Shown here: positions 1 through 64,000 of the stretch, piece after piece
Layout of the letters: each line of letters starts with the position of its first letter
Numbering within the stretch: position 1 is the stretch's first letter
Assembly (NCBI RefSeq): GCF_910592395.1
Contig: NC_088310.1
Location: 18,297,501 to 18,361,500 of the forward strand
Length of the DNA: 64,000 bases
Reading direction: 5' to 3'
Origin: Lineus longissimus
Lineage: Eukaryota > Nemertea > Pilidiophora > Heteronemertea > Lineidae
Translations under genes and position numbers: made by a program
Notes under the pieces: model-generated
Told to the model about the DNA's origin: nothing
Databases searched by the model: none
Seen by the model: the letters and a program-made list of their open reading frames with translations, nothing else

Positions 1-2
1 AT

Positions 3-632
3 ATCAAAGAAGTAGACCCCGATGCGGACACGAAAGAAGAGGAACCCCGGCGAGCCGTATCAATTGAAGATGCGGGGAGACATAAGGTGGTTTTCCGCTA
101 CTCGCCTCTCACGCCAAAACGATTGAAAGAATTCTACCCGAAGGATAAAGTGATAGGTGACGGGGTAATGGTGTTTGGCAGACTTGCACCTTCAGGGGGT
201 GTCCAGGTAAAACTTAATGACGCGACGATTTCACAAAGACAATTTTCATTGACACTTGTCCACAAACCGGACCAGTGGTACTTCGTTTTTAAAAACCTGA
301 GCAGGCTTAAGAAGGTTTTCCTAAATGAAGAAACTTTGGGACGGGATGAAAGCAGACGACTTCCCCAGGTATCACGATTGCGTATTCGTGATCTTGATTC
401 TAAGTACGGTGAAGGGCAAAGCATGGACTTTTTGTTGTGCGTGGAGACGTCAAATAGATGGAGTAGTTACTTATTCGAGGTAACATTTAAAGCTGACTCG
501 AACTTAGACTTCGCAATGAATACACCAGGTTCACAGCTGAATGCGCCCGTGCAGTGTTCCCTCTCAGCCAATGCGTCACCAGAGGCACCCAGAAGGTGTC
601 ACAGTCTTGATGATAATGCCTTCCAACAATGA
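3..632 (+). CDS. TIFA: TIFA-like FHA adaptor, copy a (5' end outside window)
   Basis: The open frame enters at base 3 and ends at TGA 630-632. It encodes the C-terminal ~209 residues of a protein resembling vertebrate TIFA, the FHA adaptor phosphorylated by ALPK1. FHA marks: an FGR segment (bases ~174-182), an ISQRQFSL strand matching TIFA VSR.QFSL, and a K-N pair in FVFKNLS equivalent to the phosphate-contacting K/N of human TIFA. The N-terminal part carries one DPDADT motif (15-32), like the acidic context of human TIFA Thr9. Compared with copy b, the sequence jumps from GRH directly to KVVF, lacking about 85 residues with two further motif copies. The C-terminus (...AFQQ) matches copy b. 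I see no P-x-E TRAF6 motif. A LINE interrupts the 3'UTR 24 bases after the stop. Identity as TIFA-like is fairly sure; upstream exons are unknown. Confidence 0.85.
   Translation: MKEVDPDADTKEEEPRRAVSIEDAGRHKVVFRYSPLTPKRLKEFYPKDKVIGDGVMVFGRLAPSGGVQVKLNDATISQRQFSLTLVHKPDQWYFVFKNLSRLKKVFLNEETLGRDESRRLPQVSRLRIRDLDSKYGEGQSMDFLLCVETSNRWSSYLFEVTFKADSNLDFAMNTPGSQLNAPVQCSLSANASPEAPRRCHSLDDNAFQQ
15..32 (+). other. DPDADT putative phospho-Thr motif in TIFA-a
   Basis: Encodes D-P-D-A-D-T followed by K-E-E-E. It resembles the E-D-A-D-T-E-E context of human TIFA Thr9, the ALPK1 target. Phosphorylation is inferred from resemblance only. Confidence 0.6.
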
Positions 633-810
633 AATTGGTCTCTCTGTCATGAAGTGGTATTTATTTATTTATTCAAAAACCCCATAACTGGGGACATTAC
701 AATAACAATACATAGCAGGACATACAAATATACAATCTTTAAAAAGCAGTTAAATACATTGTACCCAACACCCTAGGGCCAACCCAGCAAAAAACATGAC
801 CATCGTAGGC

Positions 811-3800
811 CTATGAGGCCTTTACTAAGAGACAAACAAGCTTATGGTGCAGTGATGCTTTACGGTTGTAACTATCAGAGAAAATAAGAGACCGTATGGA
901 ATCTTCAATTCCATTAGGAGGTGACGCTTCCACTTGATTATCATTTATGCCGAAAATAAGATCCGAGGGAGACTGACCACTTCCAATAATTCTGCCAAGC
1001 AACGTGTGAGGGTTGAACTGGCCGGTAATTATATATCTGGACAAAAGTGTACAATACAGCCGAGAGCAGGGTGACTCACCACCCATTATTCTCGTAAACA
1101 AACCGTTAGTCCTCTTAACCAATACCTCTTTAACTTTTGGCACTCCAAGGGCCCGTAACAAGAAGGATGTACGGCTTCTCCGTGACAAACCAAGTACCTG
1201 TTTTAAAAGATTTCCCTGAGTAGTTTCTACTGTGTATGTCTGTTTTTGAAATATACATGGTTTCACAGCCAAACATAAGGCAGGGCATACATAAAGACTT
1301 CCATAGGTAAACCTTCGCTGCGGTACACAGACCGGGGTAACACAAACCTTTGTCATTCTGGCCATAGAAAGCTCCACGGCATTTTTTAGTTCTATTGTTC
1401 GCATGGTCCGTACTACAACCCAGTTTGTTGTAACTGACGCCTAGTATATCTAGCTGCTCCACCGAACCGAGACAGCTACCATAAATCTTCCATACAGGGT
1501 CTTTCTTAAAGTTATGCTTACCCATAATGAGGCATCGAGATTTCATCACATTGAATTTAAAACGCCATCTTATGGAGTATTGACCACATACATCAATCAA
1601 TTCTTGGAGACCACTGACTAAGCCGTCGAATTGTAATGGTCCTCACCAATACAGAAACCCCGTTTGGCATCGGTAACCATAGACAACATATCATTCAGAA
1701 ATATCTTAAACAAAGTAGGAGAGAGTTTACTCCCTTGTCTAGTTCCCTCGAGCACACTTATCTCCCTACTACAAGCACCATTCCATCTTACCATCGCCTT
1801 CATTTTACCATACCACCTATACAAGAAGAACCAGTGATGATTAGGGATTTTATCCCACAGTTTGTAAAAAAGGCCATCATGCCAAATGCTGTCAAAGCAT
1901 TTCTGTGCATCTAGCGAACAAACAAACAAAGGCGACCCATCGCTACTTCATCTGCTAAATCATGCCGAATTCTATCCCATAGCATATACCCATGGAGCGG
2001 GCAAAGTTGAAATGTAATATACATTAGTTAAATGGGCACGATGATTGAGCTACATTAAATTTCTAACGTTACTGAAGTTTTATTAAAGGTTAAACACGAA
2101 ATTAACTGCATTTAGGGACTTATTGCTGCTATCTACATGCAACCCCCAATAGATTTATTGGAGTACGCTATTTTGCACAATGCATTGAGACCAGTGACAG
2201 CAGATCCTGTTCCAAATAAGGCCCTCACATATTAGGCATATCACCTACCCACTCCCGTACCGTATGCCACTGTCGGACCAAAGCCAGGCGCATGGAGAGA
2301 TGCAGAACGCAATTCAAACTGACAACATCAGTCAGTAAAGAATAACCCAAACTGATTATCATTATAGACACATCATCCGGTATCATAAATCCCTCCACCA
2401 ACTTGGTGTGTATTGAGCTGAGGGTCACGGGGCGATAATTATTGGGAGAGTTCGGATCCAGAGTTGTTTTCTTTAGCCGATAGATGGTCGCATAATTCCT
2501 CTGACAGTCCATACAGTAAATGTTCTGTTGTCACTCCGTCACAACCGGGAGCAGTATTCCGTGGAAGAGCTTTTATCATTTCCTTAACCATCTCAGGGGA
2601 TATGACACACTCATCCCTCTCCTGTGCCAATAAGGTCTCATACCTATCTCTAACTATATTTGCAATGTTCATCTGAAACTCAGTATATGGTTCCGAGTTC
2701 TTCATAATTTTTCCAAAGAAGTTGGCAAAGTCATTCGGCACCAAAGTCGAGGGGAGATTTCCCCCCCCCTCTTTCTTTTCATAATTTTCCAAAAAACATC
2801 CATTTTCCTGTCTCTAAATAGCCTATTGTAGCGTTCGTTTCTCATTTGACCAGCATTATTCAATCCATTTCGGCAGGCCTTACGAAATTGTTTTTTCACC
2901 GCTTTCCAACAATCAAAAACTGCACCGTGTCGTGGCCTGTTGTTCTGTACCCAGAGTTTCCACCAGAAACGTTTTTTCTGTCTTAACTCTCCCAATTGCG
3001 GGCACCAAAACCTTCTGGGTTTAAAACCATTTGACCTAGTACATCCAGCTTCACAACAAGCCTCGTGAATGGCGGAATTAACATCATCGATATACTCATT
3101 CACAGAGGCTTCCATTTCACAAGGCTTATCTATGCGCAACGGATTTAATGCCGACAATTTTTCATTTAGAAGTGACCGATACTTTTTGGTTTTTGCGTTA
3201 TTTTGCCAACACGCTTAAGGAAAGACCGGCCTACTATCTCTCATAGATGTTTTACACTTTGAGCCACCAACTTTCGGGTCACTGCACTCCAGAGTGAAAA
3301 CAACGTCGATTGGCAAATGGTCACTCACGTTGCCCTCTTGTAGGGGAACAATGCTACATGATTTAACTTTATTATGTTCCTGGCTTGAGGCCAAAACATG
3401 GTCAATCCAGGTATAGACATGCATTCCGCTTCACACAAAAATATGTATATTGCACCGGTTGCTTATAGTTAAAATCCAAAACATGTAAATCATTGGCAGA
3501 AATATAATCATATAAAATTGCACTATGTTGATTAAAACCTTTGGCCCTATACCAATATTTGTTAAGATCAGGCGGAGTTGGTAATTGAACGTTGAGATCT
3601 CCCATTATCTTTATTGGACAGAGATGGGCGTATTTGTCCAAAAGCGATTGAATAGCATCAAGACATTCTATATACTGTTCTGTTTGTTTCCCGTTTGACG
3701 CATCAAAGAAAGGCATATAAGCGTTCACAACAACAGTCTTTAGTTTACCAGTATTATCACGAATGCCTATAGAAACAACCCGAGGATTGTCGACGTCAAT

Positions 3801-4121
3801 TTCATAACAGTTATAATCTGGAGACTCCTGATATTAAATGATTGAGACGCCGCCGAACGGCCTCCCTGTATAACTCGCGTCTAAATCGTTCATACTTGAC
3901 TTTGAAAAGGACTTATAAGTTGCCTGTGAATCATTATTACGATTGCTAACTTCATCCACTAAATAGATCTCGCCAGGCCTCAACCATGTCTCATTAAGGC
4001 ATAAAATATTGACTTTCTTGAGTCGTTCCAGAATATAGTCTGCCGACTGTTTGAAACCTTTACAGTTAAAAGATTCACATATTATGTCTACACTGCGGCT
4101 AGTTCCAGTATCTTTTGCCAC
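811..4121 (-). pseudogene. LINE ORF2 (endonuclease-reverse transcriptase), broken
   Basis: On the minus strand from 4121 downward, successive pieces in different frames read as one non-LTR pol. An endonuclease start (4121-3834) contains FNCKGF and LNETWLR. The endonuclease core (3728-3402) contains MGDLN. A linker follows (3157-2702), then reverse transcriptase parts: AFPRN.APG.DG style text near 2560, the NNYRPVTLSS segment at 2.4k, LDAQKCFDSIWHDGL and GTRQGSKLSPTLF at 1929-1618, and thumb/C-terminal text to 811. Stops and frameshifts separate all of these. The 1930-2215 interval lacks recognisable RT text, so a deletion or small insertion sits in the catalytic region. Not functional. Confidence 0.8.
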
Positions 4122-4948
4122 TGTCCTGGACGGAGCTCGAAGTCATTGTAGTCACGCCGGTTTTCATCCCGTGACTCATACGTATTCCGTTGCCACTGTC
4201 CTGGACGGAGCTCGAAGTCGTTGTAGTCACGCCGGTTTTCATCCCGTGACTCATACGTATTCCGTTGCCACTGTCCTGGACGGAACTCGGAGTCACTGTA
4301 GCCACGCCGGTTCTCGTCACGTGATTCGTACGTATTCCGTTGCCGCTGTCCTGAACGGGCCCCTGATTGGCGTCGATCATAGTTTCGTGATTTAGGTTTA
4401 TCCCAGTATAATGGTCTGTCGAGGCGGATGCGTCCACCTGCTGATGCTCCTTGCCGAAATGGCCGGGAGGACGCTGCTTGCAGCCTCTCGCTGGTCGGAC
4501 GAAAGGGCCGCACCACCACACCAGTGGGCCACATATCACAATTCAGTACCAGTCTTACAACATCCTTTGGAACACTAATTTTGAATGATTTGTACACCAT
4601 TTTGTTACCGAGAATGGACACCTTCACGTTGGGGATGCCCATTGATTGCACATGCTCGCTTATATGATGCGCCGTGTGTTTTGGGTCAACCTGCCCGACG
4701 TAAACATCCGACATTTCCACCGTTTCCGCATCGTTTCCCTGGTTGCCTTCAGGTTGGCTAACAACCAGTGCAGCATTGTTTTGTGATCGTTTACGGTCGT
4801 TTCGTTTCTGCCGTTTGATTTGTCTTGCGCCTTGAAAAGCCTCGTCAGGAGCGTCGGCATCAGCGCGAGCAGTCATGTGGTCCTTCTCGTTCACAGAGTT
4901 AGGCCTATCACCCGCCACACTCTGAGGGGAGGTTTCCTTTGCTGGCAA
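4088..4948 (-). pseudogene. LINE ORF1, C-terminal part with 25-residue repeats
   Basis: This 286-residue frame has no ATG-supported start and continues from ORF1 after the stop at 4956, in another frame. The middle contains a compact domain beginning DVYVGQVDPKHTA and running to WPTGVVVRPF, of the RRM-like sort seen in ORF1 proteins of CR1-type LINEs. The C-terminus holds about three tandem copies of a 25-residue unit (RNTYESRDENRR...RPGQWQ), rich in Arg and probably disordered or nucleic-acid binding. It ends just before the ORF2 start. An indel or programmed frameshift between this frame and 4956-5720 is possible; decay is more likely given ORF2. Confidence 0.6.
4110..4350 (-). repeat. 75-bp tandem repeat, about 3 copies, inside LINE ORF1
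   Basis: A 75-bp unit containing GTTGCCACTGTCCTGGACGG recurs about three times with near identity (for example 4190 and 4265), encoding the 25-residue Arg-rich repeat of ORF1. The most divergent copy is the last, near 4340. Confidence 0.8.
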
Positions 4949-4955
4949 AAGTGTA

Positions 4956-5720
4956 TCATGTTGTTAATTTATCATCATTATCGCTATCGTCACTCTCGGA
5001 CGAAGAGGAAGGTTCATCTAGGGCGCCGCCCTTCAAGAGTTCGGAATCGAACTGAGCGCGAAAGTTCTCTAAGGCTTTCACTTTTTGGTTTAAGGCAGCG
5101 TTCTCCTTTTTCATTGATTTAAGCTCGCTCTCTGCCGTAGCGAGCCGTTCGAGTATGGTCCGAACATTTTTCATCATATTTGACAGTTCCGTTTCTCTAT
5201 CTGATGTCTCATCCTCGTTCACTGACTGAGACTGCTTGCAAACGAATATCTTATCAAGATCCCTTGTCATTTGCTTATTCACCAGACTGTAGCCCATATT
5301 ACATATGTCCTCCTCTATCTTATATTTCGCCTGCCTGTTGACGATACGTCTATCCTTAAACTGCGGAAATTGCACAATTATATCCTCACAAAGTTTCTTA
5401 TGTAATGCGGTAAGAGTGTCCGTATCTAATTTCTTTAGAGTGTCGCTTATATCCTTTTGTGAGTACGCATATATACAGTCTAATGATTTCCCAAACACAG
5501 CCGGCAGGTCTGCTTTGGAAACACCAAGGATATCTTTGAGTTGCCTTATTACATCTGAGTCAGGTCTGTCATTATTCATGGTCAGTTGACCAGCGCTTGA
5601 ATTGAACCGGGTATTGTTACAATCCGGGCACAGAAATAAGTCGCCTTGGCGGAGCTTGACGGACGAATCATTGGCTTTTCTCGGACAAGCCTCCTCCGGA
5701 AGACCAGCATAACGAGGCAT
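4956..5720 (-). CDS. LINE ORF1, N-terminal part (Cys-rich segment plus coiled coil)
   Basis: A 254-residue open frame from ATG at 5720. Residues ~10-40 hold C-P-R and C-P-D-C, a possible zinc-binding segment typical of ORF1 proteins in CR1-like elements. Residues ~185-235 are heptad-like (SELKSMKKENAALNQKVKAL), a coiled coil for trimerisation or RNP assembly. The end is an acidic Ser/Asp tract. It stops just before the 4948 frame, so the two probably formed one ORF1. Its role would be nucleic-acid chaperone in retrotransposition. It belongs to the inserted LINE and not to the host gene cluster. Confidence 0.6.
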   Translation of the reverse strand: MPRYAGLPEEACPRKANDSSVKLRQGDLFLCPDCNNTRFNSSAGQLTMNNDRPDSDVIRQLKDILGVSKADLPAVFGKSLDCIYAYSQKDISDTLKKLDTDTLTALHKKLCEDIIVQFPQFKDRRIVNRQAKYKIEEDICNMGYSLVNKQMTRDLDKIFVCKQSQSVNEDETSDRETELSNMMKNVRTILERLATAESELKSMKKENAALNQKVKALENFRAQFDSELLKGGALDEPSSSSESDDSDNDDKLTT

Positions 5721-6014
5721 ACTTGAAATCCGTAATTTGCATATGTATCAAAGCACAGCGAGGTTCTATTTAGTGCGTAAATGACTGGCCCAAATGTACA
5801 ACCACTGCATGCACGTAGTTTAGCACTGGGCCAATATGGCCGACTGTAACTGCAAATAGCCAAGAGAAATGTATAAGTTCCAAGTTCTATCTTACACACT
5901 TCGGGGACGACTCGGGGTCCACGTAAACATGTATATACACTATTTGTGGGTAAAAATCCGACGTTAAGAATGTTCCACTGAATTCCTTTACTAATAAAAA
6001 TGAACTTTTATATA

Positions 6015-6496
6015 TACTGTAAAGTTTATCAGATCCGTCGCGACTGTCTTGCTTTGATGATATCTCTCATGAGGTTCCATCAGCTCAGTGGAGAGTCGCG
6101 ACGGCGCCTTGCTGAGTTTATTGTAGAGAACGACGTGTCGTAGGAGTGTTAAGTGTCGTTCATTTGCTTCGCAATCCAAAGATTTAATCCAGAGTCTCAC
6201 AAGACGCATTAGAAGAACTGTTGAGGTGATTCACTCTATAAATGTATCAAAATTGTTTATAAGGATATGCTTTTGCTCTCTGTTAAAACATGTAAAAGTG
6301 GAATAAATTTTATGCCACTTTCTGTGTCGGAGTAATTTCTTTTACACCATGTGTATCGATCTCACAAGAGTTCTTCGACAAAAGTGTCATGGAGCTCTTG
6401 ATAATCTTCCTGATCATACTCAACACCGATGTCCGAAAGTGACGTTCGTCACCGACGTGACGGGCAAATTATTTCTGCCTGCTTTTCCGGAAATCC
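6015..6496. repeat. TIFA 3' flank shared by both palindrome arms
   Basis: This stretch continues the TIFA-a 3'UTR beyond the LINE and is the inverted counterpart of about 37868-38330 next to TIFA-b. Similarity ends abruptly after TTCCGGAAATC. It carries the conserved AATAAA described separately. Small open frames here on the minus strand (5991-6209) are not supported as genes. Confidence 0.75.
6302..6307 (+). other. Polyadenylation signal of TIFA-a, now 5.7 kb from the stop codon
   Basis: AATAAA, conserved at the mirrored position in the TIFA-b 3'UTR (38033-38038 on minus). In copy a the LINE lies between the stop codon and this signal. Confidence 0.55.
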
Positions 6497-6561
6497 ATAA
6501 GTATTAAGGTAGCAGGAAGGGTTGGGCGTTTGTGGGTTCTGAGTCTGAGGGGGTTGGTGTC

Positions 6562-6623
6562 TGTTGACTGTGCTTTAAGAGAGACTAGGCATGGCGCCAG
6601 TCTCTCTTAAAGCACAGTCAACA
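6562..6623. repeat. Perfect 25-bp inverted repeat (hairpin), 12-nt loop
   Basis: The left arm 6562-6586 (starting TGTTGACTGTGC) is exactly reverse-complementary to 6599-6623, with loop AGGCATGGCGCC. It lies between the TIFA-a 3' flank and ALPK1a and has no counterpart in the other arm. It could be a small foldback insertion or a structured RNA element; nothing else identifies it. Confidence 0.8.
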
Positions 6624-7337
6624 TGCATTTGGTCTCAGTTTTTGGGTAAGTACAGAATCAAGCCAGCTCAGAAAGCAATGATTGAACGATGCTGTGGACA
6701 AGTCCAAGGATACTGCATCAGTCACGACCAACTTCTCATCAGAAAGCGTCACCACCAGCATATACAATGTTCAGTTCCAACCTGTACCAGTCCAATGCAC
6801 GCCTGTCATGGTCAGCAGTGGTCAGCTTAGCGCGATATGGAACATTCTTCCGAAACTCAAGCGAGGGAAGTCTGCTCATTAGCATAGCTCGCGCACTGCT
6901 CCTTCTTGTCAAACATCGTAGTGAAATCGTAATGGAAAACGTCTGGCTTTGCGCCAGACATTCAGACTAATAAGTGAAGAACTAATAGGTAAAGAACTTC
7001 TACTTGCGCGAGACTGCTCTGATAAAATTATCATTGCAGAGACTCCGGTTACGTACACATATATTTTTTACAATCAAAAATGCCCTCAAAAGACAACATG
7101 GAATGATTATTTTATTGATATTTCCTACTATATACCTTCCAATTATCACTTTATACAAATAGATCGGCGTTAGGTCGCATGCTTTTCTTTCCTGGTGTCA
7201 CTATAAAGCAAAATAGTTGCAACCCCGTGAATGCGCTATAAGTCCAATAACATGAATAATAAGTGACGGTGACCCGTTATAAATGTTTCGCCAGCTTCGC
7301 TTTTTTGCCGCTACGCGGCGCTTTGGGCCCTTGCGTC
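6624..7337. other. Intergenic stretch, no supported gene
   Basis: It lies between the hairpin and the start of the ALPK1a-side palindrome arm and has no match in arm 2. A 66-codon open frame (6682-6882) without a good ATG has ordinary amino-acid composition (FQPVPVQCTPVMV) but resembles nothing I know; it could be an exon or an old transposon remnant. No promoter like that upstream of ALPK1b is visible. Confidence 0.5.
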
Positions 7338-7670
7338 GAGTTCATTCGTCATGAATCATTTGTCCACTTCAAATATGCATGTATAACTGCAACACGAGCA
7401 CATGATCAGTCCCACTGCCCCAGTCTGTCCAGCAAGTCTCAACTTGTGCCAAGTCTACATTCAAGACGGCCGTCTTTATGACACTGGCTTGACGACACTC
7501 CCGGGACAATACGTTGTTCCGGGCTGCTGGCTCAAAACACCATCCGCTCGGGCGGAGACCGGTATGTTGCCTCTCCGGACATCTGTACCTTTAATGATTC
7601 AGTCGTCTCAGCTTCAACTCTGTGACGGTTTTTTCAAATCACTCATTTCAGTTCCCGTCCACGAATTGAA

Positions 7671-10600
7671 ATGAAAGGAGCTGGGGTGCAACTGAAGAAT
7701 TCCTCCTCGCAACACAAGACATTGAAGGAATGGTTCAGCGCGCTGTCGCCGAAACTCCAGCAGTTAGTTCGCGAGGCTGAGGACCAATCTTGGCCATTCG
7801 TCTTCGAGGAGTGGCAGTTCGAGCCGGACAACAAGAAGGAGATCGTCAACATCAATGATCTCATCCAGTCCAAGAATGCAGTCTATCCTGATATGACGGA
7901 GGAGGATGTTCTGAAGGTTGTTTCGCATGCCCCCTTAATCGCCGAGTTGTACAAATCTAGCATGAATTGCAGAATGCAGTCTTGATTAGAGAGGCAGTGC
8001 GAATCTCATTGGCGTCACCATTATTCGATGCCCATCGGAATTTTTTCAGTCCTTCACTGAGACAAGGCTGACTAAGAACGCCAAAATCGGCAGCAGCAGT
8101 CAGGCGGGTCAACTTCTTTGAACCCCGGTGACTCCCATACCCCGGACGCAGAGGACAGACCTCGTCCTATAGTCGCCGCGCGCCCTGTCGACCAACGAGG
8201 AAAAACGATCGGGATGACGAAATGGACTGCAATGGAGTCTAGGTGACACAGGAAATTCGAACTTTTTAACTGCAACAAGTGATATGTGCCGGTACATGTA
8301 CATGTATCGAAATGGTTGCTGAAATAACGTGTCTATCAAGTTTGACTCGGACGCCGTACGATGGCGTGATTGAAAATAATATTTCTAATGTTGTTGTTTT
8401 TTGTTTCCAGGAATGTCTTGAACTTGCCTGTTCAGAGAAGGCCTTCGAGACGGCCGCGTCAGTCGCCCTCCTGCTTGATCGGTTGATGTATTTGCATGGT
8501 AACTCCAAATACATCCTCGACAAGGTGGACGACATCAAACAGCAGGCGCCCACCACGGCCATCGCGCCACAGGTCTACATAAGGAAGGCAAGGTTCCTCA
8601 AAGATGGGGGCTCTCTCCAAGATGCGGAAAAGACGCTCGATTTCATTCTCTCAGAGAAGGGACATAAAGGTTGGTCACACCTTTAAAACTTACACTCCGG
8701 ACGCAGTGGACCGGCCTCGTACTTCATGAATAGGATGACGAAATGGCATGCCCTGGGGTCTATCAAAACTCTACTTTCCAGCTTATGCGTCCACAGATGG
8801 CGTTGTTGGAGACCAACTTTCATCAGGGCACATCCAGGTCTCTTGCGTCTTCTCTGCTTTGCCTGTTATATCTGCAGACGTTTCATCTTGGTTTTGTACT
8901 ATCTAACCTTTGTATAAAGTAAGGAGCTATGGTGCACCCAAAAAAACTGAAAGATCTGCTTCAGGAGAACTCCGTATTGGACTGTAGGTCCATGTCATTC
9001 TGAACCATCAGAGGTACTACATCTTTAAACTCCCTTCCTTTTTGTGTCACGGAGTCCGGGTTGGCGGAGTGGATCCAAAACTTAAGGGTCAAGACGGTCA
9101 TTGTACTCAATTTGTCCTTCCAGAGCAATGGCGCTATAAGGAGGAGAGCCAGTACAACCTTGTTCACGCAACATGCGTCCAGGTGAAAGGAGTTATCAGA
9201 CATAATCTCGGTAAGCTATTACTTATACTATCATTATTTTTAGCTGAGGACCAAAGACATGCATGCAAGTCCTACCCTGTCCAGGGCCTCTCGCTGTCGA
9301 GATACTGGCCAGAGATTTGATCGAAGTCCTACCCGGTCCATGGCCTATCTGGCGGGATACTGGCCAGAGATACGAAGACCTACCTGGTCCGTGGCTTCTT
9401 TTGCGGGATACTGGCCAGAGGTGTGACTTAGTTGCGAATTTGCACCTGAGAATAAGCTGTTATAATGTAATTTTGAACAGAACTGGAAATGACAGCAGGC
9501 CTTTTCAAAAGCTACTGCAACAGTATCCTGCGGAAATCGACTAGATTACACAAAAACACTTCGTTTATTGATATCAAGTGAGTGCTTGTTTATTTTTTCT
9601 GTCCCTCATGTTCTTGTATATAGGTCTTTGGTTGGAAGCTGCAGACCTTGTCCTCGAGTCTATCCGGAGATACAACAGCCTACCCAAGCCCGACCAAAAA
9701 GGAATAAGCGCCTCGTTGGGCATCCTCTCAGATGTCCTAAGAAACATCTCTAATTCAGAGTTCAAGCAGATGCTGCTGAAGTATGCGTGCCGCCATAACC
9801 ATCCCCTTGAAGAGGCCTATGCTGCGAACAAACAGGCTGCCTGGCTGACTAGATTCGACCCATTTTTCTTCGCGAGGCATACGGTAAGCGGGCGGCCTTG
9901 AAAAGACATAGTCACAATCATGAAGACTGCTTGTCTTCTTTAAATGAATTCATTGAAATACTCTGATTCTACTATTAGCTAGTATAGCCATCAATTGGTG
10001 ATTCGAACAGTTTTGCATTCTGGTGTGAACAATTATGGCAGCAGGCCTACCACATCTTTGGGCACATCCCGGTGGTCGAGTAGTGCTAAATAGTCTAGGT
10101 ATTACTCTTAAATCTTTATGCGACGCAACTAAATCTAGGGGCAACTCGCAAATCGAGTTATGGCGGAAACGACTTCGGTATCTGGGCACAGTCGATTCTG
10201 TGGGTGTGAGTGCGAATCTCCCCAAATTGGCGACAACCCTGACTGGTCACAAGTTTTTTCCTCACTTCCTTTCATTGCTTTAGCCCCTCACATTTTCTGA
10301 GGCTGATTTCATTCCATTTCTCTTCCAGCGAAGGGCTGGCGAGGTGTTGCTCATGTTCGTGATCACACTGCCTCAGGAAGACCGGCTTAAGCAGATCACT
10401 CAGGCTCTCAACGACCTCAAGATGAGCCTCAAGGGACACCTATCATTGAATAAACTCACGAGTCGAGAGCAGCTGAATGAATTCACATGCGCTGTGTACC
10501 AATGTTTCATAGCCTACCGTCTGATGGCTACCCCAGGAGCAATCTCGAAAGCTATTGAGATCGAAAAGAACTGCATGGTCATTTATGATCATCACTGCGC

Positions 10601-13042
10601 CGCTACTGACGCTGTTCCTCTCGAGGAGAACTTTGTCAAAGCAATCCATAAAGTCCATGACTTGCTGGATCTACCGCGAAAAACTGTCAGTGCTCCTGAA
10701 ACTAATGAGTTTCTCAACCTACCAGCTTATGAATACCGGTACCCGACTCTCCGAGAATCTGTGGCATCGACCCCTAACCACATAGGCACTCAGGTGGTGT
10801 CCCATCCTGAAGAGACAGCCAACAGTCGAGCGCCATTGTCCCGTTTCCCGCACAACCGCTCGGGTACTCGAGCTCGACTCACCCGTTCCAATACAAGAGC
10901 TAACAGACATGCTATTGGCTCCACTGCAGTGAATGGTGAACAAGAAGGAGACACTTCAGTCGCTGATCTCTCGGAAAAGACAACTTCCATCTCAGTGAGT
11001 TTGTCAGTAGCACCTACTCTTATGGACCCAGAGGCTGACACTCAACCATCAGGACGACGGCAGCCAGAGACAGCAGACTCGTCAAGGTATCGAGACACAG
11101 GGATAGCAGTTAAAATGGGAGATAGAGAAGGTCAGTTTCAGCAGATGACCAAATCTGGCGGAGGTCCGAATGAAGAGAGCGGCACTCCTGCGGTAGTTCG
11201 CCCGCCTGTCGCATCGCATTGCCTGGGGCTTCCGAGCGCCAATAATGTCGTAGAAACTGCTTCTGGGACTGGTAGTCTCGGAGGACAGTTTGAATTGCCG
11301 CATGAAACTGCTTCTCTTGCTGATGATTTGGGTGTTGATGGTTCATCTATGGATACAGGTTACAGTGGATCAACGCATGGCTTGATGAATCCAAAGACAG
11401 AGGATGCGTCCATCGCGAGTCACGAACAAGGGGTCGAAATTGACGAGTACGTTGAGAGTGTCCAACGGATGAACCTCGAAGACAAACCCGCACAACTTCC
11501 GAAGACGTTCCTCGTGCCTGATCCAGTGAACCCAATAAGCTCATTCGCAGACTGCACCCTCCCCGCATTGCCTGGACAGACAATGAATCCTTCCGCTAAT
11601 ATCGAGATGACTGATTTCCGCCAAGGTCCCGCCTTGAAGACAGGCGAGATACCGTTGGGTGTTCATCGTAAGTATCTACTTGGCACATCATGATTCCAAC
11701 TTCTGAGTATTTCCTCAATGGCATAAGTGAGTACATGTACGTGTATCGACAAAGGTTATGACGTCAATTTTGTCACTGAAGACGGTATCACCAATAATTC
11801 TGACTGAAACAAACATACACAGGTACTGCGACGGGTTAACTAACCGCTGAGACATACTTTTTAGGCTATTGAACTGAAATCTCGTCCTTTTTTCCTTTTA
11901 TATAGAAGAAATTCAGAGTTGTTTCATTAAAAGAAAGGTTTTAAAATGGAAATTATTTCCATACTGACGATTGACTGAAATTCAAATTCAAGTGTCGTGC
12001 ACTGAATATTAACCTATGTGTATAAAACAGATAGAAAGAAAACTTCTGTCTGTGTTGTTGTCCATGTGCCAATGGCAGTCTGGTGGACGCCACCGGGGCA
12101 TCTCTAGTCCTCGGTGTCCGCCTCCAGGGACCGACCGTAATTTCAAGAATCTACACATGTATTTCCCAGGTGCCCGGGTGTTTAAATTCGACGCTGCCCA
12201 CAATACATGGACTTGCTCGACAACCCTGGTCTACGTCGATGAGAAGCTGAACGTTCGCCCCAAGGGAGCCATGCGTTACGTCATCAAACTTCAGTATCTT
12301 AATCAGGATGAACCAAAAGCAAGGTAACAAATTAAAGGGTACATCCGGACACAGAAATAGACAATCTATCTACTCTGAGGTCGAATTGCAGCAAGCGCTT
12401 GAAAATATCTCTCTGATACGGTGTCCATTTTTAGATGCGTCTTTTAACTCACCAGATGTTCTTTGTCTTGATAGATACGTTGGCAAGAGCTACCAAGATG
12501 CCGAGCGGAGGAAGCTGCATTTGTACTACCAGGATGTCGTCTGCCAGATGACGGCGCGCCATTTCGTGGCCCTGTTCAACCAGGCGCTCAAGGACGACAA
12601 TCAGGCCTGGAAGATCCAGTTTGTCCCTGCAGCGCACATCCAACTTTTGTCGGATGACCACAAGGACATAGTTTATTTTTTTAATGTTGAGCCGTTCGTG
12701 GAGGGGTCACTAGGTTTTGAGAAAGTGACCGACAACTCCATCTATGTCAACCGTAAATTAACTAAGGAACTTGTGGACGTGTCCCTAGCCTTTATGCACT
12801 TTACATGGGAGAAGTCGGAAGGCAAGATACTGGTGACAGACCTTCAGGGTTGGTTGCCCTGGGACCAAAAAGGCACCATCATTTTCACAGACCCTGCCAT
12901 TAATTCAGAACCTCTGAAGACCGTATTTGTTACTGGCAACCGTGGTAAATTGGGTGTTGACGAATTTTGGCGTGAGCAACATCCGACATGTAACGATATA
13001 TGCTACTCGCTAGGAATAAAGAGACCTCAATTTGCCTCTTAA
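7671..13042 (+). CDS. ALPK1: ALPK1-like alpha-kinase, copy a (7 coding exons)
   Basis: Model: 7671-7916, 8411-8669, 9124-9210, 9624-9883, 10329-11667, 12128-12323, 12475-13042; phases fit and the total of 2955 nt gives 984 aa (human 1244). The first exon starts at 7652 after TTTCAG. The GTTGTT donor at 7917 is the weakest junction but aligns best with human. Residues 20-300 match the helical ADP-heptose-binding domain: WPFVFEEWQF (41-50), IAPQVYIRKAR (133-143), LPKPDQKG (217-224), keeping F43, Q49, R140, R143, D221 and K223 at the positions of human F61, Q67, R150, R153, D231 and K233. A Ser/Thr/Pro-rich linker (~400-730) holds DPEADT at 517-522. The alpha-kinase domain (~740-980) shows RYVGKSY, VEPFVEG (867), TDLQGW (917), TDPAIN (934) and zinc ligands H965, C968, C972, probably with H904. 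It should phosphorylate TIFA-type adaptors in the cytosol. Confidence 0.93.
8090..8240. repeat. Dispersed short repeat, copy in ALPK1a intron 1
   Basis: Contains CCGGACGCAGAGGACAGACC...GGGATGACGAAATGGACTGC. The same module recurs at 8690-8765 (intron 2) and 13048-13130 (3'UTR), and at mirrored sites in ALPK1b, with the consensus CACTCCGGACGCAGTGGACCGGCCTCGT then GGATGACGAAATGG after a short gap. It looks like a non-autonomous interspersed repeat of about 90-130 bp. Confidence 0.6.
8688..8765. repeat. Dispersed short repeat, copy in ALPK1a intron 2
   Basis: Begins ACTTACACTCCGGACGCAGT and ends near CCCTGGGGTCTATC. It is related to 8090-8240 and 13048-13130. Confidence 0.65.
9262..9425. repeat. 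Three-unit tandem repeat in ALPK1a intron 3
   Basis: Three imperfect units of about 50-60 bp, each holding CCTACC(C/T)GGTCC.TGGC and ending GATACTGGCCAGAG (ends near 9314, 9371 and 9421). The mirrored array is at 24480-24625. Confidence 0.75.
11025..11042 (+). other. DPEADT motif in the ALPK1a linker (T522)
   Basis: Encodes D-P-E-A-D-T, then Q-P-S. It is the same six-residue string as in TIFA-b (residues 11-16). It lies in a low-complexity linker between the sensor and kinase domains, where autophosphorylation is sterically plausible. Function is inferred. Confidence 0.65.
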
Positions 13043-13047
13043 TTCGT

Positions 13048-13130
13048 ACACTCCAGACGCAGTGGACGGGCCTCGTCCCTCATCCTAAGGATATCCAATT
13101 AGGATAATGCAATGGACTGTCCTGGGAGAG
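13048..13130. repeat. Dispersed short repeat, copy in ALPK1a 3'UTR
   Basis: Contains ACACTCCAGACGCAGTGGAC and CAATGGACTGTCCTGGGAG; related to the copies in introns 1 and 2, mirrored at about 20530-20612. Confidence 0.6.
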
Positions 13131-13617
13131 TCTACTGAATTCCTAGCTGAACAAAACGCTATTTTACCAGAAATGTAATATATCTATTTAGTGAAGGGTG
13201 TGTGATTCAGGAATTCATAACACTTTAAGAATTGAAACACTCTGAAGAGTCTATACACCTTGGAACTGCCAACTTTGGTAAAGGTGGCTGCGGCGTTTTT
13301 TTGCGCGGTCACTAACTTGTAAGCTCAGTCCGTGACGCGATTGACATCGAAATGCAATATCTATCACATCCTGTCAGTCAACATGACATCAATCGATAGG
13401 ACTGGAAGGCAGAGGGTATGGTTTGGATATAAATTTATTGCTTGGAATTTTGAAGACCTCTATTTCGGCTTGGGTTCTGAGTTTACATGCTACTGCAAGT
13501 CTTCAAAATACTATTAAATTGAAGAATATTGCAAGCCAGCATTTGACATTGAGCATTTGTAAGGTTAAAATAAGCAAAGTTTGTATTTCTGAGTTGAAAC
13601 TTTCCAGAATACATGTA

Positions 13618-13623
13618 AATAAA
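13618..13623 (+). other. Polyadenylation signal of ALPK1a
   Basis: AATAAA 576 bases after the stop codon, followed by T/GT-rich sequence (GTAATGTTACTATTTGTTC). Conserved at the mirrored position 20041-20046. Confidence 0.6.
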
Positions 13624-14364
13624 GTTCAGGCATGCAAGTGTAATGTTACTATTTGTTCTTAGCAGATTAGTGGCTCGTGACTGTGCTAATTTCTAAACAT
13701 TGTGTTTGTTTGAAGTGTTAACAAACAATGAAAGGGAAATATTCTGGGAGTGCTGAAACTGCCGGGGAATGGATTTCCTCAAACATGCACAAATCATGTA
13801 TGGTGGTATTCGTGTTGTCAGTTATTACACAAGATGAAGTGTTCTTATGTAATTGTCGCATGGTTTTGACTTCGATGAAAAAGGACAAGCACTTTTGTGC
13901 AAACCGTTCCAGACTTTGTAGCTTGAACTGCAGACTAATTTATTTCGTGAGGGACTGGTAGCTTATCCTGTGTAGCAGGGCTTTCCAACCACTACAAGCA
14001 GCCTGTAAGGGGCGCCAGACTGATCCTGGGGGTACAAAGAAACTGCCAGGGGTAAAGGACTGCTGGTCCAAGTTGCATTTAACCACCGTGCACCTGCCTA
14101 ATGAGTATGACGGGTCTATTTTGGCCTTAAAGTCTCCCTTTGTATAGTACCCCCAGGTATATGGCACGGCTTAACCCGCCGGCCATGAGGGAATTCCTTA
14201 ATGGCCCAGTGGTTGGCGCGTTGGCCCCAGAGTGGAAGTTAAGCAAAAGTTGGTTATATTTGTCGCATGTCGAAGGGTCGTCACAACATTGGAGACCTTC
14301 TGCAACTGTCGCGGGTTGAGGAAAAGTTGGAAGGCCCTGCAATAGAATCATTGGGGTAGCTAAT
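13624..14364. other. ALPK1a downstream flank; 75-codon ORF on minus not supported as a gene
   Basis: Palindrome-arm sequence with no recognised gene. A 75-codon minus-strand frame (13940-14167) is nearly identical to the mirrored frame 19497-19724 on +, but both lie in recently duplicated DNA, so conservation is not evidence of selection. The protein resembles nothing I know. Confidence 0.5.
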
Positions 14365-17300
14365 CCCAGAACCTCCAGCAGGTCATTGGTACCGAGGACA
14401 GTACTTGTCCAATGAAGGCAAATCACAAGCAGGTCAATGGAGACGAGGACAGTACTTTTCCAATGAAGAGACATCCTCCGTGGATCAGTCTCTGTTCACG
14501 AATGCACACCCAGAACCTCCAGCAGGTCTTTGGGGCCGAGGACAGTAATTGTAGAATAAAGGCACATCACCAGTAGGTTATTGGAGACGAGGACAGTACT
14601 TTTCCTATGACGGCACATCCTCCGTGGATCAGTATCTGTTCACTGAATTCACACCCAGGACCTCCAGCAGGTCACTGGAGCCGAGGACAGTAATTGTAGA
14701 ATGAAGGCACATCACCAGTAGGTCATTGAGGCCGAGGCCAGTACTTGTCCAATGAATGCATATCACCAATAGAAGAGTATCTGTCAATTGAATGCACACC
14801 CAGAACCTCCAGCAGGTCATTGGGGCCGAGGACAGTAATTGTCGAATGAAGGCACATACCTGTCTACTGATTAAAATGGACACCAAGAACCTCGAGCAAG
14901 TCGTTGGAGCCGAGGACAGTACTTGTCCAATATGAAGGTATATCCCCTGTCCGATGATGGCACACCCAGGACATCCAGTAGGTTATTGGGGTCGAGGACA
15001 GTACTTGTCCAATGAGGTCACATCCCCCGTGGATCAGTCTCTGTCCAGGAATGCACACCCAGAACCTCCAGCATGTCATTGGGGCCGAGGACAGTAATTG
15101 TCGAATGAAAGCACATCACCAGCAGGTTATTGGAGACGAGGACAGCACTTTCCAATAAAGAGACATCCTCCGTCGATCAGTATCTGTTCACCGAATGCAA
15201 ACCTAGGACCTCCAGCAGGTCATTGGAACCGAGGACAGTACTTGTCTAATGAAGGCACATATCTGTCTACTGATAACAATGGACACCAAGAACATCAAGC
15301 AAGTTGTTGGAGCCAAGGACAGTACCTGGCCAATATGAAGGCATATCCCCTGTCCGATGATGGCACACCCAGGACATCCAGTAGGTTATTGGAGACGAGG
15401 ACAGCACTTTCCAATAAAGAGACATCCTCCGTCGATCAGTATCTGTTCACTGAATGCACACCCAGGACCTCCAGCAGGTCATTTGAGCCGAGGACAGTAC
15501 TTGTCGAATGAAGGCACATATCTGTCCATTGATTCCACTAGACACCCCGAACCTCCAGTATGTTGTTGGAGCTGAGGACAGTACTTGTCCAATGAAGGCA
15601 TATCTCCTGTCCGATGATGGCACACCCAGGACATCCAGTAGGTTATTGGGGCCGAGGACAGTACCTGTCCAATGAGGTCACACCTCCAGTGGATAAGTCT
15701 CCGCCCTCGAATGCATGCCCAGAACAAACATCACCAGTAGATTATTGGAGACGAGGACAGTACTTTTCCAATAAAGAGACTTCCCGTGGATCAGTTTATG
15801 TCCACGAATGCACACCCAGAACCTCCAGCAGGTCATTGGGGCCGAGGACAGTAATTGTCCAATGAAGGCACCTCACCAGCAGGTTATTGGAGACGAGGAC
15901 AGTACTTTTCCAATGAAGGCATATTACCAGTGGAAGAGTATCTGACAAATGAATGCACACCAAGTATCTCCAGCAGGTTGTTGGGGCCGAGGACAATACT
16001 GGTCTAATAATGTCACATCTCCAGAGGAAAAGTCTGTGTCCACGAGTGCACACCCATTACCACAAACAGGTCATTGGAACTGAGGATAGTGATTGTCCAG
16101 TGAAGGCACATCACCAGCAGGTTATTGGAGACGAGGACAGTACTTTTCCAATGAAGAGGCATCCCCCGTGTATCAGTCTCTGTCCACGAATGCGCACCGA
16201 GTACCTCCAGCAGGTCATTGTGGCCGAGGACAGTACTTTTCCAGTGAAGGCATATCACAAGTGGAAGAGTATCTGTCAAATGAATGCACACCCAGGACCT
16301 CCAGCAGGTTGTTGGGGCCGAGGACAGTACTTGTCTAATGAGGTCACATCTCCTGACGAAAAGTCTGTGTCCATGATTGCCTACCCAGAAACACCAATAG
16401 GTGAATGGGGCCGAGGACAGTAATTGTCAAATGAAGGCACATCACCAGCAGGTCATTGGAGACGAGGACAGTACTTTTCCAATGAAGAGACATCCTCCGT
16501 GGGTCAGTCTCTGTTCAATGAATGCATACCCAGAACCTCCAGCAGGTCATTGGGGCCGAGGACAGTTATTGTCCACTGAAGGCACATCAACAACAGGTTA
16601 TTAGAGACGAGGACACTACTTGTCCAATGAAGAGATATCCCCGTGGATGAGTATCTCTTCACTGAATGCACAACCAGAACCTCCAGCAGGTCATTGGAGC
16701 CGAGGCCAGTACTTGTCCAATAAAGGTATATCACCAATGGAACATTATCTTTCAAATGAATGCACACCAAGGACGTCCAGTAGGTTATTGGAGACGAGGA
16801 CAGTCCTTTTCCAAGGAAGAGACATCCTCCGTGGATCAGTATCTCTTCACTGAATGCACAACCAGAACCTTCAACAGGTCATTGGAGCCGAGGCCAGTAC
16901 TTGTCCAATGAAGGCATATCAACAATGGAACAGTGTCTTTCAAATGAATGCACACCAAGGACGTCCAGTAGGTTATTGGAGACGAGGACAGTCCTTTTCC
17001 AAGGAAGAGACATCCTCCGTGGATCAGTATCTGTTCACTGAATGCACACCCAGAACCTCCAGCAGGTCATTTGAGGCGAGGACAGTACTTGTCCAATGAA
17101 GGCACATCGCCAGCAGGTTATTGGAGACGAAGACAGTAATTTTCCAATGAAGAGACATCCCCGTGGATCAGTGTCTGCCCACGAATGCATACCCAGAACC
17201 TCCAGCAGGTCATTAGGGTAGAGGACAGTAAATGTCCAATGAAGGTACATCACCAGCAGGTTATTGGAGACGAGGACAGTACTTGACCAATGAAGAGACA

Positions 17301-18490
17301 TTCCTCGTGGATCAGTCTTGTCCACGAATGCACACCCAGGACCTCCAGCAGGTCATTTGAGACGAGGACAGTAATTGTCCAATGAAGGCATATCACCAGT
17401 GGAACAGTATCTGTCAAATGAATGCACACCCAGAACCTCCAGCAGGTCATTGGGGCCGAGGACAGTAATTTTTCAATGAAGGCACATGACCAGCAGGTTA
17501 TTGGAGACGAGGACAGTACTTTTCTGATGAAGAGACATCCTCCGTGGGTCAGTCTCTGTCCAGGGATGCACACCCAGAACCTCAAGTAGGTCATTGGGGC
17601 CGAGGACAGTAAGTGTAGAATAAAGGCACATCACCAGTAGGTTATTGGAGACGAGGACAGTACTTTTGCAATGAAGAGACATCCTCTGTCGATCAGTATC
17701 TGTTCACTGATTGCACACCCAGGATATCCAGTAGGTTATTGGGGCCGAGGACAGTACTTGTCCAACGAGGTCACATCTCGAGTGGAGAAGTCTCCGCCAA
17801 CGAATGCATACCCAGAACCTCCAGCAGGTCATTTGGGGCCGAGGACAGTAATTGTCCAATGAAGGCACATCACCAGCATGTTATTTGAGACGACGACAGT
17901 ACTTTTCTGATGAAGAGACATCCCCCGTGGTTTATTCTCTGTCCACGAATGCACACCCAGTACCTCCAGCAGGACATTGGGGCCGAGGACAGTAATTGTC
18001 CACTGAAGGCACATCAACAACAGGTTATTAGAGACGAGGACACTATTTGACCAGTGAAGAGATATCCCCATGGATCAGTATCTCTTCACTGAATGCACAC
18101 CCAGGACCTTCAGCAGGTCATTGGAGCCGAGGCCAGTACTTGTCCAATGAAGGCATATCACCAATGCAACAGTATCTTTCAAATGAATGCACACCAAGGA
18201 CGTCCAGTAGGTTATTGGAGACGAGGACAGTCCTTTTCCAAGGAAGAGACATCCTCCGTGGATCAGTATCTCTTCACTGAATGCACAACCAGGACCTTCA
18301 GCAGGTCATTGGAGCCAAGGCCAGTACTTGTCAAATGAAGGCACATATCTGTCCACTGAATCCAATGGACACCCAGAATCTCAAGCATGTTGTTAGAGCT
18401 GGGGACAGTACTTGTCCAATGAAGGCATATCTTCTGTTCGATGATTGCACACCAAGGACATCCAGTAAGTTAATGGGGGTTGTGGACAAT
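14365..18490 (+). repeat. Minisatellite array 1, in the palindrome centre
   Basis: Built from two alternating modules: A, about 51 bp (CAGCAGGTCATTGGGGCCGA...GGCACATCAC), and B, about 93 bp (CAGCAGGTTATTGGAGACGA...ACCCAGAACCTC), plus variants with CAGTGGAACAGTATCTG. Every module holds the core GAGGACAGTA(A/C)T(T)GTCCAATGA, itself a short inverted repeat (GGACA...TGTCC). Module lengths are multiples of three, which creates long spurious open frames in several frames. The array keeps one orientation and so breaks the symmetry of the flanking palindrome. Confidence 0.92.
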
Positions 18491-19299
18491 ACATGTACTT
18501 GATCTGATAAAGGCATGCATCACAACTTTGCATGATTTTCAATTCGAGTCTCATGAAGATGGATGTTTCACGGACTTTTTTTCAGTTCACACCAATATGC
18601 ATGTAGCTGTTGACTAATTAACTCACCAAATTGGTGGCAAGCTATTTAGCTTTCAATTCGCATCAACTGAAAGTATATCCGACATAAGATCGCAGACAGC
18701 ACCTAGGTCATTAAACATTTCTCGCCAATGCTCAGGCAGGTTTAAAAACCTCACCATGTTATAACGTAACGAACACCGAGACGCACTTCCTCATATACAT
18801 TCTAATGTGTATTTTTCTCCGATTTAAATATACAAATCAAGACAATTTAAAGATGGTAACAAAGCCTTGTGTAGCCCACCTTGCCTTGTGTTCATACACA
18901 TGCCTCCAAGAATTAATAAAGACAAGACTTTATGAATTCTTGATGCCACTGACCCAATCAAATGACACGTACAATAATCCTCTACGGACTGGTCACTTCA
19001 AACCAGCTCAACTCCTGACACGTTTCCTGGGACAGGGAGTATGATGACCCCCTCATTAGTATGATGAATCCCCTAATTACATCTAACACTTTCTGTAGCA
19101 TCTGATGTCAAGCAATTTGAAGCTCACCGCGGCACTACTCAATTTTGCTTCGAAACGTTGATGAAGACTTCTCTGAAGCTTTTCTTAGACTGTTGGCCAA
19201 TGTTGAAAGTGAGCTTGTGTCAGTAATTCTGACGGTGATATCAAGGACAAAGCCCACATTTTGGTTCATGAAAGTCCAATAATGATATGATGTAAAATC
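18491..19299. other. Non-repetitive stretch in the palindrome centre, no gene seen
   Basis: AT-rich sequence between the minisatellite and the right arm, with no match in the left arm. A 79-codon frame (18805-19044) has no recognisable domain and is probably chance. Confidence 0.5.
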
Positions 19300-20040
19300 A
19301 GCTACCCCAATGATTCTATTGCAGCTGGGCCTTCCAACTTTTCCTCAACCCGGGACAGTTGCAGAAGGTCTCCAATGTTGTGACGACCCTTCGACATGCG
19401 ACAAATATAACCAACTTTTGCTTAACTTCCACTCTGGGGCCAACGCGCCAACCACTGGGCCATAAAGGAATTCCCTCATGGCCGGCGGGTTAAGCCGTGC
19501 CATATACCTGGGGGTACTATACAAAGGGAGACTTTAAGGCCAAAATAGACCCGTCATACTCATTAGCCAGGTGCACGGTGGTTAAGTGCAACTTGGACCA
19601 TCAGTCATGCACCCCTGGCAGTTTCTTTGTACCCCCAGGATCAGCCTGGTGCCCCTTACAGGCTGCTTGTAGTAGTTGGAAAGCCCTGCTACACAGGATA
19701 AGCTACCAGTCCCTCACGAAATAAATTAGTCTGCAGTTCAAGCTACAAAGTCTGGAACGGTTTGCACAAAAGTGCTTGTACTTTTTCATCGAAGTCAAAA
19801 CCATGCGACAATTACATAAGAACACTTCATCTTGTGTAATAACTGACAACAAGAATACCACCATACATGATTTGTGCATGTTTGAGGAAACCCATTCCCC
19901 GGCAGTTTCAGCACTCCCAGAATATTTCCCTTTCATTGTTTGTTAACACTTCAAACAAACACAATGTTTAGAAATTAGCACAGTCACGAGCCACTAATCT
20001 GCTAAGAACAAATAGTAACATTACACTTGCATGACTGAAC

Positions 20041-20046
20041 TTTATT
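20041..20046 (-). other. Polyadenylation signal of ALPK1b
   Basis: TTTATT on +, AATAAA on -, 573 bases downstream of the ALPK1b stop, matching 13618-13623 in the other arm. Confidence 0.6.
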
Positions 20047-20618
20047 TACATGTATTCTGGAAAGTTTCAACTCAGAAATACAAACTTTGCTTATTTTAAC
20101 CTTACAAATGAAGGTCAAATGCTGGCTCGCAATATTCTTCAATTTAATAGTATTTTGAAGACTTGCAGTAGCATGTAAACTCAGAACCCAAGCCGAAATA
20201 GAGGTCTTCAAAATTCCAAGCAATAAATTTATATCCAAACCATACCCTCTGCCTTCCAGTCCTATCGATTGATGTCATGTTGACTGACAGGATGTGATAG
20301 ATATTGCATTTCGATGTCAATCGCGTCACGGACTGAGCTTACAAGTCAGTGACCGCGCAAAAAAACGCCCCAGCCACCTTTACCAAAGTTGGCAGTTCCA
20401 AGGTGTATAGACTCTTCAGAGTGTTTCACTTCTTAAAGTGTTATGAATTCATGAATCACACACCCTTCACTAAATAGATATATTACATTTCTGGTAAAAT
20501 AGCGTTTTGTTCAGCTAGGAATTCAGTAGACTCTCCCAGGACAGTCCATTGCATTATCCTAATTGGATGTCCTTAGGATGAGGGACGAGGCCCGTCCACT
20601 GCGTCTGGAGTGTAAGAA

Positions 20619-23600
20619 TTAAGAGCCAAATTGAGGTCTCTCTATTCCTAGCGAGTAGCATATATCGTTACATGTTGGATGTTGATGACTCCAAAAGGCG
20701 TCAACACCCTCTTTACCAAGGTTGCCAGTAACAAATGCGGTCTTCAGAGGTTCTGAATTAATGGCCGGGTCTGTGAAAATGATGGTGCCTTTTTGGTCCC
20801 GGGGAAACCAGCCCTGAAGATCTGTCACCAGTATCCTGCCTTCGGACTTCTCCAATGTAAAGTGCATAAAGGCTAGGGACACGTCCACAAGTTTCTTAGT
20901 TAATCTTGGGTTGACATACGTGAAGTTGTTGGTCACTTTGACAAAATCTGATCCCTCCACGAACGGCTCAACATTAAACAAATAAACTATGTCCTTGTGG
21001 TCATCTGACAAAAGTTGGATGTGCGCTACAGGGACAAACTGGATCTTCCAGGCCTGATTGTCGTCCTTGAGCGCCTGGTTGAACAGGGCCACGAAATGGC
21101 GCGCTGTCATCTGGCAGACGACATCCTGGTAGTACAAATGCAGCTTTTTCCACTTGTCATCTCGGTAGCTCTTGCCAACGTATCTATCAAGACAAAGAAC
21201 ATCTGGTGAGGTAAAAGACGCATCTAAAAATGGACACCGTATCAGAGAGATATTTCAAGCGCTTGCTGCAATTCGGCCTCAGAGTAGATACAATGTAGAT
21301 TGTCTATTTCTGTGTCCGGATGTACCCTTTAATTTGTTACCTTGCTTTTGGTTCATCCTGATTAAGATACTGAAGTTTGATGACGTCACGCATGGCTCCC
21401 TTGCGACGAACGTCCAGCTCCTCATCGACGTAGACCAGGGTTGTCGAGCAAGTCCATGTATTGTGGGCAGCGTCGAATTTAAACACCCGGGCACCTGGGA
21501 AATACATGTGTAGATTCTTGAAATTACGGCCGGTCCCTGGAGGCGGACACCGAGGACTAGAGATGCCCCGGCGGCGTCCACCAGACTGCCAGTTGCACAT
21601 GGACAACAACATAGACAGCAGTTTTCTTTCTATCTGGTTACACACAAGTTAATATTCAGTGCACGAGACTTGAATTTGAATTTCAGTCAATCGTCAGTAT
21701 GGAAATAATTTCCATTTTAAACCTTTCTTTTAATGAAACAACTCTGAATTTCTTCTATATAAAAGGAAAAAAGGACGAGATTACAGTTCAATAGCCTAAA
21801 AAATATATCTCAGCGGTCAGTTAACATCGCAGTACCTGTGTATGTTTGTTTCAGTCAGAATTATTGGTGATGGCGTCTATAGTGACAAAATTGACGTCAT
21901 AACCTTTGCCGATACACGTACATGTACTTACTTATGCCATTGAGGAAATACTCAGAAATTGGAATCATGAGGTGCCAAGTAGATACTTACGATGAACACC
22001 CAACGGTATCTCGCCTGTCTTCAAGGCGTGACCTTGGCAGGAATCAGTCATCTCGATATTAGGATTCATTGTCTGTCCAGGCAATGCAGAAAGGGTGCAG
22101 TCTACGAAAGAGCTTATTGGGTTCACTGGATCAGGCACGAGGAACGTCTTTGGGAGTTGTGAGGGTTTGTCTTCGAGGTACATCGGTTGAACACTCTCAA
22201 CGTACTCGTCAATTTCGACCCCTTGTTCCTGACTCGCGATGGACGCATCTTCTGTCTTTGGATTCATCAAGCCATGCGTTGATCCACTGTAACCTGTATC
22301 CACAGATGAAGCATAAACACCAAAAGCATCAGCAAGAGTAGCAGCTTCATGCGGCAATTCAAACTGTCCTCCGAGACTACCAGTCCCAAAAGCAGTTTCT
22401 ACGACATTAATGGCCCTCGGAAGCCCCAGGCAATGCGATGCGACAGGCGGGTGAACTACCGCAGGAGTGCCGCTCTCTTCATTCCGACCTCCGTAAGATT
22501 TGGTCATCTGCTGAAACTGACCTTCTCTATCTCCCACTTTAACTGCTATCCCTGTGTCTCGTCCTGATGGTTGAGTGTCTGCCTCTGGGTCCATAAGAGA
22601 AGGTGCTACTGACAAACTCACTGAGATGGAAGTTGTCTTTTCCGAGAGATCAGCGACTGAAGTGTCTCCTTCTTGTTCACCATTCCCTGCAGTGGAGCCA
22701 ATAGCATGTCTGTTAGCTCTTGTGTTGAAACGGGTGAGTCGAGCTCGAGTACCCGAGCGGTTGTGCTCGGTCACCACAGGAGTAGTAGCCGCTGGTTGTC
22801 GTTCGGATGGCTTGGTGTCAGCCTCTGGATCCGTAAGTGCAGGTGCCAAGCTCCAAGAGATTGAACGAACACGTGTCGTTGCAGATTCTTCCATGGCCCT
22901 TTCTTTTCGATTGTCTTTCCTTGGAGTGGCAGCACCAGTAGCATGTCTCGTAACCCGGGTGCGGAAACGGGACAATGGCGCTCGACTGTTGGCTGTGTCC
23001 TCAGGATGGGACACCACCTGAGTGCCTATGTGGTTAGGGGTCGATGCCACAGATTCTCGGAGAGTCGGGTACCGGTATTCATAAGCTGGTAGGTTGAGAA
23101 ACTCATTAGTTTCAGGAGCACTGACAGTTTTTCGCGGTAGTTCCAGCAAGTCATGGACTTTATGGATTGCTTTGACAAAGTTCTCCTCGAGAGGAACAGC
23201 GTCAGTAGCGGCGCAGTGATGATCATAAATGACGATGCAGGTCCTTTCGATCTCAATAGCTTTCGAGATTGCTCCTGGGGTAGCCATCAGACAGTAGGCT
23301 ATGAAACATTGGTACACAGCGCATGTGAATTCATTCAGCTGCTCTCGACTCGTGAGTTTATTCAATGATAGGTGTCCCTTGAGACTCATCTTGAGGTCGT
23401 TGAGAGCCTGAGTGATCAGCTTAAGCCGGTCTTCCTGAGGCAGTGTGATCACGAACATGAGCAACACTTCGCCAGCCCTTCGCTGGAAGAGAAATGGAAT
23501 GAAATCAGTCTCAGAAAATGTGAGGGGCTAAAGCAATGAAAGGAAGTGAGGAAAAAACTTGTGACCAGTCGCCAATTTGGGGAGTTTCGCACTCACACCC

Positions 23601-26189
23601 ACAGAATCGACTGTGCCCCAGATACCGAAGTCGTTTCCGCCATAACCCGATTTGCGAGTTGCCCTAGATTTAGTTGCGTCGCATAAAGATTTAAGAGTAA
23701 TACCTAGACTGTTTAGCACTACTCGCCCACTGGGATGTGCCCAAAGATGTGGTAGGCCTGCTGCCATAATTGTTCACACCAGAATGCAAAACTGTTCGAA
23801 TCACCAATTGATGACTATACTAGCTAGTATAGTAGTATCAGAGTATTTCAATTAATTCATTTAAAAAAAAAAAAGCAGTCTTCGTGATTGTGACTATGTC
23901 TTTTCAAGGCCGCCCGCTTACCGTATGCCTCGCGAAGAAAAATGGGTCGAATCTAGTCAGCCAGGCAGCCTGTCTGTTCGCAGCATAGGCCTCTTCAAGG
24001 GGATGGTTATGGTGGCACGCATACTTCAGCAGCATCTGCTTGAACTCTGAATGAGAGATGTTTCTTAGGGCATCTGAGAGGATGCCCAACGAGGAGCTTA
24101 TTCCTTTATGGTCGGGCTTGGGTAGGCTGTTGTATCTCCGGATAGACTCGAGGACAAGGTCTGCAGCTTCCACCCAAAGACCTATATACAAGAACATGAG
24201 GGACAGAAAAAAAAACAAGCACTCACTTGATATCAATAAACGAAGTGTTTTTGTGTAATCTAGTCGATTTCCGCAATCCGATTCGAAGAAAGAGCGCTCA
24301 GCTTAGCCATCTGTATATACTTGAACACATGTACTTGACTTTAAACTTGAGGATACTGTTGCAGTAGCTTGCACGTTCACACTTTTGAAAAGGCCTGCTG
24401 TCATTTCCAGTTCTGTTCAAAATTACATTAGAACAGCTTATTCTCAGGTGCAAATTCGCAGCTAAGTCACACCTCTGGCCAGTATCCCGCAAAAGAAGCC
24501 ACTGACCAGGTAGGTCTTCGTATCTCTGGCCAGTATCCCGCCAGATAGGCCATGGACCGGGTAGGACTTCGATCAAATCTCTGGCCAGTTTATCGCCAGC
24601 GAGAAGCCATGGACCGGGTAGGACTTTGGTCCTCAGCCAAAATAATGATAGTATAAGTAATAGCTTACCGAGATTATGTCTGATGACTCCTTTCAACTGG
24701 ACGCATGTTGCGTGAACAAGGTTGTACTGGCTCTCGTCCTTATAGCGCCATTGCTCTGGAAGGACAAATTGAGTACAATGACCATCTTGACTCTTAGGTT
24801 TTGGATCCACACCGCCAACCCGGACTCCGTGACACAAAAGGGAAGGGAGTTCAAAGATGTAGTACCTCTGATGGTTCAGAATGACATGGACCTACAGTCC
24901 AATACGGAGTTCTCCTGAAGCAGATCTTCCAGTTTTTTTGGGTGCACCATAGCTCCTTACTTTATACAAAGGTTAGATAGTACAAAACCAAGATGAAACG
25001 TCTGCAGATATAACAGGCATATCAGAGAATACGCAAGAGACCTGGATGTGCCCTGATGAAAGGTGGTCTCCAACAACGCCATCTGTGGACGCATAAGCTG
25101 GAAAGTAGAGTTTTGATAGACCCTGGGGCATTCCATTTCATCATCCTATTCATGAAGTACGAGGCCGGTCCACTGCGTCCGGAGTGTAAGTTTTAAAGGT
25201 GTGACCAACCTTTATGTCCCTTCTCTGAGAGAATGAAATCGAGCGTCTTGTCCGCATCTTGGAGAGAGCCCCCATTTTTGAGGAACCTTGCCTTCCTTAG
25301 GTAGACCTGTGGCGCGATGGCCGTGGTGGGCGCCTGCTGTTTGATGTCGTCCACCTTGTCGAGGATGTATTTGGAGTTACCATGCAAATACATCAACCGA
25401 TCAAGCAGGAGGACGACTGACGCGGCCGTCTCGAAGGCCTTCTCTGAACAGGCATGTTCAAGACATTCCTGGAAACAAAAAACAACAACATTAGAAATAT
25501 TATTTTCAATCACGCCATAGTACGGCGTCCAAATCAAACTTGATAGACACGTTATTTCAGCAACAATTTCGATACATGTACATGTACCGGGACATATCAC
25601 TTGTTGCAGTTAAAAAGTTCGAATTTCCTGTGTCACCTAGACTCCATTGCAGTCCATTTCGTCATCCCTATCGTTTTTCCTCGTTGGGCGACAGGGCGCG
25701 CGTCCACTGCGTCCGGGGTATGGGAGTCACCGGGGTTCAAAGAAGTTGACCCGCCTGACTGCTGCATGCCGATTTCGGCGTTCTTAGTCAGCCTTGTCTT
25801 GGTGAAGGACTAAAAGAAACACCGATGGGCATCGAATAATGGTGACGCCAATGAGATTCGTACTGCCTCTCTAATCAAGACTGCATTCTGCAATTCATGC
25901 TAGATTTGTACAACTCGGCGATCGAGGGGGCATGCGAAACAACCTTCAGAACATCCTCCTCCGTCATATCAGGATACACTGCATTCTTAGACTGGATGAG
26001 ATCATTGATGTTGACGATCTCCTTCTTGTTGTCCGGCTCGAACTGCCACTCCTCGAAGACGAATGGCCAAGATTGGTCCTCAGCCTCGCGAACTAACTGC
26101 TGGAGTTTCGGCGACAGCGCGCTGAACCATTCCTTCAATGTCTTGTGTTGCGAGGAGGAATTCTTTAGTTGCACCCCAACTCCTTTCAT
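20619..26189 (-). CDS. ALPK1: ALPK1-like alpha-kinase, copy b (7 coding exons)
   Basis: Minus-strand exons: 26189-25944, 25468-25210, 24755-24669, 24181-23922, 23482-21991, 21536-21341, 21183-20619, total 3105 nt, 1034 aa. Every junction mirrors copy a and all phases fit; the first exon begins at 26208 after TTTCAG. Sensor-domain landmarks are the same (WPFVFEEWQF; IAPQVYLRKAR; LPKPDHKG, keeping D and K). The long linker exon is 51 codons longer than in copy a: a block from RTRVTRHATGAA to GTRARL is an extra internal repeat of the following block, so there are two DPEADT motifs (T507 and T587). The kinase exon is intact, with YVGKSYR, VEPFVEG, TDLQGWF, TDPAINS and zinc ligands in QHPTCNDIC. 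Upstream lies a copy of the TIFA-b promoter region, so its control may differ from copy a. Very likely functional. Confidence 0.93.
22574..22591 (-). other. DPEADT motif 2 in the ALPK1b linker (T587)
   Basis: Encodes D-P-E-A-D-T-Q-P-S, the equivalent of the single ALPK1a motif. Confidence 0.65.
22814..22831 (-). other. DPEADT motif 1 in the ALPK1b linker (T507)
   Basis: Encodes D-P-E-A-D-T-K-P-S within the extra 51-codon block, 80 residues before the second motif. The flanks diverge more than the motif does. Confidence 0.65.
24480..24625. repeat. Three-unit tandem repeat in ALPK1b intron 3
   Basis: Mirror of 9262-9425; units contain CTCTGGCCAGTATCCCGC. The unit near 24580-24600 differs (CCAGTTTATCGCCAGCGAG), so the array has diverged between arms. 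Confidence 0.7.
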
Positions 26190-26525
26190 TTCAAGTCGTG
26201 GACGGGAACTGAAATGAGTGATTTGAAAAAACCGTCACAGAGTTGATGCTGAGAAGACTAAAAACCGTCACAGAGTTGAAGCTGAGAAGACTGAATCATT
26301 AAGGGTATAGATGTCCAGAGACGCAACATACCGGTCTCTGCCCAAGCGGATGGTGTTTGGAGCCAGCAGCCCGGAAAACGTATTGTCCCGAGAGTGTCGT
26401 CAAGCCAGTGTCATAAAGACGGCCGTCTTGAATGTAGGCTTGGCACAAGTTGGGACTGATCATGTGCTCGTGTTGCAGTGATACATGCATATTTGAAGTG
26501 GACAAATGATTCATGACGAATGAAC

Positions 26526-26703
26526 TCGGTGCTTGTCTGACAGCGGTATGGCATGCAGACATCATTGACCCTGATAGTGATATTGATAACCTATTAATAC
26601 TGACTATCGGAATCTTTTTTCCGCGGGCCGTTCATGATATACTTGTCGATTTTACGCCAAATCATACTGCATATTTGCCTGCAGCAATTCGGATAGAAAC
26701 CGA
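26526..26703. other. Junction region upstream of ALPK1b with TIFA-deletion scar
   Basis: 26526-26649 is unmatched. 26650-26700 (AAATCATACTGC...GGATAGAAACCG) matches 37795-37850, which lies on the 3' side of TIFA-b. It then switches without a gap to TGAATCACGACC, which matches 39341, on the 5' side of TIFA-b. The ~1.49 kb between (the whole TIFA gene) is absent here. Short CG/CCG microhomology sits at the junction. Confidence 0.75.
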
Positions 26704-27597
26704 CCGTGAATCACGACCTAAAAATAAAACAGAGACGCATATTAAACAAGATAGCAATTAGAGTATTTATAAAACAAAGACTTGAATCTATAACTGGCCC
26801 ATAAACTTTAAACTACATGTAGTTGTACACATTAATATGCAAGTATTGATTCCAGAAAACTGTGTGTTTTTATGTCTTGTGTATCTCACACTACATTTTC
26901 CAGGTCACAGAACTTGGTGCGGTTAATTGTCAAACGGAACTTAACATTTTCATGCTTCATGAACACTAGAAATGTGCTTAGAAATTAAGTTTCGTTTGAC
27001 AATTTGTGGCACCAACAGAAAACCATGTTTCTTGGGTAAATCGGGGGTGCTCTTTCCAAAAATGAGGTTTTTCTGGAGCCTATTTTTAGGTTGCGAAATA
27101 TAGGTCTGTGGAGGAAGTGATAAAATGTCAGACAAATAGAGTAGATTAATGCAGGCCGGTGCAAAAGTAGAAAGTGTCTCCCTGGAAAAAGTGTCCGGTC
27201 CTATTTTATTCTGACGCATTATGGTCCATGGTTCTCTTGATGCCATGACTGTCAACACCTCAGATATTAAGGACATTTTAAACTTCTTCACCGGCAATTA
27301 TTAGAATAAATGACGAAATCGGAGTGTATCTATGATACATGTACCAATAAACTCTCCGTTACACTGTTCAGATATCATTCTTCGGAGTTGTCAGTATATT
27401 AGTGTCACGCAGACACTTACTGACGGTACACTCTGGACGCCGTGGATCAGCGTCGTCTCTCCCCTGGGAAAGCTACGAAAGGACTGCCTCGCGAGTCTCA
27501 CCGACGGGCTGTCAATTTGCCCCGTGGATTGTTTACAAATTCGCGAGGAGGGGGAGGGGGGGGGGCAGAAATATAAGCGTTTAAAGACAACACTTAC

Positions 27598-27723
27598 CTC
27601 TTCTTTTCACCGATTTAGAAAGACAAGAGAATTGTTTTCAAGCGCGGGTAGAATGAGGTCAAGGGCGACCAGTTTGACAGGTCTCGACTCATCGCGTATC
27701 ACCATCGCCGACAATTCGTAACT
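27598..27723 (-). promoter_or_regulatory. Putative 5'UTR exon 1, copy A (would splice to ALPK1b)
   Basis: Minus strand. A likely initiator CCAGTT near 27723, an exon of about 126 nt, then the consensus donor GAAGAG|GTAAGT (intron starts 27597). The next acceptor downstream on this strand is that of ALPK1b exon 1 (26209). The exon contains a complete 32-codon uORF. The homologous exon upstream of TIFA-b is 40215-40340. Transcription is inferred; no transcript data. Confidence 0.55.
27607..27705 (-). CDS. Conserved 32-codon upstream ORF, copy A
   Basis: ATG at 27705 to TGA at 27607, wholly inside putative exon 1 and ending 8 nt before the donor. The 32-residue peptide (begins MVIRDESRP, ends VFLNR) differs from copy B by only a few substitutions with no indel. 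It is more likely a translational brake than a functional peptide. Conservation may simply reflect recent duplication. Confidence 0.35.
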   Translation of the reverse strand: MVIRDESRPVKLVALDLILPALENNSLVFLNR

Positions 27724-27742
27724 GGAATGGTTGGTAATTGAC

Positions 27743-27749
27743 ATTTATA
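27743..27749 (-). promoter_or_regulatory. TATA box, copy A
   Basis: TATAAAT on the minus strand, about 26 bases upstream of the CCAGTT initiator-like site; conserved at 40360-40366. Confidence 0.5.
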
Positions 27750-28079
27750 GAACGGGGCATTTCTTTTTCACTTTTCTCAACTTCGGATTGGTCGAATTCG
27801 AAATATCATTTTCGGTTTTCCGAGGCCACTTGAATATGTTATACTTTATATTCTTCTCAATAACGAAAGCGCAACTACTTTCAATACAAATTTCAATACA
27901 AACTGTACATACACATGACATATACAAGCATTATAAGATTTAAGTTCTCTTAAGAAGTCGAAGTCGAAGTAAAGCCTTTTCAAATTCGACTACACAAGTT
28001 CTTGGGATTTCTAGTCATCGTATCATAAACTGTCTTCTAATCTTTGACAGATGACATGGCTTGTGCGTTCTTCCCGTTG

Positions 28080-28322
28080 ATAATAATAATGAGTCTTTTA
28101 TTTAGCGCAATGCCGTGACACTAAGTTGTCGCTCAAAGCGCTTTGGGAATCATATTATTACCCCGGTCTCCACAGAAATCAACCAGGGGTTTCAAGGAGC
28201 AACCACAAGGTGCTCACTTGAACTCGACCAGTAGGGGAACTGAGCAGTGACTCGGCCGGGAGTCAAACCCACGACCTCCTGATCATGAGACCGACTCTCT
28301 TCCACTGAGCTACCGCTGCCCC
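28080..28322 (-). mobile_element. tRNA-derived SINE, copy A
   Basis: On the minus strand the head reads GGGGCAGCGGTAGCTCAGTGG (A box) and, about 35 bases on, GTGGGTTTGACTCCC (B box), with a CAT anticodon-like triplet between. A tRNA-unrelated body follows, and the tail is (ATT)n at 28080-28090. It is a Pol III SINE and not a tRNA gene: the 3' half lacks acceptor pairing. Confidence 0.8.
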
Positions 28323-28589
28323 GTGCCCCGTTGATGACATCTACCATAGGCCAAAATGTGTTCAGTTCATGCTGTGCCAGCTATGGTGAGTCTGTATGAT
28401 ACAGGCAGAGGTTGGCTGATGTACAATGTGCTTCATGGCTGTGTAGGCTGCATCCAGTGCAGAGGAACAATCTGCACACCCGGGATCGCAAAGCTCAAGT
28501 GACTGGAAGACGGCGTTCCTCCATTAAAGATACAGACTCTATTTCCAGGTAACTGAAGCCCATTGTGGGCATCCCCAGGATAGCCAGCT

Positions 28590-30400
28590 GGAGACGAGAA
28601 CATCCAGGTGCTCTAGCCAGATTCGAGGACATGACACTAGTCCGCCGAAACGCACACCAAGGACCTCTGGTGGGGTTACTTGACCCGAGAACGGTACACA
28701 TCTTCAGTAGATCAGTATCTATCTGTCCACTAAATGCACAACCAGACCTCAAGCAGGTTGTTGGGGCCGAGGACAGTAATAGTCCAATGAAGGCACATCA
28801 CCAGCAGGTCAGTGGAGACGAGGACAGTACTTTTCCAATGAAGCGACATCACCCGTGGACCAGTCTCTGTCCACGAGTACACACCAAGAACAACCAGCAG
28901 GTGATTGGAGCAGAGGACAGTAATTGTCCAATGAAGGCACATCACCAACAGGTTATTGGAGACGAGGACAGTACTTGTCAAATGAAGGCATATCACCAGT
29001 GGAACAGTGTCTGTCAAATGAATGCACACCCAGGACCTTCAGCAGGTCATTGGAGCCGAGGACAGTACTTGTCAAATGAAGGCATATCACCAATGGAACA
29101 GTGTCTGTCAAATGAATGCACACCAAGGACCTCCAGCAGGTTATCGGAGACGAGGACAGTCCTTTTCCAATGAAGCGACATTCTCCGTGGATTAGTCTCT
29201 GTCCAGGAATGCACATCCAGAACCTCCAGCAGGTCTTTGGGGCCGAGGACAGTACATGGTAATTGTCCAATGAAGGCACATCACCAGCACATCAACAGCA
29301 GATTATTGGAGACGAGGACAGTAATTTTCCAATGAAGAGACATCCCCCGTGGATCAGTATCTGTTCTGAAGGTATATCCCCAATGGAACAGTATCTGTAA
29401 AATGAATGCACACCCAGGACGTCCAGCACGTTATTGGAGACGAGGACAGTACTTTTTTCAACGAGGAGACATCCTCCGTGGATCAGTATCTGTTAACTAT
29501 ATGCACAACCAAGAACGTCCAGCAAGTCATTGGGACCGAGGACAGTAATTGTCCAATGAAGGCACATCACCAGCAGGTCAATGGAGACGAGGACAGTACT
29601 TTTCCAATGAAGAGACATCCTCCGTGGATCAGTCTCTGTTCACGAATGCACACCAAGAACCTCCAGCAGGTCTTTGGGGCCGAGGACAGTAATTGTAGAA
29701 TGAAGGCACATCACCAGCAGGTTATTGGAGACAAGGACAGTCCTTTCCAATGAGGAGACATCGTCCGTCGATCAGTATCTGTTGACTGAATGCACACCCA
29801 GGACCTCCAGCAGGTCATCGGAGCCGAGGACAGTACTTATCCAATGAAGGCACATATCTGTCCACTGAATCCAATGGGCACCAAAGAATGATAATACTGG
29901 GTTGCTAGGATTCCTAGGTAATTTGAAGCCTTTTTTGAGACCAAAGGCCTGTAAGGGCTTTGGTTAAAAGGGCTTCAAAATACCTAGGAATCCTAGCAAC
30001 CCAGTATTATCATTCTCACCAAGAACCTCAAGCATGTTGTTGGAGCTGGTGACAGTACTTGTCCAATGAACGCACACCTCCTGTCCGATGATTGCAAACT
30101 CAGGACACCCAGTAGGTTATTAGGGCGAAGGACAGTACTTGTCCAATGAGGTCACATCTCCAGTGGACAAGTCTCCGTCCACGAATACATACCCAGTACT
30201 TTCAGCAGGTCATTGGGGCCGAGGACAGCAATTGTCAAATAAAGGCACCTCACCAATAGGACGAGGACAGTACTTTTCCAATGAAGAGACATCTCCGTGA
30301 ATCAGTCTCTGTCCACGAATGCATACCCAGAACCTCCAGCAGGTCATTGGGGCCGAGGACAGTAATTGTCGAATGAAGGCAAATCACAGGCAGGTTACTG
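28590..30400 (+). repeat. Minisatellite array 2
   Basis: Same A/B modules and orientation as array 1, interrupted by a MITE at 29885-30016 and ended by LINE 2 at ~30401. It continues after the LINE as array 3, so the two were one array. Confidence 0.9.
29885..30016. mobile_element. Palindromic MITE within minisatellite 2
   Basis: About 130 bp. The left end AGAATGATAATACTGGGTTG is inverted at the right end, and the inverted arms extend ~45 bp through CCTAGGTA.TTTGAAGCC. It is flanked by CACCAA on both sides, consistent with a short target-site duplication within the minisatellite text CACCAAGAACC. Confidence 0.8.
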
Positions 30401-31079
30401 GTAATTGGTAATTGGTAATTTATTTGGCCAACATAATAATTAAAGTACATGTATGAGATTTTTAACAGTGGAAATAACGGCCAGGGACACAGCCAAGATC
30501 AACAATTAGATCGCTTACGGCTGTGCCCCTGCTGAAATAAAGTAGATTTAAGAGAAAGGACAAACAAACACAAAAAGTACCTCTGGGTAAGAACCTGCAT
30601 GGAACAGCTAATTACACAAAATGGTTAGTATAAAATTTACTCGAATTGTAATGTTTTTGATATCAAAACTCAGGAATGAGCACATACATAACAGTGTGGA
30701 ATTACACAGCGAGAACTGTATAATCCCAATAAATAATTTTTTAAATAGGTACTGAAGCCATGAAGACTGTGAGTGTGAATTTTGTCCGAGACCAAGGAAG
30801 GGAGGGAATTGAAGATGGCGACAATACTATAAAGTGGTATTTTTTGGTTAAAATTAAGTCTGCATCGTGAAGTTATCAATTTCTGCCCGTTTCTAGTATT
30901 GTGAGGATGTACTTAGTCATTTGTTTTGATAGTGTTATGCATGAAGTAGCCCGGAAGGTCATTATTGAAAAATTTGTATAGGAATTTCATTTGTAGAAGT
31001 GAGTGTAAGTCTGTTAATTTCAATACTTTTAAAGTCTTGAAGAGAGGTTCAGTATGGGCAATAAGCTTTCTGTTTGTGA

Positions 31080-32150
31080 TCACTCGAATAGCCTTTTTTG
31101 AAGTTTAAGGGTAGAGCCATGTTCGTAGCCCCAGGACAGTAGCTGATAATTTAGATGTGGAGTAATGAGGGCGTGGTACACAGTAACTAAGGTTTTTTGA
31201 TTAACATAGGATTTGAGGTGTTTCAAAATTCCAATTGCTCGTGATACCTTTAAGGCTATCTTACGTGTGTGATGGACCCAACTGAGGTATTTATGGAGTG
31301 TGAGGCCAAGAAAATCAAATTGTTCCACGCGATCAATCGGGATATCGTGGATTTTTGGAGTGATGTTGATGACTTTTGAGTTAGACCGTTCGAATATGAT
31401 ATATTTAGTTTTGGGGAGGTTTAGTGACAGTTTATTAGCTTTTAGCCAATCTGCCAATTTTGATAATTCTGTGTTAATATTTACATTCATTTCGTTCAGA
31501 TTTAGTTCAGACCCAAGGTTGTTTAATTCGCTCTCTAGAGTAGTGTCATCAGCGAACATGACGCTGTTAAAACTATCACTGGCTTTGTTGAGATCGTTAA
31601 TATATATGATAAATAATAGAGGACCCAAAATAGACCCCTGGGGGACCCCTGTTTTGATTTTTGCACGAGTGGATTCTGTACCGCAGTAGTCAACAAATTG
31701 TTCCCGATTGAAAAGATAGTTACTCATAAGTGAAAGAGCTTTTGAATTTAGTCCATAATGTTTCAATTTACGCAGTAGTATGTTGTGATCTAGAGTGTCG
31801 AAAGCCTTGCTAAGGTCCATAAAAATAGAAAGAGATTTATTGCCAGCATCAAGTGTTTTTACAATTCTATCAATAGGTTCAGCTGCGGCCAGGTCGGTAG
31901 AGTGTTTTGGTCTGAAACCGTATTGACTGGAGTATAAAAGGTTATTTTCGGCAAAGTAGTTTCTTAATTGATCGTGGATAATTCTTTCGTAAATCTTAGA
32001 TATTGCGGGCAACAGGGAAATGGGGCGGTAGTTGTCTGGGAGGGCATTGTCGCCTTTTTTGTATAATGGGAGAACACGTGCTAATTTAAGACGATCAGGG
32101 AAAACACCAATGGACATTGAATGATTTATCATAACTGTCAGTGGTTTCAC
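31080..32150 (-). CDS. LINE 2 ORF2, reverse transcriptase part
   Basis: 356 intact codons. RT blocks in order: NYRPISLLPAISKIYE, YGFRPKHSTD, FMDLSKAFDTLDHNILL, TGVPQGSILGPLLFIIYIND and FADDTT (catalytic ADD), then the thumb region with LGLTLHKYLSW. The style is that of CR1/L2/Jockey-group elements. It starts in frame with upstream RT sequence that is broken around 32150-32800, so the full ORF2 is not intact. Confidence 0.85.
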   Translation of the reverse strand: MKPLTVMINHSMSIGVFPDRLKLARVLPLYKKGDNALPDNYRPISLLPAISKIYERIIHDQLRNYFAENNLLYSSQYGFRPKHSTDLAAAEPIDRIVKTLDAGNKSLSIFMDLSKAFDTLDHNILLRKLKHYGLNSKALSLMSNYLFNREQFVDYCGTESTRAKIKTGVPQGSILGPLLFIIYINDLNKASDSFNSVMFADDTTLESELNNLGSELNLNEMNVNINTELSKLADWLKANKLSLNLPKTKYIIFERSNSKVINITPKIHDIPIDRVEQFDFLGLTLHKYLSWVHHTRKIALKVSRAIGILKHLKSYVNQKTLVTVYHALITPHLNYQLLSWGYEHGSTLKLQKRLFE

Positions 32151-32199
32151 TATTTCATTTTTACATGCTTTAAATAACTTGGTTGAGATCCCATCCTAC

Positions 32200-33014
32200 C
32201 CACAACTTGTTTTTGATTGTATATGATCTATTGTTTTGGCAACTGTGTTCTCGGTAATGTTTCCGAAACTAAAGGTGTAAGGTTGTGGTTGCCCCAAGTA
32301 GTCTGTAAAGTGAGAAGTTGAATCCCTGATGGCGGCAGATAAGTTTGGGCCCATATTTGACATGAAAATATTGAATTCATTTGCTATTACGGTTTTACAG
32401 AGGTTTGAACTTCGTTAATTTGAAACGATTCTGGAACTTTGGTACTAGACCTCGATGATTTATTTATAAGGGTATTGATGGTTGACCAAGTTTTACGGGT
32501 ATCATTTTTATTCATTTCTAGAACATTAGTATAATAGCTTTTTTTGTGCTATTGATAAGCCGTCTTAGGACTTTGTTATAGTTTCGTAGTTAGGCGGAGT
32601 GGCTTTTAGTTTCTTGTAAAGATTGTCTCGTGTTTTAATCGAGTTTATAAGTGCATTTGTGATCCATGGGGAATTTTTATGCTTATATTTGTTGAATTTA
32701 GCTGTGATCAGGGGAAAGTTATCGTCCCTTGCCGTACAGAGTAAGTCATGAAATTTATTGAAATTTGTATTAACGTCACAGTGTCAGAGTTGCTAATTCC
32801 CTTGTTATTTGTAATTTGAAGTTCTCAGTTGCCGCTTCCGGTATTTGACTATTTGTTTATGTTTTTGTTGATTTGAGTGAATTTTACTTATTCCAATGAA
32901 ATAGGCTTGGTGATCTGATATTCGGTTGGTGAGGATGCCAGTGACAGTTTTAGAGATGAGGGGGGAGAACCTGTAGAAGAAGTTATCTGGTGTGCCCGGC
33001 CAGGGGTCGAACAC
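32200..33014 (-). pseudogene. LINE 2 ORF2, middle part (broken)
   Basis: Fragments in several frames link endonuclease to RT. 33014-32805 contains ILTNRISDHQAYFIGIS, the ISDH motif at the endonuclease C-terminus. The rest has scattered stops. Confidence 0.55.
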
Positions 33015-33015
33015 A

Positions 33016-33520
33016 GAAGTTGATAACGATGCCTTTCAGTATAGTGGTTTTATTTGAAACCTGTAATAAATGATAAAGAACATTTAGCACCAACGAAATA
33101 CATAAAGATAAACATACAACTTGTTTATACACACAAATGTTTGCTAACTAGAACCAATGATTTATGAACTATTTTTGGCCTCTTATTGTCGTGGTATTTT
33201 CTCTCAATAAAAACCAACAATAATTGTCTATCAACACTGAAATCAAACCGTAATATAATCAACGCCTAATCAATATGGAGATACATTGGCATCTGTTAGT
33301 CCACGTAACTAATATTCAACACCAAAATAATCCATGATAAAAACTTTTCAGAACGTCCGACTTGCTATAAAACTTGGCGCAAAGTGAACCTGAAGAAATC
33401 ACGCGCGTATCGCGAGAGCTCGTCAACCAATGACCAAACCGGAATGAACAGAAAGGCGCGAAACGAATCGGGCGCGAAATTCAAATATATAAATGTCAAT
33501 AAACCACGCTGTTTCAGCGA
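33016..33520. other. Unidentified ~0.5-kb insertion in the LINE 2 endonuclease
   Basis: AT-rich sequence separating the endonuclease text ending TLIDNV (~33530) from the ISDH-containing part (<33014). The ends TTGATAACGATG and (reverse) TTGATAATGTTT are weakly similar inverted ends, so a small DNA transposon is possible. No coding content is seen. Confidence 0.4.
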
Positions 33521-34096
33521 AACATTATCAATTAGGGTTTTACTGTGTGTGGTTATTCTAGTTGGGTGTGTAATAGTTGGATAAACTGAATGCGTAAAAA
33601 TAGTTTCGATAAAGTCGGAGAATGCAGGTTTGTTCTTATGTTTCAGTAGATCAATATTAGTGTCACCAACAATTACAAGCTCGCCATGCGTATTTTGAAA
33701 TTGTGTAAGTGTTTGGGAAAATTCATCGATGAAGGAGTAATAGTCTTCGTTACGATCACGTGGTGGTCGATAGAGATTGCCGAGAGTTAGCCGTTTGTTA
33801 GCGCAGATTATTTCTGTAAACTGGTTTTCCCAAGTTTTAAATCGAGGAGTCTGAATTAAATTAAACGTGAGGCCTTCTTTTATATATATTGCTAGTCCAC
33901 CGTGTGCTGAGCACGTTCGGCTTTGTTGGATGAGGTTATAACCAGGAATTTGGAAAAGGCTACCTTGATGATTATCGGAAACCCAATTTTCTTGAAAACA
34001 CAGTGCACTGAAGTGGAAACCCTCTTTGTGTAGGAGGTCGAGATATAATATAATGTCATTGTATTTTGCATTGATGCTCTGACAGTTCATGCTCAA
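33365..34096 (-). pseudogene. LINE 2 ORF2, APE endonuclease part
   Basis: Reads MSMNCQSIN, FQENWVSD (catalytic Glu region), GGLAIYIKEG, NLYRPPRDRNEDY and VIVGDTNIDLL (catalytic D-x-N). The frame runs into unrelated sequence after TLIDNV near 33530. Confidence 0.75.
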
Positions 34097-34689
34097 GATA
34101 AAAAAGTTTTCTGAGTATTTTTTACCGATCTCTATAAGCGTTTTATCATCAGTGTATGGGGAATCAAGTAGAAAAGTTAATGGTTCTTGCCCGTCCAGAG
34201 TGGCATCGTTGTGGACATCTAGCGTATCAAGTAATGAAATGTAGTTCGTGCCTGTTACATGTTAGGGTGTTTGTGAAATGTTCGTGTTGGCTATAGAATA
34301 CCAGCGACAAGGAAAAAAATATATAACAGAAAAAATTGAAGTGTTAGAACCTTTCTGGTGTAAAGAAAAAACGGTGACGGGTTTGTCACAAGGAGAGAAC
34401 AATGGTGACATCAAATCAAACCCAGCCAATGGGCCAGAAAGAATAAGAAAAAAATATTTGGACAAATAAGTACGGTACAATGAAAACAAAAAAAGAAGTG
34501 TTGGAAAGAGCAACTGTCCTGCAATTGCCATTGAGTGATTCGGGGTGAAAAAGTGCATGGATGGGGGAGTACAGTATAATTGCAATTTCGCTCTTAAATA
34601 TAAGTTATATAACAATGCTATAAATTAAATACCCATTATTCACAATTTCGTAGAATATATATATAAGTAGTCATGATAACAATGATATA

Positions 34690-34840
34690 TCTACACAGGT
34701 CACTAAAAAAGAAAGTCCCATTTACTAGAAAATCAGTTCATAGTTTTAAAATAAAAGTCACATTTAGTAGAAGATCAGTTCATAGTTTTAAAATAAAAGT
34801 CACATTTACCAGAAGATCAGTTCATAGTTTTAAATAAACT
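34690..34840. repeat. Three ~50-bp tandem units in LINE 2
   Basis: Units of AAAGTC(A/C)CATTTA..AGAA.ATCAGTTCATAGTTTTAAAATA repeat three times between ORF2 and ORF1 of LINE 2. The surrounding ORF1-ORF2 spacer (34262-34860) shows no gene. Confidence 0.75.
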
Positions 34841-34883
34841 CAGATTTGGACGGAATGCCTCACTGATACTCGTCTGGAACAGT

Positions 34884-35826
34884 TTATGAGCCCGAGGTTG
34901 CGATAGCGCGAAGTTTTTCAATGTCAAAACGGTTTGCCACATTGAACTTCTTGTTGTTAAACAGGGCCGTGATGCGGCCGTCAGTTGACCATACTCCTGT
35001 CACGCCTTGGATCGAGCGAGCGGAGTCGAGAAGACCCTTTCTATAAATGGTCAAGTCCTCCCGAATAACCACCCGGCTTCCCTTTAACAGACGTCTAGCT
35101 CGGATGACAGTGAACTTCGTATCATGTCTTACGAACTTCAGTATGATCGGGCGGGGGGGGGGGGGGGGGGGGGTTGTCGGCGCGAGGATCCCGATTCGGT
35201 TTTCCAACGCGATGCGCCCTACTGATGTCCTGCGTGCCAACGTTTACATTCAGTTTGGTGTTGAAAAGCTTTCTTGCAATGAGGACGCAATTATCATCAG
35301 GAGCTTCTTGGATGCCGTAAATACGGATGGAGTCCCTTCGCCCGCACATTTCAAGCTGCTCACATGTACTCTCTGACCAGTTCTGAGTTTCATTGACACG
35401 TTTATCAAGCCTTTTGGACGCGGCAATTAGCTCCTCCGTATCCCGCTCGGTCTCCGACGCGAGGCGGGTGGTATCCGCTTTCAATCGGTCGTCCGCACCT
35501 TTCAGTTCAAAAATTTCCGATTCTAGACGGGCAATCTGGTCCGTGAATCGTTTTGACACATCGACTATTGCAACATTTATGAGGTCCATGATTACTTGCT
35601 TTATCTTGCTTCCCGCAAGAAGATCAGATACAGTTTTCTCGAGGTTATCAATCGACAGTGGTTCCTCGAACACCGGCCGTCCCATGTCGTCGCCTTCTGG
35701 ACTCTCTGCTGACAACAGCTTGGTCCGTTTCACGACTGTTGACGGGGTTTCGCATGTACTGGAACCTGAACTCGGGCGCGAATGTTTATCCCCTGGCTTA
35801 CCGCCTCGGTTCTTGTGGCCGCCCAT
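34884..35826 (-). pseudogene. LINE 2 ORF1 (coiled coil + RRM type), frameshifted at a poly-G
   Basis: From ATG 35826: a basic N-terminus, a coiled coil (IARLESEIFELKGADDRLKA), then RRM-like RRDSIRIYGIQE and ISRAHRVGK, as in L1-type ORF1 proteins. At a run of about 20 G (35153-35174) the frame changes, and the C-terminal domain (ILKFVRHDTKF...VIREDLTIYRKGLLD) continues in 35240-34884. The homopolymer may be a sequencing length error or real slippage. Confidence 0.7.
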
Positions 35827-36168
35827 AATGGAACCAACAGCCCGTGCTTTTCACAATACAACAGTCACTAAACCACTTACGGTGAAACAATCACGTCTTG
35901 TTCCGTATACGTATTATAGTATACACAGCAACGAAAAATAAAATGTCCGCTCTTCCAGAAATCGCGAAAGCCGAGCACAAAATCTTCAAGTCTGGGGCAT
36001 TTCGACAGACCCAAACTTCACTCCATTGCCTCCCCACTATTCCACATACCTTCACTCAACTAAACATCGTCTCTGACTCCCAACAAACAACTATAAGACG
36101 CAAAGAAAACGATCTGAATGCCAAGGGAATAATTTGTGCCTTTCTCTGTCTCTGTCTCTGTCTCTGTC

Positions 36169-37795
36169 GACGAGACGAGGACCGGAGACGAGGACCGTAT
36201 ACTTATCCAATGATGAAACATCTCCCGTGGATCAGTCTCTCCCCACGAATGCACACCTAGAACCTCCAGCAGGTCATTGGGACCGAGGACGGTAATTGTC
36301 GAATGAAAGCACATCACCAGCAGGTTATTGGAGACAAGGACAGTACTTTTCCAATGAAGAGACATCCCCCGTGGATCAGTATCTGTCAAAGGAATGCACA
36401 CCCAGGAACTTCAACAGGTCATTGGGGCCGACGAAAGTAATTGTCCAATGAAGACACCTCACCAGCAGGTTACTGGAAACGAGGACAGTACTTTTCCAAT
36501 GAAGAGACATCCCCCGTGGATCAGTATCTCTTCACTGAATGCACAACCAAGACCTCCAGCAGGACATTTCGGCCGAGGACAGTAATTGTCGAATGAAGGC
36601 ACATCACCAGTAGGTTATTGGAGACGAGGACAGTACTTTTCCAATGAAGAGACATCCAGGTGGATCAGTCTCTGTCCACGAATGCAAACCCAGTACCTCC
36701 AGCAGGTCATTGGAGACGAGGACAGTACTTGTCCAATGAGGTCATATTTCCAGAGGAAAAGGCTGTGTCCACGAATGCACCCAGAACCACCAGCAAGTGA
36801 TTTGGGCCGAGGACAGTAATTATTCAATGATGGCATATCACCAGCAGGTTTTGGGAGACGAGGACAGTACTTTTCAAATGAAGAGACGTCCCCCAGGGAT
36901 CAGTCTCTGTCCACGAATGCACACCCAGAACCTCCAGCAGGTTGTTGGGGGCCGAGGACAGTACTTGTCTAATGAGGTCATTTGTCCAGATGAAAAGTCG
37001 GTGTCCACCAATGCACACCCGGAGCCTCCAGCAGATCATTTGGGCCGAGGACAGTATTTGTCCAATGATGGCACATCACAAGCAAGTTATTGGAGACGAA
37101 TACAGTACTTTTCCAATGAAGAGACATCCCCCGTGGATCAGTCTCTGTCCACAAATGCACACCAAGAACCTCCAGCAGGTGATTAGGGCCGAGGACAGTA
37201 ATTGTCGAATGAAAGTACATCACCAGAGGTTATTGGAGACGAAGACAATACTTTTCCAATGAAAAGACATCCCCCGTGGATCAGTATCTGTTCAATGAAT
37301 GCACACCCAGGACCTCCAGCAGGTCATTCGAGCCGAGGACAGTAACTTTCCAATGAAGGCATATCACCAGTGGATCAGTATCTGTCAAATGAATGCACAT
37401 CTAAGACGTCTAACAGGTTATTGGAGACGAGGACAGTCCTTTTCCAATGAAGGCATATCACCAGTGGAACAGTATCTGTGAAATGAATGCACACCCAGGA
37501 CCTCCAGCAGGTCATTTGAGACGAGGACAGTACTTGTCCAATGAAGGCATATCACCAGTGGAACAGTATCTGTCAAATGAATGCACACACAGGACCTCCA
37601 GCAGGTCATTAGAGACGAGGACTTTACTTGTCCAATGAAGGCATATCACCAGTGGAACAGAATCTGTTGAATGAATGCACACCCAGGACGTCACGCAGGT
37701 TATTGGAGACGAGGACAGTCCTTTTCCAATGAAGAGACATCCTCGGTGGATCAAAATTTGTTCACTGAATGCACACCCAGGACCTCCAGCAGGAC
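36169..37795 (+). repeat. Minisatellite array 3
   Basis: Continuation of array 2 after LINE 2, same modules and orientation. It ends at GCAGGACA followed by CGCAAAATCATACTGCAGATT, the TIFA-b 3' flank. Confidence 0.9.
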
Positions 37796-38032
37796 ACGCA
37801 AAATCATACTGCAGATTTGCCTGCAGAAATTCGGATAGGAACAGACTTGGTTAAGCCGACCGCACTCGATTTCCGGAAAAGCAAGCAGAAATAATTTGCC
37901 CGTCACGAACGTCACTTTCGGACATCGGTGTTGAGTATGATCAAGAAGATTATCAAGAGCTCCATGACACTTTTGTGAGATCGATACACATGGTGCAAAA
38001 GAAATTACTCCGACACAGAAAGTGGCATAAAA

Positions 38033-38038
38033 TTTATT
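38033..38038 (-). other. Polyadenylation signal of TIFA-b
   Basis: AATAAA on minus, about 310 bases past the TIFA-b stop. The same signal lies at 6302-6307 in the other arm. Confidence 0.55.
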
Positions 38039-38348
38039 CCATTTTTACATGTTTTAACAGAGAGCAAAAGCATATCCTTAAACAATTTTGATACATTCAT
38101 AGAGTGAATCACCTCAACAGTTCTTCTAATGCGTCTTATGAGACTCTGGATTAAATCTTTGGATTGCGAAGCAAATGAACGACACTTTAACACTCCTACG
38201 ACGCGTCGTTCTCTACAATAAACTCAGCAAGGCGCCGTCGCGACTCTCCACTGAGCTGATGGAACCTTATGAGCGATATCATCAAAACATGACAGTCGCG
38301 ACGGATTTGATAAACTTTACAGTACACTTCATGACAGAGAGACAATGC

Positions 38349-39245
38349 TCATTGTTGGAAGGCATCATCATCATGACACCTTCTGGGTGTCACTGTTGAC
38401 ACATTGCGTGAGTCGGAACACTGCACTGGCGCATTCAGCTGTGAACCTGGTGTATTCATTGCGACGTCTAAGTTCGAGTCAGATTTAAATGTTACCTCGA
38501 ATATGTAACTTCTCGATCTATTTGACGTCTCCACGCACAACAAAAAGTCCATGCTTTGCCCTTCACCGTACTTAGAATCAAGATCACGAATACGCAATCG
38601 TGATACCTGGGGAAGTCGTCTGCTTTCATCCAGTCCCAAAGTTTCTTCATTTAGGAAAACCTTCTTAAGCCTGCTCAGGTTTTTAAAAACGAAGTACCAC
38701 TGGTCCGGTTTGTGGACAAGTGTCAATGAAAATTGTCTTTGTGAAATCGTCGCGTCATTAAGTTTCACCTGGACACCCCCTGAAGGTGCAAGTCTGCCAA
38801 ACACCATTACCCCGTCACCTATCACTTTATCCTTCGGGTAGAATTCTTTCCATGGTTTTGGCGTGAGAGGCGAGTAGCTGAAAACCACCTTGTGCACGTC
38901 CGTCCCGCCACCCAGTTGAACGTATGTTTCAGCCTCCGGATTCTCTTCGACGACAATACCACTATCCGCCACGGAATTGTCCTTTTCTAATCCACTGCTG
39001 GGAACACCTAACTTAACCGAGACATCTCTCGAAGAAAAATCATTTCGCGGTTTTGCCCTTTTTTCGTAGTCACATCCCGCATTATCCTTATTCGCTACAT
39101 CTACATTAACTTTCGTGTCCGCATCGGGGTCTACTTCCATGATATTATGTCTCCCAGCACCTTCAACTGATACGGCTCGCCGGGGTTCCTCTAATTTTGT
39201 GTCGGCCTCTGGGTCCTCCTCTTCAAAGTCACGCCCCGAATCCAT
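38349..39245 (-). CDS. TIFA: TIFA-like FHA adaptor, copy b
   Basis: 298 residues from ATG at 39245 (human TIFA 184). I chose this start, not the ATG at 39329, because TTTTATCGTTTTATAG ending near 39271 is a good 3' splice site and because MDSGRDFEEEDPEADT parallels the human N-terminus, where the ALPK1 target Thr9 sits in an acidic EDADTEE context. Three such motifs occur: DPEADT (T16), DPDADT (T44) and NPEAET (T107). The FHA domain spans ~115-255: FGR with R151, ISQRQFSL (167-174), K188-N189 in FVFKNLS, and closing strands DFLLCVE and YIFEVTF. The C-terminus ends DDDAFQQ. No P-x-E TRAF6 motif exists anywhere in the protein, unlike human TIFA. Expected role: cytosolic adaptor that oligomerises through pThr-FHA contacts after ALPK1 activation. 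The upstream promoter is at ~40.3k. Confidence 0.88.
   Translation of the reverse strand: MDSGRDFEEEDPEADTKLEEPRRAVSVEGAGRHNIMEVDPDADTKVNVDVANKDNAGCDYEKRAKPRNDFSSRDVSVKLGVPSSGLEKDNSVADSGIVVEENPEAETYVQLGGGTDVHKVVFSYSPLTPKPWKEFYPKDKVIGDGVMVFGRLAPSGGVQVKLNDATISQRQFSLTLVHKPDQWYFVFKNLSRLKKVFLNEETLGLDESRRLPQVSRLRIRDLDSKYGEGQSMDFLLCVETSNRSRSYIFEVTFKSDSNLDVAMNTPGSQLNAPVQCSDSRNVSTVTPRRCHDDDAFQQ
38925..38942 (-). other. NPEAET motif in TIFA-b (T107)
   Basis: Third, most divergent copy of the acidic Thr motif, just before the FHA domain. Confidence 0.45.
39114..39131 (-). other. DPDADT motif in TIFA-b (T44)
   Basis: Second motif copy, identical in six residues to that of TIFA-a (15-32). Confidence 0.6.
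39198..39215 (-). other. DPEADT motif in TIFA-b (T16)
   Basis: First motif copy, closest to the position of human Thr9, identical in six residues to the ALPK1 linker motifs. Confidence 0.65.
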
Positions 39246-40214
39246 CCTAATATTCTCAACTTCGAAACTATCTATAAAACGATAAAACCAGATTGTTGTT
39301 CTCACAATGTACTCGACTTTAGATTGCAAATGGCGCTCGGTGAATCACGACCTAAAAATAAAACAGAGACGCATATTAAACAAGATAGCAATTAGAGTAT
39401 TTATAAAACAAAGACTTGAATCTATAACTGGCCCATAAACTTTAAACTAGTTGTACACATCAATATGCAAGTATTGATTCCAGAAAACTGCGTTTTTATG
39501 TCCTGTGTATCTCACACTACATTTTCCAGGTCACAGAACTTGGTACGGTTAATTGTCAAACGGAATTAACATTTTCATGCTTCATGAACAATAGAAATGT
39601 GCTTAGAAATGAAGTTTCGTTTGACAATTTGTGGCACCAACAGAAAACCATGTTTCTTGGTTAAATCGGGGGTGAACTTTCCAAAAATGAGTTTTTCTGG
39701 AGCCTATTTTTAGGTCGTGAAATATAGGCCTGTGGAAGAAGTGATAAAATGTCAGACAAATGGAGTAGATTAATGCAGGCCGGTGAAGAAGTAGAAAGTG
39801 TCTCCCTGGAAAAAGTGTCCGGTCCTATTTTATTCTGACGCATTATGGTCCATGGTTCTCTTGATGCCATGACTGTCAACACCTCAGATATTAAAAGGAC
39901 ATTTTAAACTTCTACACCGGCAATTATTAGAATAAATGACGAAATCGGAGTGTATCTATGATACATGTACCAATAAACTCTCCGTTACACTGTTCAGATA
40001 TCATTCTTCGGAGTTGTCAGTATATTAGTGTCACGCAGACACTTACTGACGGTACACTCTGGACGCCGTGGATCAGCCTCGTCTCTCCCCTGGGAAAACT
40101 ACGAAAGGACTGCCTCGCGAGTCTCACCGACGGGCTGTCAATTTGCCCCGTGGATTGTTTACAAATTCGCGAGGGGGGGGGGCAGAAATATAAGCGTTTA
40201 AAGACAACACTTAC

Positions 40215-40340
40215 CTCTTCTTTTCACCGATTTAGAAAGACAAGTGAATTGTTTTCAAGCGCGGGTAGAATGAAGTCAAGGGCGTCCAGTTTGACAGGTC
40301 TCGACTCATCGCGTGTCACCATCGCCGACAATACGTAACA
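40215..40340 (-). promoter_or_regulatory. Putative 5'UTR exon 1 of TIFA-b
   Basis: Minus strand. TSS about 40340, donor GAAGAG|GTAAGT after 40215, next acceptor at the TIFA-b exon (~39271). Homologous to 27598-27723. Confidence 0.55.
40224..40322 (-). CDS. Conserved 32-codon upstream ORF, copy B
   Basis: ATG 40322 to TGA 40224. Same length as copy A; begins MVTRDESRP and ends VFLNR. It would precede the TIFA-b start in the mRNA and could reduce basal translation. Evidence is only its presence in both copies. Confidence 0.35.
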   Translation of the reverse strand: MVTRDESRPVKLDALDFILPALENNSLVFLNR

Positions 40341-40359
40341 GGAATGGTTGGTAATTGAT

Positions 40360-40366
40360 ATTTATA
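40360..40366 (-). promoter_or_regulatory. TATA box of TIFA-b
   Basis: TATAAAT on the minus strand upstream of putative exon 1, matching 27743-27749. Confidence 0.5.
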
Positions 40367-40510
40367 GAACGGGGCATTTCTTTTTCACTTTTCTCATCTT
40401 CAATTTTGGTTTTCCGAGGCCGAGGAATATGTTATACTTTATATTCTTCTCAATAACGAAAGCGCAACTACTTCATAAACTGTCACCTAATCTTTGGCAG
40501 ATGACATGGC

Positions 40511-40718
40511 TGTTCTGAAGAGTGATGTAGACAAGTCACAACCAGAGACAGGTCCGTCTGAGTACGGTGTTGCCATCTGGTGAGAGTTTTGGGAGGTGTG
40601 TGGCAGCATGGTAAAATGGAAGATGGTTTATTTTAAGAATATCAATTACACGCTTTTCGTTTAGTTATCAAGTTTCGTTGGTTCTTTGGAGTCGTCAGGA
40701 GGACATATCAGGAGAACA
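40511..40718 (+). repeat. 5' LTR of the outer BEL/Pao element
   Basis: TG...CA ends, 208 bp, almost identical to 58378-58585. Confidence 0.92.
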
Positions 40719-40767
40719 TTTGGAAGCAGCTTGCGTAGTTGTAGAGGATCAACCAGAAGAGGTAAAA

Positions 40768-43522
40768 ATGAGTCAGAATCAAGGAAAGAAAGATGAAGAA
40801 AACGCAGTGCAGCCGGGTAGTGGTAATGCACAGCAGAATGCACACACTGATAGTGTACATCATGAGCATGATGAGAATGCACAGGGCATGCATGGTGGTG
40901 GTGGTGGTGGTGGTGCTGCTGGTGGTGGTGGTGAAGAATCCAGTCCTGAGGGTAGTCAGGGCAGTCAGCACAGTTACCAGAATAATTATGAAGATGATGA
41001 TGACCTGTACAGCAATTATGAGGCCCACTTTGACCGTGTTAGGAGAAGGCCAAGGTCAAGTCTGCGTTTACGAGGTCCAGAAAGAAGTTGCTGTTAGCCA
41101 TCACACAGAGGGCTCAGTCCGTAGAAATCGAGCAGATGTCGAAACTGGTTGATTTCGCCCAGCAGCAGGCCATGGAGAACATGTCGTCCATGTCGTACGA
41201 GTATATGGCAGGGGGTCAGTTAGATGAATTTGACCGTGTATGTGGGGAGATGGAGCAACTAGACGACGAGTGTGGTGAGACGTTCGACACGATGAATGCA
41301 TATTACCAGACCTTGAAGGGTGATGAACCCGAGAGTGCCTCAGCGTCACCTGTCAGTGTAAGCCAGTCAACAGTCACACCAAGAAGGCCATCTGCTTCCA
41401 CTTCCAGCCCGTACAGATCAAACTTTCCAGCCGTCCCAACTGAATCGCCTCAGTTGTCAATGCCAGCAGCCGCCCCACCACCTCGTAGCTACCACACCAC
41501 TACTAGTCCGTACCGTACACCATGCTCTTGGAGCCACGCTGCAACACCCAGTATGGGGGGCCCGCCTCATACTGCCATTTCGAATCCAATTTCAAGATTG
41601 GAGTTTATGGCGCCGCAATATGGGCCTATATACAGTCATCATAGCCCATATTCAGCATACAACATAACAAGTCCGACTTCGTATGTGTACCAGGCACAGA
41701 CTCCGTCCACATCGAATCAGTTCACTTCAAGTCAAAGCCCAGATTTGTCATACGCCAGGACCAATTCGAACCCACTGATGCATCAGTCGCCACGTCCGTC
41801 TCCTCAGGAGGATCAGTCGCCATGCACCACTTGTAGAAGTCAGATCTCGGGGATGCCTCATCAGTCTCCGACCTTGTCAGGATCGCCATACCTGCCGTGC
41901 TCGAGTCAGTCGCTGAGCCCCCTTGGCTCACATCAACAGTCGTACCCTCCATCGCATCGATCGCCAGGTAACGGTGGTCACTCGTACCAGTCTCCACCAC
42001 AGCAAGGATTGGGAGAGAGTCCCAGGTATTCATTGTCAAGTCAGCTAGACGCCGATGTGCGAAGCAGTTTAAGGAGATTTTCCATCCCCAAGTTTAGCAG
42101 AAACAAGAAGACGTATGAAGGTTGGAAGGCTGCATTCTATGCCTGCGTTGACAAGACGTCTGCTACACCTGAATACAAGTTGCTGAGGTTACGGGAATGT
42201 CTTGGAGGGGAGGCCCTGAACATTATCGAAAATTTAGGGTATTCCGCGGCCGCTTACGGTTTGGCAAAGTCACGCCTGGCGAAGAAATATGGAGGAAAGC
42301 GGAGGGGGCTACTTATCCGGATGGATGAGCTAGAGAATTTCCATCAGATCAAAGATGGTGACGAGAAGGCCCTGGAAAAGTTGGCAGAGTTATTGGATGG
42401 GTTGATAGTCAATCTCGAAGAAGCGGGACAGTCATCAGAGTTGGGGAACGGAACCCTGTATCTTAGGACGCAGAAGAAGATGTCGAAAAATCTACTGGTC
42501 AAGTACAAGCAATGGATCGCTGAGAAGAGAGTGACAGAGAGTGTCCTTTCTATCAGGGAGTTTATCAATCTAGAGGCCGAGTATCTAGTGGCGGCCAGGA
42601 AACAATATCAGGATTGGCATCAGAGTCTGAGAACAAGCCACGGGGAAAAGATAGAGGAGGCAAGACCAGTAGGACATTTTTCACTGGGAATCAAGAGGCT
42701 GAGAAGAGGACCAAGTGCAAAGAGTGCGCCGAGACATCACATAACGGGCTATGGGGATGTCAGACCTTCAAAGGCCTTCCTGTGGATAAACGATGGACCG
42801 CTGCACGCCATCACGGTGCATGTTTTAGATGCCTTAGCTATCAGCACCAGGGAGATAACTGTGACCGGAGTCGAGTCTGCGGGATTGATGGATGTCGCTC
42901 ACTCCACCACCGCCTGCTTCATGACAAGAAGAAGAACTCCAATAGGAGTAATCGAAAGGATTCCGGGAACACTGAGAAAAAGGACAACAAACAAGAGTCG
43001 AACAAGACTGGTGGGAAGCCTGCTGAGAAGAATGCAAGCCCTGAAGAAGCCCACACCCAGATGAGTTCAACAGAAGCTGATACCCATACCAGCAGCTCCG
43101 GTCAACAGATAACTATCGGGTTGAGGACCGTGCCGGTTTTCTTATCCAATGGTGTCCGAAGAGTGAAGGTGAATGCGCTGCTGGATGATGCGAGCACAAA
43201 ATCTTACATCAGTGAGGAGGCAGCAGCCGAGCTTGGGTTAGACATCGAAGAGAGAGAGCAGCTGATGGTGAACATGTTAAACGGAGCGAGGGAAGCATTG
43301 AATTCGTCATTAGTTGAATTCAAAATCAGCAACGTTGATGGTCAACTATGCAGAAAGATGGCAGCGAACACAACCTCGAAGTCAGTTACGGGTACCATGA
43401 GGGTTGTGAACTGGAACACCAGGAGAGACAAATGGAAACACTTACAAGATATCCAGTTTCCGACATTACCACACAGATCCAAGGTTGATGTTTTAGTGGG
43501 AGCGGATAATACTCGGATCTGA
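40768..43522 (+). pseudogene. Outer BEL/Pao gag-protease, frameshifted
   Basis: Three overlapping frames form one gag. 40768-41097 (starts MSQNQGK, Gly-rich tract) shifts into 41088-43064 and then into 42614-43522. The middle part has a Pro/Ser-rich region and a capsid-like domain (RFSIPKFSRNKKTYEGWKAAF). The last frame has zinc knuckles (CKECAETSHNGLWGC; CFRCLSYQHQGDNC) and a retropepsin-like segment VNALLDDASTKSYI. The inner element begins 27 bases after it ends. Two small frame breaks despite near-identical LTRs suggest recent decay or indel errors in the sequence. Confidence 0.8.
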
Positions 43523-43549
43523 TATACTCGATAAAAGAGGTGAAGGGGA

Positions 43550-43838
43550 TGTAAATCTTTGTGGCAATTTTTGGTAGGGTTTGCAGCCGCGAAGACGGCT
43601 CCGTCCGGCGCCCCCGGAATTGGTCCGGTGGCCAGGTGCTGCTGTTGTTGCGTGTGCGTTAGAAGACGGGAGGAAATGCTAAACCCAGAACAAATAACTG
43701 TTTTAAACCGTTTTTAAGAGAAAGAATGTAAGGTCAGATGTGTCACGAGAGAGATCATTAAATCATTCATTAAAGGTATAACACGTTAAGAAGTTATTGA
43801 TGACATTCGAGGCAGCAGCCACCACAACCAGATTTTCA
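43550..43838 (+). repeat. 5' LTR of the inner BEL/Pao element
   Basis: 289 bp, nearly identical to 51703-51995 apart from a 4-bp difference near CGATCGAG. Confidence 0.9.
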
Positions 43839-43850
43839 GTTTAAAACATT

Positions 43851-44651
43851 TTGATGATCGGCTTGCACGAACACACATACATAATGCATTCGATGAGTGA
43901 AGTACACGACGGCGCACCGCGGAGTGGAAGGAGAAATGGTCCCGCTGGAAATGTGTCTTCAGAGGTAGCCGAGGCCCTGCTGCAGTTGGCGGACACCAAG
44001 TTACCCAGTGGTGCATCTTCATGGGCTAGTAGTAGGCATAACAACAGTTGTAGCAATAGCATAATAGCCACAAGTAGAAGGCCTAGCACTAGCAGTAATA
44101 GGTCCTCCAAGTCCAGGCAGAGCCAGAGGAAGTTGTTGGAGGCCGAGATGGAGAAGACGAGACTCATCGCTGAACAGGCCCAGATTGAAACTGAGATGGC
44201 AAGAAAACAGGTTCAGATTAATATGGCAATGAGAAGAAGGATGATTGACATTCGCGCAAAGATGAGCGCCACACTTCAGTCTGTAGACCGAGATCTTGAG
44301 GAACGGTTGAGGGATTTTGAGGATGAGGACTTAGAGGTCCAAAATCAAGATGAAGAACCAGTTTCGAAGGATAGAGTCTGCAAAGAAGATACAGGTCACA
44401 AGTTGTTTGATGTCCTTGAGTCCCACAAGCAGAATGGTAGGGTTGATGTTGCCGGGGACCGAGATGCCATGCCTGGGCCTAATGCTTTGCTGTCCAGTTG
44501 GAGGAGGGTCCAGTCGCTGTCGACAACAGATCTGTTCATCAAGATATGGGTGATAAGTCGAAAGCGGATGATTTCTGCGCTGATGCTGAAGTTAGGAAGT
44601 ACGCTACCCAGGATAGAAATGAAATTGGTAATGGCAGTTCTACAGGGATAG
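43851..44651 (+). pseudogene. Inner BEL/Pao gag, N-terminal part
   Basis: Contains a long coiled coil (QRKLLEAEMEKTRLIAEQAQ) typical of BEL gag N-termini. It overlaps the next frame at 44498-44651, so one indel joins them. The likely start is a Met near 43884. Confidence 0.7.
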
Positions 44652-47584
44652 AGTCTGATGAAGCCCAACAGAAGAACACTGAATCAGCTGATATGGGTGT
44701 GAAACCTTGGCTGCCACGTTTCGAAACTCACAGTGAAGATGTTCGAGATAGCACCAGCACAAGCGGATACATGCATGCATGTACATGGCTTGCAAGGGAT
44801 AAAGAAAGGCAGACACACAGTGGATCAGCAGATAGAGTCCAGCCCTGGTTATCACCTTTCCACACCCAAGATGCTGCTCAAGGGACCAGATCAATGATGG
44901 TGCACACTCATGATATAGGTCAAGAGGTGGAATTTCAGCGGCACACTAGGTCAAAAGATAAGGGTGCGAAACCAGAGCTGACACATTATTCCACACAGAG
45001 TCATGATGTGAACCGAGGTAGCCGTGCCATGATCCCAAGTCATAATGATCACACTGCTAGTATCAATAGTCATAGGGAGGTTAACCAGTTGACACCGCCT
45101 GTAAACCTTGGTGGGAAACCAAGCAAAGCCAAGCTACCAGGGCATCTTGATAGCAAAGGTCAAGTTGTTAAATCCTACCCCCTGAATGTTGATGCGAGAC
45201 CATTTCAACCAAAGCCTGATGAGATTCAAGTTGGTCAGAGCCGAGATGTAGAGCATGTCAGCAGAGAGGGCAGAGGGTACATCTTTCAAGATCAACAGAT
45301 GAAAGCTGATCAACATCCTAGTTCAACAGGTCATCGTCACGCTGAAGACAGGGGATACAGCTTTCAAGGTCAACAGATGAAAGCTGATCAACATCCTAGT
45401 TCAGCAGGTCATCGTCACGCTGACGACAGGGGATACAGCTTTCAAGGTCAACAGATGAAAGCTGATCAACATCCTAGTTCAACAGGTCATCGTCACGCTG
45501 AAGACAGGGGATACAGCTTTCAAGGTCAACAGATGAAAGTTGATCAACATCCTAGTTCAACAGGTCATCGTCACGCTGAAGACAGGGGATACAGCTTTCA
45601 AGGTCAACATATGAAAGCTGATCAACATCCGAGTTCAACAGGTCATCGTCACGCTGAAGACAGGGGATACAGCTTTCAAGGTCAACAGATGAAAGCTGAT
45701 CAACATCCGAGTTCAACAGGTCATCGTCACGCTGAAGACAGGGGATACAGCTTTCAAGGTCAACAGATGAAAGCTGATCAACATTCTAGTTCAACAGGTC
45801 ATCGTTACGCTGAAGACAGGGGATACAGCTTTCAAGGTCAACAGATGAAAGCTGATCAACATCCTAGTTCAACAGGTCATCGTCACGCTGAAGACAGGGG
45901 ATACAGCTTTCAAGGTCAACGTCAAACGGATCCTAGAGATGCCTTCTTGCCCATAGTCGACCAACTGCAAGCACTCCAGACACGGCTAGAGCTCCCAAGG
46001 CCCGAGCAAAAAGGGTTTTCTGGAGACCCGCTTGATTATCCACGATTCACAACAGCATTTAGACAGAACATCGAATCCAGAACCCGTGATCCAGGAGAGT
46101 TATACCAGAATCTCAGGAAATACTGCAGTGGAAAGGCCAGCGAAGTCATATTGAAATATGATATGCTAGCGACAGATGAGGCCTACAGCCAAGCTAAGCG
46201 AGAACTGTATCTAAATTTCGGACAGCCTCATCTCATCACGATGGAGTTTCACAGGAAACTGAAGACCCAGGGTGACGTCAAGGCTGGCGACAGGAATGCG
46301 ATGCGAAAAGATCTCCTGGAGACCACAGAGTTGTCTCTACGTAGTGTTAACAAGGAAAAGTCACTAGATCATCCAGATTACCTAGTCGATGTAATCGCAA
46401 AACTACCGATGCATGATCGCCGCAGCTGGTTAAGAAAGGCAGCCAAGATCAGAGAGGAGTACGGGGAGGTCACTTTTTCAGAAGTTGTCAGAATCATCAA
46501 GGGACTTTCAAGGGAGGTAAACGACAGCGAATTTGCAGCCTTGCTTGAGCATAAGTATGATAAGCGGAAGAACAATGATGCAGTCAAAGATCGGAACAAG
46601 ACCCCCTCCGTAAAGACATACTTTATCACAGATGGCCAGGAGAGCTCGAAGGATGAGAAGTCCAGATCAAATGTCAATAATACTGGCGAAGCTAAGAAGA
46701 AAACTGGGAAGAGTACCAAGCAACAAGGATCTGAAAGGACAACCCAGAGTACTAGTAAACCTAGAGTGAAATGTACTCATTGCACCAGTGGACCATCGCA
46801 TTCCATCTGGGAGTGTTCAAGTGTCAAGAGGTTGCCATGGAAACAGAAGCAGGACATCATAAAGGGAATGGGATTCTGTTTTAATTGCCTGAATGCTGAC
46901 AACAAGGTCACTGCCCACAACTCAGCCAGGAAATGCCCTCTCCCTAAGGAATGTCAAAAGATGGGATGCAAGTCTACAACTAAGCATCATACTCTCCTAC
47001 ACTTTGACAAGGCTGAAGACAGGGATGGAACCACCCCTACTGTAATTGGTAACAGCTTCCTGGGAAAAACCGAAGATAAAGTCCTGTTCCCAGCATTCCC
47101 TGTCATAGTCAGATGTCCAGCTACCAGAAAGGAAATGAAGACTTGGGCAGGAATCGATTCCTACTCCAGCGCCTCTCTGTGTGAAGAAGACGTTCTGCAG
47201 GAATTATCCATAGAGCCAGATGAAAAGCCAGTCGAATTGAAGACATTGAATGGAGTTAGTGCGGGTAAAAGCACTAAAATCAGTCTGAAAATTTCCGGAT
47301 TGGATGGTAACAGCTGGATCGATATTCCTGAAGTATACTCTTGGGAAAGTTTGCCTATGGGAGACAAACACCTGCCGTCTAAGGAAACTTGGTCAAGTTA
47401 TGAGCATCTGAGAGACTTACCCACCCCAGAGAGTCCAGTTGGAAAGATTAAGGTTTTGATTGGAGGAAACATCCCATCAGCCCACAAGCAACTCGAATGG
47501 AAAGAAGGATCCAAACCAGAGGAGCCAATTGCAGCCAGATATCCATGGGGATGGACGTTGTTAGGTGGCTCCAGTCACAGCTGA
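44498..47584 (+). CDS. Inner BEL/Pao gag-protease with eight 26-residue repeats
   Basis: 1028 codons. Residues ~255-475 are eight near-identical 26-residue units (EDRGYSFQGQQMKADQHPSS...). The capsid-like domain follows (QKGFSGDPLDYPRFTTAFRQ), then CCHC-like fingers (CTHCTSGPSHSIWEC; CFNCLNADNKVTAHNSARKC), then a protease-like segment with GIDSYSSASL, where the usual D-S/T-G is D-S-Y, so activity is doubtful. It ends at TGA 47584; pol continues in other frames. The repeats are probably disordered and could vary in number between element copies. Confidence 0.82.
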   Translation: MEEGPVAVDNRSVHQDMGDKSKADDFCADAEVRKYATQDRNEIGNGSSTGIESDEAQQKNTESADMGVKPWLPRFETHSEDVRDSTSTSGYMHACTWLARDKERQTHSGSADRVQPWLSPFHTQDAAQGTRSMMVHTHDIGQEVEFQRHTRSKDKGAKPELTHYSTQSHDVNRGSRAMIPSHNDHTASINSHREVNQLTPPVNLGGKPSKAKLPGHLDSKGQVVKSYPLNVDARPFQPKPDEIQVGQSRDVEHVSREGRGYIFQDQQMKADQHPSSTGHRHAEDRGYSFQGQQMKADQHPSSAGHRHADDRGYSFQGQQMKADQHPSSTGHRHAEDRGYSFQGQQMKVDQHPSSTGHRHAEDRGYSFQGQHMKADQHPSSTGHRHAEDRGYSFQGQQMKADQHPSSTGHRHAEDRGYSFQGQQMKADQHSSSTGHRYAEDRGYSFQGQQMKADQHPSSTGHRHAEDRGYSFQGQRQTDPRDAFLPIVDQLQALQTRLELPRPEQKGFSGDPLDYPRFTTAFRQNIESRTRDPGELYQNLRKYCSGKASEVILKYDMLATDEAYSQAKRELYLNFGQPHLITMEFHRKLKTQGDVKAGDRNAMRKDLLETTELSLRSVNKEKSLDHPDYLVDVIAKLPMHDRRSWLRKAAKIREEYGEVTFSEVVRIIKGLSREVNDSEFAALLEHKYDKRKNNDAVKDRNKTPSVKTYFITDGQESSKDEKSRSNVNNTGEAKKKTGKSTKQQGSERTTQSTSKPRVKCTHCTSGPSHSIWECSSVKRLPWKQKQDIIKGMGFCFNCLNADNKVTAHNSARKCPLPKECQKMGCKSTTKHHTLLHFDKAEDRDGTTPTVIGNSFLGKTEDKVLFPAFPVIVRCPATRKEMKTWAGIDSYSSASLCEEDVLQELSIEPDEKPVELKTLNGVSAGKSTKISLKISGLDGNSWIDIPEVYSWESLPMGDKHLPSKETWSSYEHLRDLPTPESPVGKIKVLIGGNIPSAHKQLEWKEGSKPEEPIAARYPWGWTLLGGSSHS
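45273..45920 (+). repeat. 78-bp coding tandem repeat, eight units
   Basis: GGTCAACAGATGAAAGCTGA recurs every 78 bases with almost no variation, encoding the 26-residue gag repeat. Confidence 0.92.
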
Positions 47585-47620
47585 CTAGAATGTAATCACA
47601 TTGTAGTCAAGGAGAAGGAA

Positions 47621-47944
47621 TTGAGCGAGCAACTCCTACGATTAGCAGAATTTGATCAAGCTGGGATTGGAACCAAGTATCACTTCACCAAGCCTACGTC
47701 AGCTGAAGATGTCAAAGCGAAGGAAATTCTCGACAGCGGCACATACCTATGTGATGGTCACTTGTACATGCCAATACCTCTCGGAGATTCAGCCAAGGAG
47801 ATACCGAACAACAGAGGGTATGCACTGAAAAGACTTATGGGAGTCAAGGCGAAGTTGAAGAGAGGAAAATTGTCAAAGAAAACTTCACAGAGTACGGGGC
47901 CTACCGTGACCTGTTCCAGAAATACCGAGAAAAGGGGTATATAA
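47621..47944 (+). pseudogene. Inner BEL/Pao pol, N-terminal piece
   Basis: Reads KEKELSEQLLRLAEFDQAGI and later RGYALKRLMGVK, pol text before the RT. A frameshift near 47880 moves into the 47983-51024 frame. Confidence 0.65.
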
Positions 47945-47982
47945 GAAGGATTCCAAGAGATGAGATTGAAGCTGATGAGCCA

Positions 47983-50900
47983 GTGAATTACGTACCCTTC
48001 CATCATGTATACCACCCAGCGAAACCTGGTAAACTGAGGATAGTCTGGGATGCAGCTGCACGCTATGGAGACACCTGCTTAAATGACCATATTTATACAG
48101 GAGAAGACAACATGAACTCATTGCTGGGAGTCCTACTTAGATTCCGGACGGGGGGAGAGATAGCATTCCAGGCTGACGTAAATGCTATGTTTAACCAGAT
48201 CTTCATCACAAGGCAACATTGGAATTTGATGAGGTTCCTATGGTTCAAAGATGATGACTTGGATGCAGAACCTGAAGGATATCAAATCCTCCACAATTTC
48301 TTTGGTGGTACCCATGCTCCTGCCCTAGCTGGATATGCTGTAAAGAAGACATGCATCGACAACAGAGATGATTTCCACCCAGAAACAATCAAGACGGGAC
48401 TCAGAAACAGTTATGTAGATGACATACTTAAGTCTTTGGGGCCTGAGCTGGCAGTCATAGTCGTCTCAGAGATCTTCAAACTTTATGGCAAAACTGGATT
48501 TGAGCTGGCCAAGTTTGTAACAACGGATAGAAGTCTTCTAGAGTTGGTTAAACCAGAGCTGCAGGCACCTTCAATGAAGGAATCTTCCGATCTTGAGATG
48601 GGATATGAACACGAAGAACGAGTCCTTGGTGTCAAATGGAATGTCACCGATGACACATTTGGTTTCAAAACAAGAGAAAAGGAAAGGCCTTTAACAAGAA
48701 GAGGGCTGCTCGGTAACATAGCCGCTATGTTTGACCCAGAAGGAAGTGTAGCCCCTGTGACGCTCATACCGAGGCAAATTCTACAAGATATAACAGCTAA
48801 GGGGTATGGCTGGGACGAGCCATTACCAGAGTTGGAAGCCACTCAAGTTCAGGAATGGCTGCAGTCAATACAGAAGTTGGCAGATTTCAAGAGAGAACGA
48901 GCAGTAGTACCAAAGGGATTTGGCAAGATAGTATCAAGAGAGTTGCATGCGTTCTCTGATGGCTCAGAGACAGGACTTGGATTTGAGATCTTCATAAAGT
49001 CGACCAACGAAGAAGGAGCATGTCACATCTCATTCCTGCTTGCAAAGGCCCTGGTAACTCCCACCAAGGTCAAGACGATTCCTAGGATTGAGCTGCAAGC
49101 CATGCTGCTGTCGATGAGGGGGGTCAAGTTTGTCATCAAAGAGTCGGATTGCAGCTTCCTTAGGATATATCAATGGACAGACAGCTCGGCAGTTCTCATG
49201 ATGGTACAGAATTCCAAGAGACGCTTTTTGCCTTTTGTAGCAAACAGGCTGCAGGAAATTAGAGATCTAAAGGAGGACCTGAAAATCGAGATCCGTCATG
49301 TCCCAGGAGAGATGAACCCGGCCGATGTATGTAGTCGAGGGTTGACTGTGGAGAACTTTCTGAGACATGAACTGTTCCACCATGGGCCTAGTTTTCTGCA
49401 GAACACTGAGGAGGATTGGCCTAGTATGCCGAAGATTGGGAGTCTCCCTGACGACCATCCAGAAGGGAAGAAGGATGTGACTGTTACAGTTCTGGCTACA
49501 GAAGTTAAGGAGGACCCCCTGATGAAGTTAGTACATCACCACTCTAGCTGGGCAAAGTTGAGAGTGGCAGTAGCATGGTTAATACGCTTCATCATATGGA
49601 ACAAGGACACTCGCCTTGGACGCAATGCAGTCAACTACACCCGGTTGAAAGGCAGGATTAAAGGAAGTGAAATTCAAGATGCTGGTGAAGCAATAGTTCG
49701 ATATGTTCAGAGACAGGAATTCAGCAGCGAGATCAAGAAATTGGGGAACGTTGGTCCAAAAATGAAGCATAGTCAATTTCAGAAGCTTTGCCCATTCATC
49801 GACCCCAAGGGATCACTGAGAGTTGGAGGCCGTCTTTCTGAGTCGAGTTTGCCATACAACAGGAAACATCAGCTACTTCTGCCAAACAGTCATCACCTGA
49901 CAATGATCATAGCCAGATACTACCATGAGTCATACATGCACGCCCCACCGAAGACCTTACTGTACATGATCAGGAAACATTATTGGATCATCCACGGGAC
50001 AAGGCTGAGCTACAAGATACAGGAGACATGCAAAACATGCATTCGGACAGTCGCATTACCCAAGGAGCAAGTACAAGGAACTCTGCCAGTCTCCAGGGTC
50101 GCTGTTGGTAGTGCATGGCTGCACACAGGATGTGACATAATGGGTCCTGTACTCAGCAAGATGGGACGCAGCACGCCAAAACGGTACATCCTGGGACTGG
50201 TGTCATTTACAATCAAGGCCGTTCATTTCGAAGTCTTGCCCGATATGACCGTGCCTGCATTCCTGAACGCTCTAAGAAGATTCATTGCCCGTCGATCCAG
50301 GCCCCAGGAGCTGTCGACTGATTGTGCTGGGACGTTTGCGGCAGGGATAAAGGAACTGAATGAACTTCAAGATGTCTACAACAACTTAGCAGTAGAAGAT
50401 TTCTTGAGACAGAAGGAAATCTGCTGGGTCCCGAACATTCCCAAGGCATCGAATCGGAATGGTCTCTTTGAAAGGCCATTCAGGTCACTGCGAAGAGCCC
50501 TCCTAGGAACGTTAAAAGACAGGACGCCAACAGAGGACCAGCTGATGACGATCGTTGCTGAATGTGAGTTCCTCTACAATAGTCGTCCTCTATGTGCTCA
50601 GAGCAACAGCCCTGACGACATACAGCCGTTAACGCCAAACGATCTCCTCAATCCAGAACCAGCTGCAGCCTATGCTCCAGGGGTATTTGTCGACCGTGAC
50701 TTGATGGTTCGCAACCACTTCCGTCAAGTCCAAGCCATGGTCGACATTTTCTGGCATCGATTTCGTCTCGAGTACTTGACCTCACTGCAAGAGAGGACAA
50801 AACAGCTCAAGGAAACACGTAACTTCCAAGTTGGCGACGTCGTTCTACTCGTCGAAGACATGAAACTTGGACATCGAGGACATTACCCAATGGGACGAAT

Positions 50901-51024
50901 CACCGCTGTAAATCCGTCAACAGCAGACAACAACGTGCGAACGGTGCAACTCAAGACAAGCAAGGGAACGTATGCCAGGCCAGTGAAGAGCATCGTACTA
51001 CTGGAGGCTGAAGGAACGGACTAA
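47983..51024 (+). CDS. Inner BEL/Pao pol: RT, RNase H, integrase
   Basis: 1013 codons. RT has LRIVWDAAARYGDTCLND, FQADVNAMFNQI and catalytic YVDD (NSYVDDILKSLG). RNase H has LHAFSDGSETGLGFEI. Integrase follows with an HHCC finger (H-H ... CKTC), core residues in GCDIMGP, LSTDCAGTF and the late E within ASNRNGLFERPFRSL, ending with the BEL-typical domain VGDVVLLVEDMKLGHRGHYPMGRI. The core Asp/Glu are recognisable but the stretch between them is not canonical. Uninterrupted through three domains. Confidence 0.85.
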   Translation: MNYVPFHHVYHPAKPGKLRIVWDAAARYGDTCLNDHIYTGEDNMNSLLGVLLRFRTGGEIAFQADVNAMFNQIFITRQHWNLMRFLWFKDDDLDAEPEGYQILHNFFGGTHAPALAGYAVKKTCIDNRDDFHPETIKTGLRNSYVDDILKSLGPELAVIVVSEIFKLYGKTGFELAKFVTTDRSLLELVKPELQAPSMKESSDLEMGYEHEERVLGVKWNVTDDTFGFKTREKERPLTRRGLLGNIAAMFDPEGSVAPVTLIPRQILQDITAKGYGWDEPLPELEATQVQEWLQSIQKLADFKRERAVVPKGFGKIVSRELHAFSDGSETGLGFEIFIKSTNEEGACHISFLLAKALVTPTKVKTIPRIELQAMLLSMRGVKFVIKESDCSFLRIYQWTDSSAVLMMVQNSKRRFLPFVANRLQEIRDLKEDLKIEIRHVPGEMNPADVCSRGLTVENFLRHELFHHGPSFLQNTEEDWPSMPKIGSLPDDHPEGKKDVTVTVLATEVKEDPLMKLVHHHSSWAKLRVAVAWLIRFIIWNKDTRLGRNAVNYTRLKGRIKGSEIQDAGEAIVRYVQRQEFSSEIKKLGNVGPKMKHSQFQKLCPFIDPKGSLRVGGRLSESSLPYNRKHQLLLPNSHHLTMIIARYYHESYMHAPPKTLLYMIRKHYWIIHGTRLSYKIQETCKTCIRTVALPKEQVQGTLPVSRVAVGSAWLHTGCDIMGPVLSKMGRSTPKRYILGLVSFTIKAVHFEVLPDMTVPAFLNALRRFIARRSRPQELSTDCAGTFAAGIKELNELQDVYNNLAVEDFLRQKEICWVPNIPKASNRNGLFERPFRSLRRALLGTLKDRTPTEDQLMTIVAECEFLYNSRPLCAQSNSPDDIQPLTPNDLLNPEPAAAYAPGVFVDRDLMVRNHFRQVQAMVDIFWHRFRLEYLTSLQERTKQLKETRNFQVGDVVLLVEDMKLGHRGHYPMGRITAVNPSTADNNVRTVQLKTSKGTYARPVKSIVLLEAEGTD

Positions 51025-51702
51025 CGTGTCGAAATATGAGCTACTCGCGTCAATATTATATATTTGTGTCAGGAATATGCGGACACTAATGAGACTAAAA
51101 CGAGTCTCATCCAAACGTAAACTGAACTACAAGGATTGCGCAATTCAGAAATAATTCGGTGGTGCATATAATGCCTGCATCACATCTTGCTCGCTATTAA
51201 CTGGAACTGTGCCGAGGGGCACAATAATCCCCTGTTCCAGTCTTCTTATTGTTGGGTTAGGCAGTCTACCCATTCCAACGCATTATCATATTTCTAAAGT
51301 TTCGCATAAGACATCAGAACAATCCGCTGTTTCAATTGTCTTCTCTAGTTTGAGAGTGCAGATATAATCTATTTTGTGTTAAGAATTTATCTCAAAACGC
51401 GCCGTAATCATTGCGCTTTGTGTCTAAATTGACATTTCCATTGAGATTAATAGTACTGCGCTTTAATTCGCATTCTGTGTTTGTTGGACTATATATCAGT
51501 ATAAACTGATATCTTCCTGATCATGGACTATATATCGGTATAAACTAATATCTTCCGAAGAGTGGACTATCTTTGTGTAATAATTACTAGCATTTCATTC
51601 TTGTGAAGATTGTGCTGGAATTTGGAAACTTGTCTTTTCCATAGGAATTTTGCAAAGATTTTTATTGATGTTGGAATCATCATTGTGATGATTCGGGGGG
51701 AG
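51025..51702. other. Inner BEL/Pao 3' untranslated region
   Basis: No gene. Two near-repeats of GGACTATATATC(A/G)GTATAAACT (51487, 51525) precede the purine tract and 3' LTR. Confidence 0.6.
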
Positions 51703-51995
51703 TGTAAATCTTTGTGGCAATTTTTGGTAGGGTTTGCAGCCGCGAAGACGGCTCCGTCCGGCGCCCCCGGAATTGGTCCGGTGGCCAGGCGCTGCTGTTG
51801 TTGCGTGTGCGTTAGAAGACGGGAGGAAATGCTAAACCCAGAACAAATAACTGTTTTAAACCGTTTTTAAGAGAAAGAATGTAAGGTCAGATGTGTCACG
51901 AGAGATATCATTAAATCATTCATTAAAGGTATAACGCGTTAAGAAGTTATTGATGACATTCGATCGAGGCAGCAGCCACCACAACCAGATTTTCA
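51703..51995 (+). repeat. 3' LTR of the inner BEL/Pao element
   Basis: 293 bp, matches 43550-43838; followed by target duplication GGGGA and outer pol. Confidence 0.9.
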
Positions 51996-51997
51996 GG

Positions 51998-54900
51998 GGA
52001 AACCAGGAGAACCCATTGCCAGGCTAACGCCGTTAGGCTGGACCTGTGTCGGTGTCACGGAGGATGCAGCGGCAGCAGCGACGGAGGGTGTATACAAAAC
52101 CAAGACCTAAGACATAAGACCTAAGACCTAAGATCCCCCGAAGTACAAAACTAAGACCCAGGTACAAAACTAAGATCCCCGAGGTACAAAACTAAGACCC
52201 GGGGAGGCCAATTCCAAACTAAAATTTTGAAGAAAAATATCAGAGTCTTAGTTTTGTACATCAGGGGATCTTAGTTTTGTACGTACAAAACTAAGATCCC
52301 CCGAGGTACAAAACTAAGACCCGGGGAGGCCAATTCCAAACTAAAATTTTGAAGAAAAATATCAGAGTCTTAGTTTTGTACATCAGGGGATCTTAGTTTT
52401 GTACGTACAAAACTAAGATCCCCCGAGGTACAAAACTAAGACCCGGGGGGGCCAATTCCAAACTAAAATTTTGAAGAAAAATATCAGAGTCTTAGTTTTG
52501 TACATCAGGGGATCTTAGTTTTGTACGTACAAAACTAAGACCCCTCGAGGTACAAAACTAAGACCCATGATTTCTTTCCAAATTCTGCCCCTCTTTCGAA
52601 TTCATTTTGATGTAGTAATATCACCTTTGAGATGCATGCAGTTGCTCCATCTGAATAATACCTCCATATGCACTATGCAGGCACGACCGGTCATCACTCT
52701 AGCATATACTCTAGCATATACGGCCTCCATCCAGCTCCACAAAAAGTGGCGAAACCGGTGCAATACTCCTTTGAGTCATTCTGAGGAGCGCCGCCATCGG
52801 AAGAGTTGGAACGAGTAAAATATGAACGTTTTCTTATCCATCAATTACATACTAACCGAGTCAAACAACGTTATTGCAATATAGGCCGTTATTTAATGAA
52901 TTTACATAAATCGATCAGAATATTTTGAGAATTGTGTACAAAATATTTGTGGGAGACTTAACTGAAAATATACCAAGAAGCAAAATGAAAATGTTCCTTC
53001 GGCATTTAAGTGTACAGAGTCGTCAAACACAGCTTTTACAACGAAATGAACATGGGTTGTATCAAACATCCATGCGTATGTACATGTTGCATATAACAAT
53101 ACATTATACACAACAGAGACTCCCTTCTTACCTCAACACACTACTAAGCTATTTCATTTATGACTTGTAAAATGGGAAATTTTTGTGGTATTTTCAATAA
53201 AATTTTGCGTTTTTTGCGAATGTCTGTAATCCGCAAAAATAAAAATTGCAAAACAGGAATTCTAAATAAAGTTTATTCAAACAAATCCGTGAAAATACCG
53301 TAACCAGCCGCAAAAATTTTCCGTTTTACAATATACTACAAAAATTAATTAATTTTCTTCCAAACAATATCAATTATATGGCCTCCCCGGGTCTTAGTTT
53401 TGTACCTCGGGGGATCTTAGTTTTGTACGTACAAAACTAAGATCCCCTGATGTACAAAACTCAGACTTTGATATTTTTCTTCAAAATTTTAGTTTGGAAT
53501 TGGCCTCCTGGGTCTTAGTTTTGTACCTCGGGGATCTTAGTTTTGTACTTTGGGGGATCTTAGGTCTTAGGTCTTATGTCTTAGGTCTTGGTTTTGTATA
53601 CACCCACGCATTTCACGTTCCATTGTAACCACGCTGACCTGAACGAGACAATACGGCGATATTGGGACATTCCAGACTCGCCAGAGACTGCGGTCATCAG
53701 TCCAGATGACCAGGAAGCTGTCAAGATAGTCAGTAGTTCAATCGAATACAATGCAGAGACCAAGCGGTATTCTGTAGGCCTACCCTGGAGGGCAGGTCGG
53801 TCAGAGATACCTGACAGTTACCCGATGGCTGCCAAGAGACTGAAGAACACCGAGAAGAAGCTACAGCGGGATCCAGATTTAGAGAAAGCATACTCGAAAG
53901 TCTTGGCAGATTACCAGCTAAAGGGTTACATCAAGAAGGTTGCACCAGCAGACAAGGAGACACCAGGATGGTACTTGCCTCATTTTCCAGTATTGAGGCC
54001 GGACAAGGCAACAACAAAGACAAGAATAGTATTCGATGCTTCTGCCAAGGTGGAGGGAGTCTCGTTGAATGATCTACTACACCAGGGGCCAAAGCTGCAA
54101 AATAGTCTCTACTCCGTGTTGTTAAGGTTTCGCCATCACCCTGTAGCCTTAATGAGTGATATAGCTGAAATGTATTGTCAGATTGAACTGAAGGAGGAGG
54201 ATCGGCGCTATCATCGTTTTCTATGGAGATCCATGGATACAGACAGACCACCAGATGTATACGAGTTCCAACGTGTCGTCTTTGTAGTAAATTCAAGTCC
54301 TTTCCTGGCCCAGTATGTCTGCAGGCAGCATGCAGAGAAGTATCGTTTAGAGTACCCACTGGCCGCAGAGACAGTTTTGGAAAGCACATACATGGATGAC
54401 TCCACGGATTCGGTAAGGACGGTAGAAACAGGAGTGGAATGGTATCAGCAGTCATCAGAGCTGTGGGATAAGAATGGGATGCATGCAAGAAAGTACATGT
54501 CAAACAAGCCAGAAGTTTTGAAGAATATACCAACAGCAGACTGCGCTTCGGAGGTTGATTTGGATACAGAAGATCTGCCTACTGTCAAGACATTAGGAGT
54601 CCTTTGGTTGCCAAAAGAAGATGTCTTCAGCTTCAGATTCAACCTGCCAGATGAAGAGGCCATCACCAAGAGAAAATTCCTGCAGAAGACAGCCAGTCTG
54701 TTCGACCCGTTGGGTTTTCTATCACCTTACCTGTGGGAGACAGGTGTTGACTGGGATGATCCTGTTGACGAGGATACCACAACTAGGATCCGAGGATGGT
54801 TTGCAGAGTTACCGGACCTTCCCAAGATGAAGATTCCAAGATGTCTGACATTGGAGGCCAGAGTAGTTGAGAAAAAACTGCACGTGTTCTCTGACTCGTC

Positions 54901-55441
54901 CCAGGAGGCCTATGGAGCAGTCATATTTTGCATGCAGAGATACGAGGGAGGAGCTGTCAGCAGCAGAATGGTAACGTCCAAGTCTCGAGTGGCACCGCTA
55001 CAACCAGTCAGTATCCCGCGATTGGAGCTCATGGGAGCGGTGGAAGGCCTACATCTCGTGGAGAGTGCGAGCAAAGCACTAAAGCTCTGCAGCAGGGATT
55101 GGACATTTTGGAGCGATAGTCTGGATACACTGCATTGGATCCGAGGAAGAGGGCGAGCCTTCAAGCCATTCATTGCAAATCGCGTTGGAGAGATCCAGAG
55201 AGCTACAAATCCTGACCAGTGGAGATACGTACCCACTGCTGAGAATCCCGCGGATCTACTCACCAGAGGTCTCACTGTGAGTCAGTTAAGCTACAACACG
55301 CTATGGTGGCAGGGACCGGCATTTCTTACAGAGGACCCAACTATGTGGCCAGAGAACAAAGTCGAGAAGAAGCAACCATCAGAAGCAGTGAAAGCTGAAA
55401 CGAGGAAGCAATGTTTGGAGGAAAACCTACCCCAGTTGTAG
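51998..55441 (+). pseudogene. Outer BEL/Pao pol: RT and RNase H, split by the foldback element
   Basis: 51998-52085 reads PGEPIARLTPLGWTCVG, the start of BEL pol. After the foldback element, 53606-55441 continues with HFTFHCNHADL, RT blocks TRIVFDASAKVEGVSLND, LMSDIAEMYCQIELKEED and catalytic YMDD (STYMDDSTDS), and RNase H with LHVFSDSSQEAYGAV. It stops at 55441; the integrase lies in later frames. Confidence 0.82.
52086..53605. mobile_element. Foldback DNA transposon in outer BEL/Pao pol
   Basis: Terminal inverted repeats GGGTGTATACAAAACCAAGA at 52086 and reversed at 53605, extended by inverted and direct copies of GTACAAAACTAAGA(C/T)CCCC and a ~100-bp module repeated three times (52190-52560). 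The middle (52570-53370) encodes nothing recognisable. Removing it, with one copy of the imperfect ACGGA/ACGCA flank, rejoins the host pol frame, supporting the boundaries. Confidence 0.85.
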
Positions 55442-55471
55442 ACGTACCTTGCTGTCCCAGAAAATGGAGGA

Positions 55472-56993
55472 TTGGGAAGATTGGAGCCAGCAAGATACTC
55501 CAGTTGGAAGAGGATGTGCCGAGTAAGGGCATGGGTTGATCGCTTTCTGGAAAATTGCAGGTTGCCAGCTGATTTGAGAAGGACAAGCAGCATATTAGAG
55601 CCAGAGGAGATAAAGGACACCGAAGCCTTTTACATCCGATACTGCCAGGCAGCTGAATTTGGGGCCGAGAAAAGGGCCATAAAGTCAAAACGAGAGGTAT
55701 CAAGAGGATCCAAGTTGTCATCGCTGAGGCCTACATTAGACACCGATGATGTGATGAGATTGGATGGGAGGCTGAGCCAAGCACAGTATCTACCTTTGGA
55801 GATGAAGTACCCAACAATCCTACCAAGAAACCATCGAGTGACGAAGCTTGTAGTAAAGGATGCCCATGAAACCTGCAAACATCTTGGGACAAACCAGGTA
55901 TTGTCCCACCTGTCAGCGAGATATTGGATCCTGTCAGCCAGAGAAGTCATACGATAATGGGAGAAAGAATGCAATCACTGCAAACGTCGGAAAAGCCAAC
56001 CGCGACCCCCATTGATGGCGCCACTGTCCGAGTCAAGATCAAGAATGTCCATGAGAGCATTTGTGGAGAGCTCTGTCGATTTCGCTGGACCCTTCATCAC
56101 TAAACAAGGTCGAGGAAAGACGCGTCAGAAAAGATATCTCTGTCTTTTCACATGTCTCGCAACCAGGGCGATACATTTAGAGATGGCTTACAGCATGAAC
56201 ACAGACAGCTTTCTGAACGCCTTTTTCCGGATGGCTTCAAGACGAGGATTACCTGCTGACTTGACCTCAGATAATGGCGGAAATCTACGCGGTGGAAAGA
56301 ACGAGCTAGAATTATTGGAGGCAGTCAGGAGTCTTGATGAGAAGAAGATCCAGCAAACGGCGACAACCTATGGAGTACGTTGGCATTTTCACCCCCCAGA
56401 GACTCCACACTTCTCTGGGGTACACGAGATCATGATCAAGGCAGCCAAAAAGGCGATCAAAGCAATCCTAAGGAATGCCGAGATCAATGATGAAGAACTT
56501 CACAGCGCCATCGTTGGAGCAGAGGGATTGATAAATTCACGGCCATTGACTTATCAGTCCGGAAATCACCAAGATGTTGTCCCACTGACTCCCAACCACT
56601 TTCTACATGGGAGTCTTGGAGGACGATTCGCACCAGAGACTATTGACACGTCCGATTTCAATCCAAGACGACGTTGGCGAAGAGTCCAGGAGATCGTCCT
56701 ACACTTCTGGGATCGTTGGATGCAGGAGTGGTTACCAACGCTACATACGAGGAAGAAATGGCAGAAGAACCAAGACCATGCAGTGTCAGGTTGGGGATGT
56801 AGTCATCATCGCATCCACTAACCTCCCAAGAGGCAAATGGCCGCTTGGCCGGGTTGTCCGAGTCTACCCCGGGCCAGATGGAAACGTCAGAGTCGCCGAT
56901 GTCCAAGTTGGCGAAACCATCTCCAAACGTCCAGTGGTAAAGCTATGTCCACTGGAACACTACGAAGACGACAACAAAGAAGAAGACGAGTAG
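55472..56993 (+). pseudogene. Outer BEL/Pao integrase and C-terminal domain, broken
   Basis: 55472-55957 ends in the integrase zinc finger (H..., HETCKHLG; C-x2-C just after the TAA, at ECNHC). 56012-56821 holds the core: VDFAGPFITK (first Asp), LTSDNGGNLRG (second Asp), with the Glu region HEIMIKAAKKAIKA, then LINSRPLTY and LTPNHFLHG. The last part shifts to 56607-56993 ([26 protein letters not shown]). At least two stops or frameshifts make it non-functional as read. Confidence 0.8.
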
Positions 56994-58377
56994 CGTATTA
57001 TCAAATCGGGAGCCGTATCGTCACTTTCGATCAGAGACAATGCCAAAATAACGATTGTTACGAAATGTATTGCCATGGTAATCAAAAGAACAATCTACGC
57101 AAATTTACCATGGAATTTACGTGGTCTACAGTATCGGAAATCCCCCGTTCAAATGGGATTTTCAATCGTCGAGGGACATCAAATTCGAGAGAATCATCAC
57201 GTCCGAGACAACTTCCACAACACGAACGTTTTTATATAGGACATCCAGTAATATTCGTCGAATCTACCTTTTTTCGAGACGTTTCCACAACAAGAATGCC
57301 GTTTTCGGGACATTCGTCGCATTTCGTCCGGTCATTTCGAAAAAGGAACGATAAGGTGAAACAAACTGGCATTTTTCAGTTGTTGAAGCCTAAAGGGGAC
57401 TGAGCTTGGGGTTAATTTGCATTTCTGGGTGAGAGTTTGCAAAATTGGGTGAATTTTCCTGGTTTTCCGGGTGTTGGTGGATGGTTTTCCACAGTATGTG
57501 TTATTTGGGAGAAAAATTGGTGAAAATATAGCTCAAGTCCTTCTTTGGTCAAACAACTCTTATGTCAATCTAGTGAAAGTCAGTGAAAGGCTCACAATTC
57601 ATAATTCAGGGAGGAAATTCATTTGTGACATCAAAGTGAATTTTCAGTTATTTTATGGGCCATGTCAAGGCAAGGTTTTTGAGTTTTTGGTGAAGTTGGA
57701 TAGTTTTTAGAGTTTTGAGGTTTTGGAAAACACAGGGTTAATGTTGCAAATAAGAATTGTATTTGCACTGACCAGAATCTTGCTCAAACAGTGTCAAATC
57801 TAGCTGAAATTGGGTTTCTATACAATGTACCAGTGTACATAAGGTACATGTACGTGCATTTGGACAAATTCTGAATTCCATGATGGGACTTGTGCGGTCT
57901 TACAGGATGGACAATAACAAGAAAAGAAATCTATAAACTTCGGATTCTGGTGAAAATCGACATTTATTCATCATGTACAAACGGTATATGTTTACGACTG
58001 AAGTTGAAATATTGGACATTGGACAGCATTGTTTACAGCAAGAGCAGTGTTGATGCCGTATAATAATAATTTTGGACATTTTGACCAATCTTGAGGAGAA
58101 TCCCTCCAGTGTTTTAATTTGAAGGTTTTGAGCCCAATCAACAAATTCTTGAGTTCTTTGATGGCAACACTTGTGAGTTTTAAGTGATGTGGTTTGCCAC
58201 CATCTCACAGTTGATCATACATTAATTGTAGTTGGTTTTATACTTGGGTCATTTGCTTCAGTGAGTTTTAGAGTTGTGACAAAGTTTTGAGTTCTAAGCT
58301 TTAGGTTAAGTTTTGGGTACAAACATTAAATGTATAATTACTGGGTTGTAAACTGTAAGCTTCCAAGGAGGGGAGGA
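56994..58377. other. Outer BEL/Pao 3' internal region, no supported gene
   Basis: AT-rich sequence between pol and the 3' LTR. Open frames at 56837-57403 and 57471-57710 have no recognisable domain. It ends in a purine tract at ~58362-58377. Confidence 0.6.
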
Positions 58378-58585
58378 TGTTCTGAAGAGTGATGTAGACA
58401 AGTCACAACCAGAGACAGGTCCGTCTGAGTACGGTGTTGCCATCTGGTGAGAGTTTTGGGAGGTGTGTGGCAGCATGGTAAAATGGAAGATGGTTTATTT
58501 TAAGAATATCAATAACACGCTTTTCGTTTAGTTATCAAGTTTCGTTGGTTCTTTGGAGTCGTCAGGAGGACATATCAGGAGAACA
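58378..58585 (+). repeat. 3' LTR of the outer BEL/Pao element
   Basis: Matches 40511-40718; followed by target duplication ATGGC. Confidence 0.92.
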
Positions 58586-58610
58586 ATGGCTTGTGCGTTC
58601 TTCCCGTTGA

Positions 58611-58852
58611 TAATAATAATGAGTCTTTTTGAAGCGCAATTCCGTGACACTAAGTTCTCGCTCAAAGCGCTTTGGGATATCATATTATTACCCCGGTCTC
58701 CACAGAAATAAATCAGGGGTTTCAAGGAGCAACCAGAAGGTGCTCACTTGAACTCGACCAGTAGGGGAACTGAGCAGTGACTCGGCCGGGAGTCGAACCC
58801 ACGACCTCCTGATCATGAGACCGCCTCTCTTCCACTGCGCTACCGCTGCCCC
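58611..58852 (-). mobile_element. tRNA-derived SINE, copy B
   Basis: Same element as 28080-28322, duplicated with the surrounding segment. The A box reads GGTAGCGCAGTGG and the B box GGGTTCGACTCCC, closer to the canonical tRNA boxes than copy A. Confidence 0.8.
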
Positions 58853-59109
58853 GTGCCCCGTTGATGACATCTACCATAGGCCCAAATGTGTTCAGTTCAT
58901 GCTGTGCCAGCTATGGTGAGTCTGTATGATACAGGCAGAAGTTGGCTGATGTACAATGTACTCCATGGCCGTGTAGGCTGCATCCAGTGCAGAGGAACAA
59001 TCTGCACACCCGAGATCGCGAAGCTCAAGTGACTGGAAGACGGCGTTCCTCCATTAAAGAAACAGACTCTATTTCCAGGTAACTAAAGCCCATTGTGGGC
59101 ATCCCCAGG

Positions 59110-62100
59110 ACCGCCAGCTGGAGACGAGGACATCCAGGACCTCTTGCCAGAGTCGAGGACATGACACTAGTCCGACGAAACGCACACCAAGGACCTCTAG
59201 TGGGGTTACTTGACCCGAGAACGGAACACATCTTCAGTAGATCAGTATCGATCTGTCCACTAAATGCACAACCAGACTTCAAGCAGGTTGTTGGGGCCGA
59301 GGACAGTAATAGTCCAATGAAGGCACATCACCAGCAGGTCATTGGAGTCGAGGACAACACTTTTCCAATTAAGAGACATCCTCCGTGGATCAGTCTCTGT
59401 CCACGAATACACATCCAGAACCTCCAGCAGATCATTTGGGCCGAGGACAGTAATTGTCAAATGAAGGCACATCACCAGCAGGTTATTGGAGACGAGGACA
59501 ATACTTTTGCAAAGAAGAGACATCCCCCGTGGATCAGTCTCTGTCCACGAATGCACAGCGAGAACCACCAGCAGGTCATTGGGGCCGAGGACAGTTATTG
59601 TCCAATGAAGGCACATCACCAGCAGGTTATTGGAGACGAGGACAGTCCTTTTCCAATGAAGAGACATCCTCCGTGGATCAAAATCTGTTCACTAAATGCA
59701 CACCCAGAACCTCCAGCAGGTCATTGGGGCCGAGGACAGTAATTGTCCAATGAAGGCACATCACCAGCAGGTCAATGGAGACGAGGACAGTACTTTTCCA
59801 ATGAAGAGACATCCCCGCGGATCAGTCTCTGTCCACGAATGCGCACCGAGAACCTCCAGCAGGTCACTGGGGCCGAGGACAGTAATTGTACAACGAAGGT
59901 ACATCACCAGCAGGTTATTTGAGACGAGGACTACTTTTCCAATGAAGAGACATCCTCCGTGGATCAGCATCTCTTCACTGAATGCACAGCCAGAACCTCC
60001 AGCAGGTCATTGGGGCCGAGGACAGTACTTGTCCAATGAAGGCATATCACCAGTGGAAGAGTATCTGTCAAATGAATGAACACCCAGGATTTCCAGCAGG
60101 TTGTTGGGGCCGAGGACAGTACTTGTCCAATGAAGGCATATCACCAGTGGAAGAGTATCTGTCAAATGAATGAACACCAAGTACCTCCAGCAGGTTGTTG
60201 GGGCCGAGGACAGTACTTGTTTAATGGGGTCACATCTCCAGAGGAAAAGTCTGTATCCATGAATGCATACCCAGAACCACCAGCAGGTGAATGGGGCCTA
60301 GGACAGTAATTGTCAAATGAAGGCACATCACCAGCAGGTCATTGGAGACGAGGACAGAACTTTTCCAATGAAGGGAGCCGAGGCGAGCACTTGTCCAATG
60401 AAGGCATATCACCAGTGGAACAGTATCTTTCAAATGAATACACCCCCAGTACGTCAAGCAGGTTATTGGAGACGAGGACAGTCATTTTCCAATGAAGAGA
60501 CATCCTCCGTGGATCAGTATCTGTCCACGAATGCACACACAGAACCTCCATCAGGTTGTTGGGGCCGAGGACAGTACTTTTCCAATGAAGGCATATCACC
60601 AGTGGAAGAGTATCTGTCAAATGAATGAACACCAAGTACCTCCAGCAGGTTGTTGGGGCCGAGGACAGTACTTGTCTAATGAGGTCACATGTCCAGAGGA
60701 AAAGTCTGTGTCCAGAAGTGCATACCCAGAACCACCAGCAAGTGATTGAGGCCGAGGACAGTAATTGTTCAATGAAGGTACATCACCAGCAGGTTATTTG
60801 GGACGAGGACTTCTTTTGCAATGAAGAGACATTTTCCGTGGATAGGTATCTCTTCACTGAATGCACGCCCAGGACATTGGGGCCGAGGACAGTACTTTTC
60901 CAATGAAGGCATATCACCAGTGGAACAGTATCTGTAAAATGAATGCACACCCAGGACGTCAAGCAGGTTATTGGAGACGAGGACAGTCATTTTCCAATGA
61001 GGAGACATCCTCCGTGGATCAAAATCTGTTCACTGAATGCACACCCAGGACCTCCAGCAGGTTGTTGGGGCCGAGGACAGTACTTGTCTAATGAGGTCAC
61101 ATCTCCAGAGGAAAAGTCTGTGTCCACGAATGCATACCCAGAACTACCAGCAGGTGATTTGGGCCGAGGACAGTAGTTGTTCAATGAAGGCACATCACCA
61201 TTAGGTTTTTTGGAGACGAGGACAGTACTTTTCCAATGAAGAGACATCCCCCAGTGGATCAGTCTCTGTCCACCAATGCACACTCAGAACCTCCAGCAGA
61301 TCATTTGGGCCAAGGACAGTAATTGCCCAATGATGGCTTATCACCAGCAAGTCATTGGAGACGAGGACAGTACTTTTCCAATGAAGAGACATCTTCCGTG
61401 GATCAGTCTCTGTCCACGAATATACACCTAGAACCTCAAGCAGGTCATTGGGCCGAGGACAGTAATTGTCCACTGAAGGCACATCAACAGCAGGTTGTTG
61501 GAGACGAGGACAGTCCTTTTCCAATGAAAAGATATCCTCCGTGGATCAAAATCTGTTCACTGAATGCACACCCAGGACCTCCAGCAGGTTGTTGGGGCCA
61601 AGGACAGTACTTGTCTAATGAGGTCACATCTCCAGAGGAAAAGTCTGTGTCCACGAATGCATACCCAGAACCACCAGCAGGTGATTTGGGCCGAGGACAG
61701 TAATTGTTCAATAAAGGCACATCACCAGCTGGTCATTGGAGACGAGGACAGTACTTTTCCAATGAAGAGACATTCTCCGTGGATCAGTCTCTGTCCACGA
61801 ATACACATCAAGAACCTGAAGCAGGTCATTGGGGCCGATGACAGTACATTTCCAATGAAGAGACATCTTCCGTGGATCAGTATCTGTTCACTGAATGCAC
61901 ACCCAGGACCTCCAGCAGGTCATTGGAGCCGAGGACAGTACTTGTCTAATGAAGGCACATCTCTGTCTACTGACTCCAATGGAGACCCAGAACCTCCAGC
62001 ATGTTGTTGGAGCTGAGGACAGTACTTGTCCAATGAAGGCATCTCTCCTGTCCGATGATGGCACACCCAGGACATCCAGTAGGTTATTGGGGCTGCGGAT

Positions 62101-63902
62101 AGTACTTGTCCAATGAGGTCACATCTCCAGTGGATAAGTCTCCGCCCACGAATGCATACCCAGAACCTCCAGCAGGTCATTGGGGCCGAGGACAGTGATT
62201 GTCCAATGAAGGAACATCACCAGCATGTTATTGGAGACGACGACAGTACTTTTGTAATCAAGAGACATTCCCCGTGGTTTAGTCTCTGTCCACGAATACA
62301 CACCCAGAACCTTCAGCAGGATATTGGGGCCGAGGACAGCAATTGTCGAATGAAGACACATCACCAGTTGGTCATTGGGGCCGAGGACAGTATATTTCCA
62401 ATGAAGAGACATCCTCCGTCATTATCTGTTCAGTAAATGCACCCCCAGGACATCCAGCAGGTCATTGGAACCGAGGACAGTACTTATCTAATGAAGGCAC
62501 ATATCTGTCTACTGATTACGATGGACAACAAGAACCTCAAGCAAGTTGTATGAGCTGAGGACAGTACTTGTCCAATGAAGGTATATCTCCTGTCCGATGA
62601 TGGCACACCCAGGACATCCAGTAGGCTATTGGTGACGAGGACAGTACTTGTCCAATGAGGTCACATCTCCAGTTGACAAGTCTCCGTCCGCGAATGCATA
62701 CCCAGAACCTCCAGCAGGTCATTGGGGCCGAGGACAGTAATTGTCCAATAAAGGCATGTCACCAGTAGAACTGTATCTGTCAAATGAATGCACACCCAGG
62801 ACATCCAGCTGGTTATTGGAGACGAGGACAGTACTTTTCCAATGAAGAGACATCCCCCGTGGATCAGTCTCTTTCCATCAATGCACATCCAGAACCTCCA
62901 GCAGATCATTTGGGCCGAGGACAGTCATTGTCGAATGAAGGCACATCACCAGCAAGTTATTTGAGACGAGGAGAGTACTTTTCCAATGGAGAGACATCCC
63001 CGTGGATCAGTCTCTGTCAACGAATGCATACCCAGAAGCTCCAGCAGGTCATTGGGGCCGAGGACAGTATTTGTCCAATGAAGGCACATCACCAGCATGT
63101 TATTGGAGACGACCACAGTACTTCTCCAATGAAGAGCCATCCCCCGTGGCTCAGTATCTCTTCTCTGAATGCACACCCAGGACCTCCAGCAGGTCATTGG
63201 AGCCGAGGACAGTACTCGTCCAATAAAGGCATATCACCAGTGGAACAGTATCTGCCATATGAATGCACACCCAGGACGTCCAGCAGATTATTGGAGACCT
63301 CCAGCAGGTCATTGGAGCCGAGGACAGTACTTATCTAATGAAGGCACATATCTGTCTACTGATTACAACGGACACCAAGAACCGCAAGTATGTTGTTGGA
63401 GCTGAGGACAGTACTTGTCCGATGAAGGCATATCTCCTGTCCGATGATGGCACACCCAGGACTTCCAGTCGGCTATTGGGGTCGAGGACAGTACGTGTCC
63501 AATGAGGTCACATCTCCAGCGGACAAGTCTCCGTCCACGAATGTATACCCAGAACCTCCAGCAGGTCATTGGGGCCGAGGACAGTAATTGTCCAATGAAG
63601 GCACATCACCAGCAGGTTATTGGCGACGACGACAGTACTTTTCTAATGAAGAGACATCCACCGTGGTTTAGTCTCTGTCCAGGAATGCACACCCACAACC
63701 TCCAGGAGGACATTTGGGCCGAGGACAGTAATTGTCGAATGAAGGCATATCACCAATAGGTTATTGGAGACGAGGACAGTACTTTTCCAATGAAGGCATA
63801 TCACCAGTGGAACAGTATATTTCAAATGAATGCACACCCAGGACCTCCAGCAGGTCATTGGGGCCGAGGACAGTACTTGTCCAATGAAGGCATATCGCCA
63901 GT
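59110..63902 (+). repeat. Minisatellite array 4
   Basis: Same A/B modules in + orientation. Higher-order blocks recur, for example around GTTGTTGGGGCCGAGGACAG followed by TCTCCAGAGGAAAAGTCTGT at 60.2k, 60.7k, 61.1k and 61.6k. Long open frames here come from module lengths divisible by three. Confidence 0.9.
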
Positions 63903-64000
63903 GTGCATTCGTGGACAGAGACTGATCCATGGGGATGTCTCTTCATTTGTAAAGTAGTGTCCTCGTCTCCAATAACCTGCTGGTGATGTGCCTTCATTGG
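63903..64000 (-). repeat. Minisatellite in inverted orientation at the window end
   Basis: From GTGTGCATTCGTGGACAGAG to CTTCATTGG the modules run on the minus strand, opposite to all preceding arrays, and without transition sequence. Confidence 0.85.

Follow-up and report, generated by a model that had tools for sequence, protein, structure and literature searches.

The window analysed here, a 64 kb stretch of the genome of the nemertean Lineus longissimus, contains two ALPK1 genes and two TIFA-like ones, clustered as inverted duplicates. Our sequence comparisons support the presence, in the linker of these kinases, of a non-random TIFA-type threonine site which within the kinase is restricted to the linker and which recurs, in relaxed form, from the nemertean to mammals. 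In the open-access literature searched, neither a report of an invertebrate ALPK1 or TIFA or of such linker sites nor phosphosite data came up.

The ALPK1 and TIFA-like gene cluster

The genes and the arms of the duplication are arranged as follows (positions within the window):

3..632, + strand: TIFA-like gene a (TIFA-a), ORF comprising the 3' coding part, 209 aa, acidic N-tail followed by a putative FHA-type domain, 5' end beyond the window
7671..13042, + strand: ALPK1a, spliced model, 7 exons, 970 aa
7671-7916, 8411-8669, 9124-9210, 9624-9883, 10329-11667, 12170-12323, 12475-13042, + strand: exons of ALPK1a
10329..11667, + strand: exon 5 of ALPK1a, housing the predicted disordered linker (aa 400-731 as delimited)
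20619..26189, - strand: ALPK1b, spliced model, 7 exons, 1020 aa, without internal stop
26189-25944, 25468-25210, 24755-24669, 24181-23922, 23482-21991, 21494-21341, 21183-20619, - strand: exons of ALPK1b
38349..39245, - strand: TIFA-like gene b (TIFA-b), 298 aa, with long N-tail, putative FHA-type domain and short C-tail
7598..14364, + strand: left arm of the ALPK1 inverted duplication, three blocks pairing with the right arm
19297..26262, - strand: right arm of the ALPK1 inverted duplication, block identity to the left arm about 95-97%

The spliced model of ALPK1a is identical to the NCBI protein P0001. Since ALPK1a and ALPK1b are near-identical duplicates (roughly 95% identical) with a linker dN/dS of 0.97, motifs shared between them are by themselves no proof of constraint. 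On these grounds their agreement was discounted as a sign of selection, the copies being non-independent.

Comparison of both domains identifies the Lineus kinases as ALPK1. The alpha-kinase domain (PF02816) was found by Pfam in ALPK1a (E 2.4e-31) and ALPK1b (E 1.2e-33), and among the solved structures of the PDB the kinase domain matches ALPK1 best (7.3e-31), the next alpha-kinase family following at 2.1e-09. For the N-terminal domain, all PDB matches at E <= 0.01 are ALPK1 chains, and the domain of ALPK1a aligns to human 5z2c with E 1.5e-41 over 353 residues. A homologue search with whole Lineus ALPK1 (scoring the 7996 candidates that had the most words in common with it) returned three Lineus proteins, and the kinase region returned the same three together with a distant alpha-kinase, P0004. 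R150 and D231 (gorilla numbering), which we take to be ligand-pocket residues of ALPK1, are retained in ALPK1a and P0002, as are R153, K233 and also K1067. R153, K233 and T237 are described as pocket residues (PMC10723048; this and all further papers are cited from excerpts). Unlike human ALPK1, the Lineus proteins have Ala (ALPK1a) or Ser (P0002 and ALPK1b) at the position of T237. The AlphaFold2 model, with an alignment of 31 of the 120 mammalian rows used below plus P0001 and P0002, is informative for architecture only; in it the N-terminal domain is helical. The linker is predicted to be disordered: in ALPK1a, pLDDT is below 50 across aa 402-723, with block means mostly of 20-27, and aa 397-727 are without a helix of 4 or a strand of 3 residues.

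For the two smaller genes, homology to TIFA is weak at the sequence level. In pairwise blastp with composition correction off, they match human or mouse TIFA at E 7e-5 to 0.002. The Pfam FHA domain reaches 18.8 bits in TIFA-a (E 0.0022), short of the 20.7 required, and the Pfam search with TIFA-b gave no match at E <= 1. Alignment of Lineus with known TIFA by hhalign scored 28.8, against at most 18.4 in 40 shuffles, at a probability of only 18.6%. When the 385 ORFs of the window were ranked by human TIFA alone, TIFA-a and TIFA-b came first and second; with a TIFA profile they came second and third behind a chance ORF (30611-30826), so that TIFA homology by sequence alone is marginal. A PDB sequence search with the Lineus TIFA sequences found no match, and a PDB fold search had 0 matches at E <= 0.001 with the predicted model of TIFA-b, which was built from two sequences and has a mean pLDDT of 33.9. 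In the alignment, the phosphothreonine-binding FHA residues R51, K88 and N89 are retained (R151, K188 and N189 in TIFA-b), and the acidic N-terminal tail carries a Thr whose core, [E/D]-A-D-T, is common with human EDADTEE. The TRAF6-binding motif P-x-E-x-x-(aromatic/acidic) was found in neither TIFA-a nor TIFA-b, and for this reason the genes are named TIFA-like and not full TIFA.

Motif sites in Lineus

The initial annotation had located the threonine motif at seven places, and all seven coordinates translate as given:

15-32, + strand: DPDADT in the translation of TIFA-a, acidic N-tail, the sole motif there
11025-11042, + strand: DPEADT in ALPK1a, aa 517-522, Thr522
22814-22831, - strand: DPEADT 1 in ALPK1b, aa 502-507, Thr507; repeat unit 1, absent from ALPK1a
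22574-22591, - strand: DPEADT 2 in ALPK1b, aa 582-587, Thr587; repeat unit 2, common to ALPK1a
39198-39215, - strand: DPEADT in TIFA-b, aa 11-16, Thr16, aligned to human TIFA Thr9
39114-39131, - strand: DPDADT in TIFA-b, aa 39-44, Thr44
38925-38942, - strand: variant NPEAET in TIFA-b, aa 102-107, Thr107

When all six frames of the 64 kb were scanned with [DN]P[ED]A[DE]T, exactly these seven matches were returned, all of them (7/7) in kinase linkers or TIFA tails; first-order Markov simulations of the window gave 0 matches in each of 100. Allowing one mismatch within ORFs of at least 60 aa (40,353 aa) added a single match:

22952-22969, strand opposite to ALPK1b: NPGAET

A comparison with composition-matched linkers had been suggested as a check, and the Lineus motif counts proved to lie above both shuffled and Markov backgrounds (8 linkers tested, 3 from Lineus and 5 of the 120 mammalian ones). 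The one exact site of the ALPK1a linker was reached in 5/20,000 composition shuffles and 13/20,000 Markov controls, the two exact sites of ALPK1b in 0/20,000 of either. For the tail of TIFA-b (117 aa, 3 sites), 20,000 shuffles never gave more than one site. Motif copies number three in TIFA-b, two each in ALPK1b and P0002 and one in ALPK1a. Both ALPK1b sites fall within internal repeats that have diverged and in which PEADT is an invariant run.

Relaxed motif in mammalian ALPK1 linkers

The comparison set consists of Lineus, the one invertebrate reached, and mammals, with no fish, bird or amphibian rows. The mammalian part comprises the best 120 of 648 rows by score, which are related and include several isoforms from one species, and its counts are non-independent. 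Among these best 120 of 648, D-P-[E/D]-x-x-T occurs at least once in the linker of 115/120 rows and at least twice in 77/120, and outside the linker in 0/120. Five of the 120, koala included, have no site within one mismatch. Thr is retained at site 1 in 102/120 and at site 2 in 116/120; Ile occupies site 1 in the 14 rows named Bos, Bubalus, Ovis or Moschus and in aardvark. By conservation in mammals, the motif 8-mers take places 34 and 40 among 523 linker windows; six further Thr of the linker are better conserved than either site, and a seventh is better conserved than site 1. In mouse lemur (P0030), site 2 is expanded in tandem. Rows in which both Thr are missing number 0/120, a count that is not significant, as about 0.6 rows would be expected among these best 120 of 648.

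The initial annotation knew of no such motif in the human linker, a view that appears mistaken in the light of the nearest relatives: the linker of mouse has DPEGET and DPDAST and that of gorilla, our stand-in for human as no row in the set bears that name, has DPEGET and NPDAST. The one-mismatch rule was fixed after the mammalian matches had been seen, and motifs in the human linker were already expected before the mammalian sequences were taken. The two mouse sites were reached in 10/20,000 Markov controls and 0/20,000 shuffles; in gorilla a single site satisfies the rule, the second motif starting with N, and this count was reached in 124/20,000 shuffles. Across the eight linkers, one-mismatch matches per linker were 0.002-0.047 in the Markov controls, mostly above the shuffles (0.006-0.014). 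The relaxed mammalian motifs are good candidates for ALPK1 autophosphorylation sites.

Possible role of the linker sites

Our preferred reading, held tentatively and short of probable, is that the linker contains target sites of ALPK1 itself which then briefly dock the FHA domain of TIFA. Ligand-bound ALPK1 would phosphorylate D-P-[E/D]-A-[D/E]-T at the N-terminus of TIFA, as is known for human TIFA Thr9, and likewise the motif copies in its own disordered linker. Once phosphorylated, the linker threonines would probably dock the FHA domain of TIFA for a short time; TIFA dimers docked in this way would be fed to the kinase and TIFA oligomers started, ALPK1 not being built into the filament. 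Taken separately, the linker sites are probably autophosphorylation sites and, given that, FHA binding to them is itself rather probable.

Autophosphorylation of the linker had already been put forward in the initial annotation. The motif in the linker stands, as does the autophosphorylation of human ALPK1, which takes place upon ADP-heptose, requires its own kinase activity (PMC10113258) and is likewise described in PMC9704527; that it falls on linker residues is what we infer. Naming the autophosphorylated residues is presented as work still to do in the excerpt of PMC10113258 (2023). TIFA is an intrinsic dimer and forms oligomers via pThr9-FHA contacts (PMC7083832). Phosphorylation of TIFA is as good with Ser9 as with Thr9; according to the excerpt of PMC9704527, however, the Ser9 form is inferred not to bind FHA. 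In favour of the preferred reading are the placement of all window motifs in kinase linkers or TIFA tails, the recurrence of the motif in mammalian linkers, its varying copy number among relatives, the retained FHA residues of Lineus TIFA, the autophosphorylation of human ALPK1 and the predicted disorder of the linker. We count against it that co-transfected ALPK1 and TIFA did not colocalise in cells (PMC10865109, whose authors, as excerpted, read TIFA condensation as not driven by multivalent ALPK1 contacts), that human ALPK1 lacking the linker, its N-terminal and kinase fragments supplied apart, could be profiled in vitro as a kinase (PMC9876800), and that there are motif-less rows, rows with Ile at site 1, better-conserved other Thr in the linker and, in gorilla, a single site under the rule. 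Linker-less N-terminal and kinase fragments of human ALPK1 also form a complex (PMC6718413).

It is quite possible, though again short of probable, that the linker sites are auto-substrates regulating ALPK1 itself with the TIFA FHA domain uninvolved; the unphosphorylated site would occupy the active site like a pseudosubstrate, and phosphorylation would act as release or feedback. Such self-regulation draws on the same conservation evidence as the preferred reading. FHA domains often read the +3 position, where Lineus ALPK1 has S and Lineus TIFA has E, N or Q; conservation lies mainly N-terminal of the Thr, so that a kinase consensus fits better than an FHA ligand. The reported autophosphorylation of human ALPK1 (PMC10113258, PMC9704527) and the missing colocalisation (PMC10865109) agree with self-regulation as well. 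However, it leaves unexplained why motif copies are multiplied in TIFA-b as in the kinase, and the kinase without linker still works in vitro (PMC9876800), which means that regulation by the linker is not essential there.

That CK2, caspases or some other writer or reader uses the sites, or that they are convergent acidic low-complexity sequence, is unlikely. T-V-D-E at mammalian site 2 fits the CK2 consensus, and PEAD/T fits the caspase cleavage pattern x-E-x-D. Acidic linkers favour such strings, and the excess of Markov controls over shuffles and the late fixing of the one-mismatch rule point the same way. Against this stand the rarity of the mouse pair of sites in both kinds of control and the identical exact motif in Lineus ALPK1 and the adjoining TIFA-like gene; moreover, the Lineus ALPK1 sites have no acid at +3, and CK2 therefore cannot fit all sites.

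The multivalent kinase-adaptor filament proposed in the initial annotation, taken as a stable structure in which linker pThr-FHA bonds tie ALPK1 and TIFA together, is very improbable: several motifs per molecule in ALPK1b and TIFA-b and the oligomers of dimeric TIFA (PMC7083832) would suit it, but the absence of ALPK1-TIFA colocalisation in cells (PMC10865109) disfavours it, as do the kinase profiling (PMC9876800) and complex formation (PMC6718413) of human ALPK1 fragments lacking the linker. Least credible is a functionless copying of the motif inside the Lineus cluster, from TIFA to ALPK1 or the reverse, by micro-duplication or gene conversion, as the best DNA match of TIFA-b motif 1 to the ALPK1 linker exons, although of 17/18 bases, stops at the motif edges, other motif copies use different codons, and mammalian ALPK1 linkers carry the relaxed motif.

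Comparison with known systems

Chk2/Rad53-type kinases make their own FHA ligand. The docking proposed in our preferred reading resembles this type in tying a kinase to an FHA domain via phosphothreonine sites in a disordered segment; it differs in that the FHA domain belongs to another protein, an adaptor whose gene lies nearby, and in that the binding is putative. With the head-to-tail pThr9-FHA oligomer of TIFA it shares the core [E/D]-A-D-T, whereas here the proposed ligand would be on the kinase and the docking is a proposal.

Like in the vertebrate ALPK1-TIFA pathway of ADP-heptose sensing, the ALPK1 and TIFA-like genes of Lineus are neighbours; ALPK1 and TIFA adjoin in human, mouse, chicken, Xenopus and coelacanth (PMC5336308). 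In the Lineus kinase, as in that of vertebrates, a linker joins the N-terminal ligand domain to the alpha-kinase domain, and the TIFA-like proteins combine a putative FHA domain with an acidic N-terminal Thr motif as vertebrate TIFA does. In contrast to the vertebrate pathway, Lineus is a protostome, its kinase linker repeats the exact TIFA motif, of which TIFA-b has three, and no TRAF6 motif was found in its TIFA sequences. According to the excerpts of PMC12457700 and PMC11573728, ALPK1 and TIFA do not occur outside vertebrates, the latter paper having them arise after heptose synthesis was lost in deuterostomes. This vertebrate-only view (PMC11573728) is at odds with a nemertean that has, next to a TIFA-like gene, an ALPK1 retaining the pocket arginines and lysine.

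It is conceivable, if rather doubtful, that we see here an ancient bilaterian ALPK1-TIFA immune pathway, in which the activated kinase, by phosphorylating TIFA-type sites of its own linker, would become a phosphorylation-dependent platform for docking and nucleating TIFA, and that a relaxed form of this design has been kept in mammals. The linker sites would offer ALPK1 a means to find its adaptor TIFA. They also name specific candidate residues for the autophosphorylation of ALPK1, as wanted by PMC10113258 (2023); ROSAH syndrome and spiradenoma are caused by mutations of this kinase (PMC10723048).

Gene cluster and its duplication

The window carries ALPK1 and TIFA-like genes, two of each. 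Together they form a cluster (3-39245) in which a nemertean ALPK1 lies near a TIFA-like gene:

left edge of the window, + strand: TIFA-a, flanking the ALPK1 pair
1618-1947, - strand: reverse-transcriptase ORF, inside an interruption on the TIFA-a side
7671-13042, + strand: ALPK1a, spliced, 970 aa, identical to NCBI "alpha-protein kinase 1-like" of Lineus longissimus
14365-18349: diverged tandem arrays with repeat lengths of about 51, 94 and 144 bases and some longer units; similar sequence at about 28.7-29.9, 36.2-37.8 and 59.2-63.9 kb
20619-26189, - strand: ALPK1b, 1020 aa, inverted relative to ALPK1a
31080-34261 (-), 41043-43064 (+), 44483-51024 (+), 53585-55441 (+): LINE-type element with reverse transcriptase and endonuclease, and ORFs of Pao-type retrotransposons (DUF1759, Peptidase_A17)
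38349-39245, - strand: TIFA-b, flanking the ALPK1 pair

The arms of the ALPK1a/ALPK1b inverted duplication are about 95-97% identical. TIFA-a and its adjoining sequence likewise match TIFA-b in inverted orientation, the pairing being broken by a 5.4-kb interruption on the TIFA-a side (657-6014). This pairing alongside the ALPK1 arms suggests a head-to-head duplication of a TIFA-ALPK1 cassette. P0003, a further Lineus protein (predicted, 1527 aa), combines a Pao-type retrotransposon polyprotein with an ALPK1 kinase domain that shares 98% identity with that of ALPK1a; either yet another ALPK1 copy has taken an insertion or the gene model is wrong.

Identity of the kinases and adaptors

By sequence, the Lineus kinases can be assigned to ALPK1. 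In the PDB, the N-terminal 353 residues had no match other than ALPK1 (5z2c, E 1.5e-41), and for the kinase domain the ALPK1 match (7.3e-31) was far better than that of the next family (2.1e-09). The pocket residues R150, R153, D231 and K233 are retained, as is K1067. Human Thr237, the position mutated in ROSAH syndrome, corresponds to Ala or Ser in Lineus (aa 227 in ALPK1a, ALPK1b and P0002, a third Lineus ALPK1 copy). AlphaFold2 predicted a helical N-terminal part for ALPK1a, a low-confidence kinase part and, at aa 402-723, motif-containing coil with pLDDT below 50 (mostly 20-27).

The adaptors are regarded as TIFA-like and are not classed as full TIFA, because a search for the TRAF6-binding motif in TIFA-a and TIFA-b found none. 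With the Pfam FHA model, TIFA-a matched slightly under the cut-off and TIFA-b gave no match. Pairwise blastp against human or mouse TIFA with composition correction off yielded E values of 7e-5 to 0.002, and profile comparison with TIFA scored 28.8 versus at most 18.4 in 40 shuffles, at a probability of only 18.6%. Among 385 window ORFs, the two genes took the top two ranks when human TIFA alone was the query, and ranked second and third with the TIFA profile, behind a 72-aa ORF (30611-30826, - strand) whose alignment looks like chance. R51, K88 and N89 of the TIFA FHA domain are retained in the alignment, in which human Thr9 falls on the acidic Thr tail of the Lineus protein. The fold prediction for TIFA-b was too poor for use. 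Independent support for TIFA identity comes from the adjacency to ALPK1; a TIFA gene beside ALPK1 is likewise described for vertebrates (PMC5336308). Residues 273-278 of TIFA-b (PVQCSD) match the minor TRAF2-binding pattern P-x-Q-x-x-D, as given in PMC9704527, which has no match in TIFA-a.

Invertebrate lineages are stated to have neither TIFA nor ALPK1 (PMC12457700), and an evolutionary account has been built on ALPK1 homologues being restricted to vertebrates (PMC11573728). Judged from their sequences, the Lineus genes contradict the vertebrate-only statement in the case of ALPK1; for TIFA the contradiction is less firm.

The motif in Lineus linkers and tails

All seven motifs located by the initial annotation in TIFA tails and ALPK1 linkers were recovered from the window sequence, and a six-frame scan gave exactly these seven (0 in 100 Markov simulations). 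The exact counts in the three Lineus linkers were matched in only 0-5 of 20,000 shuffles; Markov controls reached them in 0 to 21 of 20,000. P0002 has TEPEADT and, as its second form, MDPEADT, in positions matching those of the other copies. Such agreement among paralogues is weak evidence, since dN/dS between ALPK1a and ALPK1b is near 1 (linker 0.97). The repeat units inside ALPK1b and P0002 have diverged, and the PEADT run is invariant in 5/5 aligned units.

Mammalian ALPK1 linkers

The initial annotation knew of no such motif in the human linker. For mammals this was mistaken, as a relaxed motif is present in their linkers, and the error strengthens the case. Mouse has SVDPEGETAEST and TVDPDASTVDEE; gorilla, standing in for human, has WVDPEGETAEST and INPDASTVDEE. 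The best 120 of 648 proteins found were compared; all named ones are mammalian and nine lack a name. Allowing one mismatch to the Lineus motif with Thr kept, a rule fixed only after the mammalian matches had been seen and applied to mutually related rows, one or more sites occur in 115/120 linkers, two or more in 74 and none in five; the 80,170 aa that lie outside the linker contain no site. For D-P-[E/D]-x-x-T, the same set gives at least one in 115/120 linkers, at least two in 77, none in five, and none outside the linker. For eight linkers, shuffling predicts 0.006-0.014 one-mismatch matches per linker and Markov models predict 0.002-0.047. The two mouse sites were equalled in 0/20,000 shuffles and 10/20,000 Markov controls, the single gorilla site under this rule in 124 and 199, respectively; the koala linker has no one-mismatch site.

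Within the best 120 of 648, Thr is retained at site 1 in 102 rows, at site 2 in 116 and at both in 98, and no row lacks both. Ranked by conservation, the two motif 8-mers stand at 34 and 40 among 523 linker windows, and their Thr 9th and 7th among 41 linker Thr. The two sites are thus conserved islands, though others exist in the linker. An acidic residue at Thr +2, common to human TIFA and the mammalian sites, occurs in 118/119 rows at site 1 and 102/120 at site 2 (best 120 of 648). In mouse lemur ALPK1 (P0030), site 2 is expanded in tandem (VDPDAAT, VDPDAST, VDPDASI). The mouse T893-T894 region, found post hoc, is a third candidate site: T894, followed by E[E/D], occurs in 120/120 rows (best 120 of 648), and its commonest context, EDCTTT-EE, resembles EDADTEE of human TIFA.

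Possible role of the linker sites

Human ALPK1 autophosphorylation on ADP-heptose requires its own kinase activity, in a report that does not identify the residues (PMC10113258); self-phosphorylation is also described in PMC9704527. The linker sites resemble the known ALPK1 substrate site in TIFA and are natural autophosphorylation candidates; in gorilla numbering the candidate threonines are T791 and T850, and in addition T908 within TTTEEG. TIFA might then dock to the phosphorylated linker through its FHA domain, which is attractive because in TIFA itself the FHA domain binds a similar motif in its phosphorylated state. TIFA with Ser9 is phosphorylated, yet inferred in PMC9704527 not to bind FHA.

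Two findings limit such docking: PMC10865109 reports no ALPK1-TIFA colocalisation in co-transfected cells, and ALPK1 fragments without the linker were profiled as a kinase (PMC9876800). The initial reading is partly supported; its multivalent kinase-adaptor filament is disfavoured, and we prefer either a transient docking or plain autoregulation.
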